Source: Isoetes taiwanensis
Taxonomy: Eukaryota; Streptophyta; Lycopodiopsida; Isoetales; Isoetaceae
DNA: 64,000 nucleotides
Assembly (NCBI GenBank): GCA_021234155.1
Contig: JAJEKV010000008.1
Location: 1,881,521 to 1,945,520, forward strand
Direction: 5' to 3'
A program made the translations under genes and the position numbers. Under the pieces are notes generated by a model. That model saw only the letters and a list, made by a program, of their open reading frames with translations, was not told the DNA's origin and made no database searches. This document shows, in pieces, positions 1-64,000 of the stretch; positions within the stretch are counted from its first letter, which is position 1; each line of letters starts with the position of its first letter.

Positions 1-390
1 ATAATAATTTCAGCATCAATTGTGGAGGTTCAGCAATTGGTCTTTATGATCAAGACCAAGGGAGTTTAGGAGGTGCAATTTTCAGAGCAATTTACCCACA
101 GATTGCAATTTTCAGATCAATTTCAGCAAGAAATTATGTCATGCTAAAACTGAAGTATAAACTGCAGAAAGATCACTTACAAACTTCGTTTTAATTGACA
201 TGAGTCCACCGGAACCAGTTCTTGTCATCTTTTTTTTTTGGGCAACAAGATCAATTTTAATCAATAAACCTTGTTACAGCTATCTACAAAACGTTTCCAG
301 GCTTGTTCATCCACTTGCATTGGCCTTACTGCATTTCCAGCACGAACATTCCTTCGAAGATTGTCCCTATGTCAAGATCACATTAGAACC

Positions 391-723
391 GCATTCTCAT
401 TTAACTATCCATATCTATTTGAATCTACATGCACAGTGGAGGGCAAGATTTCCAGAATTTTCCGTTTGTCTTCTTTTTTACGTAAAGTAGAACTAGATGA
501 CTATGATCATGCTAACAGTTTGCACACCATGCAAACTGCATATCAACCAGAAAATATTACTGGTTTTGGCATGAACCGCAATGAAAGCGCAGCTAATAGC
601 ATTCGCATTTAACTATCCATATCTATTTGGATCTAAAGCATGCACGCAGAGGCCAAGATTTCCAGAATTCACATTTTCACTTCTTTTTCATTAAGGTAGA
701 AACTAGATGACTATGATCATGCT
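391..723. repeat. Imperfect direct repeat, two copies
   Basis: Two copies of a segment of about 123 bases lie at 391-513 and 599-723. Both contain ATTTAACTATCCATATC, then CAAGATTTCCAGAATT, and end with AACTAGATGACTATGATC. They differ by scattered substitutions and small indels. They lie in the same orientation about 208 bases apart, in the presumed 3' flank of the minus-strand gene to the right. No coding role is visible. The first 390 bases of the window show nothing else that I can support. Confidence 0.85.
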
Positions 724-912
724 CCCCTGTCTTACTATCAGACATGTATGCTACTGCAGGAATGTAAAGAAAAGACGTAAGAATGTAAATCTCTTTTAGA
801 TGTAGCAAAGACGAAGGCTTTCTTCCCTTGAGGCTTATGTTTGCAGATACTATAACCAAACATCTAGGAACATAAAGGTTTTCAAGAAAATGTCATATCC
901 TAAAGAAATTAC

Positions 913-1710
913 CTCTGAATTTGATAACCGTCGGAATTGTACATTATAAGATAAGTCAACGTCAACCACTTGTTTCTCAAGATCAGGGGAATCAGAATGT
1001 TCACTATCAGAGCCATTGTCCTCAGAAGAAGATGATGAAGCACTCAAGACAACATGCTTATTTAACATAATAGAGCATGATTTTCTTTTAGCACCTTGCT
1101 TTGAAGATTCAGCTTCTTGCATATTACATGAACTAGTTGAGCTTCGGCACTGTTTCAACCTGGAAAAGAAAGTAAAAATATAAATACATCTAGCTTTGGA
1201 AGATTTAACCATAGTTAGGGAGCAATAGCAGATTCACATGACAATGGCAGGTATTAAAAAGACAGTTGAAAAAAAGCAAGTAGAAAAGGACAGAAAAGAG
1301 TTTTGAGATTAATAAGCAACGTATGCCATTGTAGAATGAAGGAAAACAGATAACACTAAATCATTTTACCTTTCCTTTCCTTTCTTCCTCATTTTGAGAT
1401 GCCTATTCTTTCCTCTTGAATCCTCATTTTGCTTCCCAGATGGCCTAGATGAGTTCTTTGAAACATCAGTAGCAGGATTTCTGTGAATGCGTTTCTCCAA
1501 CTCGCCCATCAGAGCAGCCAAAACATCTTCAGGAATATCTGCAAGGTAACTTTGAAGCCTTTCTTCTTTGGACTCCTCCACTGAACGACCTTTGCCCTTG
1601 CCAGATCCATCGGAAGACACTGAGAGAAAAACAAAGAGCAATAAATGCTACCGACCCGGAAACCCTAAGTTAATTTTTTTTTCTAGAATCTTGCTTTCTC
1701 AATACTTACT
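913..1710 (-). CDS. Hypothetical protein, at least three exons, partial
   Basis: Three minus-strand blocks join in frame with canonical splice sites. Exon A ends at 1710 (donor GTAAGT). Exon B runs 1620 to about 1375 (acceptor CTCTCAG, donor GTAAAATG). Exon C runs 1159 to 913 (acceptor TTTTCCAG, donor GTAATT). Exon B encodes a short predicted helix (ERLQSYLADIPEDVLAALMG) followed by a Lys/Arg-rich tail. Exon C begins basic and then becomes a Ser/Asp/Glu-rich acidic run (SASSSSSEDNGSDSEHSD), as in many nuclear proteins. The A of one possible ATG is the last base of exon A and its TG opens exon B, so the start would be made by splicing; the frame is also open further upstream. I do not recognise the family, and I could not find a clean next exon below 913. 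It may be a real host gene 3' portion or a captured fragment. Confidence 0.5.
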
Positions 1711-1964
1711 GATGAGGAATGTGGCGATGGCGAATGAAGCTGAGATGAGAACACAATGAGCTGAACGAAATCGAGAATGCAGTATCAAGATTTAAGGTGC
1801 CCAATCGCGCCATTTTCTTGTTAAGCAAATCATCCATTTTTCAGTTGTTTTGTTGGAATTGTTTTGTTGGAATTGTTTTTTTTTAGAAATTTCTCCCTCA
1901 CATTCCCTTTTTCCCCCTCTTTTTTTCTCGCCCCTTTTATATTGCTAAAAATAAGTGACCATTG

Positions 1965-2546
1965 GCAAAGAGTGCTAAATATACCAAAATATGTGACCAT
2001 TGGCAAATAATGTTAAATATACCATTGGCAGAATCATGTCACCATTGGCAAGGAATGCTTTTTATTTTTTATTTTATTTAAATAGGACTACGCAATTTAG
2101 ATGTGTCTATTGTCTTTTTTGATTGGATAATATATAGAGTAGTCTCATGGTCAACATAGATTTTATCAAGTTAGGGCTTGGATTTTAGACCATCATTCTC
2201 TATAATTAGGTAAGTTTATCTTTAAGCTTGACCTCATGTGATGCTCATGCATTGATCAACTTGGGATCTTTTCAGTGTGAAAGAGGCTCCATCTCGTTGT
2301 CTTAAGGAACATGGTCTAGCTGATTTGGAGGTGAGAAACAATAACGTACCTAATTGTCTCATTTACTAGCTAGAGAGCTTGTACTCTTATAGTGAATGCC
2401 TATGTTTTCCTTATACATCAAGATAACTATCTAAGTAGACATCAATTTATCTTTATTTAAATAAACCACTGAGCAGGTTAAAAACAATGTCGAGCTCTGG
2501 TACTAGTGGCAATGTCAGGGGTATTTGCTTGTCGCATCGCTTCTCA
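1965..2546 (+). repeat. CACTA 5' region, tandem duplicate copy 1
   Basis: This unit starts at GCAAAGAGTGCTAA and is repeated from 2547. It holds several copies of the word GACCATTGGCAA, which look like transposase-binding subterminal repeats, then the 5' leader of the TNP2 gene. It also contains a first copy of the TNP2 start codon at 2511 with about 20 codons. The copy ends where the second unit begins, so that start codon leads nowhere useful. Relative to copy 2 it lacks about 47 bases near 2130. The stretch 1760-1960 before it is AT-rich and T-rich, and I see no gene there. Confidence 0.8.
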
Positions 2547-5280
2547 GCAAAGAGTGCTAAGTATACCAAAATAAGTGACCATTGGCAAATAGTGTTAAAT
2601 ATACCATTGGCAGAATCATGTCAACATTGGCAAGGAATGCTTTTTATTTTTTATTTTATATAAATAGGAGTACGCAATTTAGATGTGTTTATTGTCTTTT
2701 TTTATTGGATAATATATAGAATAGTCTAGCGTGATGCATTACTTGTTTATGTTAAGTTGTTAAAAGCTCAAAGTCTGATGGTCAACATAGATTTTATCAA
2801 GTTAGGGCTTGGAGTTTAGACCATCATTCTCTATAATTAGGTAAGTTTATCTTTAAGCTTGACCTCATGTGATGCTCATGCATTGATCAACTTGTCTTTT
2901 CAATGTGAAAGAGGGTCCATCTCGTTGTCCTTTTTTTTTTGAAGAACTGTGTCATCAATATATTAAAAAGAATGGTAATGTTACAAAGCAAGTGAGGAGG
3001 AAGGAGAACTGCCCCAAAGAGACAGCGATACCTCGACACTCCACAACAAACTCACGGAAAAAGCGCAACTCTTTCGAATAAGTACAAACCGACCATCACC
3101 ATCTACAACACCCATGAAGTCCTTAAAATGGCAAACTTTAAATCTACTACTCAGGGAACACCGACCAAGCTTTGAAATAGCTTGTACCCTCGAGTCGAGA
3201 ATCGAGAGGCCGCGGTTTGGCTGAATCCCTGAAAGATCCACAACCGCCCAAGCTTCCAAATCAGCCACACCAACCAAGCCACGACAAATGCAAGGCTTGC
3301 TTTGCCATAAATCCGCCAAAAGCACTAGATTGTATGATTCGGCAATTTGGCTAAGTCAATCTCACCTGAAAGAGGCCTAACCCAAGCCCTAGGCTGCACG
3401 CAAGTGAGGGCATAAAACGGCACAATGCTCCACAGTCTCTCGATGAAGGCCACAACAAAGGGCAGAGAGACCCTCACACCCGCCTAAACCGGGGTCGACA
3501 AGCGCACATGCACCACCTGCCACGAAGCACCTCCTTCCCGGTGGGGAAGTGAGGGGGCGGTATGTCCACGTCCCAAACCGGCGCCATCGAGAACCCTGAA
3601 GCCGCGAGACCACTTGCTGAAGGGGCGCGTGGGTCATGAATAGCCAGCACCGGTAAAGAAGACCGCGCAAAGCAAGAAGACTCAACATCCTGATGAACCT
3701 TTCCAAACTGCACCACCACATCATCGGAGGACTATAGGTATGTGTAGTGGAATACCGAGGGGCGCGTGCTCCCTATGATAGCCCGTCACCCCTCAGAAGC
3801 GAGCTCGAAAAGAACTCCCTAACGGAAGCTAGCCGACCACCCCAATACCAATCCTCCAAGGTGAGCACAAAGTCTTCGCCTCCAACGGGCTTAAGGCCCC
3901 GAGCATGCACAATGGCAACCAAACAGCAAGTGCCAGCTCGGGGTAGAGGAACCCACAAGAAAGGAGAAGAGTGGTGATAAACTGAGGCATAATCTAGCTG
4001 GAAGAGCACACGCACATGATCCCAAGCCTGAAACACTTATTGAGAAGGGGATGCATGTGGGAAAGGCGAAGACCATACAACAAAGCCCTAGGGCAACTCC
4101 ACATGCACGTATTTACTTCCCAAACGCCACACAATGGCGAAGAGATCTCAAATCTTGTTGGGATGCCAGCACCAGGAGAAGATGCTCCATCCCTAGAATG
4201 CTTCAAACAAACTTGGAGACCAACACCTTTACTATGCAGAATTGCTAAATCCCGAATGGCCAAGCCCCCATCCTCCCTGGTTGAGACACTCCACCAAGCC
4301 ACTTTTAACAACCGCCCCTTCATCATCCCCACCCCACAAAAATTTCTAACAATCTTATCCAAAGCCTGTATCTTACCCTCGGGAGCTAGCATCGCAGATC
4401 TTTGTATACACATGAGTGCTACAAAGAAGCACCGACTTGGCAATAGTGATCCCTACCATTGTCTTAAGGGCATGGACAACTTGCTACCCTTCCACCAATT
4501 GAGGTGTTTTTTACGAACCCCTCCAAATCTCATCCCACACCCTCCCCATGGAAACATCCTCCAAAGGGAATACCCAACAGCTTAGTACACACATTACACT
4601 GGAAGCACCTTCCAAGGGAATAGAGCCAAACAAGGGGAGGCGGAGTCACTGGGCCCATAATGCGAGCACTTACCCCAATTCAAAGAATGCCTGAGGGGCC
4701 AAGGAGAAAGTATCCAACAAACCCTTCACATTCTGCAAATTCCTCTTTCGCCACCAAGAAGATGAAAGTGTCATCAACAAACTGGTTAATAATCTAGCGG
4801 CTACCATCCCGATCCGGCCCATCCACCACTCCCTCCTCCACTTTGCATCCAAACTGAGAGCAGTGCCTCCGCCAAACGCAGCCAAGGGCACCCCGGCGAC
4901 CCCTTTGCCTAAGGAGAAAAAGGCGGAGGGTTCACCCTGGCACACCACCGTAGCCCGTGCTGACGTATGCAACTTCATGACTGTCTCTGTAAAGCGTGGA
5001 CCACAGCCCAACTCCATCTCATTGTCTTAAGGAGCATGGTCTAGCTGATTTGGAGGTGAGAAACAATAACGAACCTAATTGTCTCATTTACTAGCTAGAG
5101 AGCTTGTACTCTTATATTAAATGCCTATGTTTTCCTTATACGTCAAGATAATTATCTAAGTAGACATCAATTTATCTTTATCTAAATAAACCACTGAGCA
5201 GGTTAAAAACAATGTCGAGCCCTGGTACTAGTGGCAATGTCAGGGGTATTTGCTTGTCGCGCCGCTTCTCAGCAAAATCA
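2547..5280 (+). repeat. CACTA 5' region, tandem duplicate copy 2 (split by a LINE)
   Basis: This is the second copy of the unit at 1965-2546, with the same GACCATTGGCAA words and leader. It is interrupted at 2929/5013 by a minus-strand LINE. With the LINE left out, the flanks read across as in copy 1, so copy 1 serves as an empty-site control. Copy 2 continues into the functional-looking TNP2 exon 1 at 5212. I found no clear terminal CACTA motif to the left, so the left end of the element is unknown or lost. Confidence 0.8.
2930..5012 (-). mobile_element. 5'-truncated non-LTR retrotransposon (L1-like LINE), minus strand
   Basis: The plus strand starts with a T run at 2931-2940, which is the poly(A) tail of a minus-strand insert. 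The element is flanked by TCCATCTCGTTGTC (2916-2929) and TCCATCTCATTGTC (5013-5026), a 14-bp target duplication with one mismatch. Read on the minus strand, decayed frames give the palm region of a reverse transcriptase just inside 5012 (GPRFTETVMKLHTSARATVV, then F-S-L-x-K-G-V). Next is the post-RT region at about 4443-4000 (RNFCGVGMMKGRLLKVAWW, REDGGLAIRDL), and then a zf-RVT-like C-x2-C...E-T-x2-H...C pattern near 3480-3400. The RT N-terminus and endonuclease are missing, as expected for incomplete reverse transcription. Frameshifts and stops make it inactive. Confidence 0.9.
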
Positions 5281-7739
5281 TCTTCTTCATCATCACATGG
5301 AGTCTTATTTGAGTCATCTTCCTCATCATATTCATCATCTCATCAGCCAAATAGGAAAAGAGCAAGACGAGACCCACGCACAACTTTCTATCTCCAACGG
5401 CGCACTTGTTGGTGCAACAAATGTAAAGACAAGATTAGTCGTTCCTATCAGATTCGTCAACAACATGAAGCAAGGTTTGGTCTTTGTCAAACTCGACCAA
5501 GCCAACTTGATGAAGGACATGACCTCGAACAAGATGAAGAATGCGTAAGTTGGCTCCTATAATAAACAATTTTTACTACATATTTGCCTAGATATAAATG
5601 TTTAACTATTTTATAAATAATTTAGAATTTGCTTTATCATGTACACACATCTATTTTTATTTTCTTTTGTTTTGTTATAATATTTTATAGTCTGATTCTA
5701 TGTTATGTAGCTTATATAGTCCTTAGATGAAGTATCTGGTGCACAAAATGCTTTCATTGGTGAGGAAGGCATTCATAATACCATTACAGATTTCTTTCCA
5801 ATAAGCAATGAAGCCAATGGATGTGGAAATGATAATGACGCACATGTGAGTAATGTTGATGACAACTCATGTAAGGAAAAGGCATCATATCTTCATGACG
5901 AGACAAGCATACCATTGTTTCCAAATGCTCGTGTTTCTCGCCTTGCCACTTGCATACTTATTCTAAATCTCCAACACAAAGTTGGTTGGAGCAACAACAG
6001 TGTGTCTGAACTTTTCAGGTATGTATAGGCAAGTCATTTTTTTATTTCATGTACATGTGGAAATTATAGAAGTATGACTATTCCTTATTTTTATAGCTTG
6101 CTTGATAAGATATTACCAGATGGACACTGTCTTCCAAAATCTAGGCGGGAAGCTAGAGAGTTATTATGATATTTTGGATTGGAGTATAACATCGTGCATG
6201 CATGCATTAACGATTGCGTGTTATTCCGCAATGACTATGCAAATGAGAAATCGTGTCCAAAATGCAAGGAAGCACGATATGAAGAAGGTAGGAAAACAAA
6301 GGTGGCACGAAAGGTATTACGTCACATGCCTATAATCCCTCGCCTTCATCGTATGTTTCGATCATCATCACTTGCTGAACTCATGGACTATCATGCCCGC
6401 CATCACAGTACTGATGGAAAAATGAGGATTCCTGCAGATGGGGCCTTGTGGAAACAGATTGAAGAGAAATGGCCCATATTTGCATTGGAACCTCGCAATA
6501 TTAGGCTTGGGCTAGGAATTGATGGTGTTTGTCCATGGGGTTCTAGATCATCCTCACATAGTGTGTGGCCCGTGGCTATTATAAATTATAATATCCCACC
6601 ATGGTTGGCGACAAAACCCGGCTACATCATGTTGACTTTGATTATTCCAGGTAAGCATGTGCATATAGTTCTATATACAATATATATTAAGCATAAAATG
6701 GAATATTGTAGGAAAATATAAAGTTTCAAATATGGACATCTACTTGCAACCTCTAGTAGAAGAACTTGAGATTTTGTGGAAGGGAGTGCGTATGTATGAT
6801 ATTTCTAAATCTCCACATGACTTTACATTCCACGGGATGTTATGTTTTACTCTTCATGACTATCCAGGTTTTTCTGAAGCTTCAGGTGTGCATGATGTAC
6901 TAATTGCTATTTACATCAATATTTATTTATAATTATTCTATTGATTTACCTTTTATTCTTATTGCAGGTTTGCAAACAAGTGGTGCATGTGGTTGTCCTT
7001 CTTGTGGGACTAGTTTAACATCTTACAGGTCAAAGCATCTAAAAAAGCAGATATATATCGGGCATAAGAAATATTTGGCAGAGGGACATCCTAGGCGCGG
7101 GTCTGATGAGATGCCAAAGCCAAAGCGATGGACACCAAAGGATTGGTTGGATGCTTGGCAGCAAATGAATCTCAATGCAAACTATTTGACTAGTTATGAA
7201 GATGCAAATGCAAAACTTCCTCCTGGAATGAAGAGGTTATCTATATTCTATCGGTTGGAGTATTGGACAGACTTGGAGTTGGTCCATTTACTTGATCCTA
7301 TGCACATTTTCAAGAATGTTGCGCATTCTCTTTGGCAGCATTTAATAGGTGAATGGGAAACCTTGGCTGCTAGATTAGATCTGAAAGAGCACAAAATAAA
7401 AAAGAAATATTGGCCCATCGAGAGGAAAGGCAAGAAGACTCTGACATGGAAACAAGGTGCATGGGTTCTAGGAAAAAAACAACTAGTTGAAGTGAATAAG
7501 AGGATAGCAAAAGTGCGCACGCCAACTGGATATGGGGCTTCTTTGAGAAAGGCATTTACAAAAAGAGGCAGCCTCACTGGGTTAAAGACGCATGATTGGC
7601 ACAAGTTTCTACAGGTATACTTCAATTATTGTACTTTTGTTTCTTGTGATAAATTATATTGCAACATAGCAATGACTAGTAATGGTGCCCAGCGTTGCTG
7701 GGCATAAGTTGAGAGCCTGTAAATGCTTTGGGATGCAGT

Positions 7740-8990
7740 GAGAAAAGCCCTATCCCTTTCCCTTTCCCTTTTTCTCTATCCCGCATTTTCATTTTTTCTT
7801 ATTTTCTCTACTTTTTTTTTTCTTTTCCTTTTTTTTCTCGTTTTTCCCATCCCTTTCCTTCCCCCCTCCCTGTTCCCGATAACCTTTTTCCCTTCCCTTT
7901 TGCTCCTTTCTCTACCTTTTCCCTCTTCTCTTTTTTCTTTGCCCTTTTCCCTTCCCCTTTCTCTTTTTTTATGCCTTCTCTTTTCCCCACCCTTTTTCCA
8001 TGTCTTCCCTTTTTCTCAACCTTTTACTCTTTCGCCATTTTCCATGCCTATTTTCCCTTCTCTTTTCCTCCTTTTCCCACTCTTTTCCTCCTTTTTTTGT
8101 GTGCCTTTTTCCCTTCCATTTTTCTTTTCTCCCTCCCGTTTTCCATGCCCTTTTTACCTTCCCTTTTTCCATCTCCTCACCCTTTCCCTTTTCCATGTTC
8201 CCTTTTTCTCTTCCTCTTTTCCATTTTCCTTATTTCCCTTTTCCCCTGCCTCTCTCTCTTTCCCCCCTTTTCCATTCTTTTTTCTTTTCTATTTCCCTTT
8301 TCCCATGCCCTTTTTCCCACCTTTTTCTTATTTCTATTTTTCCCGTGCTTCCTTTTCCTCCTTTTCCCACCCTTTCCTCTTCTATGCAATTTTCCCTTCT
8401 TTCAACCCTTCCTTTTTTTTTTTCCTTCTTTTCCTTTCCTCATGTCCTTTTTCCCTTTCCCTCCCCTCCATCACTCCCCCTGCTTCCCTTTTTCCTTTTC
8501 CCTTTTTTTTTCTTGATGGTTTTTTTTTTATTTTCCTCCTTTGCCGATCCTTTTCCCCACACTTTTTCCCTTCCTTTCCTTTTCCTTTTCCCCTTTTCCA
8601 TGCCTTTAGCACATTTGTTTTATTTTCTTATGTCCTATACCCATTTTCCTCTTTTCCCCACCCTTTCTCTCTTGCCCCTTTCTTTTCCATTTTTTTTTTT
8701 TTTCCCTTTCTTCACCATTTTCCTCTTCCCTTTTCTCTCATGCCCTTCCCCTTCCCTTTTCTCGTTTAGCTCTTTCTTTTTCCTTGTGACCTTTACCTAG
8801 GTTCCCTTTCCCCCTTTTTTTTTTTTCTTTCTTCTCACTTTTTCCCTTTTCTATGCCCCTTTTCCCCTCTCCCCATCATTTCTTGTTCCCCCTTGTCCCT
8901 TCCCTTTTCCTCATTTTTCCAACCTTTCCTCTTCCCCTTTTCTTGATGCATTTTTTCCCTTCCCTTTCCCTCTCTCCTATGATGTACACA
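7740..8990. repeat. Pyrimidine-rich low-complexity tract with recurrent ATGCC
   Basis: Nearly pure C/T on the plus strand, built from TTTCCC-type words with ATGCC or CATGCC at irregular intervals. Long frames exist on both strands (Phe/Pro/Ser-rich or Lys/Glu/Gly-rich) but result from composition only. A matching tract resumes at 11630, on the other side of the LINE, so one repeat array appears to have been split. Confidence 0.85.
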
Positions 8991-11629
8991 TAGGAGAATA
9001 TATCTCAAGGATAACAGTCATGCACCAAATGATAACTACCTTGCTTGTTGAGCATTGTGTGATGAGAAATGCATCACAACAAAGAAATGCCAAAAGAATC
9101 TATATGCGGTTTAATAAAAGCAGATGCATTTAAAAAAGATGTGAAGACAAGTCACCGGGGCATAGAGTGGCCAACCGGTGCTAATCGCTCGAGAAAAAAA
9201 TCAAGACGATCATTCTTGATCTTGCTCGGGGAGACTTTTGTTTCCCGGAGGAGGAATTAAAAAGGGCTCCCTTGTAATGGGTGGTTCGATTGGCATGTAA
9301 AGCAAAAAGGGCAGAATTTAAAATGCTAGAGGGGCAGTCTAGAGAAAGGCTCAAAAGGGAGTATGTGAATTTGACTAAAGCAAAAAGAAGAAATACTTAT
9401 ATCGAAGAGTCGGTAGAGGAATTGATATCACATCCAAAGGAATTTTGGAATAGGCTTAAGCCCCATGTCGAATAAGGAATGTTCTCTAGATGTTGAGGCA
9501 TTATTATGCCATGTCAAGCTATATTATGTGCTTAGGGTGTGGCGAATTTGGTGCCCCCTAAGTATATATCGCGAAGATGTATTTAAAGAAGAAGACCTTG
9601 TACAAGGACTTGGGAGACTAGCGAATGGCAAGGCCGCCGATCTGATGAGGGCTTGGTTGCCGAGATGATTAAATGGGCGGGAGAATCGATTACATGATGC
9701 ACTAGTGACAATGTTTAATGCGGCATTACGAGAGGGGGTCCCCAATCATGGCGGCTAAAACGAGTTATCCCATTACACAAAGCGGTGATATGTCCGATCC
9801 GTAATTCTGAATGATCATGGTTAGTAGTTTATTTGCTAAGTTATTTGCCACAATGCTTGAATTGTAAGTTAAGTGGGTGGGCGAGGAACATGATGTGAGG
9901 GGCTAAGGGGCAAGCGAGATTTAGGCCTAAAAATCCACAATAGACCATTTGGTCTCATTGGCGTGCAATGATTGATTCAATAACGAGGGAAAAAGAAGCC
10001 ACTATATGCTCTCTTTGTAGACTTTACAAAGGCCTTGATCTGATGAATAGGCGTAATTTATGGCTGAGGATGGATGACCAGGGAGTGCTTGGGAAGACTT
10101 AAGAGAAAGCGGTTAAAGTGTTATATGAAAAATCTTGTTCGAGTTATCCCTCCGTACTCGAGATAGTTGCTGAGAAACCTGAGAGAGCAATATTGGAGTT
10201 AAGCAAGGCTGCCCGCTTTCTCCCACCTTGTTTGGTCTGTTTTATTGATCAATTAGAGAAATGGTTGGATGATCAAAGGCGGAGATGGCACACCACTACA
10301 TGGATATGTGATAAAATTATTAATATATCGCGGACGATGTAATTATTCTATCACGCTCAATCTTAGGGATGCAGGCGGCATTCTACAGGCGTTATCGAGG
10401 ATTTTGTGAGGGAGAAAGGGATGCGGTAAACTTGAATAAAACTAAAATAGTTGTCTTTGGTGCTAACAAAGCAGGACATCTTAAGTTTTGCTATAATGAT
10501 GGGGTGATAGAGATTGTGAAAGCTTATAAATACACAGGTATTGAAGTCGATAAGAGTCCCGATTGGAATGAAGTCGTGGATCAAAGGATAAATGGGGCCT
10601 TGAAGGCCCTATCTGACATCTTTTTCCTTTTTTCTAGTCATAAAAACTGAAATCCCCGGAACTTTGATATGAAAAGAACACTTTATAAAGTGTTGGTGCA
10701 AAAAAGATTGCTTTATGGTTTGCGAAGTGTGGGGGCTGGGTTAGCTGCAGACACTTGGAAGAAAGTGGAAAAAAGTTCAAAAAATTTTTTGAGAACGGAA
10801 CTAGGTGTTAAAGGCTTAAACGCCTTTTGATATATTACTTATTTCTGAATGTGGATTGATGCCCGTAGAGGTGGAAGCCCCATGTAGGATGCTTGTGTAC
10901 CTTTGTAAAGTACTATTTAAGATGCTTTCTAACGACCTTTTTCCATGCCCTTTTTGGAAGAAACACCGGAGGGTTGGTATCTTTGAAGTTGAAAAATGGA
11001 TGGACAAGTGGGGTTTAAAGGTAAGTGAGCTATGGGATAACCGTGATGACATTAGATCCACGGGTGCGTGAGCGTGTGATCGAGAATGCAATGGAGGGTG
11101 CCGGAGGTCAAAAAGGCATTTTATGTACGGTACATTAATCCGGCTCTAGAAGAAGCCAAGTACACGAAAGAGGAATATCACTCAAGCTCGGGCATGCAAT
11201 TAGCGAGAATGAGACTTAGTTCTCATCGGCTTGGGATAGAAGTTGGGAGATGGGGCGACATTCCTTTTCATGAATTGAGACTATGTAAGACATGTAATCT
11301 GCAAGTGGTTGAGGGCCCTTTTTCAGCATGTGCTTTTGGATTGTACCGCATATACTCAACTAAGACATAAGTATGACATTAGGGCCACTACTTTACTAAA
11401 TCTCTTTGAGATGTCGGGGATATGTCTTTGGGCAAGTTCATAGGTGAAGTTTTAGATTTCTGAGAATCGGTTTAAAAATGGGCCGGTGCATGGAGCAGAG
11501 AAGAGGGGGAGGAGACCAATGCAATCCTATCGAGGATCGTTGGATGAATTATTCTATAATTTATGATTGTATTATTAATCTCATAGACCTGGTGGTCTAC
11601 GGACGCGATTAATAAACATTTCATTTCAT
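8991..11629 (+). pseudogene. Decayed LINE (APE-type) reverse-transcriptase fragment inside Helitron 1
   Basis: Broken frames on the plus strand follow LINE ORF2 order. First is a basic linker (KAKRRNTYIEESVEELISHP, K-E-F-W-N-R-L-K-P). Next is a start-of-RT region (ANGKAAD, where families have NGKAxGxDG). F-V-D-F-T-K-A-L-D follows at about 10015, then a late RT/thumb region (KIVVFGANKAGHLKFC, YKYTGIEVDKSPDWNEVVDQ) at 10440-10590. The element ends near 11630 with AATAAACATTTCATTTCATT, a short CATTT microsatellite rather than poly(A). Stops and shifts are frequent. It resembles LINE-B in RT style and in its simple-repeat tail, so the two may be the same clade. Confidence 0.7.
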
Positions 11630-12050
11630 TTCTCTTTTTTTTTCCCTTTTTTATGCCATTTGTCCCTTCCTTTTTCCTCTTTCCTCAACGCTTCTCTTTT
11701 TCCCCCTTTTCCCATGCTCCTTCATTTTCCCATGCTTTTTTTCTCCTCCCCTTTTCCATGCTTTTTTTCTCCTTCATTTTCTCCTTTTTTCAACCTTTTC
11801 CTCTTTCCTTTTTTTTTCATGCCCTTTCCATTTACCTTTTCCACTTTATCTCTTCCTCCTTCCCTCGTGCCCTTTTCCCAGGTTCCCCTTCCCTTTTTCG
11901 TTTTCCATGCCTTTTTCTCTTCTCTTATCCCCACCCTTTTCCCTTTTCCTTTTACCCTTTTCCCTTTTCCCCATGCCTTTTTGCCCTTCACATTCTCTCT
12001 TTCCACTTCCCTTTTCCTTTTCCCCCTTTTCATTTACCCTTTCCCCTTAA
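11630..12050. repeat. Pyrimidine-rich tract, right part
   Basis: Same C/T composition and ATGCC spacing as the tract at 7740-8990. It ends at CCCCTTAAGAGATCG near 12046, after which about 130 bases of ordinary sequence lead to the Helitron 5' end. The long frame here is compositional and not a gene. Confidence 0.8.
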
Positions 12051-13541
12051 GAGATCGAAGCATGACCAACCACAGTGTTGGTAAGTCGTGCAATAAATCT
12101 AGGCCTTCAGATGTATCCAGATGATCTCGGCCATTCAAATTAGGGCTCGATGCACTACTTACGGTATAACATTATAATATAAGATATTACATGGACTTTG
12201 CAGCATATACTTCCATGTGTGATAGGGGACTTCTTGACCCCACAAGTAAGAAGCATTATATTTCGATTGGGGAAATTTGCAAGGTGGATTTCCTCCAAAG
12301 AAATTGAAGTGGCTGAGATATCAAAAGTAGAGGAGGAAGTGATTATACTGCTCTGTGATATTGAAAAGGAATTTCCCACCAGTTTTTTTGACCTACAGGT
12401 ACTACTAAACAATTCTATGCAATTATCTAATTTTTATTTCTAATGACTATAAATACAATTAATAATGTGCTTATATACGCAGGTACATCTGTTGATACAC
12501 ATTCCAAATGAGATAAGGTTGGCAGGACCTGCTCCTAGCAGATGGATGTTTTTTCTCGAGCGCTACATGAAGGTGCTCAAAGATTTTGTTCGTCAAATGG
12601 CAAAACCAGAGGGTTGCATGGCTGAAGGTCATCTTGTACAAGAAACGCTATTTTATCTAAATGATGCCACTACCTCATGCCATCCTGATAGTCCTAATTT
12701 GTGGGAGAAAGAAGAACTCAAGGAGATTACATCAGAAGTATTACAAGGTAATGGAGTAGAACGAAGTCTAAGTGATGACATGCTTCTTGCAGTAAGTACA
12801 TTTGTTCTTAATAATACTGCAAGTTTACAACCATGGAGGGACTTGTATGAAATTGCAAAGGAGGATGCACGAAGAAGATCAGCAGGGCGATCAGCGCAAT
12901 CTATTCCAGATGTTATGAATAATGCATGGTTGTTGGCTCGTATGGATGAAGCAAAAGATTGTGGTCAAGTTATTCCAGATGATGATTATGAGCTTGCCCT
13001 TGGTTGTAGTAGGAAGGTATCATAAATCTTTGATTTTATGTTTCATTCCCTATATACTATGTTACTCAACTTTATTATTATTTTGTTCTAGGCTCGATTC
13101 TATACCTCAATGTGGGCATATGGGCAGCATTTTTGCATCAACGATGTTGATAAGTGCAGGGTTACCTTTGACTCAGGAATCAGCTCAGAATTTGAACAAA
13201 AAAGTCAATCTAGCAACAGGGATCACAACCTTCTGGAGAGTAGCTTGAATTACATGGGAATCCTGACAGACATTATTGAGTTGGATTATCGTAGCTTTCA
13301 TGTAAATGTCTTGAAAGCGCGATGGTTTAAAGTTGTATACAGAGGTCGTGGCAAGACAGTTAGGACTCATCCATCAGGATTTCCAGAGGTGGATTCTTCA
13401 AAGGTATTGCCTGAGATGAAAGAACCTTTCGTCTTTCCAAGTCAGGTTGAGCAGATATTTATCCATGAGAATCCTAATGACACAAACTGGTGGATTATTG
13501 TACATTGTCAACCGCGGGCTAGACACGTAATTGCTTTGTAG

Positions 13542-15139
13542 ATCTCTTGTGATTTCCTTCTTGTCCAATGATACTTTAAATGTTGTACAAATATTCATCA
13601 ATGGGATTTTGGTGGCTATGAAGATGGCACACTTGATTTGGCAAATAGTTGACCAACGTACCTTTTTGTCAGCTCTTAACATTTTACTTCCTATTTTACA
13701 TATGTTCGTTAACATTTTCAGTAACATCCACCATTTTCAGAGTATGCTATACCATTGGTATCTCGTTTGTAGAATAGTATGGAGGAGTCATGGCAAATCT
13801 TGGGATCAGGATGGCTTTTCTTCAGAGTTCTTTATTGAGTTCTGTGATGTGATTAGGATGCATGGGCTTATAAGAAGATGCATCTAGCTATTAGCTACTC
13901 ATGGTTATTATTTTGCTGCCGTCGAGGATATGCACTAATGTAAAGAGTTCAAGCAGTGATTTTCAATCAGCATATGGCACCATTGGCAGCCTTCCTAAGC
14001 TAATCGTATTGGTCCTTAGACTGCCCTACTGGAGTAGCTTGGCTTTAAAATCTTCAAAACCATACAAATCATAGGGGGGGGGGGATACTCTTCTTGCTCC
14101 ACAAAGGACAAAGAAAATAAGAGTTTGTTGAGGAGAAGAAACGGCATTTCCCCACCACTTCTTCTATATTTGTGCAGCGTGTTCCCTTGAATCATTACTT
14201 CATGTAATACTACGTTGGTTCACTTTCCAAAGTATTTTGTGCAAGCTTTGAATGTCTCAAGGGGGTTTTAAATATGATCATGGGTCTATTACATTTGGAT
14301 AGTGCTTGATCATTGCCTGCTTCTTGAATTGCATAGTAAGAAAACAACTGGAAAGCGAGCCATTAAAGAATTAATGCTATTTGGAACAACTGACAAGGAA
14401 GTGAAGATTATAGACTCTCCTTTGAATTCTTGAACAAGTACATTCATGTCACAGAGATATTCAAACTGAATGTCCCCAACTTTTATTATATGGGTAAATA
14501 TAAACTAATATAAACTAGAAGTATTACAAGGATTTACTAAGAGTTACTAAATGCATCACATTTTTATTATGCCTATTATTATGAAATTCTCAATGTACAA
14601 TAAATGTGCATATTTAAGAAAGGATGTTTATGATGATTTCATTAGAAAATATTTCTCAGATGTTTTATGGTTGTCTTCTGTTTGCGAGATTACTATAATA
14701 GTCATTTTTACGTTGGGGTTTCAAAGTATCTTAGAGTGCTCTTAACTAAAGCTAACTATTTAGTTACAAAAATTGTCCAATGGAGCTTTGACGAAGTGGT
14801 ATTGTTGGTAGCTAAACTGAGCATGAAAATTGAATGAATCTCTCCATCTACATGTTCAACATATTGATTTGTTGAAAAATATATGAAAAGAAACTATTCG
14901 TAGAGGTACATGTCCAAGCCTCCCAAGATATCATAGATGTACATACTCAAGGTTCCCTAAATCTGTACTCATTTGACACCCTCACACATATTGTTGTTAG
15001 CATTCATTAGCAAGATTTAGCTATTTCTACAGGTAAAATTCATGTGAGCAATTTACTAATTATGAATAAAATATACACATTTGATTGCCTTCCTTCATGG
15101 TGTACCATTACACGATAGAAATGCTGGGCATCCCAAGCT
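13542..15139. other. Non-coding flank after TNP2; no supported gene
   Basis: AT-rich sequence with a few short frames, none with recognisable domains. A single CACCATTGGCAG at about 13978 resembles the GACCATTGGCAA words in the CACTA 5' region and may mark its right subterminal zone, but I could not find a terminal TAGTG with a target duplication. A run of ten G lies near 14072. Confidence 0.5.
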
Positions 15140-15310
15140 ACATGAGTTTTAGGGTTAAAGGGTTTTAGGATTAGGGTCGAATTAACTAATGGCTAGCATT
15201 GGTTTATGATTTAGTTTTCAGGGTTAAAGGGTTTAGAGTTTGAATACTTAGGAATTTCAGGCTTGAAGTTTATGGTTTTTAGGGGTTCTTCAGGTTTAGG
15301 GTTTATGTAG
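15140..15310. repeat. Degenerate telomere-like TTTAGGG words
   Basis: The stretch contains scattered TTTAGGG and near variants (TTTTAGGGTTAAAGGG, GGATTAGGG, CAGGTTTAGGGTTT) on the plus strand. It is not a regular array, so it may be a worn interstitial telomere-like repeat or chance in AT-rich DNA. Confidence 0.4.
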
Positions 15311-15810
15311 TTTAGGTCTCACATGGTATAATTTCTAAATTCTAAACCATAAGTTGCCAAAGTGTTGACAACATAAAAGAAACAATAATGTGTCACATCA
15401 ACACGCATCAATGTTTTCACTATAGATAATGTTGGTGCGAATGATCGTTTCCCTTTCGAAGTTCTTAAACCATTGCACTTGCTAATGAACTCTTTGTTTA
15501 ATGAACCATAAAATTGATAACAAACATGAGACGAATCACTCTCACAAGTGTTAGTGTCTTTACTATGTTCATAAACTTTGTTGCATTTAGAGATCATTTT
15601 TTCAAGTGGTAAAGGCAGACATGTTTTATACAAGATTAGTTCATAGTGTGCTTACATTAAAAAACAAGATTTGTTTTCCTTCATGCAGATGTATGTTTCA
15701 TATTTCTACTCAACTACATTCATGCAATATGCCTTTATGCCCAATACATCTACAAAGATTTCTACTGTAGCTGCATAATTTAATACCCTAAATGCATTTC
15801 ACACGTTCTT
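15311..15810. other. No supported gene; probable Helitron 2 interior
   Basis: AT-rich sequence before the Helitron 2 hairpin. A 104-codon minus-strand frame (15633-15319) has no family features that I recognise. Confidence 0.4.
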
Positions 15811-15846
15811 GATAAATGCCCGGCATCGCCGGGCACACGTTTCTAG
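15811..15846 (+). mobile_element. Helitron 2, 3' terminus
   Basis: A hairpin TGCCCGGC / GCCGGGCA with a 3-base loop (15817-15835) is followed 11 bases later by CTAG at 15843-15846 and then a host T. The geometry matches the 3' end of Helitron 1 (same stem length, loop length and CTAG), so the two probably belong to one family. The base after CTAG opens the 3' half of LINE-B. The 5' end is not next to it; the matching A|TC junction is at 53161 on the minus strand. Confidence 0.82.
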
Positions 15847-16190
15847 TACTAATTAAGGATAGCAGGAATCGCCAGCAAAACTTGTACTGTTGTTTCGTGG
15901 ATTTCGCAAAAGCTTTTGACACAGTGCCCCGGGACAAGTTATGGGACAAATTGCAGCAGCTGGCGACCCCCCTTGACTTGCAGAACACAAGATACAGGCT
16001 GTACGATGCATGCTCAGGCTGTATCACATCATCAGGACAGCCGATAATCAATAGTATTGGAGTACGTCAGGGTTGCCCCCTCTCCCCACACACTCTTTGG
16101 CTTGTATGTTGACCAGGTGGAAGATTGGCTTTCTGAGCACGGAGGTGCGGGTGCCCATCTCATGCATCACACAATCCGGCAACTCATATA
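15847..16190 (+). pseudogene. LINE-B 3' half, part 1: RT domain up to the Y-A-D-D motif
   Basis: Reverse-transcriptase sequence with LIKDSRNRQQNLYCCFVDFA followed by KAFDTVPR, then GVRQGCPLSP. A two-base slip in CACACAC after L-S-P moves the frame, which continues as LFGLYVDQVEDWL and IRQLIY. It is cut at 16190 by the giant hAT element, and the next residues A-D-D-V-N-L-L resume at 50165. The left edge is the Helitron 2 end. Confidence 0.88.
16183..16190. other. 8-bp target duplication, left copy (CTCATATA)
   Basis: CTCATATA immediately precedes the left TIR of the giant hAT, and an identical copy at 50157-50164 follows the right TIR. Eight bases is the hAT target-duplication length. In the LINE these bases encode part of L-I-Y before A-D-D. 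Confidence 0.95.
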
Positions 16191-16510
16191 CAGGGATAGG
16201 TTCTATACGTATGAAATTATTGTTTCAGACGTATAAAGTCCAAAAATATGTATTTTTAGAAAAATACGTGATTTTCAGTATTTAATACTGGCGTCGGAAA
16301 AAATTCCGTCCGCACGGAATATTTTTTCGTGTTTAAAGTTTATTTTTCGCTTCGAATCTCTCTCCTCTCCGGCGTAAGCGAAAGTCTTAAGTTCGCTCGT
16401 AGTTTAAACAGAGGTTTCGCTTCTGGAAAATTTTTTTCGCTCACGTAAGTCGCTTTATAAGTTTAAACGCTGGCGGTTTCGCGATGTTTAAACAAGAGGT
16501 TCGCCACGCG
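16191..16510. promoter_or_regulatory. Left hAT TIR and subterminal motif cluster
   Basis: After the TIR come TATACG/ATACGT words. Three copies of the palindrome GTTTAAAC follow at 16402, 16461 and 16486, mixed with GCGTAAGCGAAA and TTCGC words. The right end has the same palindrome four times with the same GCGTAAG-T/C-GAAA context. hAT transposases bind short motifs repeated near their TIRs, so these are likely binding sites (inference). Confidence 0.7.
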
Positions 16511-16599
16511 AACTTTTCTTTATATATACGGAGGCGCATTTTCTTTGTTTTTGCGTAGAAAAAGGTAAACCACCTGCGCCCTCCTTCACAACCTGTGCC

Positions 16600-16890
16600 C
16601 TTTTTCCCGTTTTTTTTTTTTTTTTTTTTTCTTAGTTTTTAGGCAAACCTAGTTAGTTTTTTGTTGTTTTTTATTGTAGGTCTAGGGTTCCTCCATAGTG
16701 AGGCCCTCGCCTGTTGCCCCCCTCCATTGAGGGGCGTGACGATGGTGAGCGTCTCGTTCTATGGTCGAATCCAGACTGATTTTTATGAAAAAAATAATGA
16801 AAAAAAAAAAAAAAAAACAATAGAACAGAAACAATAAAAAAAAGGAAAAAAATAATGAAATAAAAATAAAAAAAAAAAAAAAAGAAAGAA
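16600..16890. repeat. T-run and A-rich run flanking about 160 bases
   Basis: A T run of nearly 30 at 16608-16632 and A-rich runs at 16790-16885 face each other and could fold back. No gene is visible between them. They may be tails of two small retroposed inserts. Confidence 0.55.
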
Positions 16891-17589
16891 TTTGGTTGCC
16901 TACCCTTTCATCGACAACGATGCTTGATTAGGGTAGGGAGTTCTTTAAGAGAGACTAGGTTTTAGTTCTGAGTGATCCTTGGTGGCAAGGACCCTCGCTG
17001 GCGTGCCACAATGAATTGTGCCATGCCGGGGGTGGTGTCATTGTGATGTCGAGGATTGCTAGGGTCAACCTCCCATTTAGGTGTATAGCCCTCTCTTGCC
17101 GCTTTGTTGGCCGGTCCACGCTGATGCTAAAGGTGGGTGTTGTACTCTTATGGAAGGTCAAGAAAATATTTAATGAGATATACCCTATTTTCTCGACGTT
17201 GTTGTTGACGAAAGTCCAACACTAATATAGGGAGTGGCGATATTTCATTAAATATTCGCGGACTTTGCTAGGTGGTCTTATGCAATATGTTCGGGTTGAG
17301 TGCCGCCATTTCTTAATGGAGTCGATGGTGGGTCAGATCATAAGTTAAACTTATTGAAGAGAATGAGAGAACTTGTTAAACTCGTTAGGGTGCCTACAAC
17401 CTGTCAAGCTTGAAACTTAATAGTTTACTAGAATCTTAATGAACTATTTCGACATTATTGACACTCACTAAAGTGGGTTTTTTTTCCCGTGACTTGTAGG
17501 TATTATTCTTTGCTTTTGTCACAGCTTGGCATATCGCTATCTATACACGTTTCTTCTAAAGCTGCTATGAATCCACAAGAGTTAGGCGG

Positions 17590-17715
17590 GCTTAGACTAG
17601 AAGCGTGAGAGCCTCACATGAGCCCTAAAGAAGGATCTAGGGTAGAAGCTGAGAGCCTCACATGAGCCCTAAAGAAGGACCTAGGGTAGAAGCAGAGCCT
17701 CACATGAACCCAGAG
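17590..17715. repeat. Short tandem repeat, about 55-base unit, 2 to 3 copies
   Basis: The phrase GAGAGCCTCACATGAGCCC, followed by TAAAGAAGGACCTAGGGTAG, occurs with small changes at about 17608, 17649 and (partial) 17694. Confidence 0.75.
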
Positions 17716-17764
17716 GTCGAGTCCTCTACTAAGATGCGAGAAAAAGATCAAGACCCCAACAGCC

Positions 17765-19135
17765 ATGGTCCTCCTTAAGACCCGCTTTAATGAATTGGCT
17801 CAGGAGAATATGTCTTTGCCACCCCATCCTGAAGTTAGAGTTGATTACTACAATGATGAAGGATGGCTAGACTTCCACTCAAGTCTCATGAGAGATGCCG
17901 AGAGCTTTTGGGCTTCAATGATAGACGAGAACACGAAAAAGATTGATTCCGAAAAGGTATGCTTGGATAGATGGCAATGTATCCCGTGCAACTGGAAATA
18001 TGATTCATGCAAAGGCAAAATCTAACTAGTCCCCGCTTGAGAGAGTCTTTAAAAGATAAAGGTCGGAATGGAACACGCCTTGGACCGAATCGAAAGCTTA
18101 GAAAAGAAACCCATCAACCCCTCACCTAGTTAAGAAAGTGTTGGCACAGGCTATTAGAGCCAAGCATCCCGGGTGAGACCGATAAAGAGTGGGAAGCAAG
18201 AAAAAGGGCAGATGCCAAGACTATATGGTTTGCAATGGTGGATTCCTCTCAAATAATGAACGAGGACCAGGGTTGGTTCAGGAACATATGGAACGGTGTT
18301 CAAATGCAATATCTTGGGTTCTAGTTTTCTTAAAGACGAACCCTATTGTGTTAAATTTCGTAATGAGGATATCTGCGGTTAGGTACGGCCAAACCTGATG
18401 TGATAGTAAAGGCCATGATGAAAAACATGAGGGAATCACAAATGCAAAGTTAGACATGGCTCTATCATACCGCATTGGTCGCATTAACCGGGTTGGAAAG
18501 AAACAGGTTGATATTTCCCCCTACCGAATGGGGGGTTCTTGTGCATCTCTTTTTGTGCATCATGGAGATAATGAGTTTGCCGGGCATGCATTTAAGAGAT
18601 TAGGGTGTAAGCCTACTATCGAGGTTGACGTCCATAAGCTTGAGCAACGAAAGCGGGGAGTTATATGTTGCTCAAAGAGTGGGTGATCTAACTATGTCGT
18701 TTTTTAAGCGGCTTGCTTAAGCTTCATAAAGAGCACCATCTACACATGGACTTACACCGGCAATGTCTTGCTTCATTTTGAATTTGGGAAAGAGAGAGGG
18801 CGCCTTTAATCCCCAGTCATTTATATTGGTATATGTGTCGGGGAGAAGAACGCCTAATAATAGGCGAGCGCTGGAAGTGAAGCGGTGGGCATACAAAGGC
18901 ATGGATGCTGCTGCCAATAAGGCCATTGAGAATGAAAGGCTTGCCTATCCATACATGCATGATGATTTTGTATTGGGGTCCAAAAAGAGATGGAACTAAG
19001 GCGGTGCACCTCGGGGTAGACTTCGATCTCTTAGGGAAGCCTACTTTATCTATTACCTTGCTGATTTTGCACGCAAGCACTCTTTTCTTGGAGAGTATGG
19101 GTACCAATGAACAAAGCCCGGAGGTTTGAAACATG
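17765..19135 (+). pseudogene. Unrecognised decayed coding region
   Basis: Consecutive plus-strand frames look like protein but shift repeatedly: 17765-18025 (acidic, HPEVRVDYYNDEGWLDFHSS), 18456-18686 (YRMGGSCASLFVHHGDNEFA), and 18763-18999 (VYVSGRRTPNNRRALEVKRW). I do not recognise a family. The order and shared orientation suggest one gene broken by frameshifts inside the giant hAT, which could be cargo or a nested element. Confidence 0.35.
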
Positions 19136-21227
19136 TGCAATTATTTGAAACACGTGTCAATCCCCTATCTAGAATCTGACGCGCAAGTTTGATCTGAACC
19201 AGACTCTTGAACACCATGCGAGAACTCGAATTGCTCTCCAACACATTGCACAAGACCCCAAACTAACCATTGGATTCCTCAAGTTGGGTTAAGGGCGCGA
19301 TCTTGACCAAGCTGGACCAAGTCACGTTTAGCGTGCCATTTATGAGCTCTCTTGTATGCAACCAAAAAAAAATAATCATTGAACAATTGCTTTAAATACA
19401 TTCAATAAAACATCTTTGGCATTCTTATGTATTTATTTTGTTGCACTTGTTTTTTTTATAATTTATAAGTCATATTGAGTTGTTTTTATTTCGCCATTAA
19501 TGTAAAGCCTATCTGCGCAAGAAAACGAACTCACAACTACCTAGTGCCAAACACTTAAGAATGTCTCAACGACCCGGATTCGTCTCATCAAAGAACGGTT
19601 CTTCTCATCAGATGAGAGAGGGGTGATGAAAAACCGCGCATGGAGACTTCTCTATGCGGGACACTTTGAGAACTCGCACCCGGATGGATTTGAATTCCCT
19701 TCTCTACCTACATTGTCGAGGTTAGGGTACAACAGATCTGACGCAGGAACATGCTAGAATGAATGAAGCGCGTGCAAAAGAGTTGTTAAGGTTGAGGGCA
19801 ATGGCGAAGTGGCCAAGAAAGAAGGTGTCACAATTCTGAGAGGTGCATGGAGTTGCATGTGACATGGGCCCGTGGTTGTTGCCCACATGGAGCAGATTTT
19901 GAGGATATCGAGGTACCAATTTAGGCGCCAAATGGTTTGACGTCGGTAGCCCAACGGGAGAGCCGATAAGTATAAGGCATACGACCAAGATCCTCGAAGT
20001 CAAGCTAAAGCTTTGGAGAGGTGGGTGCAAGTGAAAGGAACAATGATAAAAACCATGAATTGACAAGGCGTTTGCCAAAGCAAGTGTATTATGAGATTGT
20101 GAGAGGCGAGCCCGTAAATTATACCCGATAGAAAGTGGAAACAAAAGGAAGCGGCGGTGGTAGCAGCAAAGAGGTGAAGCTCACGGACGATTACGGCGCT
20201 CTTGGTGATGAGCCCGTGACTATAACCTATACGCTTCAAAGATGCCATGAAACTTTTAGATGTAGCGGGGTTGCGGCGGCGAGGTGCGATGGCAGAATGA
20301 GGTAGAACTGAAGGCTCGATTAGAGAATGAAAGAAATCCCTAAACCTCACTCTTGTCGGAGGAAAACTTTAGCGCAAAAGATGGTGCAAATGCTCATGAC
20401 AAGATGGCTGCATAATTATTAACCACGAAGAATCAACTTGCGACTTTGGGTAGGGGAAAATCAGATTGAGAGTAGACAATGAGCACATGCGCACAATATC
20501 AAGAGTCTTAGATTCTGATCCCCTTAGAGTTCCAAGGGCGGGGTATTGCATACCTCCCTCACAGAATACCTATATGAAAGTCGGTGGGGCGATGTAAAGA
20601 GCAGGGGACTTTAGATATTGTCAAATTATTATGCGGACAATCTAACCCAAGTTGGTTGGTATGCCTTAGGGTGTGGACATCGCCCCGCATTTGAGGTGTT
20701 TGTTGGATTGGATGATGGGCAATAGGTTCTATCCAGCAGATGATGATGGATGTATTATACCGAGGCGCCGGTATGTAATGCTCAACCCCGCAATCACGCA
20801 TGCCTCCCTTGCCACCACCTCGGTTTGCTTTCGCGCAGGAGGGATGGAATGGCTCATCGTTCCAATCCCAACGTGAAATGGACCTTTGGAGGGGGGTAGA
20901 AGAACAGCGTGAAGGTGAAGAGGTACCCGGACATTAATCGGTTACACTGCATTCCCGGGCCAGGCGGTGGCGAAGGTATGAACTTGGATGCGGGGCAATT
21001 ACTTAAACCCATGAGCTATCTACATTTATTTTTTTGATATTTTTCCCTAAGATCTCGGATGCACATGAATGAAACCAACGTTCGTTGGCGAGGATTCCTT
21101 TGTCTTAATAAAATTTTGGGGTTGGGTTCTTGCATTGAGTTGTTTGTATTATAGTTAAGTAAAGTAAGTATGTGAGTGAGTCAAAACATCGCACACGCAA
21201 CCTATTTGACATCACGGATCTCATGTC
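19136..21227. other. No supported gene; scattered frame fragments
   Basis: A few short plus-strand stretches look coding (around 19750-19840, Glu/Arg/Lys-rich; around 20280-20420, Glu/Lys-rich) but are broken by stops. The opposite-strand frames at 19722-20350 have no domain that I recognise. Confidence 0.35.
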
Positions 21228-21531
21228 GGGCTTAGTCGCTTTTGTTTGTCTGTTTGATGTATCTAAATTGCCCCTAGGATGAGGTTAGCTCACTCATTTT
21301 AGGTGGCGATTTAGATACATCAAGCAGGAAACTCGAAAAGGGAGTAAGCCTGAATTAGATCGCGACCCTCTTGAATGGTTGTCAGGTCACCAGGCTTTAT
21401 ATTCTCCATGGCAAACAATATAGACTTCTCGAAATTCTTGTTACCTCCTTTAGAAGGAGCGAGCTTTGCTCTGACTCTCTTTTGCGTGTCTCTGTGTCAA
21501 TGTATCTTAGATACTTTGCTAGGTTATATTA
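21228..21531. repeat. Hairpin repeat unit A, left part (interrupted by Harbinger)
   Basis: This is the first part of a unit that continues at 27440 and is repeated at 27980-28560. It begins with an inverted repeat at about 21257-21324 (TTGATGTATCTAAATTGCCC against the complementary GGCGATTTAGATACATCAA). It ends at CTAGGTTATATTA, where the Harbinger is inserted. Confidence 0.85.
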
Positions 21532-21810
21532 GGGTCCATTCAGACCCGTGGTTAAGTTAAGTTAAGTTAAAAAAAAAATTAACTAGCTAGTTTAACTTAA
21601 CTATAACAATCGTATTCGCACCCAAAAAGGTTAACTTTCTATTAAATACTAAACTTAACTTAGGACAAGCAAAATATCTTCACACCCACCATAGTTAAGT
21701 TAATAATTTTAACCTAACTAAACAACATGGGTTGTTGTTCAGACATTGTCCTATTAGGTTAGTACTAACCGAAATGCCTTCACACACGCCATTAGTTAAG
21801 TTACAATTTT

Positions 21811-21998
21811 AACTTAACTAGAATGCCTTCAGACCATTCTAGTTAAGTTTATTGTTTTAAACTTAACCAATTGCCCTCACACATGTTCTAGTTAAGTTAT
21901 ACTTTAACTTAACTAGAATGCCTTCAGACTATTCTAGTTAAGTTTATTGTTTTAAACTTAACCAATTGTCCTCACACATGTTCTAGTTAAGTTATCTA
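21811..21998. repeat. Subterminal 95-base tandem repeat in the Harbinger element
   Basis: Two adjoining copies start with AACTTAACTAGAATGCCTTC at 21811 and 21906. Each holds the inverted words AGTTAAGTT and AACTTAACT. These are probable transposase or SANT-protein binding sites near the left TIR. Confidence 0.8.
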
Positions 21999-22220
21999 CC
22001 TATTTCAAAGAATTTGCTTTATTTACCTACCTTTAGATATAAAATTACAATGGTATAAAGTAATACACCATACTACGTTTTGAGCATACTAAAGAAATAT
22101 AGATATCTTTTTATGGCATAAAGTTATGATCATATGAGTTAGCATACAATTACAATGAGTTCGTATGATGAAAACGTATACCATACATTATAAACTTACG
22201 AGTAAAAGCAGCTTCTAGAT

Positions 22221-23696
22221 TCATGTAAATACCAAGTACTCTTTCAAGGATTCTCGAATATTAAGACCCTCTTGAATCTCAAGACTCTCTAATGTGCCGC
22301 TCTCAACTTCATTATTATCTTCAAGGCCCTCTACCTTAGAAGTTCCACTCTCAACTTCATTGTCATCATCATTATTCTCAACTTCATGATCATTATCATT
22401 CCCTTCAAGTTGTCGAAGCCTTAACTGTTCCAACTCCTCATCCACATTAGCTTCACCAATGTCAATTAGCGGATTGTGAAGGATGCAACATGCATGTGCA
22501 ACTGTTGGAACATACATGGGCTTCATCCGCAACCTTGTGTCAAGACATTTGAACTTGCCTTTTAAGAGCCCAAATGCTTGCTCGATGTATAAGCATCCAC
22601 GTTTCAACTTCTTGTTAAATATAGCCTCTACAAATACAACAATGTTATTTAAATATTCAAAAAGACAAGAGAAAGAACTAACTTCTTACCAGCAATAGTT
22701 AATTGCCTAGGATCCTTTTGATATGGTACCATCAACCATGAAGAGCAATTATAACCATTATCTCCCAACAAGTATGGTTTTAGCTCCTCCCTACAGACAA
22801 TATCCACAGTAGGTGCTTGCAATAATTGGCATTCTTCAATCCTTTTCTTGAGACTTGATTTTCTCATTACTCTAACATCATGTACAGATCCAGAATATCC
22901 ACAAAATATGTCCAGGAATCTTTGCTTTGTATCAGATACCGCTTGCATAATGATGCTGAATCTGCATTTTCTATCGTAGTAATCAAACCCAGCTGGACCT
23001 GCAGGTTGTATGATTTCAAAGTGGGTACAATCGATTGCACCAGCTGCAAAAGCAAAAGTGTTAGTCATGAGTTGTTTTGCTGGTTCATCCTTCACACAAG
23101 ATCATCATATCTATAAGTTATCCTAATTCCATTCAAGCTCATCTCATCCTTGAATTCTATAACTCAAGCATAAATCAACAACAAATTTGACAAAATTGAA
23201 ATCAACAACAAAATTGACAAAAGCATAGATCATGAGACTGAAACTCACCAACATTTGGCAATTTTGAAACTTGTTGAAATCCAACACTGATCTCCTCTAA
23301 GTCTGCACCCAATGGGGATTTTATTTTATGTCCAAACGCTTCCACAATAGCTTTGCAAACTTCCATCACTATCATATGTGCACTACTCTCCCCTATACCA
23401 AATTTCTCCGATAAGATCAGATAATTCGACCCTCTAAACAATTTTAGCAGGCAACATCCTACTCTAACATCCACAGGGATAGCCTTTCTATAATGAGTGT
23501 CTTGCTTTTCAATCTCATTACTCAAGCTGTTGCACAAAAACTCAAAGCAATCCTTTGACATCCTAAAGGTCCTCTTCCACCTTGTATCATCGTAATATCC
23601 CTTTACAAAGCGATCAAACCAAGTAAAGCTTCTTGGCTTCACCCACCACTCGCCTAAACGATGTCCACAAATGTTCTCATACCCTAATGCTTGCAA
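22221..23696 (-). CDS. PIF/Harbinger DDE transposase (HARBI1-like), three exons
   Basis: Exons run 23696-23250, 23043-22690 and 22627-22221 on the minus strand. Donors are GTGAGT and GTAAG, acceptors are TTTGCAG and TTTGTAG, and all phases fit, giving roughly 400 residues. Exon 1 encodes a helical N-terminal region (TFRMSKDCFEFLCNSLS; SEKFGIGESSAHMIV), as in the HTH part of this family. Exon 2 contains the first catalytic Asp in GAIDCTHFEI, then RKCRFSIIMQAVSD, GYSGSVHDVRVM, and the second Asp in LLGDNGY. Exon 3 carries the Glu in YIEQAFGLLKGKF and ends with AHACCILHN and an acidic tail. All three DDE residues are present and no stop interrupts the model. It would cut and paste the element in the nucleus together with the SANT partner. 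The start at 23696 is the first Met; an upstream exon cannot be excluded. Confidence 0.9.
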
Positions 23697-24079
23697 TGTG
23701 GTAACCTCATCTTGTACTAGCTTGCCGATGGATAAATGCTTCAGATATAAAGTTTTTGAAAGACCATCATATAAGGTTTACAAATTATCATTGCATTGTC
23801 ACAAAATATGCAATTGTCAAATCATATTGCAATTGTCAAATCATTGTCACAAAATATTGCAATTGTGAAGGTTTGCAGCCACATTCTTCCTAGAAATCCA
23901 GTAGAGATGTCCTTTTCGAGTCTAACGATCATTGTCAACACCTATAAATAAGATCTTTAGAATTAGTGACTAAAATTCTGAATATTCTTGAATGTATTGG
24001 CTAAGGACTTTTAGAAAATGGACCTGAGAACTGTGGAGGTTGTGGGGCAGCCTTGCTTGCAAAATAGTTTCCCATTTTC

Positions 24080-27000
24080 TCAAATGCCCCTGCCATCACG
24101 CTGATTGAACCAACCAATGTTTGTTGCAATTGAAGTTTTGCTTTTTTCTACTTCCAAACCCTTAGCAAAATGGTCATTCATCATTGCAACAAGCTTATTG
24201 TTGTTATCTTCCATTGTTTTCGTTAATGAGGTGCTGCCACTAGCTCGCCTTTTCCCTGACGACCCTACTTCTCCCACCCCAATGGCGTGGTGACTGCCTT
24301 CACTTGCTGACGTATCAGCAATGTATTCTGGGTCTACGGCAGGCCTTGAGGACTGAAATGAGTCTAGCAGCTTGTAGATTGTTTCATCTATGACTGGAAG
24401 ATTATGAACTTTTTTCATCTCATGTTTGGATAATGAAAAATACTCAGGCATACCGGTCCTTTTGCTGAAATCATGGACCTGTTTGTACTCACCAATAAGG
24501 TTCTCGTATTTCAGCTTGCATCCATCTGCATCCCTATCATCAAAACCTATAGCCGCCATCTTTTCAGAGATTTTTTTCCATCTCAGTGTTGCGGATTCCA
24601 TCCTATCCCTCGCCGAAGACCCTTCTAAAGCTAGCCATTCTTCTTTTTTAAACTCAACAAGCATTCTGGTTTCTTCAAGTATCCAATTCCTTGATCTTTT
24701 CCGTTTTTGCAATCCATCGTATTGATGAGAGGAATCAGAATCTAAATTGACACGCAACTGCTACACAAACAAGATTCCTACTTAGTATTTTTCACCTTTA
24801 CTTTTCTGAATTTTTACCATATAACTAATGAGTTCAAATTATGCTAGCCAAGTGTATGCAACTTAAGAGGAATGGAGCAGCTAACAAATGTGTTGATATG
24901 ATGGCGTGTTATATGCATCTTTTGGTTGCAACAGTGGTCATGGTAGTAGTGCTTTCCCAGGCCACAGGCCATGTGAATGCTGGCCTACATGAATGCCATG
25001 TGAATGCTGGTCTGTACAGTCTACAGACCCACAAGACAGTACCAAATGGATAGTAGATGGAGGAAAATGATGACAGTTTGAATGGGTATTTTTACATGAA
25101 TGCTGGCCTACAAAGTGGCCTACAAAGTTTGAATGGGTATTCAGTTTGAAAATGGGTAGTAGATGGAGGAAAATGATGTAAAATGTGGATGCCATGTGAA
25201 TGCTGGTCTGTACAGTCTACAGACACACAAGACAGTACCAAATGGGTAGTAGATGGAATGGGGTCCGCCATATTTATATTAAAAAATCAATGGGACTAGG
25301 ATGGTGGTACTAGGTTGGTCCAAGGGCAGGGCAGTGGCATAAAGAAAAAAGCTGCCATGTCCATTTGATCAAGGTTTTTTTTTCTAAGGGATCCTGCAAA
25401 CTGTAGACCAGTGCATCGCTTTTGGGGATCCTGCAAGTTTTTTTACATGTTTTTACATATCTTTCTCTCCTGGCACTTATAAATAGAAAAGATTTACGTA
25501 GAACAAATGTATGCCATTTATTGCATGGCAGCAATGCATAATAGCTTTCTGCAGAACAATGTAGGCTTACAGACAAGCAATATAGAACTGTATGACATTA
25601 GTCATCTTCTGGTTCGTATCAACTCTTTCACATACCTCAATCATGTGCCACCTATCTTGTGGCTCAGTATAATCTAGTAGTAGTGCATGGTATCAGATCC
25701 ATTTGATTGTTCTTAAGGGGGTCTAGCTAACAGCAGAGATATAACAGCAGAGATATAACAGCAGAGAGATATAACAGCAGACATATCTTTTAAGCAAGGC
25801 AAGACAAGATAATTTAAATTCAAAAATTATGATTGAAATACCTGTTCATCTCCATCTGCATGGTCATTCAATCCATGTCCTCCACATTCAGCATGCCCTC
25901 CATGTCCGCAAAGATCTCCACGCCCTCCACGTTCCTGCAAGTATATGATATACATGAACAATGAAATATAAGCTCAGAAATATTTGCCAAATATTTGACT
26001 AGAATTCTTTGAGAACAGCAAGGAGAGGAGATTCGAATTTGATCACTTTTAACACCAACACATATTTCAAGGATGTTTCAAAGTTTGAAAAGGTAATGGT
26101 TGGTTAGTACAAACTAGCAAATCTCGTTGGAATAGTGTATGTTGCTAAAAAATGGTTGGTATAACCTCTACTCATTGGCTGAGAGATCTGATACTCCCAA
26201 CCAAATGTGCTTGCATGAGTGAGATGGTTGAATAAATGACGTACTTCCAGTTGGAAAAGAACAATATAGGCTTTGGAAATTAGTTTTTCGCAATGAATAA
26301 TGCTAGCCTGTCACGAACGTCAAATTATGAGCGTGGAGTGTAAATAGATCGGTATGGAAGGCCATGGTAGCATAGATTTTTAGGAAAGCAAAGGAATTTC
26401 AGAAGTGTTCTTTCTTATCAAAGAATGGCTGCAAGATGTTGTCTAGTGGTGAACTCAGCTCGTTGTACATGCACGAGAAGACTGGAGTTAAGTTTTGATG
26501 ATGTTTTATGAAGGAATTGAACTGTATTGCAGCTGAAGGAAGCTGCCATTGCCGCTGCAAGGAGGTGATATCAATTTGTGAAGATCATTGTGAAGGGATA
26601 TGTTACTACTGCTTTAACTGTGCATGATCAGGCTGAAGATATTTGTGTGGCATGACAATGAGAAGGCAGCATTGGGGGAAACATATGGGGGAGATCACAA
26701 GGATTGCTGCACCATCGTTCCACTGTCCAGCTGCTGTCAAAAGGGAATTGTCTGAGCAGCTTTGCTAATTGACAAAACATGTGCCCAAGCAGTAGTTTAG
26801 AGTTATTAAGTTCTGGTGTTTGGATTCAGATCTAGAGTGGTTTTTTTGAGATCTGGAGTCGAGAAAGCACTTGGGTTGCTAGCGTTTTGTCTGTTGCTGC
26901 TAAATATTTGACTAGAATATGAGCTCACATGAAATATGAGCTCAGAGATACTCCAGGGTTAGAGCTCCAGTTTCTCTAATCTCTTCAATGCATGAATGCG

Positions 27001-27160
27001 TGCAATGCAGCAATGCATTATTAAGAGCAAAGAGTTAAAACTCTGAAAAAAAAATTACCTGTTCCTCCCTATCTGATGAGCTCCGATTTCCTCCATCACG
27101 ACCTCCATCACGACTTCCACGCCCACGAACTCGACCGCGCCCTCGAGCCCCTCGATCCAT
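24080..27160 (-). CDS. Harbinger SANT/Myb-like DNA-binding protein, three exons
   Basis: Exons run 27160-27059, 25934-25842 and 24757-24080 on the minus strand, all in phase 0 with GTAATT and GTATTT donors and TTGCAG and AGCAG acceptors. Exon 1 (34 codons) starts MDRGARGRGRVRGRG, an RGG-type basic tail. Exon 2 (31 codons) is Gly/His-rich (CGHGGHAECGGHG). Exon 3 carries a trihelix/SANT domain with the usual tryptophans: RSRNWILEETRMLVEFK, W-L-A-L-E-G, and LRWKKISEKM with KYENLIGEYKQV. A charged C-terminal helix follows. In PIF/Harbinger elements this second protein brings the transposase to the ends and into the nucleus. Here it is divergent from neither TIR family nor partner, as both genes face the same way. 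A single-exon reading would begin at a non-ATG codon, which is why I prefer the spliced model. Confidence 0.8.
24990..25255. repeat. Direct repeat within Harbinger intron
   Basis: The phrase ATGCCATGTGAATGCTGGTC followed by TGTACAGTCTACAGAC and CAAGACAGTACCAAATGG occurs at about 24994 and again at about 25188, with few changes. It falls in the long intron between SANT exons 2 and 3. Confidence 0.75.
25260..27058. other. Harbinger interior: introns and upstream region
   Basis: Apart from SANT exon 2 this holds no gene that I can support. Tandem CAGCAGAGATATAA words occur near 25730-25780. The right subterminal zone with GTTAACTT/AAGTTAAC words starts near 27180. Confidence 0.5.
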
Positions 27161-27442
27161 TTCTGTCGACGCATTCAAGAAGTTCTTAACTGGAGTAGGT
27201 CACAATAATTTTTACCATTTCGTAACGTAAAGTTAATGTTCCAGTTAAAATTATGTTAACAGGTTGTTAACTGCGATGTGAGGTATGAAGATGATTTGGT
27301 TAACGTTTTCTGTTAAAAAAAAAGTTAACCACAACTAACCAAATATTATAAAATTATGTTAACTTAACTGGTGGTGTGAAGTGCATTGCAGTTAAAAATG
27401 CTAACTTAACCTAACTTAACGGTAGGTCTGAATAGACCCTTA

Positions 27443-27790
27443 CACAAAGACACGCAAAATGGGGGTCGGAGCAGAAATCGTTCGTTCTAGAGGAGGTTAC
27501 AAGGTTTTTGAGTACTCTATTTTTATTGTGGCCACGGAGGATATAAGGCCTAGTGGTTGCTTGCGATTCTGTGGGTTCATTAGATGTTAGTGATTGATGA
27601 GTTCAAGCTTCGAGACTTCCCCGTTTTTCTTTCCCCCGCCTCTTTGGGCAATGTAGCTTAGTTTACATGCTTTGTTCCATTGTCCATAAGAGGCGGGTGA
27701 AAGCAAAGACTGGGACGTCTCGATGCTTGGACCCAGGTCTTCGGGGGTAAGTCCGACATAAAACAAGATAACAATATGTGGGTTAATTGG
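27443..27790. repeat. Hairpin repeat unit A, right part
   Basis: This continues unit A after the Harbinger. It contains a long imperfect inverted repeat at about 27607-27730: CGAGACTTCCCCGTTTTTCT and GCCTCTTTGGGCAATG on the left, complementary sequences on the right (CATTGTCCATAAGAGGC and GACGTCTCG). Confidence 0.8.
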
Positions 27791-27979
27791 ATGTTAGTGA
27801 TTGATGAGTTCAAGCATCGAGACTTCCCAATCTTTCTTTCCCCTCCTCTTTGGGCAATGTAGCTTAGTTTACATGCTAAGTTCCATTGTTCAAAGAGGGG
27901 TGAAAGAGAGGTTTGGGAAGTCTCGATGCTTGTACTCAGGTCTCTTTCATCCTGGCTTAGTCTCTTCCATCCTGGCTGA
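27791..27979. repeat. Extra copy of the long hairpin (partial unit)
   Basis: The inverted repeat at about 27812-27935 has arms of about 55 bases (GCATCGAGACTTCCCAATCT against the complement of GTTTGGGAAGTCTCGATGC) around a TTTACAT loop. It lies directly between units A and B. Confidence 0.85.
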
Positions 27980-28565
27980 CTTAGTCTCTTTTGCTTGTCC
28001 TGTTTATTGTATCTAAAGTGCCCCCTGGTATGAGATCGCTCGCTCATTTTAGGGGGCACTTTAGATATATATAAACAGGAACATCGAAAAGAGAGTAAAC
28101 ACCTTGGAGCGTGACCCTCTTGAATGGTTGTCAACTCACCGTGCTTGATATTGTTCGGCCGCAAACAATATAGACTTCAAATTTTGTTACCCCCTCTAGA
28201 AAGAGCAAGCTTTGCTATGACTCTCTTGTGTAGTCTCTCTGTGTCAATGTAGCTTAGTCACTTTGCTAGGTTATATTACACAAAGAGGCTCATAATGGGG
28301 GTCGGAGCAAAAATCATTCGTTCTAGAGGTTGAAGTAACAAGGTTTTTGAGTACTCTATTTTTATTGTGGCAGCGGATGATATCAGCCTAGTGGTTGCTT
28401 GCGATTCTGTGGGTTCATTTGAGATTAGTGATTGACGAGTTCAAGCAACGACACTTCCCTGTCTTTCTTTCCTCGCCTCTTTCGGCAATGTAGCTTAGCT
28501 TGAATGCTAAGTTCCATTGTCCAAAGAGGCGGGGTCAGCAAGATTTGGAAATTCTCGATGCTTTG
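27980..28565. repeat. Hairpin repeat unit B, uninterrupted
   Basis: This is the full-length counterpart of unit A. Its first hairpin at 28012-28066 (CTAAAGTGCCCCCT against AGGGGGCACTTTAG) has perfect arms. It includes the empty Harbinger target and ends with the third copy of the long hairpin (28441-28565). At one stem position unit A pairs T with A where unit B pairs G with C. Confidence 0.85.
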
Positions 28566-30175
28566 ACTTTAATATACGGTGACCCGATGGCATTCATTTG
28601 TCCAATTTGGCGTACTGGAGATACGCCTCACCTATCTAGTGGTTGGGAGGATGTAGATCATGTACCTTGTGAAATCTCGTGTCCATCAAAGTCGTATCGA
28701 CTGATCCGTGGCCGTTTGACCCCTTGGCATGCGTGATTACTTCTCATCGGCAAGATTCGCGGGTGCCGAAGAGGCAAGCGCCAACGAAGTCAATCGGCTT
28801 TGGCGGGTGCGAGGTTTCTCTAGGCACTTAGGTCGGTGCTTCGAATGGCCCCCGAAACGAAGTTGGGCATCCAATGGGTTCGCTTGGGCGAACCCCGAGA
28901 ATTCGCCCTAAAGCGAACCAGCGGATTCGCCAGCGAACCCGGCCGCGTGATGGCCGGCGTGGGCGGCTTGCTTTTTGGTTTGCGGGTTAGCCAAGCGAAC
29001 CCCTAACCAGGACCCATGTCCCGGCGTTGCCCGAGGGCGTCGGGTGCGGCCACCCTACCGGGTTCGCCAGGCGAATCTGGTGGCAACGCTGCACCATGGC
29101 CACGCACCGAGGCGTCAGGGTGCCTGGCCACCCTACGAGTTATGGCCCGAATCTGGATGGCAGGCCCGCATCGCGGCAGGGCGTTTATGGCGTTTACCGA
29201 TGGCGGGGAGCGTGCTGGCCACCCTACCGGTTCGCCCGAGGCGAATCGAGGCCATACCCGATGGCTGGCCGTACCTGACCCGCGTCGCTTTTGGCGATCT
29301 TTCGGTGGAGGAAAATCCATCGGCGTGACAATGTCGACACTTTGTGTGCTCACTCCATTATCCAATCGCGCACGATAACCCCAACGCCATCGGTTGGAAG
29401 ATGTAGCGGGCGTCGGGTTATCTATGGCTAGCTATCAGCGGAGGATTGAGATACACTTTCGGCATATGAGGATCGCGATATTCGCGACTGCCCATGCCCT
29501 CATCATCTTTGGTGCAAACATCTCATAGCGGAGACTATTTCCTTACCAGCAGCCACCACCGCATTGTACAATGAGCTATTTCCCCAACCGACAATTCATT
29601 TCCCCCCATGCCTCCGCGACCGCCCGCACTGAACGACGCCGATGTCCCGATGCCGCCGCTACAACAATGGGATGCGTTGCTCATGGCGAACACCGACCGC
29701 AAGCCACTATGCAAAATGCTCATGCTCTTGACCCGTGAGATGTGTGAAATTATATCCAAGGTTCGCAGGCGATACGATTCTATAGAGACGCCTTCCGGCC
29801 CGATTCACGCGCCTTTTCATGGCGGTTATGACCGCATAGCAAGAACATGCCCGCGGGGAGTCCACAGATGGCGTGCAAAGGCCGACCGCAAAGGGACCAA
29901 CCACCCGACCTCGCAAGACGAAGTGAGAGGCCACACGTAAAAACCGATATGCCATCACTCATAGCGTCCATGTCACACACATGATTACATTATCACATAA
30001 ATAATGTTACATACATGATTACATGATTACTGGAGAAAAAGCTTCTAGTTACATAGATCCCAAACAGCACTAACAAAGACCACTGAGTCTCTGTTGGTAC
30101 CAAGACACCCTACAATAAAGCAGCCCGACTACTACGGGCCACTCACTCCTAAACACAAGACATCGCCGCCAGGTG
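28566..30175. other. GC-rich block, no recognised gene
   Basis: From about 28740 to 29330 the sequence is strikingly GC-rich compared with its flanks. It repeats words such as GCGAACCC, TTCGCC and GCCACCCTAC (three times within 29050-29225). Frames of up to 120 codons on both strands are compositional. From 29600 to 29940 a plus-strand frame (MPPRPPALNDADVPMPPLQQ) looks more protein-like, but I do not recognise it. Confidence 0.4.
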
Positions 30176-30890
30176 TACCAGCCCCGACTTATCCGGTATA
30201 ACGGTATCGGTCCGGGTTTGCCACACGCGCCCGCACGAGGTGGCGCATGATGAATCCAATGTGCATGCCATGGGTATTGTTGTCGACTGCGTGGGGCACA
30301 ATGCAGAGCCGCACATTTTTTGCCGCACCCCATCGGATGTAACCTTCCGCTGGTGCCTCGATTCGCCGCGAAGACCCAAGCGGTCCGCTTGCATAAAGAG
30401 AGTGCCGTGTGAGATCAATGAAAGTGCGGGCACAATGGCAAAGACAAGGGGACTAGAAACACTCACGGCGGCGCCTTGAGTAGGTTGATGCGCACTCACG
30501 AGACCCGGCGTGCAAAGTTGTCGGCACCACCAGCCCATCGTGATCGCCATCTCCGAAGGCCTAGGCGGTGCGCAGGTCCGCTGGATCGTATGAGAGCAAC
30601 AAGCATCCAATGACCACCGCACACGCCAAGGATGTATGACTTTCGCTCCCTTAAGCCGAGGATTGCCTCCGAATTGAAACTAAAGCAAAGAATCACGCAT
30701 TTACCTTGTGACGATGGGCCGTGAGCACACCGCATCTAGTGCACCCCGGGATGCTCACCGGGAAGATCCTCGGGAGGACGTTTCGACACCGACCGAACAT
30801 AGTCGTGATAGTAACGGGGTCTATCATCAACAGCTCACGACGCTCAGCCTCTCCAAGCATCTGCCGCAAGACGCTACATACAAGCACATC
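30176..30890 (-). pseudogene. Possible Ulp1-like (C48) peptidase relic
   Basis: Minus-strand fragments follow the order of a Ulp1-type domain. The segment near 30890-30700 is rich in hydrophobics after W-I-D-E-I. After a GTAAATG donor and a CTTTAG acceptor comes KSYILGVCGGHWMLVALI at about 30640-30590, with the His-Trp pair typical of C48 peptidases. VDNNTHGMHIGFIMRHLV follows at about 30290-30235, where active members have D-C-G. The catalytic Cys is not evident, frames shift, and an in-frame stop occurs. Ulp1-like genes are common cargo in plant Mutator-type and CACTA-type elements, so a captured or nested copy is likely. The call rests on motif order only. Confidence 0.35.
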
Positions 30891-32570
30891 CAGTGGTCAG
30901 ATTTCGTCGATCCATACAAACTAAACATAAACCCGACACGTACCTCATCAACACTCGAATGTGCCCCTCCTCCCACCGCCCATCGAGGTGCACGCCGGAG
31001 GTCGATGTGAGTTATGCGCCCGCTGCTGGCCCGGCCCCGCAAAATCAAAGTGGCCGCACCATCGGCCGCCGCAACCATGGCAAGGTGTTCTAAGTGATCT
31101 GGCGGGCGTAAAAAGTGCGTGAACACCCTAACCTCTTCCCAGAAAAGGGACTGAAGATGTAACCTAGCCGGGATCTGTAAGTGCTCTGGGAACTGTGCCG
31201 ACCGTCTGTGGGGCTGAGACCATCCTCGAATGGGTACACACACCAGGTAGCTCCAGATGGTGTGCCCGCTCGAACTTCTCCAGTGCTTTACATGAAGAAA
31301 CCGGCGTGCTGGGTCTCTTATCCATGCCCTCTGCCCCTACGACATTGCGATCGAAATGGAAATGGCGATGTCAAGGTGTGTGCCATGCCCTCGCGCCTCG
31401 CCATCGTCCCTCATGATATCATCAAAGACCTGGGCGACCCCTCGGCTGGTCAGCCGCCACCTGCAGGTGCCCTATGGAAGGAGGGGTGGCTATGTAGAGA
31501 TCGGCCGGCAGGCGGACATGTCTCGCTAGTGGGGCTGAATCTGAGCACGGTCCCCTGCAGTGGAACTCTTCCTGTCGGCCTACAAACCACTCACCTCCGG
31601 GCGGAGGTCCGGTTGGAGTGTGGATGCTCTTATCCAGGTGGCAGCAAGATGACTCGCATCATAGCTTTGGTGAGGCCTTGCGTATCTGCCCGGGCTGGTG
31701 GCAACTCCTCCTCTGTGGGCAAGAGTAGCCCATGAGATACCTCTGTCTTGATAAGGCTAGTCATTGAGCATAGCATGTCGCGGTCCGATCTTCTGTGAAG
31801 GCCACAGCGGCAGCTCTCGACTTTCTGGGCCTGCGACCTTCATGATAGGGCTGCATCCTCTCCAGCGCTCCCACTTTGTCTTTGTGTGCTTGGCCTCCTC
31901 ATGGCGTCAGGCCTCGGGAAGGCATCCTGGGGCGCTAGCCTCGGGGTAAGGACATCTTTGTGGCGCATCGTTGTTGCGCCTTGTCTCCTCGCCTCTCTAT
32001 GTCGGCACTACCTCCATCATACACATGCGGCTTTTGCAAGATCTTCACGACGCTTTTGCTCTCCCCGCCGGACACCACTTTCCTCTCGCATTCGGGGTTG
32101 CGGATCGTGGGTCGAATAATGTCCGGCTGGTGGCCACCATTGATCTGCATGGTGGCTCGGGGTGGCCCCAAGTCTCCATCGCGGTCAATCCCGAACCGGG
32201 TCATGACGAATCTTTGTCCACAAAGTGTGTACACCCAGTGTTGTGCAAATCCAATCATTGGGGCCCGGTGGGCCCGACCGCTCTCAACCGACGTGGACCC
32301 CCGCGGCACGAGGCACCAAATGCCATGGTATTCCCCGTCACAAAACAAATACGGTTAACAAGCACACAAAACATACCTAAGCGGGTTAAGACAAGGCAGT
32401 TAGGGTACCATTCGACAATGCTACCGGCGCGTCCGGGGACATCACCGCCCGCCTTCGCGTGCCAAACGGCAAGGGACGCCATCCATGCCGACCGGGAACC
32501 GCCTACGTAAGACATGGTCTCTGGTGGATAAATGTAGAGTGCTCTCAAATAGATATCTGAATTCCGTGTG
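30891..32570. other. GC-rich decayed sequence, no recognised gene
   Basis: Overlapping frames occur on both strands without recognisable domains. The region is probably an extension of the relic to its left or another decayed element. Confidence 0.35.
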
Positions 32571-32575
32571 ATTAT

Positions 32576-32712
32576 GAGTCACAAGAAGAGAAGCTTTAAG
32601 AAATAAAAGAGAAGCTTCAACAAATAAAAATAAGCTTCAACAAATAAAAAATAAGTTCAAACCTTCAACAAATAAAAATAAGCTTCAACAAATAAAAATA
32701 AGCTTCATGAAG
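32576..32712. repeat. Tandem repeat of AAGCTTCAACAAATAAAAAT
   Basis: About six slightly variable copies of a unit of about 20 bases, AGCTTCAACAAATAAAAATA, in an AT-rich run. Confidence 0.85.
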
Positions 32713-33720
32713 CCTTCCACTTAAGGAAACATATTTTATTATGATGGGCAACTCTCACCAAGTGCAGAAAATAGGGATGGCAATAGGGAACCTAGAAGCA
32801 ATTGTACGAGCACAATCGATAATTTTGTCAATGGAGCTCAAAACAAGACTCAAAATCGCCAATGCAACTCAAAATTGCTCAAAAGAAAGAAAGAAGGAAG
32901 GCGAAATACTTGTTTTTGACAGTCGAGGAGCCAGCGTTCTCAATCGATTCCACTTCGAGCTGCTCGAGCGTCCGACAAAGGAAACAAGCTGGTCGAATGA
33001 AGGTTCGGTAGGCGAAAATGAGAAAAAAATGGTATATAACCAAGGCCAAAAACACCAATAATGGACTTTTACCCAACGGATGATTAATCACCCTCTCCCT
33101 AGGTAGCTCACGGGCTCCAGGAACCGGGGTGACGGCCCATAGAAGCCGCAAATACGCCCCTTGCTACACCACGCCGCCGTGCGCGATGCGGGGCGGGGTT
33201 GTGAACGTGTACTGTGGGTCTTGCCGCCTGCCCGCCCCCTGCGGCCCTATGCTATGTACTCGGCCCGCCCGGGAGGCGGGATTCGTAGCGAACTGATGGC
33301 TATGCCGCCCGTACTCGGCCCGCTTGCGCGCTGCGAAACTGCAGCCGACACGGGTTGGGTTCGTAGCGAGCGAACCGGTAGGGTCCTTGTGACGCTCCAT
33401 ACGTCGTGGGTTCGCTTGGAATCCAAACAGGTTCTGGTGCCGGGTTACTTTGGGGCCGGGCCGGGTGGTTCACCGAACGGTTTGAGAGCCAATAAAGTGC
33501 GTGCACTTAGGTTGACCGATGTTACACATGAATGAAACATGGACCCGAAGTTACGTGAACCATGATGATACATGACATGAAAGAAACATAAAACAAGGTG
33601 ACGAAATATATAGAAGACAAATACTTGTAACAAAAAACTTTACTTGTTATTCATAGTGCCAAAATGGTTACAATAGTTTGAACATCCTCATAAACGGTTA
33701 CAATAGATAGACTGAGGGTA
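32713..33720. other. Intergenic; GC island at 33150-33500
   Basis: No supported gene. The GC-rich block repeats ACTCGGCCCGC and TTCGTAGCGA twice each and resembles the 28.7-29.3 kb block in composition, although I could not align the two. Confidence 0.35.
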
Positions 33721-33927
33721 CTCATCACATCATCTTTCTAGACATCACCGTCTTCATCAGTTTCATCATCTGGGCTTCCGTCCTCTTCTGCATGTTGGCC
33801 TAGGTTCAACCTCCTTTGGCCCTTTCCCTTACCGCGAGGTCCTTAAGACGTGTTTCTTCTGACACGTTGCCTATTTGTCTGGGTCATTGGCATTGGAGAG
33901 TCCGCTGGCTCACGTACTATTAAGTCC

Positions 33928-34760
33928 TCAAGCAGCATCTCTTGTATTATTTAGACCCAGCCTTTCAGATCGACTCCTCTTAGATCTTCGCCGCTTTGAG
34001 TCATCCGAGAACATGTTCTTGTCTAAATCATCTTCGGCATCGACAAAATGGGTACGTTGAATGTCCTCATCAACATGGTTAGCGGCATTTACAGCAAGCA
34101 GCTCGTCCTCACTGTCTTCGAAGTTGTCCTCTTCCACTTCAGAATCTGCATCCATAAAGGAAATCAGAGCTTATCACCACGATCGCACCACCAATTTGCA
34201 ATTCAAGAGCCGCCAATTTGAGAAGTTATATTCAAGTTTGTCAGCCTTCTTATGCAAGAGGCGATTTCGTGTCACACTATGTATGTACTTATAAGCACTC
34301 CAGTTCCTCTCACTTGCACTATTGGAGGATACCAAGGAGAGGATAGTCATTGCAAGGGCCTGTAACGTATCAGTAACCTGTCCATGGGCTTGCCACCATG
34401 CATAAGATTCCATATTTGGTTCCTTCTTGTGACTCTCCAGTGCATCGTGAAGCTCTTCATCTGCCCACCTTCCACCTCAAGTTCACGGTATTCAGCTTAA
34501 CTTCGGCAATGAAAATTTTGTAGTCCGAAATGTTGGGGTAAAACATTTTTGCAACCTTCTTCAATGAACCCATCACTTTTTATCTCGTATGCTGGTCCAT
34601 ATCGTGGTTGTATGGGTCCTAAAGCATGTGCGCGCCATGAAGATCATTGTAGGACTTCTTCCATCGCTCATTAAAGTCTCTAAGCGGTCTTGCTTGCGCT
34701 TAGCATTGTCAAAGGGTGCATTGGGGCCATCAATAAAGCACAATTTCATTAAAATGAGAA
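33928..34760 (-). pseudogene. hAT transposase, C-terminal part with dimerisation domain (decayed)
   Basis: Reading the minus strand from 34760: FNERWKKSYNDLHGAHML with a TAG before D-P-Y, then a shift to KKVAKMFYPNISDYKIFIAE. The hAT dimerisation region follows at 34413-34174: W-W-Q-A-H-G, LQALAMTILSLVSSNSASER, NWSAYKYIHSVTRNRLL and N-W-R-L-L. An acidic/basic tail (34155-33928) completes it. The W-W, S-x-S-x-x-S-E-R-N-W and R-N-R-L residues match the family. Several stops and shifts make it a pseudogene. It is on the same strand as the N-terminal transposase part at 47.8-49.0 kb and probably the other end of the same gene, now more than 13 kb apart. Confidence 0.85.
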
Positions 34761-34819
34761 ATTTCGTGATTCCAATTAGGAACGAAAAATCCTTTTAGTC
34801 AAATTTATGCCAATTTTTG

Positions 34820-34882
34820 AGCAATTATGGCGCCATTTAAAAAATATGCATCTAAAGTGCCATTTATTGGCGCCATTAAAAA
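34820..34882. repeat. Palindromic ATGGCGCCATTT words, cluster 1
   Basis: TTATGGCGCCATTTAA and TTATTGGCGCCATTAAA occur within 60 bases. The same palindrome recurs at 39.0-39.4 and 40.7-40.9 kb, with related ATGGC words at 36.7 kb. Confidence 0.7.
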
Positions 34883-35094
34883 ATTCCAAAGATTGCATAA
34901 AATGAAGTGGAGAAAACATAACATCACAAAAATAGTAAAAATTCCGAATTCATAGATTTGCATATTAAAAATTTGCCAAAAGCAGGCAAGGACTCGGAAG
35001 AGGCAGCACTGTGATACAAGAGTATTAGTGTACAATTTACATTATTTTCATACAAAATTCAGGGTTCCTCATCGTGAACAGCTCCACAATAGGA

Positions 35095-36785
35095 TCAGGG
35101 TTCGTATGGCCAAAAATGGCTAGAAGAAGCAACCATAGGATCTCCCGAAAAAGCTCTCGAACGCCGCGGCAAAGTGAAATTGGGATCATCAAGAATGTCC
35201 ATATTGAATTGTGTATTCTTGATCACATCATAGTCCACATCGGGTGGAGCTTCATCTCCTGGATTTGGTGGATCTACGACTTCTTCAACTACAAAGCCGA
35301 GTGGTCTCTCCGTCACGGGGAACAAATTGCTGATGGTAGGATTCGGTGAGGGCGGTCAAGTCTATCTAGAATCCCCCTTAGGCACTCATGCTTAAAGCGG
35401 GTCACTTTCAATACAATGCAAAATCTCTTATTCAAAGAATGAAGCTCGCCAAAAGAACCACAGAGAAGTAATCAAAACACCCCTCGCTCCCCGGCGGTAC
35501 CATTTTCTCGCGACGAGGTACGAGCATGTAGCGAGACCCAAATTGGTTTTCTCATAATTATGTCCCCTCGCAAGCCTTGCCACCGCAATCCGGCAGAAGT
35601 TCCGGCCATAGCCTCGGTCTCCCCGCCTTCGTCTTCTTCGTTAGCCAATGTGAACCGGGTGGCGCTTTCTTGAGATGATCATAGGGGAACTTGAGGTCAA
35701 TAACTGACGGAGGAGGACCTTCTTTCAATCTTTGTGGCATACACTGATGAATGGGCCTCCCTGAACTCCCCCGGGAGCGGATTCTTGTATTCGGCCCTCA
35801 TACATGCCAATATAAACTCGGATCTGGAATCCGGATCATCCAATACTGATGAAATCAAAAGTTGTGCTCCGCCTTGCAAAGACTACTATCCAAAAAGAAT
35901 GTGTGGTGTTCTTTTACACTGTATTAAAGAAATTTGTTAGTGTGGTTTTGTCCCACATTGGAAATATGCCTCTAGTGTCCAGGGCAATCAAGGATACTGG
36001 TACAGGAGTGCAAACAACTTGTCCCTTGCTGTCTGTTAGTTCAACTTCAAGAACGAAGTCTTCAAAGATCCTCTCTCTTCAAGACAAAGATTGGCATTAT
36101 GAATCTTGCCAAGGGGTAGTGGCATCGCCATCAAAAATGCCTTCCCTTGCCCACTCCTTTTCAACCCACTTACTATGCAAGGTGGCCATGGAAATCAGGG
36201 TCGGTATCCCTGCCCCAAGATCGCGAAGACTGGTGATCATGAAGGACTTGAACTTCCTCTAAAATTATCCTTCACGATGCAAAAATCTCCTTCTTCAAGA
36301 AAGATATGGATCTTAGTGTCTTTTGCCCTTGCCTTGAAGAATTGCTTACCTCAGATAATCACTAGTGACCTTGACGGTCTTCCCATCCAAGACTTCTCGA
36401 ATGTAACTCCAAAGCTGTAGTCCATACCCCTCATGCACCTCGTAGGTCTGACCAAGTAGTCGATTCTTTTGCCCGGGGCCACAGGTAATAGTTTGTCCCT
36501 TGTTGTCTTTTAGCTTGCAAGATTTCCACAAGTTCCATAGGGACCACGAATAATCGAAAAATATCCTCCGCATGAAGACCCACCGTTTGAAATCTTTAGG
36601 ATGCTTACCGCGCATGGTAACTTCAGCCAGAGCCGGATAACGGGGAAACAACAAGTTAGACTTGAACATTTAATGAGCAAAATGGCTGGCGGGGCATTCA
36701 TTTGGTGAGGTGAAATGGCGCTTCGCATGCCGCTTTTGAGTGAAATGGCCGTTTGGTGAACAAATGGCCACGGCAGCCATTTCAT
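35095..36785 (-). pseudogene. Unrecognised decayed coding region, minus strand
   Basis: Minus-strand frames that look coding are 36669-36346 (RGKHPKDFKRWVFMRRIFFD), 35879-35697, 35740-35558 and 35325-35095, the last ending in a Pro/Asp-rich segment (VVDPPNPGDEAPPDVDYDVI). They line up on one strand below the ParB-like fragment and may be its continuation. I do not recognise the family. Confidence 0.35.
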
Positions 36786-36892
36786 AATCTTTGCGTAAAA
36801 ATTAAAACATGTACCTTTGTATGGTTCTCGAGATTGCCCGCGTCCCCGATGGGATCAGGCTTCCCGCGAGAGCATATTGCCGCCGCAGTGGG

Positions 36893-37303
36893 TTATGTTA
36901 TCAATGAATGGCTCTTTGAAAATAGTCTTCGCAGCTGATATCGTGACTTCACAACCGAGCTGCGTATTCCCGTTAGTATCGCCTGCACAACACTTCGGCG
37001 ATTCCGTTGAAGATAAATCTTTGACATTTGCTCTTGGGACTTTGGTGTGCCGAGTCTTCTACATACAAGTTGAGCAGCCATAATCGAATGATTACCATTC
37101 ACTATATAATAGTGCATCCCCATGAGGTCATCCCCTGGTTTCCAAGGACCAGCTTTTTTTGTGAGGGGATTGAATGGAATCACATCACCGGAGTGAAGAC
37201 CGGATGTGGGTCTCTCCGAAAGGACTCCACCAAAGTTTTGACGTGGCTCCATATTCCTTTGGTCTAGATGTCGATTTGCTGGTCCTTGATATAATTTGAA
37301 CAC
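36893..37303 (-). pseudogene. Possible ParB/Srx-like N-H-S motif protein fragment
   Basis: The minus-strand frame contains GDVIPFNPLTKKAGPWKPGD, then HYYIVNGNHSIMAAQLVCRR. The pattern of a beta-strand followed by (V/I)-x-G-x-H-(R/S)-x-x-A-A resembles the nucleotide-binding motif of ParB/sulfiredoxin-fold domains. An upstream N-R-H-L and S-E-R-P segment also fits the usual 'x-x-R-P' lead-in. The fragment is probably the N-terminal part of the decayed region at 35.1-36.8 kb. A plant transposon-associated protein of this kind is plausible but unproven. Confidence 0.35.
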
Positions 37304-37379
37304 GCTCTATTTTTTAATGAATGTGACACCGAGGAAACAGGAAAAAGTATGGATCGTAAATTTTTTGCAGTATTCTCTC

Positions 37380-38180
37380 TTTTTCCTCTTCCTCCTCGAC
37401 CTTTCCACCCGAAGATTTGCAGGCACCTCTAGCAAGTGCTGAGCTATTCTTAATGTGAGCTTCTTTGGCTCTAGCTTCTTAATGGGGACCCTTTTGGCCG
37501 GTGTGTCCGCAGGATCCTCGCTATGCCTTGGGCTCGGAGGTTCACCACCACTTCTAGGACTTCCAGCAGGACTTGGAGTCCGAGGCGCTCTCCTTTGTTT
37601 TTTTGGTGTCCTCTCCTTCTCAAGGCTCTCCCACCAGGCTTCTTTTTTCCCATCCGGTTTCCTCCTGCCTCCACTTCCTTTCCCTCCGCTTTCCTGTGGT
37701 CGCCTTTCCTTCCTTCCCCCCTTGCCTTCCCTATCCTTTTCTTTCCTTGCCCTTTTTCTTTTCCTTCTTTTTCCCTTTTCTTTTATCTTCCTTCTTTCTT
37801 TTCCTTCTCTTTTCTTTTCCTTCTCTTCCTTTTCCTTCTCTTCCTTTTCCTTCTCTTCCTTTTCTTTAGATTGACTTTCTTTTCCTTCTTTTCCATATCC
37901 GGATCTTTGTGATCCTTTCTCTTAACTTTCCTCTTGCCCGTAGCCTTTCCTTCCTCCTCGTTCTGGACATCCTCGGTAGAAGATGAGGAGTCTTTTGCTT
38001 CGGCCGCGGTGTATCCCTAGGTTGTCTTGTATTTCTTCTTGCTCCTCGCTTTTTAGCCAGCCGTCCATGGTGAAAGATTTGTTTCTATTTGGGCTATTGC
38101 CTTGACAATCTAATGAAGGGGATTTTAGAGCTGGGTTCAATGGTGCGGAAGAATCCTTAAAGCCCCTCAAGATTTCTTGT
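37380..38180 (-). other. Low-complexity charged region (Lys/Glu-rich on the minus strand)
   Basis: From about 37660 to 37910 the plus strand is almost pure pyrimidine, with CTTCTCTTCCTTTTC repeated. The minus strand would encode alternating Lys/Glu/Arg runs, as in disordered nuclear proteins. Minus-strand frames on either side (37674-37471 and 38170-37922) are open for short spans. It may be a disordered exon of the decayed protein above, but simple-repeat origin is equally possible. Confidence 0.35.
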
Positions 38181-39010
38181 GGACGCTGGTGTAGGCTTCC
38201 TTCTGGTATGACAGTGACGCGCTAACCGCCCGAACCAGCTACATTTACCGTGCTGTGAGACGTAAGTAGGATCATAAGAGCTTCGGTCACATAGTACACA
38301 ATTGTTCCTGCCTTCAGTATCTTCCGCAGTTTTGGGATCAATCTCTTGTATTATTCAATTTGGACCAGATACAGGCAGTAAATGGGTGTTGCATCATCTC
38401 CTTATAAGGAGGCGGGCTCTCCTTCTGCAGGTCTCCTTTAGGCTGTGTAATAGCGGTGGGGGCTCACCGCATTACTTCCATGCACCGATGCACATCTGCT
38501 CGGCATCATAGTCTGGTGGGATTGAAATTGTGTTCCATGCGTAGATAAGCTGCAACAAAGAGGCATCAGCAACAAGGCATCCAAGTAAATGGTTTGAACA
38601 TGAGACAGGTTGTTGTTGGCGATAAGCGTGGCGCCATTTTATATCGATCAGTGCGCCACGGAGGCGTGGCGCCCACTATCCTGCGTTTGGTGGGGCGCCA
38701 CGGTCAAACCACTCCCCTTGTAATATTCCGGGGTAGTTTGGAAGGAGAGTGAATCGGGCAGGTGGGCTGCAGTCGTAGGGAATACCACAACCGAGCAGCG
38801 GACGAGATGACTAGGCAAATGGCGCGTGGCTCCGTTGCTCTGGTCGCATAAGCAAATCGACGGTTGAGGTACATTTCCACCGTTTGATGGAGTGCCTCGA
38901 CCAGTCAGGGGCCTCCTTCCAAATGTTCGGAAGATGGTTGGAAGGAGGTGGCTGGCCCAGGTCCAGGCCCCAAATTATAGGAAAATACATATCACGAATG
39001 ACTCCATTAG
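38181..39010. other. No supported gene; GGCGCC words near 38630-38700
   Basis: The stretch contains GTGGCGCC-type words at about 38628, 38665 and 38693 and otherwise only short frames. Confidence 0.4.
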
Positions 39011-39370
39011 TGTAGGGCTAGACGCAGATAAAATGGCCATGGTCATTTGCCAACAACAAGTTCCCAATGTATGCTATTAGACATCAAATGGCGCCATGGC
39101 CCATTTGCCAACAACAAGGCCCTATGGTAAGTTATCAAATGATCAAATGGCCATTTGCCAAACAACAAGTCCCAAATGTATGTTACACATCAAATGGCGC
39201 CCATGGCCATTTGCCAACAACAAGACCCTATGGTAAGCTACCAGCATCCTAAAGTAAGCTAAGACCTCTAAAGTGCACTTCATCATCCAAATGGCTTCAT
39301 GGCGCCATTTGTCAACTATAAGACCCTAAAGTGGTTACTGTGCATCTAAATAGCGCTGTGGGCCCATTTA
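39011..39370. repeat. Tandem repeat with AAATGGCGCCATGG palindromes, cluster 2
   Basis: Four or so copies of a unit of about 55-60 bases combine CAAATGGCGCCATGGCCATT with TTGCCAACAACAAG and CCTATGGTAAG. The units are slightly divergent. Confidence 0.8.
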
Positions 39371-39559
39371 GCCCAAACAAACAATGCAAGTAGACGAACA
39401 TACCGTCTCCTTGAGGTAAGCTAGCTCGCTCCACATTTTGTTGAGCTCCAGAATTGTCCATTTCATTTCAAGGCTTTGAATTTGGTCCAAAAACCGTGTG
39501 TATCTAGATGTGTTGAGGCTAAGGAATCAAGGGGAAATGGGTTTTAAATCACCAAAAAA

Positions 39560-39920
39560 GGATGAAAAAGGGTTGCTTTTAAAGGCCTGGCGCAGGCGCC
39601 GGGCGGCAGGGCGTCAAGGCCAGCGCTAAGGTCGTAGGCGCCGAGCCGAATCAAAACGTAATGAAGCGTAATGAGAAGCTTCGGGAAAACAGCGGCCAAC
39701 TAGGGCTCATCGCCGCCCAGCGCCATGCCCGCGGGCGTCCAGCTCTTATGCCCAGCCCACGCCTCGCCTCGCGGCTCGCTGCGTCCGGGGCCGCCCGCCA
39801 GTGGGGTTCGCCGGGGCGGCCCGGGGCCCATGCCCGCCAAATTTCCACCCACTCCCGCCATGCCCGCGGGCGCGTCCAGCCCCATGCTTCGCCAGCAATT
39901 CGGAATTTTGAAATGTAATA
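39560..39920. other. GC island, no recognised gene
   Basis: A block much richer in GC than its flanks (GCCATGCCCGCGGGCGTCCA occurs with a near copy about 135 bases later). Frames on both strands are Ala/Arg/Pro-rich and compositional. Confidence 0.5.
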
Positions 39921-40689
39921 TTTTCTAAACGCCTTCAAATTTGAACATAAAATTCAAAATTCTACCACCAAGAATTAACATAAAAGTCAAAATTCTCACC
40001 GTGATATTGAAATTTGATCACGGCCCAAATTTGAATCGGCCCTGCTTTGAAAATTGTACTTCTTGCCTTTTAAAGCTCCCTTCATTGCAGCCCCACTTAA
40101 TCGCTGACTCATGCCACGACACGCTAGACGTTGCAGGCACCTGCTCAGCGCTGGACCGGGCCATTGTTTGCCCTGCTACCGCCAAGGCTGGTGATAAGGC
40201 GCGCTTCTCAGCGCCAGGCGTAAACTTTGGTAAGGCGACATAAGTAGCTCGCCAGCGCTTTCAAGGGCCACGTAAACCTGTGTGATTCTATGCCTGGCTT
40301 AATCCTCCTTCTTTCTTCTCGACCCTTCTTGGCGCTTTTCTTCGGCCTTTCCCATGATTCTTCGCTAATATATATCCGGGCTGGATCGCCTTCATTTTCC
40401 CTCGTTTCTATCTATCTGTGACATACCACTATGGACTTTTATCTAATATCAAGTAAGTCCATCAAGCTTCGTATAAATTTGCCCCTATTGTCGCTTTTAT
40501 GTGTATAGAGTGTTCAAATGTCGACATTAATGCCGCTAGGACACGTAACCTTGGTTTCAATTGCAAAGTTGGCATGGGGTGCCCATGTTATGCATGCCCG
40601 CTTATATTGACACATATACAACAATGGGAGCAAGAATGCATAACATAGGCACCTCGTAGATTTTGTGATGGAGTTAAGCCATTTGGTGG

Positions 40690-40905
40690 GATAGTGTTGA
40701 GTCAAATGATTGCCATGGCGCCATTTACGAATATTGTTTGATATAATGACCATAGCGCCATTTGATCCAAATCACACCTATGAATGTGCCATAGGTGACT
40801 TGATCAAATGGCCATGGCGCCATTTGATCCAAAACACCTTTAATTAAATGGCGCTTTTCATGGCGCCATTTGATCCAAGTGTTCACCGTTTACCGGCCAT
40901 TTAGC
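40690..40905. repeat. AAATGGCGCCATTT palindromes, cluster 3
   Basis: Four copies of a C-A-T-G-G-C-G-C-C-A-T-T-T core lie within about 170 bases (near 40717, 40753, 40818 and 40862), separated by TTGATCCAA words. Confidence 0.8.
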
Positions 40906-43030
40906 TCCAAATTTGGACCAAAATTTATACATTTGTACTAAATACCATTTTCGTTATTTTTTGCTTATTTTCCTCTATTTCATATGTTCTCGAAAGTGTC
41001 GCTTGCTTGATTGAAACAGTTTAATTTTCCCCCCATTACAACCTATTTCGGAGGGACAATTGTTGCCCTGGGGACATATTTTGAATAGAACCACTCTTCA
41101 TGGGAAGGAAATAGATCCTTCAAATGTAGCAATGAGGTCACGCTTAGTCCGCGATCCCATCGACAGAGTTTCCAGCCCCGAGGGGCGGATAACATTGGTG
41201 AAGCAAAGAGGGCACATTCATTCAAAGGGCCTAAGAGGGATGTAAAACCAAATGAGTGGCCCTCCTCAGGTGAAGATACGCCTTCTTAGATCCCTCAATT
41301 TGCCCTCTTCACAAGAGGATTCATCTAGTAGTCCATCCGCCAAGAGAGGCTCACGGACATCGCTTCGCCATCGCGGGTGAACCAAGCAACCGCGCTAACA
41401 AATGAAGAAGACGAGATAGTAGAGGAGATTGAGGTCATGAGAATCTAGCTGCCCGCCTTGGTCTCCGTGTTGTTTAAGCCCTCAAGATGAGAGATGCCTA
41501 CTACCTCGCAATTGATCTACTAGGTTTGCCATGCTACATTCTTCACTCCTCAAGACGGATCTAAATATTCTGGAGGCTAATATAGTCTTTAGTGATCCTC
41601 GATGCTATAAACGATGAGTTCTTGGGTGTATCAAAGGTCCGACTTTCAGTGGGGTAACATAATAGATCCAACGGAAACCAAAAATATCGTGTCATGTCAT
41701 GCTTGTGCTGAGAGGCCTATAGCTAACAGTCTAGTAAACTTGGGAGACCCATGCTGTTTTGCTTCATGATGGTAGGACAGTTTCACAAACATTTACAAGC
41801 TCTTGCTGCTCTCGAACATGATGATTTTAGAAGTTGGTGTTGGAAGTTTATGTTGAGAAGCTAATTCAAGAGGAAAAGGAAATATACATATGTGAAGAGG
41901 GTCGGGGAACCAATGGGGGGATGGGTAAGGAGGAGAGAGGATGCGCAGCTTCAAGGCAATTAAAGTGATCTAAAAACCAACATGCTGCAAGGACTTAATG
42001 TGTCAAAAAACTGAGCGACGACAGTATATGTGCCTTAAGAAAAGAATTTTATTCTCAATCAAGCAGCGGTGCGATTACGGCTTTTTGATGTGTTGTAACT
42101 AGTGCTGTACAGGAAGTCGGGCCGAAAGTAGTGGTGGTCTGCGGAGTGGAGTGTCGCTAATTTCCGCAAATGCTGTGGTTTTTAGGAGCGTCACGTTTTA
42201 TAGTTGGAGAAAGAGGTTGAGTTAGGTGGAAAACGCATGGTATCTGGTAATACAGCTCTAAGAAGCCTAGATCTGGTGACACTAGCTACTGAAAAGTGTG
42301 TGCCCGATACCTTCATTAGTGAGAATGCAGAGCATTCCACATAGAAACAAAGGAAAGGATGATATGAGGAGAATGTTCGGTAAACTTCCCTTCCATAATG
42401 GAAAAGAGTATATATATGAGAGGGAGGTGGGGTGTGGTGGAAAATTGACAGGAAAGAAAATCTTGCCCTCTTTTTTACAATATTTGGAAGAAAAGAGTTT
42501 CCAGGGCGTATAGCAAAAAAAAAAAAGATTCTCAAGTGTAACATATGTGTAGTCATCAAGCCCGAAATTGGAAAAAGAACAAAAGATATAAGGGAGAGGC
42601 AACCTTTTCAATTCACCCAAGGGCGGGCACATATGTTGGAACAACGTTCAGTAGGAGTCAATATTGGCATTGGCGTTGCATTATCACATTCAGTCGAAGT
42701 CACCCCCTGTGATAATACATGATAAGATGGATCGAGTCAAAACACTCACACCAAGAAAGTCACCATCTCTCAAAAAGTCTCCGCTTGGGAGAGGAGATCA
42801 GCTTTGAAGAGCAAATGACTTGACAGAGCATTGACACATGGTCATGGTGAACTTATGGCCATTTCTCTCTTGATCTTTGGAGGACACCAAAACCTTTCAT
42901 GTTGGATCACTTTCTAGGATCCTACACTATCTTGGGAGTTATGGGAAGAGACAAGTGTGGTGTGATTTGTGTGGGAAGCGTAACTGGCTACGGTTGCAAA
43001 ATTGATGCAAGCCCTTCTAAAAGATACTAG
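40906..43030. other. Decayed sequence upstream of the DUF7869 relic
   Basis: Short plus-strand frames only. This would be the place for the upstream part of the DUF7869 protein, but I cannot trace it with confidence. Confidence 0.35.
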
Positions 43031-44287
43031 GCCAATCGCAACATAAACTAGTGGAGACACAAGAGATGCCTTCATCTTCTAGTGCCAAACTTAGAAGGCT
43101 TCAATCCTCTTCCCTCTAAATCTCTACTACAGTTGGATAATGCATGGTCAAAAATAAAAATAGATATGTGTTCTCCTACCTCTCTTATTTGACATGGCTT
43201 AAGGTATTCGATGAGATTCAAGGTTGGCTTCATGATGGTTGGGCACACTCATGGCGACGATATTGATGCATTGTTTGGGAACTTTTCGGCGTTAATGAGT
43301 TCATCGGATGCTCTAACTTTGCACGAGTTGCTTTACTTGTTTAGCAAGTGCAATGCAAAGTCTCCTGTTCCATATTTTGTGGATGAAGTTCAGTTGGAAA
43401 GGCTTTGTCAAGGGATATATCCCGATAAAGACCAGCGTCTAACGAGGCCATACCGAGGCCATTGCTATTCCGATTTAAAATGGATGGAAAATGGCCCATT
43501 ATGCAATATAAGATCGGACCAACCCATAAAGAGTGGATTCAGGAAAATGGAATAAGAATGTGGAAGGAGGATGAAAATGGTGAGCCAAAGCGTTACCAAA
43601 GGGGTGCCTAAAATATCCCTCAAAGGAAGACATTGAAAGATCTCCACACGGCTTTGCGACTGGCATCGGCGCAAGTACACATAGCATTATGGAATTCCTT
43701 GCCAAAATCGGGGAAGATAGTGTGTTTGCACGGCGGTTACAAAGCAACTATGGATTCTTGGAGCGAGATTCTTTTATGTTTGGAAGATGTATCTCGGGGC
43801 GACCTCAAAATGATAACTTTTGGTTGCGTGCAAGGCAAGAACCTCTACAAGTTGCATTTTACTCGGAGGGTCGATGAAGCATTTGTTGCTTGTAAGACCT
43901 TGCCCACCATATTGTGGGCCAGCGGATGGGCGTCGGTGTTGCCTATGGATGAGTTCGATCCTCATGCACATGTTACTGAAAGGTATGTTTGTTTTAGTCC
44001 GACCTGGAGGCGATGAAACTCCAACGTGGTTGGGCTTTCTGAAGAAGATGCCATCCTAGATCGAGTCTACCAATTATGGTCACATTTATGTATCATGGTG
44101 GATGCACTCGTTGGTTATTGACTATACAGGTTGCTTAACTAAGCGTTGGCGACCCAATCCATCAGATCCATCAAGGTATGAGAAGTTAGATGCCATACAT
44201 TATGCATGGGATGCAAATGGCAAAAGACCGAAGACTGTTCCGATTCCAAAATACATTGTTGACATGTGGGGACATAGCATTAGCTAA
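43031..44287 (+). pseudogene. DUF7869-type transposon-associated protein, frameshifted
   Basis: The plus strand encodes PLPSKSLLQLDNAWSKIKNR, then a shift, then RFKVGFMMVGHTHGDDIDAL followed by F-G-N-F-S. In the family these are the blocks Q-x-D-N-x-x-x-x-N-K-N-R and F-x-x-V-G-H-T-H-x-D-I-D. Further frames (43633-44016, 44102-44287) keep the same direction. The family is found in plant and animal genomes as an uncharacterised, integrase-like part of mobile elements. The extra Asp in T-H-G-D-D-I-D and the shifts suggest a dead copy. It is embedded in the giant hAT between the two hAT transposase parts and so may be one of the insertions that split them. Confidence 0.65.
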
Positions 44288-44935
44288 AAGCTCTCAATCT
44301 AGGTCATGTTCTCGATAATCATGTATGTAATTTCTTTTGCTATAATACTTAAGCATTTTGAACAATTAATGTCGTTATTCGATACATCTAATTTATGCTT
44401 ATACTAACATCCTTACATCTATTATAATAGGTGTTTAATACACATCATTACATCGATGCACACACATTATTGATGGCATACATATAATTTAGATGCACAT
44501 ATTATTGATGGCATTATAGAGTCGATGATTCACTCATCATCAATCCACCTTTATTGTGATCGCATTCATTTCGTAGGCATGGCTCGGGAACCCAAAGAAG
44601 ATGGATCACAACACGAGTAAGGCGGGGCAATCACACTCCACGACCTATACGCTTTGGATTGTAAGTAAGGATCCAGCTTAACACCTTTCATTATCGTGAT
44701 TAATATCATTGTAGCTCATGGAGCAAAGAATGGTCTCAAACGATCATCATAAATATTATAAGCCATGATGGGAGATGAATGACTTACCGAATGGAGCTGC
44801 TTTTATAGTCGTTATAGAATTATTGGTATAATACTTCAGCATTATTGGTATTATCGTTGAGCATTATTATTATTATCGTCGGCATTATTGGTATTATACT
44901 TCAACATTATTGGTATTATACTTCAACATTATTGG
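44288..44935. other. AT-rich, no supported gene
   Basis: Contains short repeats of GCATTATTGGTATTAT (44820-44930, about five copies) and no coding signal. Confidence 0.55.
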
Positions 44936-45510
44936 ATTCGTAGCTATAAATTCTTTTACCTTGTTTTCACTTCTCACTTTTCATCCTTGCTTCTTGCTCC
45001 TTCATATTCCTTGTTCCTTGATCTTCTTGCTACTTGATCTTCCTTGTTCCTTGATCTTCTTGCTACTTGATCTTCCTTGTTCATTGCTTATGGCTACTTG
45101 ATCTTGATCCTTGTTCCTTGCTACTTCATTCCGTGCTCCTTCCTACTTGATCTTGTTCCTTGCTCTTGATCTTGCTCTGCTACTTGATCTTGATCCTTGT
45201 TCCTTGCTACTTCATTCCGGTGCTCCTTCCTACTTGATCTTGTTCCTTGCTCTTGATCTTGCTACTTGATCTTGTTCCTTGCTACTTGATCTTGATCCTT
45301 GCTTCTTGCTCCTTGATCTTCCTTGTTCCTTGATCTTCTTGCTGCCAGATCTTCCTTGTTCATTGCATCTTGCTACTTGATCTTGATCCTTGTTCCTTGC
45401 TACTTCATTCCCGTGCTCCCTGCTACTTGATCTTGTTGCTTGCTCTTGAACTTGCTACTTGCTCTGCTCCGTGTTCCTTGCTCCGTCGGTGATCCTTGCT
45501 TGCTTTTTTA
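44936..45510. repeat. Minisatellite of TTGATCTTG / TTGCTACTTGATC words
   Basis: About 570 bases made of variants of CTTGCTACTTGATCTTGATC, CTTGTTCCTTGCTACTTCAT and TTCCGTGCTCCTTCC, with higher-order repeats of roughly 90-130 bases. Confidence 0.9.
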
Positions 45511-45779
45511 AATGATTGGACCCAATCCTCCACAGGGCTACTCCAGAAGGCCTGCAATAGGGTATTTTTTAAGCGCCCTATATTTTTATAGGGCCCGAAA
45601 CAATCAAGCTACTGCCCATGTAGGATAAATAACTTGGCGTAGTTTGGCTGGCGATATTTTGCATCTTCTTGCTAAGATGGCGTGGCTGAATTAGCGCAAC
45701 CATGAAATTTTTATTTTCCTACATTAATAGATTGGCTATGAGCAAATTTGTGTTATTTAAGATAGGAACATGCTTTGGT

Positions 45780-46005
45780 TTCCCCAAATAATACATTCAA
45801 ATTGCATAGCCTATTTAACATCATCCAATTAAGTGTCACCTATTTAACCTATTTAGATCGCATAACCTATTTAACATCACCTAGTTAGATTGCATCTAAA
45901 CATATTTAACGAAATGAATATATCCAACCAATTTAACCTATTTAACATCACCTAGTTAGATTGCATCTAAACATATCTATCAAAATGAATATATCCGACC
46001 TATTT
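45780..46005. repeat. Tandem repeat, unit about 70 bases
   Basis: Copies of CCTATTTAACATCACCTAGT followed by TAGATTGCATCTAAACATAT occur near 45862 and 45938, with a shorter variant before them. Confidence 0.8.
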
Positions 46006-46127
46006 AATACATAATGAAACATCTTTCTTCACGAAAGACATGGAAATCGTGGAATGAATACAAATCGAGTGCTTTCTGCAAATGACAATAAAATATAATA
46101 TTAAAATTATCATCCCATTCATATTCA

Positions 46128-46208
46128 TTTCATATTCATATTCATATTCATATTCATATTCATATTCATATTCATATTCATATTCATATTCATATTCATA
46201 TTCACATT
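46128..46208. repeat. (ATTCAT)n microsatellite
   Basis: About 12 perfect copies of a hexamer ATTCAT. The alternating Tyr/Glu frame on the minus strand is a by-product. Confidence 0.95.
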
Positions 46209-47775
46209 CACATGAATAACGAAACAATTGCACCGAGAAAGAACATGAAAAAGACAGGGCTTCGACATGGTAGAATAAACTAAACTTGTGTGAAAGGGTG
46301 GTTTTACGATGCTAGCTCGGTCAAATTAAAAAGTATATATGAAACCCTAATTCTAGAGGATTACAAGTGGCGATTCTTAGATGGACATGTGGCGAGAAAT
46401 GTAATATGGCCATCCCCTTACCCATTCAAATTTACCTTGGTTTCCTAATTGGCTACCTCGATAAGTTCTTTTCCGCAGCGCAAAAATCGAATTGGCCACA
46501 CCCTATGCCTAGCAGGATTTAGTAAATATTGAATTGGCTACTAAACAAGTAAAATGTACAAATTAATTATTTTGAGCTGGCTACTACCCCCTTCCGGTCG
46601 GGCATGAGCGTGTATCCTACTCTGGTGTAGCCAACCATTTCTGAAAAAATATGAATGTGTGGCCAAGCCCCCGCAGGAACCACTAAAAATACCCCCGGCG
46701 AAGCATGCATGGCGATGCAATGCGGCTGGAATGGATGAGCTATGGGACCATTTCTTGGAGTGGAGGTTGCGCCCAGTCCCCACCAAGGAGCTTACAATGG
46801 AGTTGATCAACTTCATTCTGGGCGATTTGATTGTGGTCATGAGCCAGCGATGGAAATTAATCCATCCCCAGATGTTATAGGAGACTTGCAATGAGGGAAT
46901 GCTTGAACCCCCTCCTTATCACGGGCCGAGATGCTCAGCAATTGAGGCCTCTTCTTAAAATCTTTGGATATTTAGCACACTCTCTGGATGCATACATATC
47001 GAGAGTTCATTCATGAAATTTCTAAGGGACGGATGTATGGCCTTATTAGGGTGTACTACAATGAGTACAACGGTTTTTGTGGAGTTGGGTCCGCTCTTCT
47101 TCCGTGAGTATTATCCCCGTGGAATTACTTTTTCTAATGACTAGGTACCCCATATGGTGGGAAGAATCAGCATGGGATGGCGTGAGCTCTTGACTCCTAA
47201 CCGATCGTGGGTTAGACCTCGCTGACCCGAAGGGGAAAGGGAAGGGGAAGGGGTTAGGAACACAGGGGAAGGTTACTAGGGACATACATAGTTCATACTT
47301 TTGGTCTCTATTGTGTTTGGAAGTTGGTATATGATCACAGGTGTTATTATGTTCTCTAAATATTCATGTATGTATGATACACGGGTCTTTGCGTGTATAG
47401 AACCCACTGCATAAGGTCTATGATACAGTCTTGTACGCGTGTATACAACCCACATAAGGTCTATACAACCCCATAATAAAAAATTCCGGTTTACTAAAAA
47501 TTTTCCCATTATAATGAAATTGTGCTTTGTAGAAAGGATTGAATGGAGTGCCAGCCCTCCCGGACCTTTCAGTCTTGCCTTGAAGAATCAAAGGGCTTTG
47601 ATGGCATGACAAACAGGTTGCATGCACTTGACAACATTCTTTCGCCTCTCAAAATGTCTCCCTTCCAAGCATTTCGAAAGGGTGGCGAGCTTGCTGCCGG
47701 TGTTTTGAAACATTTTTTTTCCCTTACGCCTCCTCTCCCATTCAAAAGAACTCGTATGATTGAAGGTTGAGATAA
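46209..47775. other. No firmly supported gene
   Basis: A 73-codon plus-strand frame at 46659 (GMDELWDHFLEWRLRPVPTK) looks protein-like but I do not recognise it. The minus strand between 47775 and 47418 might continue the hAT gene, but family residues are not visible. Confidence 0.35.
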
Positions 47776-49027
47776 TCAGTCATGACACCTAAGCACTCTT
47801 TCAAGACAAATATAATTGGAACCAAACCGAAGTCTGGCCAGGGATTCATGAGTGCTAGGGCCTTCCGACGCAATGACTTGTATATGGCGTAAATTGGCTT
47901 CTTTGTGATGAATTTCCTCGAGGACATGCCTTTTGAATGGGATCTTTGAACCAAGTGTCTTTGTGAAAACCAGTCCTTCAAAGAATAAGTTCGAGGGCAA
48001 TGGCATTGGCGGTGGTCGCGTGCAATCCTGGAAATTCAGACTCAACAATTCACCCGCTAATTTACAATTAGGCGCGTTGTCCATTACGACCGAAATATTC
48101 TCTTGACCCCAAAACTCTCTATCACAACCTTTGTTTTGAAAAATCAATCTCCTATGACTTGGTCGGGTTTGATTTCTACGGTTTTCAAGAATACTTCCCC
48201 GGATACGGTCATGAAATTTATAAGATGGTTCTTGTTTACATTGCTCCAACCATCGGGTCACTAGTGAGGCTGAACCTCTCGACCATTTTCCCCGCGTATT
48301 TCATCCACCATTTTGTTATTGACATGTTTGTATGAAGGCAATCTAAAAGCCGGTCCTGCTTTGGCAACTTCACGGAAGGCTTCTTTCATTGCTTTGTGCT
48401 CCAAAATATGTGGAGACAACCCTAAGCATATAAAAATGCCTCTACAACCTTCAATTCGCGTCTTCTTGATTTGCTCGATGTTAAGCACCGGTCAACCCTC
48501 ACGTTGCTTAGTCTCGTCTTTCCACTATCTCAATTGTCTCTACCATTCTTTTTTTCCCGTGCTTAACCCTCCTATCGACCCTAGTCCGCCCTCTGGTTGG
48601 TACATTGGCCGCAGGAAGGGTGGTGTAATTGATCTCTTCTTCTTGGCATGGTGAAGGTCCTTGGATATCCCTTGGCGTGTTCTTCTGCTGCTATTCTTTT
48701 TTTTAGACCCAACACTTCAAGTGCATCTTGTCGTATGTCGGCGGATGTCGTATATGTTTGCACCCCAATTTTAGGATCCCGTAAAGATGAGCTCATTATT
48801 CTTGTCACGGATCCATTTATTGACGTGTACCCACAAAATATGCATTGCCACTCATTCTGACCAAATTCCTTCACAAATCCCCACTCAGGACCTCTCTTTC
48901 GACCACCAGTATTTCGACATATAATTCTTCCACGTCTTTGTTCCAACCCGTGGGTTCCATGACAGCTAGCGATGGCGCGCACCCTAGACGATGATGCATG
49001 ACGCCGGGCGGCCGGATGTAGATGCAT
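47776..49027 (-). pseudogene. hAT transposase, N-terminal part: BED-like finger and DUF659 (decayed)
   Basis: On the minus strand from 49027: EWGFVKEFGQNEWQCIFCG, then a BED-like pattern whose His position reads Ser, and GVQTYTTSADIRQDALEVLG. DUF659 follows after a break (AKAGPAFRLPSYKHVNNKMV at about 48390). The conserved block FWGQENISVVMDNAPNCKLA then comes at about 48100. RFGSNYICLERVL at about 47830 matches the 'T-R-F-x-x-x-x-x-x-L' block. The gene starts about 1.1 kb inside the right TIR and reads inwards, the layout expected for the transposase of the giant element. Frameshifts and the lost finger residue make it inactive. The C-terminal half is at 33.9-34.8 kb. Confidence 0.82.
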
Positions 49028-49525
49028 GGCGCCCGGCTACCGATGTAGATGCATGACCAGCTGCCATCCCTGCTGCTATATCTAAAATTACTGTCTCTGC
49101 TCTGGTATGCTAAAGGGTAAAGACTCCTTAATCGTCCGAACTAAAGGCCGACGTCTATATACGTGAAGGAGCAAGCTCACTACGCATATGTTACATCAAC
49201 GTCCCGTTCGAACGTAAGGAGTGAAGGACGAGGAACCTATAGGTCTCTAAGGAACGGGTAGGAACCCAAAGGTGGAGAAAACTACGTGAAGGAGGAATCT
49301 CACTTCACAATTCCGTCGCCCCCGACGCGTAAAACCCACACCTCAAAGGGTGACCGTTTCCCAAAGGTATGTGGACTCGACACGGTAGTCAACGTTAGGC
49401 TTAATTCTAGAGCTAAACACATTTTTTCTTATATATAATATTTCACCCGCACAAAATAGACCAAGCGATTGGCCAAAAGTTTTTTCCCTTAGCAAAAGCG
49501 CCCAATATGCTTTGCAAAGTTTTTA
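49028..49525. other. Upstream region of the hAT transposase gene
   Basis: No gene. Likely leader and promoter region of the former transposase, between the BED-like exon and the subterminal motif cluster. No promoter element can be assigned with confidence. Confidence 0.45.
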
Positions 49526-50156
49526 GTTTAAACAAAAACAAATTGTTTAAACTTCTACAGCGAAGTTTCTTCAGCGTAAGTTTAAACAGGTTATTTCCTT
49601 TCTGTAGTTAAAATTTCGGCGTGGCTCTTTAAACTACGCGAAGATATTTTCAAGTAAAATGAAAGCATAGTTGATTTAAACTACGCCAAACTTTTTGGTT
49701 CGCGATAGTTTAAAACAACTGTTTAAACTTTTAAAGAAACCCGGCGTAAGTGAAATAGAAGCTCATTATGTTTTACACATGTCCATCTGTGAAGGAAACT
49801 CATGTGTGGAAGCAACGAGGGACGCGTGAGGCATTGCTTACACAACATCTTTAGGCCCCTCTAATACTTGGAATCCTCAATGCAAAAATACAGGCATGAA
49901 GCATTGAACTGCAACAACTCCTAGTGCATGCTATCTTAAAGGATAAGCCATATCATCGACTCTTGCTGCCAAAATTTACAAACTTCATAATGCAATTCTA
50001 GTCCACTGAGGCGGTATTTATCGTAATTGGCCATCACAATAATATTTAGACACACGATCGGTTAGATCGGGTTTATGATCATGTGAACCAAGAGTATAAC
50101 ATTAGCGAAAAATACGTATTACGTATAAAACGTATACAGTATTGAACCTATCCCTG
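49526..50156. promoter_or_regulatory. Right hAT subterminal motif cluster and TIR
   Basis: GTTTAAAC occurs at 49526, 49545, 49580 and 49721, with near variants (TTTAAACTACG twice). GCGTAAG and TTCGCG words match the left cluster. The TIR (50144-50156) ends at the CTCATATA duplication. Confidence 0.7.
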
Positions 50157-50164
50157 CTCATATA
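50157..50164. other. 8-bp target duplication, right copy (CTCATATA)
   Basis: Identical to 16183-16190 and directly abuts the right TIR of the giant hAT. Confidence 0.95.
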
Positions 50165-51540
50165 TGCAGATGATGTCAACCTCCTGGCCTATACTCCAGA
50201 AGACATGCAACGTCACCTGAATGCTCTTGACACTTTTTGCCGATTCACTGGCATGCGAGTTAACTTGGCCAAAACTGGGGTGCTGCTAGTTTCGTCATCC
50301 CATTAGCCAAAGCTTCCCTCATTCACTTACGAGGGACAAGATGTAGAGGTGGCTCTGATCTACAAGTACTTGGGGATCGAGTTCTCTACTACCACCCACT
50401 GGATGCTGCCATCAGGTTGCGGGTCACGGCAGGTTGGAAAGCACTATATGCCATGCAAAACAACAAATGACAAAGGCGAGTTGTATGCTTGGAGCCACCC
50501 GTCACACTTGTTTAGGGCCTTGGTTGAACCGGTCCTCCTGTATGGGGCAGAAGTGTGGGGTCCGGTGATATCCCTCACCACCTGGAATGATCTCGAGCAA
50601 GTGCAAGAAGCCTTCTTGGCATGAGCCCTTGGTGTAAAGTCCACAGTTCCATACCAGATCCTACTCCAAGAGACAGGTTTTCTACCCCTTCAACGGGCTG
50701 CATTGGAACGCCATATTATTTACTTCCAGAAGGTGGTCGCTATGGGTGATACACGTCTGCCCAACCTTGCTTTGGCCATAGCAATGGGTCCCCAATGCCT
50801 TAAAGCCTGCTGGAAGGACAAGCAACCTCAGTGATTCTCACGTTGGGGGGTACAAGCAAACAGATGCGTACAGGTACGGACAAAGAAGGATCACAATGCA
50901 CTAAAGTTGTACCTAGATGCTACTTTCTTTTGGCAAGCTTTGGCATCACGGATGCTCGACGACGACATTGTCGGCACACTATCGACACAAGTCAATCCTA
51001 GGCTCACGAGGCCCACACCAGTATTGTACACCCATTTGCCCATGAAGAAGCGCAGACTTATAGCTTCCATTCGCGACGAGGGTGCAAATCGTCTCGCATT
51101 GAGACGGGCGTTGGACTCGAAGCACGGAGGAGAGGCTTTGTCAATGCTGCCACCAGGGCGCCATTGAAGATGAATGTCATGCCCTCCAGATTTGCCCAGC
51201 GTTTGCCCATATCCGAGCACGGTATGTTCGATTACTAGTGACTGGCCAGCCATTGCATGAGTTATTGAATACGACGTCCGTGGGCTTGTTGGGGTCATAC
51301 CTCCGGGGAGGTTATGGATGCCCGGACTTCGGTTTATTGTCCCCCTCGACGATTTGAATTGTCCTATACAATTGTATAGTGTACCAGCATATTTATTACC
51401 TGCTAAGGTTTTTCCCTCGAAAACCCTTCGGGGCGGGGTATCATGACAGTAATACGCTTGCTGCTGTCTTTTTGTTTGGGTACCATAGGACAATTGATCT
51501 CCGTGGACGATAAAAAATCTATTCTATTCTATTCTATTCT
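50157..51540 (+). pseudogene. LINE-B 3' half, part 2: RT from the catalytic D-D to the 3' tail
   Basis: After the second CTCATATA the frame gives Y-A-D-D-V-N-L-L-A, completing the RT active-site motif begun before the hAT. MRVNLAKTGVLLVSSS and YKYLGIEF follow, then a TAG stop (50304-50306) and further frames (EPVLLYGAEVWGPV; LLQETGFLPLQRAALERHII). The element ends with a TATTC microsatellite (about 51520-51537) in place of poly(A). The C-terminal domain resembles those of APE-type LINEs. Confidence 0.85.
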
Positions 51541-51767
51541 TATTGTCTTCTTCTTTTGCTCATCTCCATCATCCCCCTCATCATCGTCCTGGCATTCCAG
51601 AAGAATATATCTGCACAGTTTCTCGAAGGTCTTCCACTTGTCCGAGGGAGCCCTGTTTCCTTTAGGCCACTGAGGACAACCCAATGCCTTCCACGGTTGC
51701 TGATCGTGTATGATATGGTCAGGATACAGGCTGTAATGAATAAATGATTCTATGTCAGAACAATTAT
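51541..51767 (-). other. Short open frame, minus strand, unrecognised
   Basis: The minus strand is open over about 58 codons with protein-like content (QPWKALGCPQWPKGNRAPSD, then an Asp/Glu-rich end). It begins right after the LINE-B tail, at the inferred inversion junction. No family assigned. Confidence 0.35.
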
Positions 51768-52160
51768 CACTACATGAGGATGGGGGGGTATAGTGTCAAC
51801 CCTTGTGACAAGCCACAGGTCCAGTGACAACTTTGTGTCGAATGCTATTATCTTGACACAAAGTGCTTGTTTTATGCCAAAATTGTGTCGAGTGCATAGC
51901 GTCAAATATTTCGTCAAAAGAATGATGTCCTTTTTGTCAACTTTTTCGCGCAACTTAAGTAGGTTATTGCAACAACTTTTGAACAATATTATAGCAAAGT
52001 TGTGGCAACCTTTTCTTAAGACGTATGACAAAATGTTATCCAAAATTTCATCTAATATTTTGACGGAATTTTGAGTCAATTTTATATTGCAATTTGAGGT
52101 GGTTGTTGCAACAAAATTTAGGCAATATTATAACTAAGTCACTACAACATTTGCCTAATA
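51768..52160. mobile_element. CACTA-like terminus with subterminal repeats
   Basis: CACTACATGAGGATGG at 51768 looks like a CACTA terminal repeat, preceded by TAT as a possible 3-bp duplication. The following 370 bases hold repeated TTGTGTCGA, GTTGCAACA and GTTGTGGCAAC words, typical of CACTA subterminal regions. I could not find the opposite end, so the element extent is unknown. Confidence 0.5.
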
Positions 52161-52390
52161 CTTTTATACATCATTAGAGATATACAATTGCACCAAAGAA
52201 TATTACTTCGAAGAATCCAAGAATGATTTGGATACCCGAACAATAGTCAGTTGGAGGGAAAGATAACGGTGAAGGGTACTTGGCAACATGAAGGAGCAAA
52301 GTGATCAGGAAGATAATGCAATGCTCAACATCAAATGATCTAATACCATGATAGTTATAGCAATAAGATTGACAATGCTGATTAATCATA

Positions 52391-52927
52391 TCACACATCA
52401 ATTTGCTCACTTAGATCATGCTCAATGTCCTCCACTTCATCATCATCTAGATATAGACGAAGAGCCAAACCCCTAATTGCTTCAGAATGATCATGCATAT
52501 GTCCAGCAATTTCTTCATCTTCAATATAATCCTCATCATGACCATGAATATGGATTGGCGAATTGATTGGAGATCGAAGCACATAAGTTGCTTCTTTATC
52601 AACTTCCTCTCTTTGTGAAAGTGCCAACGGTGATTCTAAAGGAACATGTTCATCAGTATCATCCTCAAGCAGATCTTCTCCCAAATATGCACTCTCCTCT
52701 TCAATGTTCATAACAATATCTGCCAGTTCTCCATCTTCTGCAGCATGCAATAATGAGTCATCATCAACATCATTAGCGATACCCATAACACCCTCACCAC
52801 CACCACCACCATCATCAAAGTCATCATCAGCAGCAGCATCAACATGAACGCCGTCGCTGCTACCGCAACCACCGCCATCAAAATCATCATCAACCTCAAT
52901 ATGAATATCATGGGAGAGCTCTTCCAT
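52391..52927 (-). CDS. Acidic hypothetical protein, partial
   Basis: A 178-codon minus-strand frame starting MEELSHDIHIEVDDDFDGGG. It is very rich in Asp, Glu and Gly with several His, and ends DEVEDIEHDLSEQIDV. An upstream frame (53129-52935) contains MEDWKHIGYLWRWLSLMRPD and may be a preceding exon. No known domain. It lies between the CACTA-like terminus and the Helitron 2 5' junction and may be element cargo. Confidence 0.4.
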   Translation of the reverse strand: MEELSHDIHIEVDDDFDGGGCGSSDGVHVDAAADDDFDDGGGGGEGVMGIANDVDDDSLLHAAEDGELADIVMNIEEESAYLGEDLLEDDTDEHVPLESPLALSQREEVDKEATYVLRSPINSPIHIHGHDEDYIEDEEIAGHMHDHSEAIRGLALRLYLDDDEVEDIEHDLSEQIDV

Positions 52928-53129
52928 GTTATTTTCATCTATGGATATTTACATCTGGCCGCATCAAGGAAAGCCATCGCCATAGGTAGCCGATGTGCTT
53001 CCAGTCTTCCATTTTTTTAGAGCTATAGGTAGTCTGGAGTGGTTTGAAATTAACGCATACAACCAAAACATCCCGGAAGGGGGAAAGGGAACGCCGCATG
53101 CGGCGTTCCATGCGGCTGCACAGGCACAA

Positions 53130-53161
53130 TTACCAACAACTTCCCATTTTAAAAAAGAAGA
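53130..53161 (-). mobile_element. Helitron 2, probable 5' terminus
   Basis: On the minus strand LINE-B stops at ...CTGCGCA and is followed by TCTTCTTTTTTAAAATGGG. This is a TC start preceded by host A, as required for a Helitron 5' end. The LINE sequence that should follow (TACTAATTAAGG) is found after the CTAG at 15846. The TCTT start also matches Helitron 1. Confidence 0.7.
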
Positions 53162-55223
53162 TGCGCAGAGTGAAGATATGATCAATGGTGGAATGCCTAG
53201 GCCGAAAGCCTGCTTGTGTGAGAGCTCGCACATCTGCCTCTTCTACCCATATTGTCAGCCGCTGCTCAAGGATGCCAGCCAATAGTTTTGCAAAGAGAAA
53301 GCTGACTATAATAGTGTGGTAGTTGGCTGGGCATTGAGGGTCCCCTACCTTGTATATGGGCACAACTCTACTAGTGGTCCACTGCGGAGGGAAGCCTTCT
53401 TGCAATGCTTTATTGAATAGTGTCGTGAGGATAGGCACCAGTGGAGGTCCAACCCATTTAAGAAGTTCCGCCTGCATACCATCTAAATATGCTACCTTCC
53501 CATTAGCTAGGTGTTGCAGGCCCATGATGACATCCCCCCTCAGCCAATGACTAGAGCCGTGCCCGCCTCTGTGGAGGTACCGGTGCGACTCGAGCCGGAT
53601 CGTAAAACTGTTGCAAAATCTTTGCACCCATTGCTCCGAGGTGATGTTCCCTGTGGGCTGTATATCTTTGCTCAATACCTTTCTCCAGAATGTCTTGGGA
53701 TGCCGATCTAGGAGACTGAATATCTATTGCTGGTGCTCTACGAGGTATCTGGCTTTCTTGTTCTTGAGGAAGGAGCGGTATTGACTGATGGCCTGTGGGT
53801 GGGAGGTGGGATCAATGACTTGTCGGAGTTCGCGTTTGACCTCCCGGCACTCATCATCGAATCATCTGTTGCGAGGGAAGGTGGTACCACCGGAGGTTCT
53901 CCGTGAGTGGCCTCTCCCAAAGCATCTTTCATTTTGTCGAAATAGATGAGTCACCAAAACCATTCTTCTTCGGTGTGGGGAGTTGTAGTAGTCCCGCCAG
54001 ATCATGCTCAAGCATTTGGGCATAGGTCCCTGCACAGTCGTAGTCCAGGCGCAACCAGGGCACTTGGGGTGTTGAGACAATGGATGCACGGGGAGCCTGC
54101 CAATGTATATGCACGAACAGGGAGTGGTGGTCTGAGTCCACTTCCCTGCGTCCCGGTATGTCGTGGAAAAATAGGTAACCCGGTGCGCATCCTGCTCCTC
54201 AACCAAAGACGTAATCCACCACACTAGAGCCGCCCCCTGGTTCTCCTATCTACAAGTGCAGTGGGTGGAAAATGGCCATTGTGCCAACCCATTACAAATA
54301 ACCAGGTCAAAGATACTACCCAGCAACAACAACTGCCTGCCATAGCGTGAAATATGGTTGTCATCTGATATCCTTGACCAAGCCACCTCTGCGCGGTTCA
54401 ACTCAAGACGTCCTCTGCCATGTGCTCAAATTTCGGGACCTGTTCGGCTCCTGTGCTGGCATTAAAGTCTCCAAGCAACATGACCTTACCCAACTGTTTG
54501 TGCTGTTGTATGTCATCATATAGATCGACATAGGGCTCCAATCTATCCACACCCGAATGCGTGTTATAAAAGTTGCTCTCGGCATGTGGAAAGTAGCATG
54601 CCGCTATTCTAAGAGGATGTTTACCGCTCATCGGCATGTTGCACGCACCCACAAGTAGCGATTGTACAATACTGCTTTTATGCAAAATGGCCGATCGCCC
54701 CAAGGTTGCACGATAGTAGGGCAACTCCCCACGCCTCACTTGCACATTACTTTCGTTGAACACCGGTGAAATGCTGATGGCCCGAGGTTCGGCAGCTTTG
54801 AAGCCTTGCATGTTCCCATGTTTCCATGAGAAAAATGAGATCCATATCTGGTGCAATAGAGTTGAGACTCTCCCCTTTCCCCCAAGGCAAGACCCGGTAG
54901 TTCCAAGATACCATCCGGAGGCACAGTTCCTATTTGTTGGCATTTGATGTAGACGCACGATGATTTGTTCTTGTTGTAAGGGGAAAGTGCATGCGGTGCA
55001 CGAGTAGCGATTCTTGGGGGCCAGGGGCAGGGAGGTGCGAACGGGAGGTGCGTGGGGTAGGAGTGGCAGCAGTAGTAGGAGTGGCAATGGTGGGATGCTT
55101 TGTAGCAGCTTGGCGCATTGCCTCGGTGACTTCAGCGAGCCACCGGCCTAAAATGTGAAGCTTGTCTCCGGACCAATCCTGCGGCGTCCCCCTCGGCCCG
55201 GGCGTCCCCGACTTGAGCACCAT
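53162..55223 (-). pseudogene. LINE-B 5' half: ORF2 endonuclease and N-terminal reverse transcriptase
   Basis: On the minus strand the APE-type endonuclease region comes first (RIAACYFPHAESNFYNTHSG; KVMLLGDFNAST at about 54450). After a decayed linker comes the start of the RT: LQHLANGKVAYLDGMQAELL, PPQWTTSRVVPIYKVGD, then TQAGFRPRHSTIDHIFTLR. The frame stops at L-R-I, where Helitron sequence begins at 53161. The next residues in the family (L-I-K-D...) open the plus-strand half at 15847, and the codon phase matches. Frameshifts separate the endonuclease and RT frames, so the copy is dead. Confidence 0.85.
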
Positions 55224-56540
55224 TTATTGCCGACCGGGACTCTGTTGCATCCGAGTAAGATCCTTGTCAACATACAGAGTAGTCTTCTTCAATTGCCTAC
55301 TTTGACGCAAAATTGCCTCACGCTTTTCGGTTTAATGCGAACCGTGAAGGTGACAGCGTGGGCAATGGCGTGCGTTGAGCCCCAAAGGCGGCTTGCTCGA
55401 ACAATGTAGACCGTAGTGCGAAATGTCATCATCGAGGTAGGATCGATCCCGATGCACTTGGTGAGATCCTCTCCCGCTTCCTCTCGAGTCCATGCACCAC
55501 CACATTATGACGCCGCCGCCCCGCTCTTGCTACTCACCGAGTCGGGGCAACATTGGCTGTCCCAACAAGTGATGCCTGTTGTCTGGAGTGTGTGGGCTGC
55601 TCCGCGCCAAAGAAGGGGCAGTGTGGTGTTCGAGATGGGGTAGGTGTTGTTTGGCTGCTTGGTTGGTGACTTGCGGGTTGTTGAGCATGTGAATGTGTCT
55701 GGCTCCATGTTGCGGCCTCTGCTGCCTAGAGTCGAGAGCCTAACTCCTGTAAAATTTCTGTTGTCTGCCCAACTCATTCGTGCATTGCCGCAATTATTCA
55801 TGGACCTCGGCATGGAGGCCCCTACCTTCTGAGCAACGGTTGCCCAGAGCTCTTGTATCTCCCCGATCTTGTATCTCAGCCCTACTCAGAGGGTTCTTAG
55901 CTCATGCCGGCCCGCTTCGGGGCTCCGGGACGTTAGGTATTATGGTCGCAGACCCCTCAGCTTTTGACTTGACGCGAGAGATGGTTGCCACTATATCCTG
56001 CTCAACACACTGTCTGTCCTGTGCCATGGTCTCTATGGTGTTGAGGAGGGAGTCCACGCGAGCTCTAGGTCAGCAAGACTCTGCTTCTCGTATTGCCTCT
56101 CAAAGTGTGCCCAACGAAGCACGTCTTCTAACTGCTGCATGCGGGTCTCCATCTCTGCAATCCGTTGCCGTTCCACTGCCAACTGTCTTTTGAGCACGTT
56201 GGACGTTGAAGATTGGATCTCTTCTGCCAGTCCTCAAGGTTCTGTTGCTCTCAATTCGCTCCTCCATTCGTTTCAAGGCTTTCTTCTGTGCCTGCTCTTG
56301 GTGCATTGTCGGGCCTGGGCAGCCTTCATCTGTCTCCCGGGTCGATCTCATAAATTGGGCCTTCGCCTGGGCCTCCTTCCTCATGGAAGAAGTTTCTCCC
56401 TTGGCCCTGTTATTTGGTCGGGCCATTTTCGCGGCGGTCCCTCCCCCTGGTTCTCCTAGGCGGGCTGGGGCTAGAGCTGGGGGATGTCTCCCTCCAAGTG
56501 GGGGTCTGGGCAATATATGGGGCTACATAGGTGGCCATGG
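55224..56540 (-). pseudogene. LINE-B 5' region with ORF1-like coiled-coil protein
   Basis: The minus strand from a Met near 56533 encodes a Pro/Arg-rich start. A strongly charged helix follows (EAQAKAQFMRSTRETDEG, HQEQAQKKALKRMEERIESN), which is likely a coiled coil as in LINE ORF1 proteins. Later frames (55813-55505, 55223-54930) are broken. No RRM or zinc knuckle could be identified. The position upstream of ORF2 supports the assignment. Confidence 0.55.
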
Positions 56541-57403
56541 GGTATGAAAGGTGAAGAGAATCTATAGAGGTGAGAACTTTAAATTATAATGGGGATGAAT
56601 CAAGAAGATGATCATAAACTCAAAGACAAGTGCAATTATGAATACACTAGAAAAGTTCTTCTTCAATCAATGCTTCACTTTGGTTTATATTTTAGAACCA
56701 TTGAACAAATAAGTTAAGCATTATTCATTGTCTTCGAGAGCCCAAGCTCATTATACATAGAAAACCCGACTTCAACCTCGATCCGACACCCAGCTCAACA
56801 AACTCATCTATTCTCCCTCCTTTTATCTTAGTTCCGACGGTGTAGGTGTGTGCCAGCAGCTCGGCAAGGCGTGAACTCCGGCCTTACTATTTTTTCTTCA
56901 CTACCAACTAAATATCCCACATGCATGTTTTCGTTTTCGAGCTCTTCAAACAATATCCCACATGCACATTGATGTTTCCTGAACATGAACCATTGAAGCT
57001 CAATTTTAAACATATAATTTATGACTTCGACTTCACCTTATGAAAATACTTGCAACCCTAAGAATAATCTTCCCTTGTTGATTAGGACTTCTAGATCTTG
57101 TGATGATTCAACCCAAGTACAACTCTGAATGCTTCCACAGTCTTCAACATACCTTATAACATGACAATAACATCAACGTTAAAGAGCTAAAGGGCTATTA
57201 AGAATTAAGAAATGGCTAAAAATATAACGATGCCCCTCCGGTTGGCACGGGGTTTGGGGAAGGGGGAGAGGTTCGATTGCCTTGTTAGAATTCTTTTGGG
57301 GTGGGCTTGGCTCGAAGAAGCTTTTGGAATAGGATGGAATGGGCTTGAACATAAGAAAGAAGCAAACAGTGACTCACTCCGCGTATTTTGAGTCGCCTTG
57401 GCT
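56541..57403. other. No supported gene
   Basis: AT-rich sequence past the LINE-B 5' end, with only short frames. Confidence 0.5.
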
Positions 57404-57595
57404 AGAGAGAGGAAGTGGTCCAGGACTAGAGAGATCCCGAGGTAGCTAGGAAGTGTGGTGAGAGAGGAAGTGGTCCAGGGCTAGAGAGACTATAAGGTAG
57501 CCAGGAAGTTGAAAATGGAGGAAGTTGGTAGGGCTAGAGAGACCAGAAGGTAGCTAGGTAGTTGGAAATGGAGTGGGGCTAGAGAGAGAAAGTGG
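57404..57595. repeat. Minisatellite of GGGCTAGAGAGA / AGGTAGCTAGGAAGT
   Basis: Four variable units of 45-60 bases containing CTAGAGAGAC, GGTAGCTAGGAAGT and GGAAGTGGTCCAGG words. Confidence 0.85.
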
Positions 57596-57739
57596 AGATC
57601 CAGGCGAAGGGCACGGAGTCCTTATCGAACCAATATGATCTCATTCTATGCAAAGGAGGCCTCCTGGGAAAAATGGATTGAGATCTGGGCTCTCTGGACT
57701 AGAGGCAAGCTTAAGGATAGCAATAGAAATTGCCACTGT

Positions 57740-58230
57740 TAGCATTTGTTATAGAGCATTTTGATATTGCCATTTGGTCATCACTCACATCAAAGAATTT
57801 GCAGATAGTTGTGGACCATATCTGCAATGTCTTTGGCATAAAACTGAAGTTTATTTACAGTTAGGAGCATTGTTGGTCTCTTCCACACAAACATCCTATT
57901 GAACCAGACAAAAGATTGTTTGTGAAACCATTAGCTGTATTATGGAAAGAGTATCCTGAGTACTATGGCAATACAATCCTAATCGATGACGAAAGATACA
58001 AGGCAACTCTGAATCCTGCAAGAAGCTTCATATGTCCTTTCTCTTGGACATCAGTTCTACAGGGCGACAGGTTGCTTGTCATGGAACTCATTCCCTGGCT
58101 TAGTGGTTTAAAAGTTACTGCAGATGCTACAAGTTACCCAATAAGTAATGCAGCAGATGCAATATCAGAGCAGGTTGAAGGCATTTTGCTGGCTAACTAT
58201 GGCAATAACTTTGGCTGCTCTGCTTTCTAA
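57740..58230 (+). pseudogene. FCP1/NIF-type phosphatase fragment with in-frame stop
   Basis: The plus strand reads VIEHFDIAIWSSLTSKNLQI, VVDHICNVFGIKLKFIYS, then TAG (57862-57864). In the same frame E-H-C-W-S-L follows, then DKRLFVKPLAVLWKEYPEYY, NTILIDDERYKATLNP and a 60-residue tail to a TAA at 58230. These are the middle and C-terminal blocks of FCP1-like small C-terminal-domain phosphatases (I-W-S-S, K-P-L-x-x-L-W, D-D-x-x-x-K). The catalytic D-x-D-x-T block and everything upstream are absent. The TAG sits where relatives often have Gln before E-H-C, so a C-to-T change is likely. It is probably a host gene fragment captured by a mobile element and then mutated. Confidence 0.75.
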
Positions 58231-58890
58231 GTTCAGTCAGTACGTGGAGCAGGGAATGGAAAAATTGCCAAACTGTTATTGGCTTCTCGAATGGCCTATT
58301 GTTGGTACAAACTTTAACTGATGTATACATATTTTCCAGATGTAAATATATGATAGTCTTTTTGTTATTCAAAGTGCACAAGAGTACTTGTTTTGATACA
58401 AGTTTTTCTCTTCTTTTATATTTGGTATAAGTTTCAGTGTCTACACATATTTAAGTGATCTTAATTTGCTTTATAGATGAAGGGACTAATGTGCAAAAGT
58501 CTATTAAATTGTTAAAAGAATTCTGTTGTGCCCGAATGCTCAAACCAACACGGAAAGCTGCAAGTACGTTGGGTTGGGTATTAGTCCTCGCTGCCATACC
58601 GCTCTTCCTGGAATTTGGGAAAAGGTTGACAATGTAGAAGATAAGGGAGAATGAGATGAATTGAAAATTCCGTTGGAAGCAAATCACTTGGTGCATAACC
58701 CCTGGGGACAATCAATTGTGCTGGATGAGGAACGAATAGGATGGAGTAGGTTGCCAGTGGCACGTGCAGTTGAAACATCATGGACTACTACTTTGGAGAG
58801 CACTTCTACAGCCAACTAGAAGAAAGGAAGGCATGATGCAATAGTAATTGGATATAAGCCTCCTGGGGACATTTTGAAAGTACACCATGA
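58231..58890. other. No recognised gene; one open stretch at about 58640-58880
   Basis: The plus strand is open for about 60 codons near 58670-58850 (GQSIVLDEERIGWSRLPVAR) without a recognisable family. It may continue the captured fragment. Confidence 0.35.
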
Positions 58891-59432
58891 ATCCCATCGA
58901 TCCGAGACATCGGATCGCCATTCTAGAATGGGACGAGCATGCATGTTTTGCATGCATGCGGGCGGCGCATGCCCATTCTGGTTGGGAGTTCGCTATTTTA
59001 GGCGCTTAAGCTTTATGGCTCGACTTCTCATCGGCTTCCTCTTCTCTCTCCAGTATCTTTATTCTCTTTGATTTGTTTCCGTGCAGGGGGAGGGGCTTCT
59101 TCCTCGCCTGGTTTGGCCAATTTGGCGCTTTTCTTTCATCGTCCTTTCTCGCCTTTAGCCTTCATCTTGTGACCTTCGCCCTCGATCCTAGTTTGTTAAG
59201 GAAGTCCTTTGGTATTCAGCGTTTGTTGGTTTCATATGAAGTTCCATTCTAGAATCCCATCGATCCGGTGACATCGGACGCCATTCTAGAATGGGACGAG
59301 CATGCATGTTTTGCATGCATGGCGGCGGCATGCCCGCTTCGGTTGGGAGTTCGCTATTTTTTCTGCTTTCTTTCTTCTCATCGGCGCTTCCTCTTCTCTC
59401 TCAAAGAGCACCTTTATTCTCTTTGAACCCAC
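58891..59432. repeat. Direct repeat of about 180 bases with internal palindromes
   Basis: Copies lie at 58891-59072 and 59254-59432. Both contain CCATTCTAGAATGG (palindrome), a GCATGCATG...GCATGCATG hairpin, GGTTGGGAGTTCGCTATTTT and CTTCCTCTTCTCTCTC. A related phrase, GTTTGTTGGTTTCAT followed by GAAGTTCCATTC, occurs at 59221 and 59874. Possibly LTR-like or satellite-like; no TG...CA ends with target duplications were found. Confidence 0.8.
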
Positions 59433-60166
59433 CCTCCCCCCTTTTGTTATTGTATTTTTATTATCGGCACGCACGCTACAGATCAGCCCTCCACTCTGTG
59501 AGGTTTGTTTTGTTTTGTTGTTTTGTTGGTGATGTGTGTACGTGTTCGCGAAATGCATCTCGTTTCGACTTTTCCATTCCGTGGGTTTTGGGAGCCGCAT
59601 TTTTATGCCTTTTACGCTTGTCCAAGCCCCCTGCCGGCTGGCTTATCACTAGGGTTTTCCTCAAAACCCGAAAGGGCGGGATTTTAATCCCTTGATAAGC
59701 TTTCGGCAGTACATCAGCCACTCATCTATTAGCATTGTATTTTGTCGGGTCCAAATGATATAATTGGATTTTCCCCGTATTTTTTATGGGTAGTTCAGCA
59801 TGTGTGCGGCTACCCACTATCCACCATTGTAGAAAATCTGGCCGAGATGAATGAGAAGCCTATCTATCGAAATGTTTGTTGGTTTCATGCGAAGTTCCAT
59901 TCATGAATCGTGAAACTGTGATGTAAATATGTTTTGTACAATATGAATATATAGACCATTTTTCCATGAAAATTTGTTCATGTCTTATCTTCATATTGAT
60001 AATATGATATTCAATGCTTATGCAATAAACTTTATTCAATTCTGATCAAATTGGGATATATAAGTTATTTCAATGTACGCTGATGTACAACAGATGTAAA
60101 TGTATGTTCACATAGTCCATGACATCTACAATTGTTGGAAGTTGTGATAACAATGACTCATGAACT
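59433..60166. other. No supported gene
   Basis: Short frames only. Confidence 0.5.
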
Positions 60167-60600
60167 TCATCGGGCAAATGAAATGTTGTGGTTGCTCCCC
60201 TTCAACCTGTGAGTTACTTTGTTGAATGGAATTCTAACCCCAATCACGAATTCAGCAGGTACCAAAATATTCTTACTAGAAAGCAGTTTATATTTGTTGT
60301 GGCAGCCTGGAATTAGTCCATAATATTGCCCTTCAATGACATTAGTACCAATAGAGTACTCATTTCCATAGTCATCAACTGAATCTTCTTCCAATGCATG
60401 TTTTTCCCTTGTACATACTAGAACATAATATGGAACACCTTCTACATTGTCTGGTGCTACAAATGATACAAAAACATCAGAAACTTCTATAGTGTCATCT
60501 AAATCAGGCTCGTCTTCTGCATACAACACATCCATATCATTTTTAGCTTCCCCACGAGAGGCAACATGATCTGTGGGCTCCAAACTTTTCAAGGACCATT
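60167..60600 (-). pseudogene. C-terminal part of a transposon-associated protein, minus strand
   Basis: The minus-strand frame carries DLDDTIEVSDVFVSFVAPDN, YYVLVCTREKHALEED and NVIEGQYYGLIPGCHNKYKL. This looks like the C-terminal region that follows the S-D-G-C-A-S-Q-F-K domain in an uncharacterised, transposase-like plant family. Its partner domain lies next to it on the opposite strand, so the gene appears to have been inverted internally near 60570-60660. Confidence 0.45.
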
Positions 60601-60975
60601 CACCACAACGTTGTATGTTCTTACAATATTTGGCATGGCTTAAGAATAATGGAGGCAGTGACATAAACCTTCATCATGTGTGGTCGGATGGTTGTGCATC
60701 TCAATTCAAATCTTCAAGGACATGGTATGGAATCTGTAGATACCATGTTGAAAACAGAATTCGAGTGATATGGAATTTTATTGGATCTGGCTGGGAAAGG
60801 CACACATGATGGAGAGGCTAGTATAGCTAAGTTATGGCTTGAGAGCGAGCAAAGAAAACAAAATAGCATGCCAGTGACAGGTGCAGCAACAGCTTGTGCA
60901 GTTTTAAAGACCAAGGACTCGAAGTGTGAAAGGATATTTTGGGAGGTTGGAAAAATTGATGTCGACAGGCAATAA
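60573..60975 (+). pseudogene. S-D-G-C-A-S-Q-F-K domain of a transposon-associated protein, plus strand
   Basis: The plus strand gives FLQYLAWLKNNGG, HHVWSDGCASQFKSSRTWYG and VIWNFIGSGWERHT (the family has F-x-G-x-G-H-G-K-G). After a shift, H-D-G-E-A-S follows (family D-G-A-G-A). The blocks match an uncharacterised RNase H-like/transposase-related family with S-D-G-C-x-x-Q-F-K. Frameshifts follow. Confidence 0.55.
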
Positions 60976-62700
60976 ACATTTAATTGCAGGACTTTACATG
61001 GTACTCAGCAGATACATTCCGTCTCAACCATAAACCCAAATGACCCAACGAAGTTGCTTTGCAGACCACTGTCGTGTTTCTGTGATGCTTGCATTAACTT
61101 GGAAGGGTGACATGTGTGAGTGATGACATGGTAATGGTGATGATGTGGATGGTGTTGGCAAACTTGGGTGATGACATGGGTCAATTTGGCATTGGTGCAC
61201 ATAAACTTGTAACTTATGTGTAAGCACTTGATTGTTTGACTTTTCATGTTTCCCTTGGGAATTTGTGCACTTTCTCTCTCTAGAGAGAGAGGATATGACC
61301 TTAGAACATAGGAGAGGCCAAATTGAGTGGAAGTTTTTGCTTGCTCAAGATGGTGGTGGCATGGTGAATGTGTAGAGTGTGAATGGTGCATGAATGACAT
61401 GTTTTGACTAGAAAAAAGGCCATTTGCCAAATTTATTATGGGATATGAAGGAGAGACATGGAATATGAGGCAAGTGTGATGTTTTGAATGGGAGTAGGGT
61501 GATGAGCTCTAGATATGAATCATGTAAAATAGTGCTCTTGCCAAGAACTCAAAGCAAACCACATACCAAGTCCACTTGAGGGGTCTTCCAATCTTCAAAT
61601 TGCTTGCTTGAATCTTCCTCCCTTGCATGCTTGTGTGATTTTCAATGAATGTCCTCCCCTTGACTCTTCAAGCTAGTGTCTTCTTGTGATTCTCAGGGAT
61701 CGAAGTCATCAAATATGCAGCTTCATACTCAAATGTTCAAGTCAACATGTTATTGTGTGCAATGCTCTTCTATGCTGCCATAATATGGCAGCAGCCACTT
61801 CAGGACTCTCGTCTTACACCTCCTACCAATGTCGTTTCATCTAGAGTTGAACGTGTTCTGACACCCTCATCTAGGGTTGAGTGCCCTATAGTTTCTTCCT
61901 TTATGATTCCTAGTACTAAATTGTCCACTATTACCTCCTCAGGATGTGATAGAATTATCTTCTTTGAATCTAGCTGTGGCAAGGCCACAGGAAGTGACAG
62001 TTCATCCAAATGTAATAGAAGCTATTTTGGCTCCACCTCTACAAAGTCCTAGTACTTTTACAGAGCATGGTGATTGTTGGAGAAGTGTTACACTCAAGAA
62101 GGCAGCTAGGAAGAAGCGATGTTTGGCAGCCATGGGTGAGTCAAAGAGAGTCATACTAAATGAATATTTGAGATGAGCAGGTAGCACAGAGGGACATCTT
62201 CTCTCTTTGCGTTTTAAACCTGTCTCTCATCTTATTGTACTTATTTTTCTCATTGATAATGATATTTATCTCTCGTCCTTCCAAAAAAGACAAGGTGCTG
62301 CGCATGGAGGGTTGCCCTCCAGGGGCTGTAGGGTGTGTTTGCTTGTTTTTTATTTTGTTGTATTTATCTTCTCAATCCTCAATTCTCGTGATGTGATAGT
62401 AGTTCTAATTCTCAAAAAACCTTTAGAAATCATATTGAAATGCAAAAGGTGCAGTGCAATTTCTATGTTTTAAGTTGGGCCAGTGCATGGCCAAGACCAA
62501 GAGAGTGCCAATCTAGAGTTGCATTACTATGGTGTAAGAATGGTATCAATAGGGTGTAATAGTGGTTGAGCCATAATTTATTGCCTTGATGTGTTGTTGG
62601 ATTCCTATAGCTCAAGTTTGGGATGCAATCACTTGTACAATCTCTAGCATATAGCTAGAGGGAATGAAGGAAATGTAAGGAAAAGGATGTGAATCGTGAA
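60976..62700. other. Mostly non-coding; a LINE-like or gene fragment at about 61940-62180
   Basis: A plus-strand frame at 61946-62176 ends with DCWRSVTLKKAARKKRCLAA, a basic segment. Stops lie on both sides and I cannot assign it. The rest shows short frames only. Confidence 0.35.
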
Positions 62701-62704
62701 GAGG

Positions 62705-62825
62705 CCTACGAGCCCATTATGTCTGATAAATGGGCAAGCTTGGAGGCGCCAGCCCATTTATCTGAGCCCGTTATGTCTAATAAATGGGCGAGCCTGGAGG
62801 CGCCAGCCCATTTATCTGATGTAAT
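62705..62825. repeat. Tandem pair of 55-base hairpin units
   Basis: Two adjacent copies of GAGCCCATTATGTCTGATAA followed by ATGGGCAAGCTTGGAGGCGC and CAGCCCATTTATCTGA. Each contains the inverted pair GATAAATGGGC / GCCCATTTATC, so each can fold into a hairpin. Confidence 0.9.
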
Positions 62826-63304
62826 GCGTAAGAGAGGGAGAGGTGAACCCCTTTAACCGACAAGCCTAGCTTTACACCAAAATTGGTTTATCACCCTCCC
62901 ATAAGCTCTATTATCAGCTAATTTATCATCCACAAAGCTATTGTACCTCCAAAGTCAGGTTACCATCATCCGAGCCTAAATTCGAGCTAATCATAACGCC
63001 GAAAAAGTTCTTTATCGATCAGTTATTAGTTTCGCCTTATCATAGGTTTGCAACGAACAATCCAGGTCGTCTGGATCAACAAAGAATAACAAATTCATAT
63101 GTTAACTACACATGTAAAACTACTTGAATGTAATTATTATGAAGATAAAGTTAATATGAGTTGGCTTTACAGATGTTATACAAGATGAAGGTTTCTTGCC
63201 AGATTGGAGAAAATATGTCTTAATACGGAAGGCATATTTTGATTCAGCAGGAAGCAGCCAATCATTACTACTAAGTGTCAAGTTGAAGAAAATATGATAG
63301 CCAT

Positions 63305-63555
63305 ACTAATTGTGGACTACCAGACCAGCCACAACAGTTTGGAGTAATCTAGCCAAGCGCTTTACAGTAGTTGCAATGGGATCCACATGAATCAGGTCTA
63401 ACAGATACAACAAAGTGTAAAATATGAGAGCAGTTAAATTAAACTGAACTAATTGTGGGTTGCCAGACTAACCAACAGTGTGGAGTAATCTAGCCAACCG
63501 ATTTACAATAGTTGCAATGTGATCCATATGAATCAGGTCTAACAGATAAGGATGA
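63305..63555. repeat. Direct repeat of about 110 bases, two copies
   Basis: Copies at about 63305-63415 and 63448-63555 share GGAGTAATCTAGCCAA, TTTACA-TAGTTGCAATG and ATGAATCAGGTCTAACAGAT. They show several point differences. No coding role seen. Confidence 0.85.
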
Positions 63556-64000
63556 GTGAAGAGACAACAAAGTGCAAGACTCGGAAAAAAAGTGTATACT
63601 TCCCAATATTTGTCCATTCCTCCATGACCCAGATAATTTTCTAAATAATCTCCAAGTTAATTCCTTGTGACGCTCCCTGCTAAATATACGGCACCCGGCC
63701 GTATGCTTGGCAGGAAATCCCCCGTCCGGCTCAACAACCGCAGACAAAGCCCTCCGTCTATCCCTAAGACTCGGGACCTCCATAGTGAAGGGGACACGGA
63801 AGTGTCTTGCGCGCCCTTCCCCTATGGGCTCCTATTACAGCGGAAGCATAAACACGTCAGAACTAGCAATACAAATACAATATGCTACCTCGAAGGGTAG
63901 CTCAATCGCATATCCAGAGATGCAAGGAACATAATCATATACCATAAAACATGAGGCTCCTACCCGTGGCTCCGACACATGAGGGAATCGACTGACTAGA
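63556..64000. other. Window end, no supported gene
   Basis: Overlapping frames on both strands (63490-63783 minus, 63667-63934 plus) have no recognisable domain. The base composition between 63670 and 63850 is richer in GC than the flanks. Confidence 0.45.

What the first reader, a model, noticed from the sequence alone, without database searches (positions are those of the whole stretch)
16183..50164. A 34-kb hAT element interrupts the reverse-transcriptase active-site motif of a LINE
The outer ends CAGGGATAGGTTC and its exact complement, flanked on both sides by CTCATATA, define one insertion of 33,966 bp. The LINE reading frame stops at I-Y before the left end and resumes with A-D-D-V-N-L-L after the right end, so the insertion split the catalytic Y-A-D-D block. 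Most hAT elements are a few kb, so this is one of the larger examples one could expect, and its boundaries are supported by TIR, TSD and host reading frame independently.
Basis: partly seen in the sequence, partly recalled or inferred. Interest (0 to 1): 0.92.

Follow-up and report, generated by a model that had tools for sequence, protein, structure and literature searches.

The report
hAT transposon carrying a kinase gene
The 34-kb interval is a hAT "jumping gene" of about 10.5 kb, swollen by three other blocks that most likely came later, and its family carries, beside the transposase, a predicted protein-kinase gene and a predicted RING-finger gene that selection has kept and that would act as helpers of the element.

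Summary
The size claim does not. Relatives in the same genome are 10,326, 10,393 and 8,217 bp, each with exact 8-bp duplications. The window copy has three extra blocks: a 5,908-bp PIF/Harbinger element with a TTA duplication, an unassigned block of about 4.7 kb, and a 12.8-kb block with inverted ends that splits the transposase gene. About 10.5 kb remain.

The novelty lies inside. The hAT carries two more genes, convergent with the transposase: a protein kinase and a RING-type protein. Codon-position tests indicate purifying selection on both, with flat noncoding controls. The kinase has 85 scored places. Of 20 sampled, 14 have the hAT end near the predicted place; 3 of 4 far-side probes hit the transposase side. 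One transposase-bearing copy showed no kinase in 19 kb. A kinase in a transposon is known from Oxytricha TBEs, Tc1/mariner; my paper searches listed none for hAT. Function is untested.

The parts
16183..16190 (+). left target-site duplication CTCATATA
50157..50164 (+). right target-site duplication CTCATATA
16191..16203 (+). hAT terminal inverted repeat, end near the kinase gene
   Evidence: same 13-mer 1184+1185 times in the genome, control 15+9
50144..50156 (-). hAT terminal inverted repeat, end near the transposase gene
16191..50156 (-). whole inserted interval, 33,966 bp; strand given is that of the transposase gene
15850..16190 (+). LINE reverse-transcriptase fragment left of the insertion (degenerate); outer edge approximate, by eye
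   Evidence: translation
50157..51340 (+). LINE continuation right of the insertion, resuming A-D-D-V-N-L-L; outer edge approximate, by eye
   Evidence: sequence
17567..19331 (+). decayed protein-kinase gene of the hAT (edges mapped from C157)
   Evidence: with the ATG read; 30 of 34 alignment gaps to C157 are not multiples of 3; P0001 tblastn match
19549..20811 (+). decayed gene 2 of the hAT (RING-finger protein in the intact relative)
   Evidence: mapped from C157; relative L090:3795-4937 with RING
47529..48870 (-). N-terminal and middle part of the decayed hAT transposase gene
34112..34734 (-). C-terminal part of the hAT transposase gene, cut off from the rest by the 12.8-kb block
34177..34476 (-). 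hAT dimerisation domain (PF05699)
   Evidence: E 1e-9, 38.5 bits > 21.4
21532..27439 (-). nested insertion 1: PIF/Harbinger element, 5,908 bp, TSD TTA on both sides
   Evidence: uninterrupted site GGTTATATTACACAAAGA in C157 and C22; coordinates
22224..23101 (-). DDE_Tnp_4 transposase pieces of the PIF/Harbinger element
   Evidence: 2e-17 and 4.9e-10
24083..24760 (-). Myb/SANT-like protein of the PIF/Harbinger element
   Evidence: 2e-10
28834..33551 (.). nested block 2, about 4.7 kb absent from C157, C22 and C25; kind not determined, no clean ends found
34735..47528 (.). nested insertion 3: 12,794 bp with 30-bp inverted ends (3 mismatches), no clear target duplication; splits the transposase gene
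   Evidence: C157, C22 and C23 are continuous there; coordinates; DUF7869 ORF inside

Best explanation
The interval is a hAT transposon of about 10.5 kb that duplicated CTCATATA in a LINE, carries three other blocks totalling 23.4 kb that most likely inserted later, and belongs to a family that encodes, besides its transposase, a predicted protein kinase and a predicted RING protein that likely help the element by modifying proteins of its transposition complex or of the host. SHOWN: the ends, the duplication and the restored LINE frame; collinear relatives of 8.2-10.4 kb with exact 8-bp duplications; continuous sites for nested insertions 1 and 3; two accessory genes convergent with the transposase; a third-codon-position excess of change in them between element lineages; the hAT end in front of the kinase in 14 of 20 sampled copies. 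INFERRED: the element moved by ordinary hAT cut-and-paste with transposase from an intact relative or, before it was split, its own; the three blocks came after the LINE insertion; gene 2 is spliced; the kinase is active, because P-loop, beta-3 lysine, HxDLxxxN and DxG-like (DWG) motifs are kept in the open copy L090; the RING protein is an E3-type ligase. MOST LIKELY MECHANISM (untested): kinase and RING protein are made from the opposite end of the element and act in trans as post-translational helpers, phosphorylating the transposase or a host factor and marking a host repressor for turnover. The window copy is dead: all three hAT genes are broken in it.
For: Ends, TSD, frame. Family: 13-mer 1184+1185 against 15+9. 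Of 12 end pairs that I chose from the listing, 9 have identical 8-bp flanks, 2 differ at 1 of 8, and 1 is no pair. Collinearity and nested blocks. C25 full-length, 8,217 bp, TSD ATTCAAAG, transposase plus kinase. hAT domain. Kinase: L090 ORF of 564 aa, PF07714 36.2 bits > 23.1 and PF00069 32.4 > 31.7; homologue P0001 PF00069 43.2 > 31.7. RING: PF00097 21.3 > 21, PF13639 26.9 just under 27.3. Selection: third-position mismatch C157 against C22 and C25 is 0.43 for the main kinase stretch, 0.45-0.46 for its C-terminal part and 0.52 for gene 2, against 0.15-0.27 at the other two positions (p 4e-6 to 3e-17); three noncoding controls, two of them overlapping, are flat in the 11 comparisons printed (p 0.18-0.97). 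C157 against L090: kinase pS 0.78 and pN 0.22 (380 codons), gene 2 0.75 and 0.25 (134), RING part 0.79 and 0.27 (101). Copy number: 85 places scored of 1614 candidates. Kinase-side TIR: 14 of 20, 11 exact. Far-side probes: 3 of 4 hit, two in transposase ORFs and one in their leader, in the convergent orientation.
Against: 6 of 20 sampled kinase copies show no TIR in the 1.1-kb stretch fetched, and 1 of 4 far-side probes hit other DNA. C46b has transposase and gene 2 but no kinase and no matching end pair in the 19 kb fetched; C23 keeps only a piece of the kinase. C22 and C25, used for the selection test, are decayed themselves (40 of 45 and 29 of 35 kinase gaps are not multiples of 3), so the signal predates them. 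Shorter transposase pieces range from clear to flat in the same test (p 0.004-0.54). No single copy with all three genes open was seen; L090 has open kinase and gene 2 frames but a Copia element inside, and its far end was not reached. Solved-structure matches of the kinase are weak: best E 0.0011 for C157 and 0.0008 for P0001 (all kinases), none at E <= 0.01 for L090. The RING match lacks the last of eight expected ligands and scores barely above one cut-off. The transposase has no Pfam hit above cut-off besides the dimerisation domain. A genome-wide transposase search did not complete. The kinase diverged more at third positions than the transposase (0.43-0.46 against 0.26-0.29), so the modules may not share one history. 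No function was tested.
Confidence: 0.78

Rival explanations
1. One reading: one unusually large hAT of 34 kb that transposed as a whole with all its contents.
For: One TIR pair and one TSD bound the whole interval. Other TIR-bounded intervals of 14.4 kb (exact TSD) and 25.2 kb (TSD 7 of 8) exist.
Against: Collinear relatives of 8.2-10.4 kb lack the three blocks. Two blocks have inverted ends of their own and uninterrupted sites in relatives, and block 3 splits the transposase gene. The 14.4- and 25.2-kb intervals share only about 150-260 bp at each end with the family and, apart from the end itself, gave no match over 60 bp to the window insert.
Confidence: 0.06
2. The kinase and RING genes are captured host gene pieces that hitch-hike (Pack-type capture) and do nothing for the element.
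For: Plant DNA transposons often carry gene pieces (recalled). Many of the 85 places have stops. The kinase module is more diverged than the transposase. One transposase-bearing copy showed no kinase in 19 kb.
Against: Both genes show third-position excess between element lineages while noncoding parts do not. Position and orientation agree in C157, C22, C25, the window and the probed copies. Open frames of 520-621 aa without stops persist at several places.
Confidence: 0.13
3. The two ends belong to two separate elements that happen to bracket other DNA.
For: The genome holds over a thousand copies of the end in each direction, and one sampled pair (C46, 32.7 kb) was indeed two unmatched ends.
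Against: Identical 8-bp duplications and an exactly restored LINE frame; the interior at both ends aligns to opposite ends of one 10.3-kb element.
Confidence: 0.02

Closest known systems
Autonomous hAT elements of the Ac/Tam3/Tol2 type
   Same: Short TIRs starting CAGGG, 8-bp target duplications, transposase with a hAT C-terminal dimerisation domain, many small copies made of the two ends.
   Different: Those encode a transposase only (recalled; 4.6 kb for Ac stands in the PMC3260210 abstract as listed). This family is 8-10 kb and has two further genes on the opposite strand.
Telomere-bearing elements (TBE) of Oxytricha, Tc1/mariner
   Different: Another superfamily (Tc1/mariner, not hAT). There zinc finger and kinase are in one protein; here kinase and RING are separate proteins. 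No sequence relation was tested.
PIF/Harbinger and Mutator-type elements with accessory genes (Myb-like second protein; MURB, VANC)
   Same: Plant DNA transposons that carry a second gene (recalled); a Harbinger with its Myb-like protein sits inside this very hAT.
   Different: Their accessory proteins are DNA-binding or anti-silencing factors (recalled), not kinases or RING proteins.
ToxhAT, a 14-kb fungal hAT carrying a gene
   Same: A hAT-named unit longer than usual because of what it carries (abstract of PMC12506042 as listed).
   Different: A cargo-moving unit; here the extra length of the window copy is three nested blocks, and the accessory genes recur across the family.

Membership tests
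hAT superfamily | short TIRs with CAGGG-type ends | tested here: met
   13/13 bp; 1184+1185 genomic copies against 15+9
hAT superfamily | 8-bp target-site duplication | tested here: met
   window exact; of 12 chosen pairs 9 exact, 2 with 7 of 8, 1 none; C25 exact
hAT superfamily | transposase with hAT C-terminal dimerisation domain | tested here: met
   PF05699 1e-9 at window 34177-34476 (-); only 14.1 bits, below cut-off, in C157
hAT superfamily | BED zinc finger and RNase-H-like DDE core | tested here: inconclusive
   no Pfam match in the broken ORFs; DUF659 only 16.2 bits against 34.7
PIF/Harbinger (nested insertion 1) | DDE_Tnp_4 transposase, Myb-like second protein, 3-bp TWA target duplication | tested here: met
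   definition recalled
Eukaryotic protein kinase domain | profile match above the curated cut-off | tested here: met
   L090 ORF: PF07714 36.2 > 23.1, PF00069 32.4 > 31.7; C157: PF07714 26.0 > 23.1 but PF00069 28.4 < 31.7
Eukaryotic protein kinase domain | P-loop, beta-3 lysine, HxD...N, DFG-like motif | tested here: met
   by eye in L090: GYGSYGAVYK, YCVKL, HMDLHPGNILL, ICDWGE, DWG in place of DFG; motif names recalled
Eukaryotic protein kinase domain | phosphotransfer activity | not testable with these tools
   needs an assay
RING-finger E3 ligase | RING profile above the curated cut-off and eight metal ligands | tested here: inconclusive
   PF00097 21.3 > 21; PF13639 26.9 < 27.3; last Cys replaced in L090 (CPMQ); solved RING proteins at best E 0.011
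TBE-type kinase transposon (Tc1/mariner) | Tc1/mariner transposase and TA duplication | tested here: not met
   8-bp duplications and hAT domain instead

The most novel reading that the evidence does not exclude
A hAT lineage with a three-gene autonomous unit: transposase at one end, and at the other a protein kinase and a RING E3-type protein that together rewrite host or transposase protein states (phosphorylation, then ubiquitin marking) to let the element escape silencing and spread. That would be a phospho-ubiquitin counter-defence module carried by a plant-type DNA transposon and possibly exchanged between transposase lineages.
Probability: 0.35. Interest if true: 0.82.

Novelty: new variant of a known kind. 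Interest (0 to 1): 0.62.

Why it matters
hAT elements are textbook single-gene transposons (recalled). A hAT family that has kept a kinase and a RING protein, with 85 scored kinase places in one genome, suggests that post-translational control is part of this element's life. Together with the kinase of the unrelated Oxytricha TBEs it points to DNA transposons having recruited kinases more than once, which can be tested with ordinary excision assays. It also corrects the size claim: the 34-kb hAT is a case of nesting.

Tried and rejected
Rejected: one 34-kb transposing unit; two unrelated ends. Structure prediction of P0001 from a single sequence gave mean pLDDT 45; no fold search was made and no conclusion drawn. 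Homologues of gene 2 in the 5.8-billion protein set: none at E <= 1e-3 of 584 candidates. Kinase: one homologue, P0001, of 7,996 scored candidates; with P0001 as the query only itself of 7,994 at E <= 1e-5. Rfam: 0 matches at gathering scores. Paper searches around hAT elements with kinase or RING genes showed the top of each list only (20 of 197, 2 of 2, 0, 15 of 57, 10 of 616, 6 of 6, 8 of 72, 10 of 25); I recognised none from titles and the listed starts of abstracts. Only passages of PMC12242761 were read. Host species not identified: on Chara braunii gave no evidence and Chara is a guess only. Not obtained because the genome search did not complete: unbroken LINE site, transposase and gene 2 genome searches, copies of nested insertion 3.
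Full report
OBSERVATION. The configuration is unique in the window, and 40 random first-order sequences gave none. Joining the flanks with one CTCATATA gives ...IRQLIYADDVNLLAYTPEDMQ..., so the insertion does fall in the Y-A-D-D block of a LINE; that LINE copy carries other stops and a frame shift as well. The ends belong to a large family: 1184 forward and 1185 reverse copies of the 13-mer in a 1.66-Gb, 1110-contig genome, against 15 and 9 for the reversed control.

SIZE. I chose 12 end pairs from the 100 places listed, from 121 bp to 33 kb. Nine have identical 8-bp flanks, two differ at one of eight positions (C1, 25.2 kb; C23, 5.3 kb), and one (C46, 32.7 kb) is not a pair. Two of the nine, C157 (10,326 bp, CTTGGGTG) and C22 (10,393 bp, CAAAGGAT), align collinearly with the window insert (C157 over most of its length). 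A further copy, C25, is 8,217 bp with ATTCAAAG on both sides and one mismatch in one end. Against them the window copy has three extra blocks. Block 1 (21532-27439, 5,908 bp) has inverted ends GGGTCCATTCAGACC / GGTCTGAATAGACCC, a TTA duplication, DDE_Tnp_4 pieces and a Myb-like ORF, and both C157 and C22 show the uninterrupted GGTTATATTACACAAAGA: a PIF/Harbinger element. Block 3 (34735-47528, 12,794 bp) has 30-bp inverted ends with 3 mismatches; C157, C22 and C23 run straight through, and it separates the hAT dimerisation domain (34177-34476) from the rest of the transposase gene (47.5-48.9 kb). It shows no clear target duplication, and about 6 bp of the relatives are missing there. Block 2 (about 28834-33551) is absent from the relatives, but I could not define its ends. 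Subtracting the blocks leaves about 10,543 bp. So this is a nested hAT, not a giant one. The order of events is inferred: nothing shows directly that the blocks arrived after the LINE insertion, and copies of blocks 2 and 3 elsewhere could not be sought.

ACCESSORY GENES. The half of the element away from the transposase is not spacer. C157 carries there, on the opposite strand, a 508-codon ORF. Its 48 matches among solved structures at E <= 1 are all kinases (one a kinase chimera), though the best E is only 0.0011; PF07714 scores above its cut-off and PF00069 below. The one protein found in the 5.8-billion set is a 580-aa kinase, P0001, at 44% identity over 83%. A genome search with the C157 ORF gave 91 matches at 85 scored places of 1614 candidates, some with no stop over 400 or more residues and many with stops. 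One copy, L090 (C1049), has an open kinase frame of 564 aa with kinase motifs in place, followed by a gene whose 381-aa ORF has a stretch that looks coiled-coil (by eye) and a RING finger. Both domains pass a curated cut-off, the RING only just; one of eight RING ligands is missing; and the L090 kinase found no solved structure at E <= 0.01. L090 has an exact near end. A Copia element and a 740-bp miniature copy with exact ATGCATGG duplications lie inside the fetched stretch, and its far end was not reached.

ARE THEY PART OF THE hAT? From C157 I predicted where the TIR should lie upstream of each kinase and fetched 1.1 kb there for 20 of the 85 places, chosen over the range of identities and favouring long or open ones. 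In 14 of 20 the TIR is there, in the expected orientation, with at most 2 mismatches (11 exact, one with 1, two with 2), 13 of them within about 160 bp of the predicted place and one about 420 bp off. The reversed control pattern never did better than 3 mismatches; 6 of 20 showed none. For 4 of these I fetched 700 bp 8.2-8.9 kb from that end: two lie in the transposase ORFs and one in the leader next to them, in the convergent orientation, and one hit other DNA. Of 37 further single ends sampled for 2.4-3 kb (20, 17), three reach transposase sequence (L038, L045, L054), four show leader sequence beyond the end (L037, L042, L053, L061), five are short TIR-bounded elements (L031, L040, L048, L056 exact, L067 with 7 of 8), and the rest show at most the two ends, counting matches over 130-150 bp. 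Of the ends followed further, L038 became C25, with a kinase. L045 (C46b) showed transposase and gene 2 but no kinase in 19 kb, and L037 showed no kinase in 11 kb. C23 keeps a 105-residue piece of the kinase. The miniature copies examined are the two ends of the long element with the middle gone or replaced.

SELECTION. With C157 as reference, mismatches to C22 and C25 pile up at third codon positions in the main kinase stretch (0.43 against 0.17-0.23), the kinase C-terminus (0.45-0.46 against 0.15-0.20), gene 2 (0.52 against 0.22-0.27) and, for C22, the RING ORF (0.50 against 0.25), as they do in the two longest transposase ORFs (0.26-0.29); shorter transposase pieces range from clear to flat (p 0.004-0.54). 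Three noncoding controls, two of which overlap, are flat in the 11 comparisons printed (p 0.18-0.97) (in the main kinase slice begins on a third codon position, so its first column is position 3). C22 and C25 carry many non-triplet gaps, so they are decayed copies and the signal predates their decay. The window copy against C157 shows little or no such excess (p 0.03-0.92), as expected of a decaying copy. C157 against L090 has near-saturated synonymous change (pS 0.75-0.79) with pN 0.22-0.27 for kinase, gene 2 and RING part. C25 pieces against L090 give dN/dS of 0.34-0.52. So both proteins appear to have been useful to the element lineage for a long time.

HOW IT LIKELY WORKS. The element moves by hAT cut-and-paste (family knowledge). 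The kinase and RING genes are read from the other end towards the transposase. The likeliest role is post-translational help, on the transposase or on a host repressor; this step is inference. The window copy has all three genes broken and is a fossil.

COMPARISON. [quoted passage not shown] That is the closest functional parallel, in another superfamily. My searches of the open library showed no hAT with a kinase or RING gene in the rows listed; the library is incomplete, the lists were cut, and I judged from titles and listed starts of abstracts.

OPEN. The kinase module is more diverged than the transposase at third positions (0.43-0.46 against 0.26-0.29), which may mean module exchange. 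The LINE empty site was not obtained.

Noticed in passing
window 43193-43552 (+), inside nested insertion 3: ORF with DUF7869 (PF25273, 4.3e-10, 39.9 bits > 26). With the 30-bp inverted ends it hints at a 12.8-kb DNA transposon whose transposase may be a DUF7869 protein. No paper in the library holds that name.
   Followed up: partly
window 6170-7707 and 12453-13025 (+): Transposase_21 (tnp2) and DUF4218 pieces, CACTA-like; the CT-rich stretches at 7675-8978 and 11635-12192 recur inside the TIR-bounded elements C2 and C152.
   Followed up: no
L009-L011 (C1, 25.2 kb) and L020-L021 (C152, 14.4 kb): TIR-bounded intervals with 7 of 8 and 8 of 8 bp duplications that share only about 150-260 bp at each end with the hAT family; nested insertions or captured DNA.
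   Followed up: partly
window 27570-28563: Cluster of direct and inverted repeats of 60-120 bp in the middle of the hAT, present in C157, C22 and L090 as well; perhaps internal binding sites or recombination-prone repeats.
   Followed up: no
L018 and L016 elements: Kinase third positions differ more (0.43-0.46) than transposase third positions (0.26-0.29) between the same lineages; possible exchange of the accessory module.
   Followed up: no
window 2287-2551 and 5012-5276: 265-bp direct repeats, 96% alike, 2.7 kb apart; possible terminal repeats of another element.
   Followed up: no
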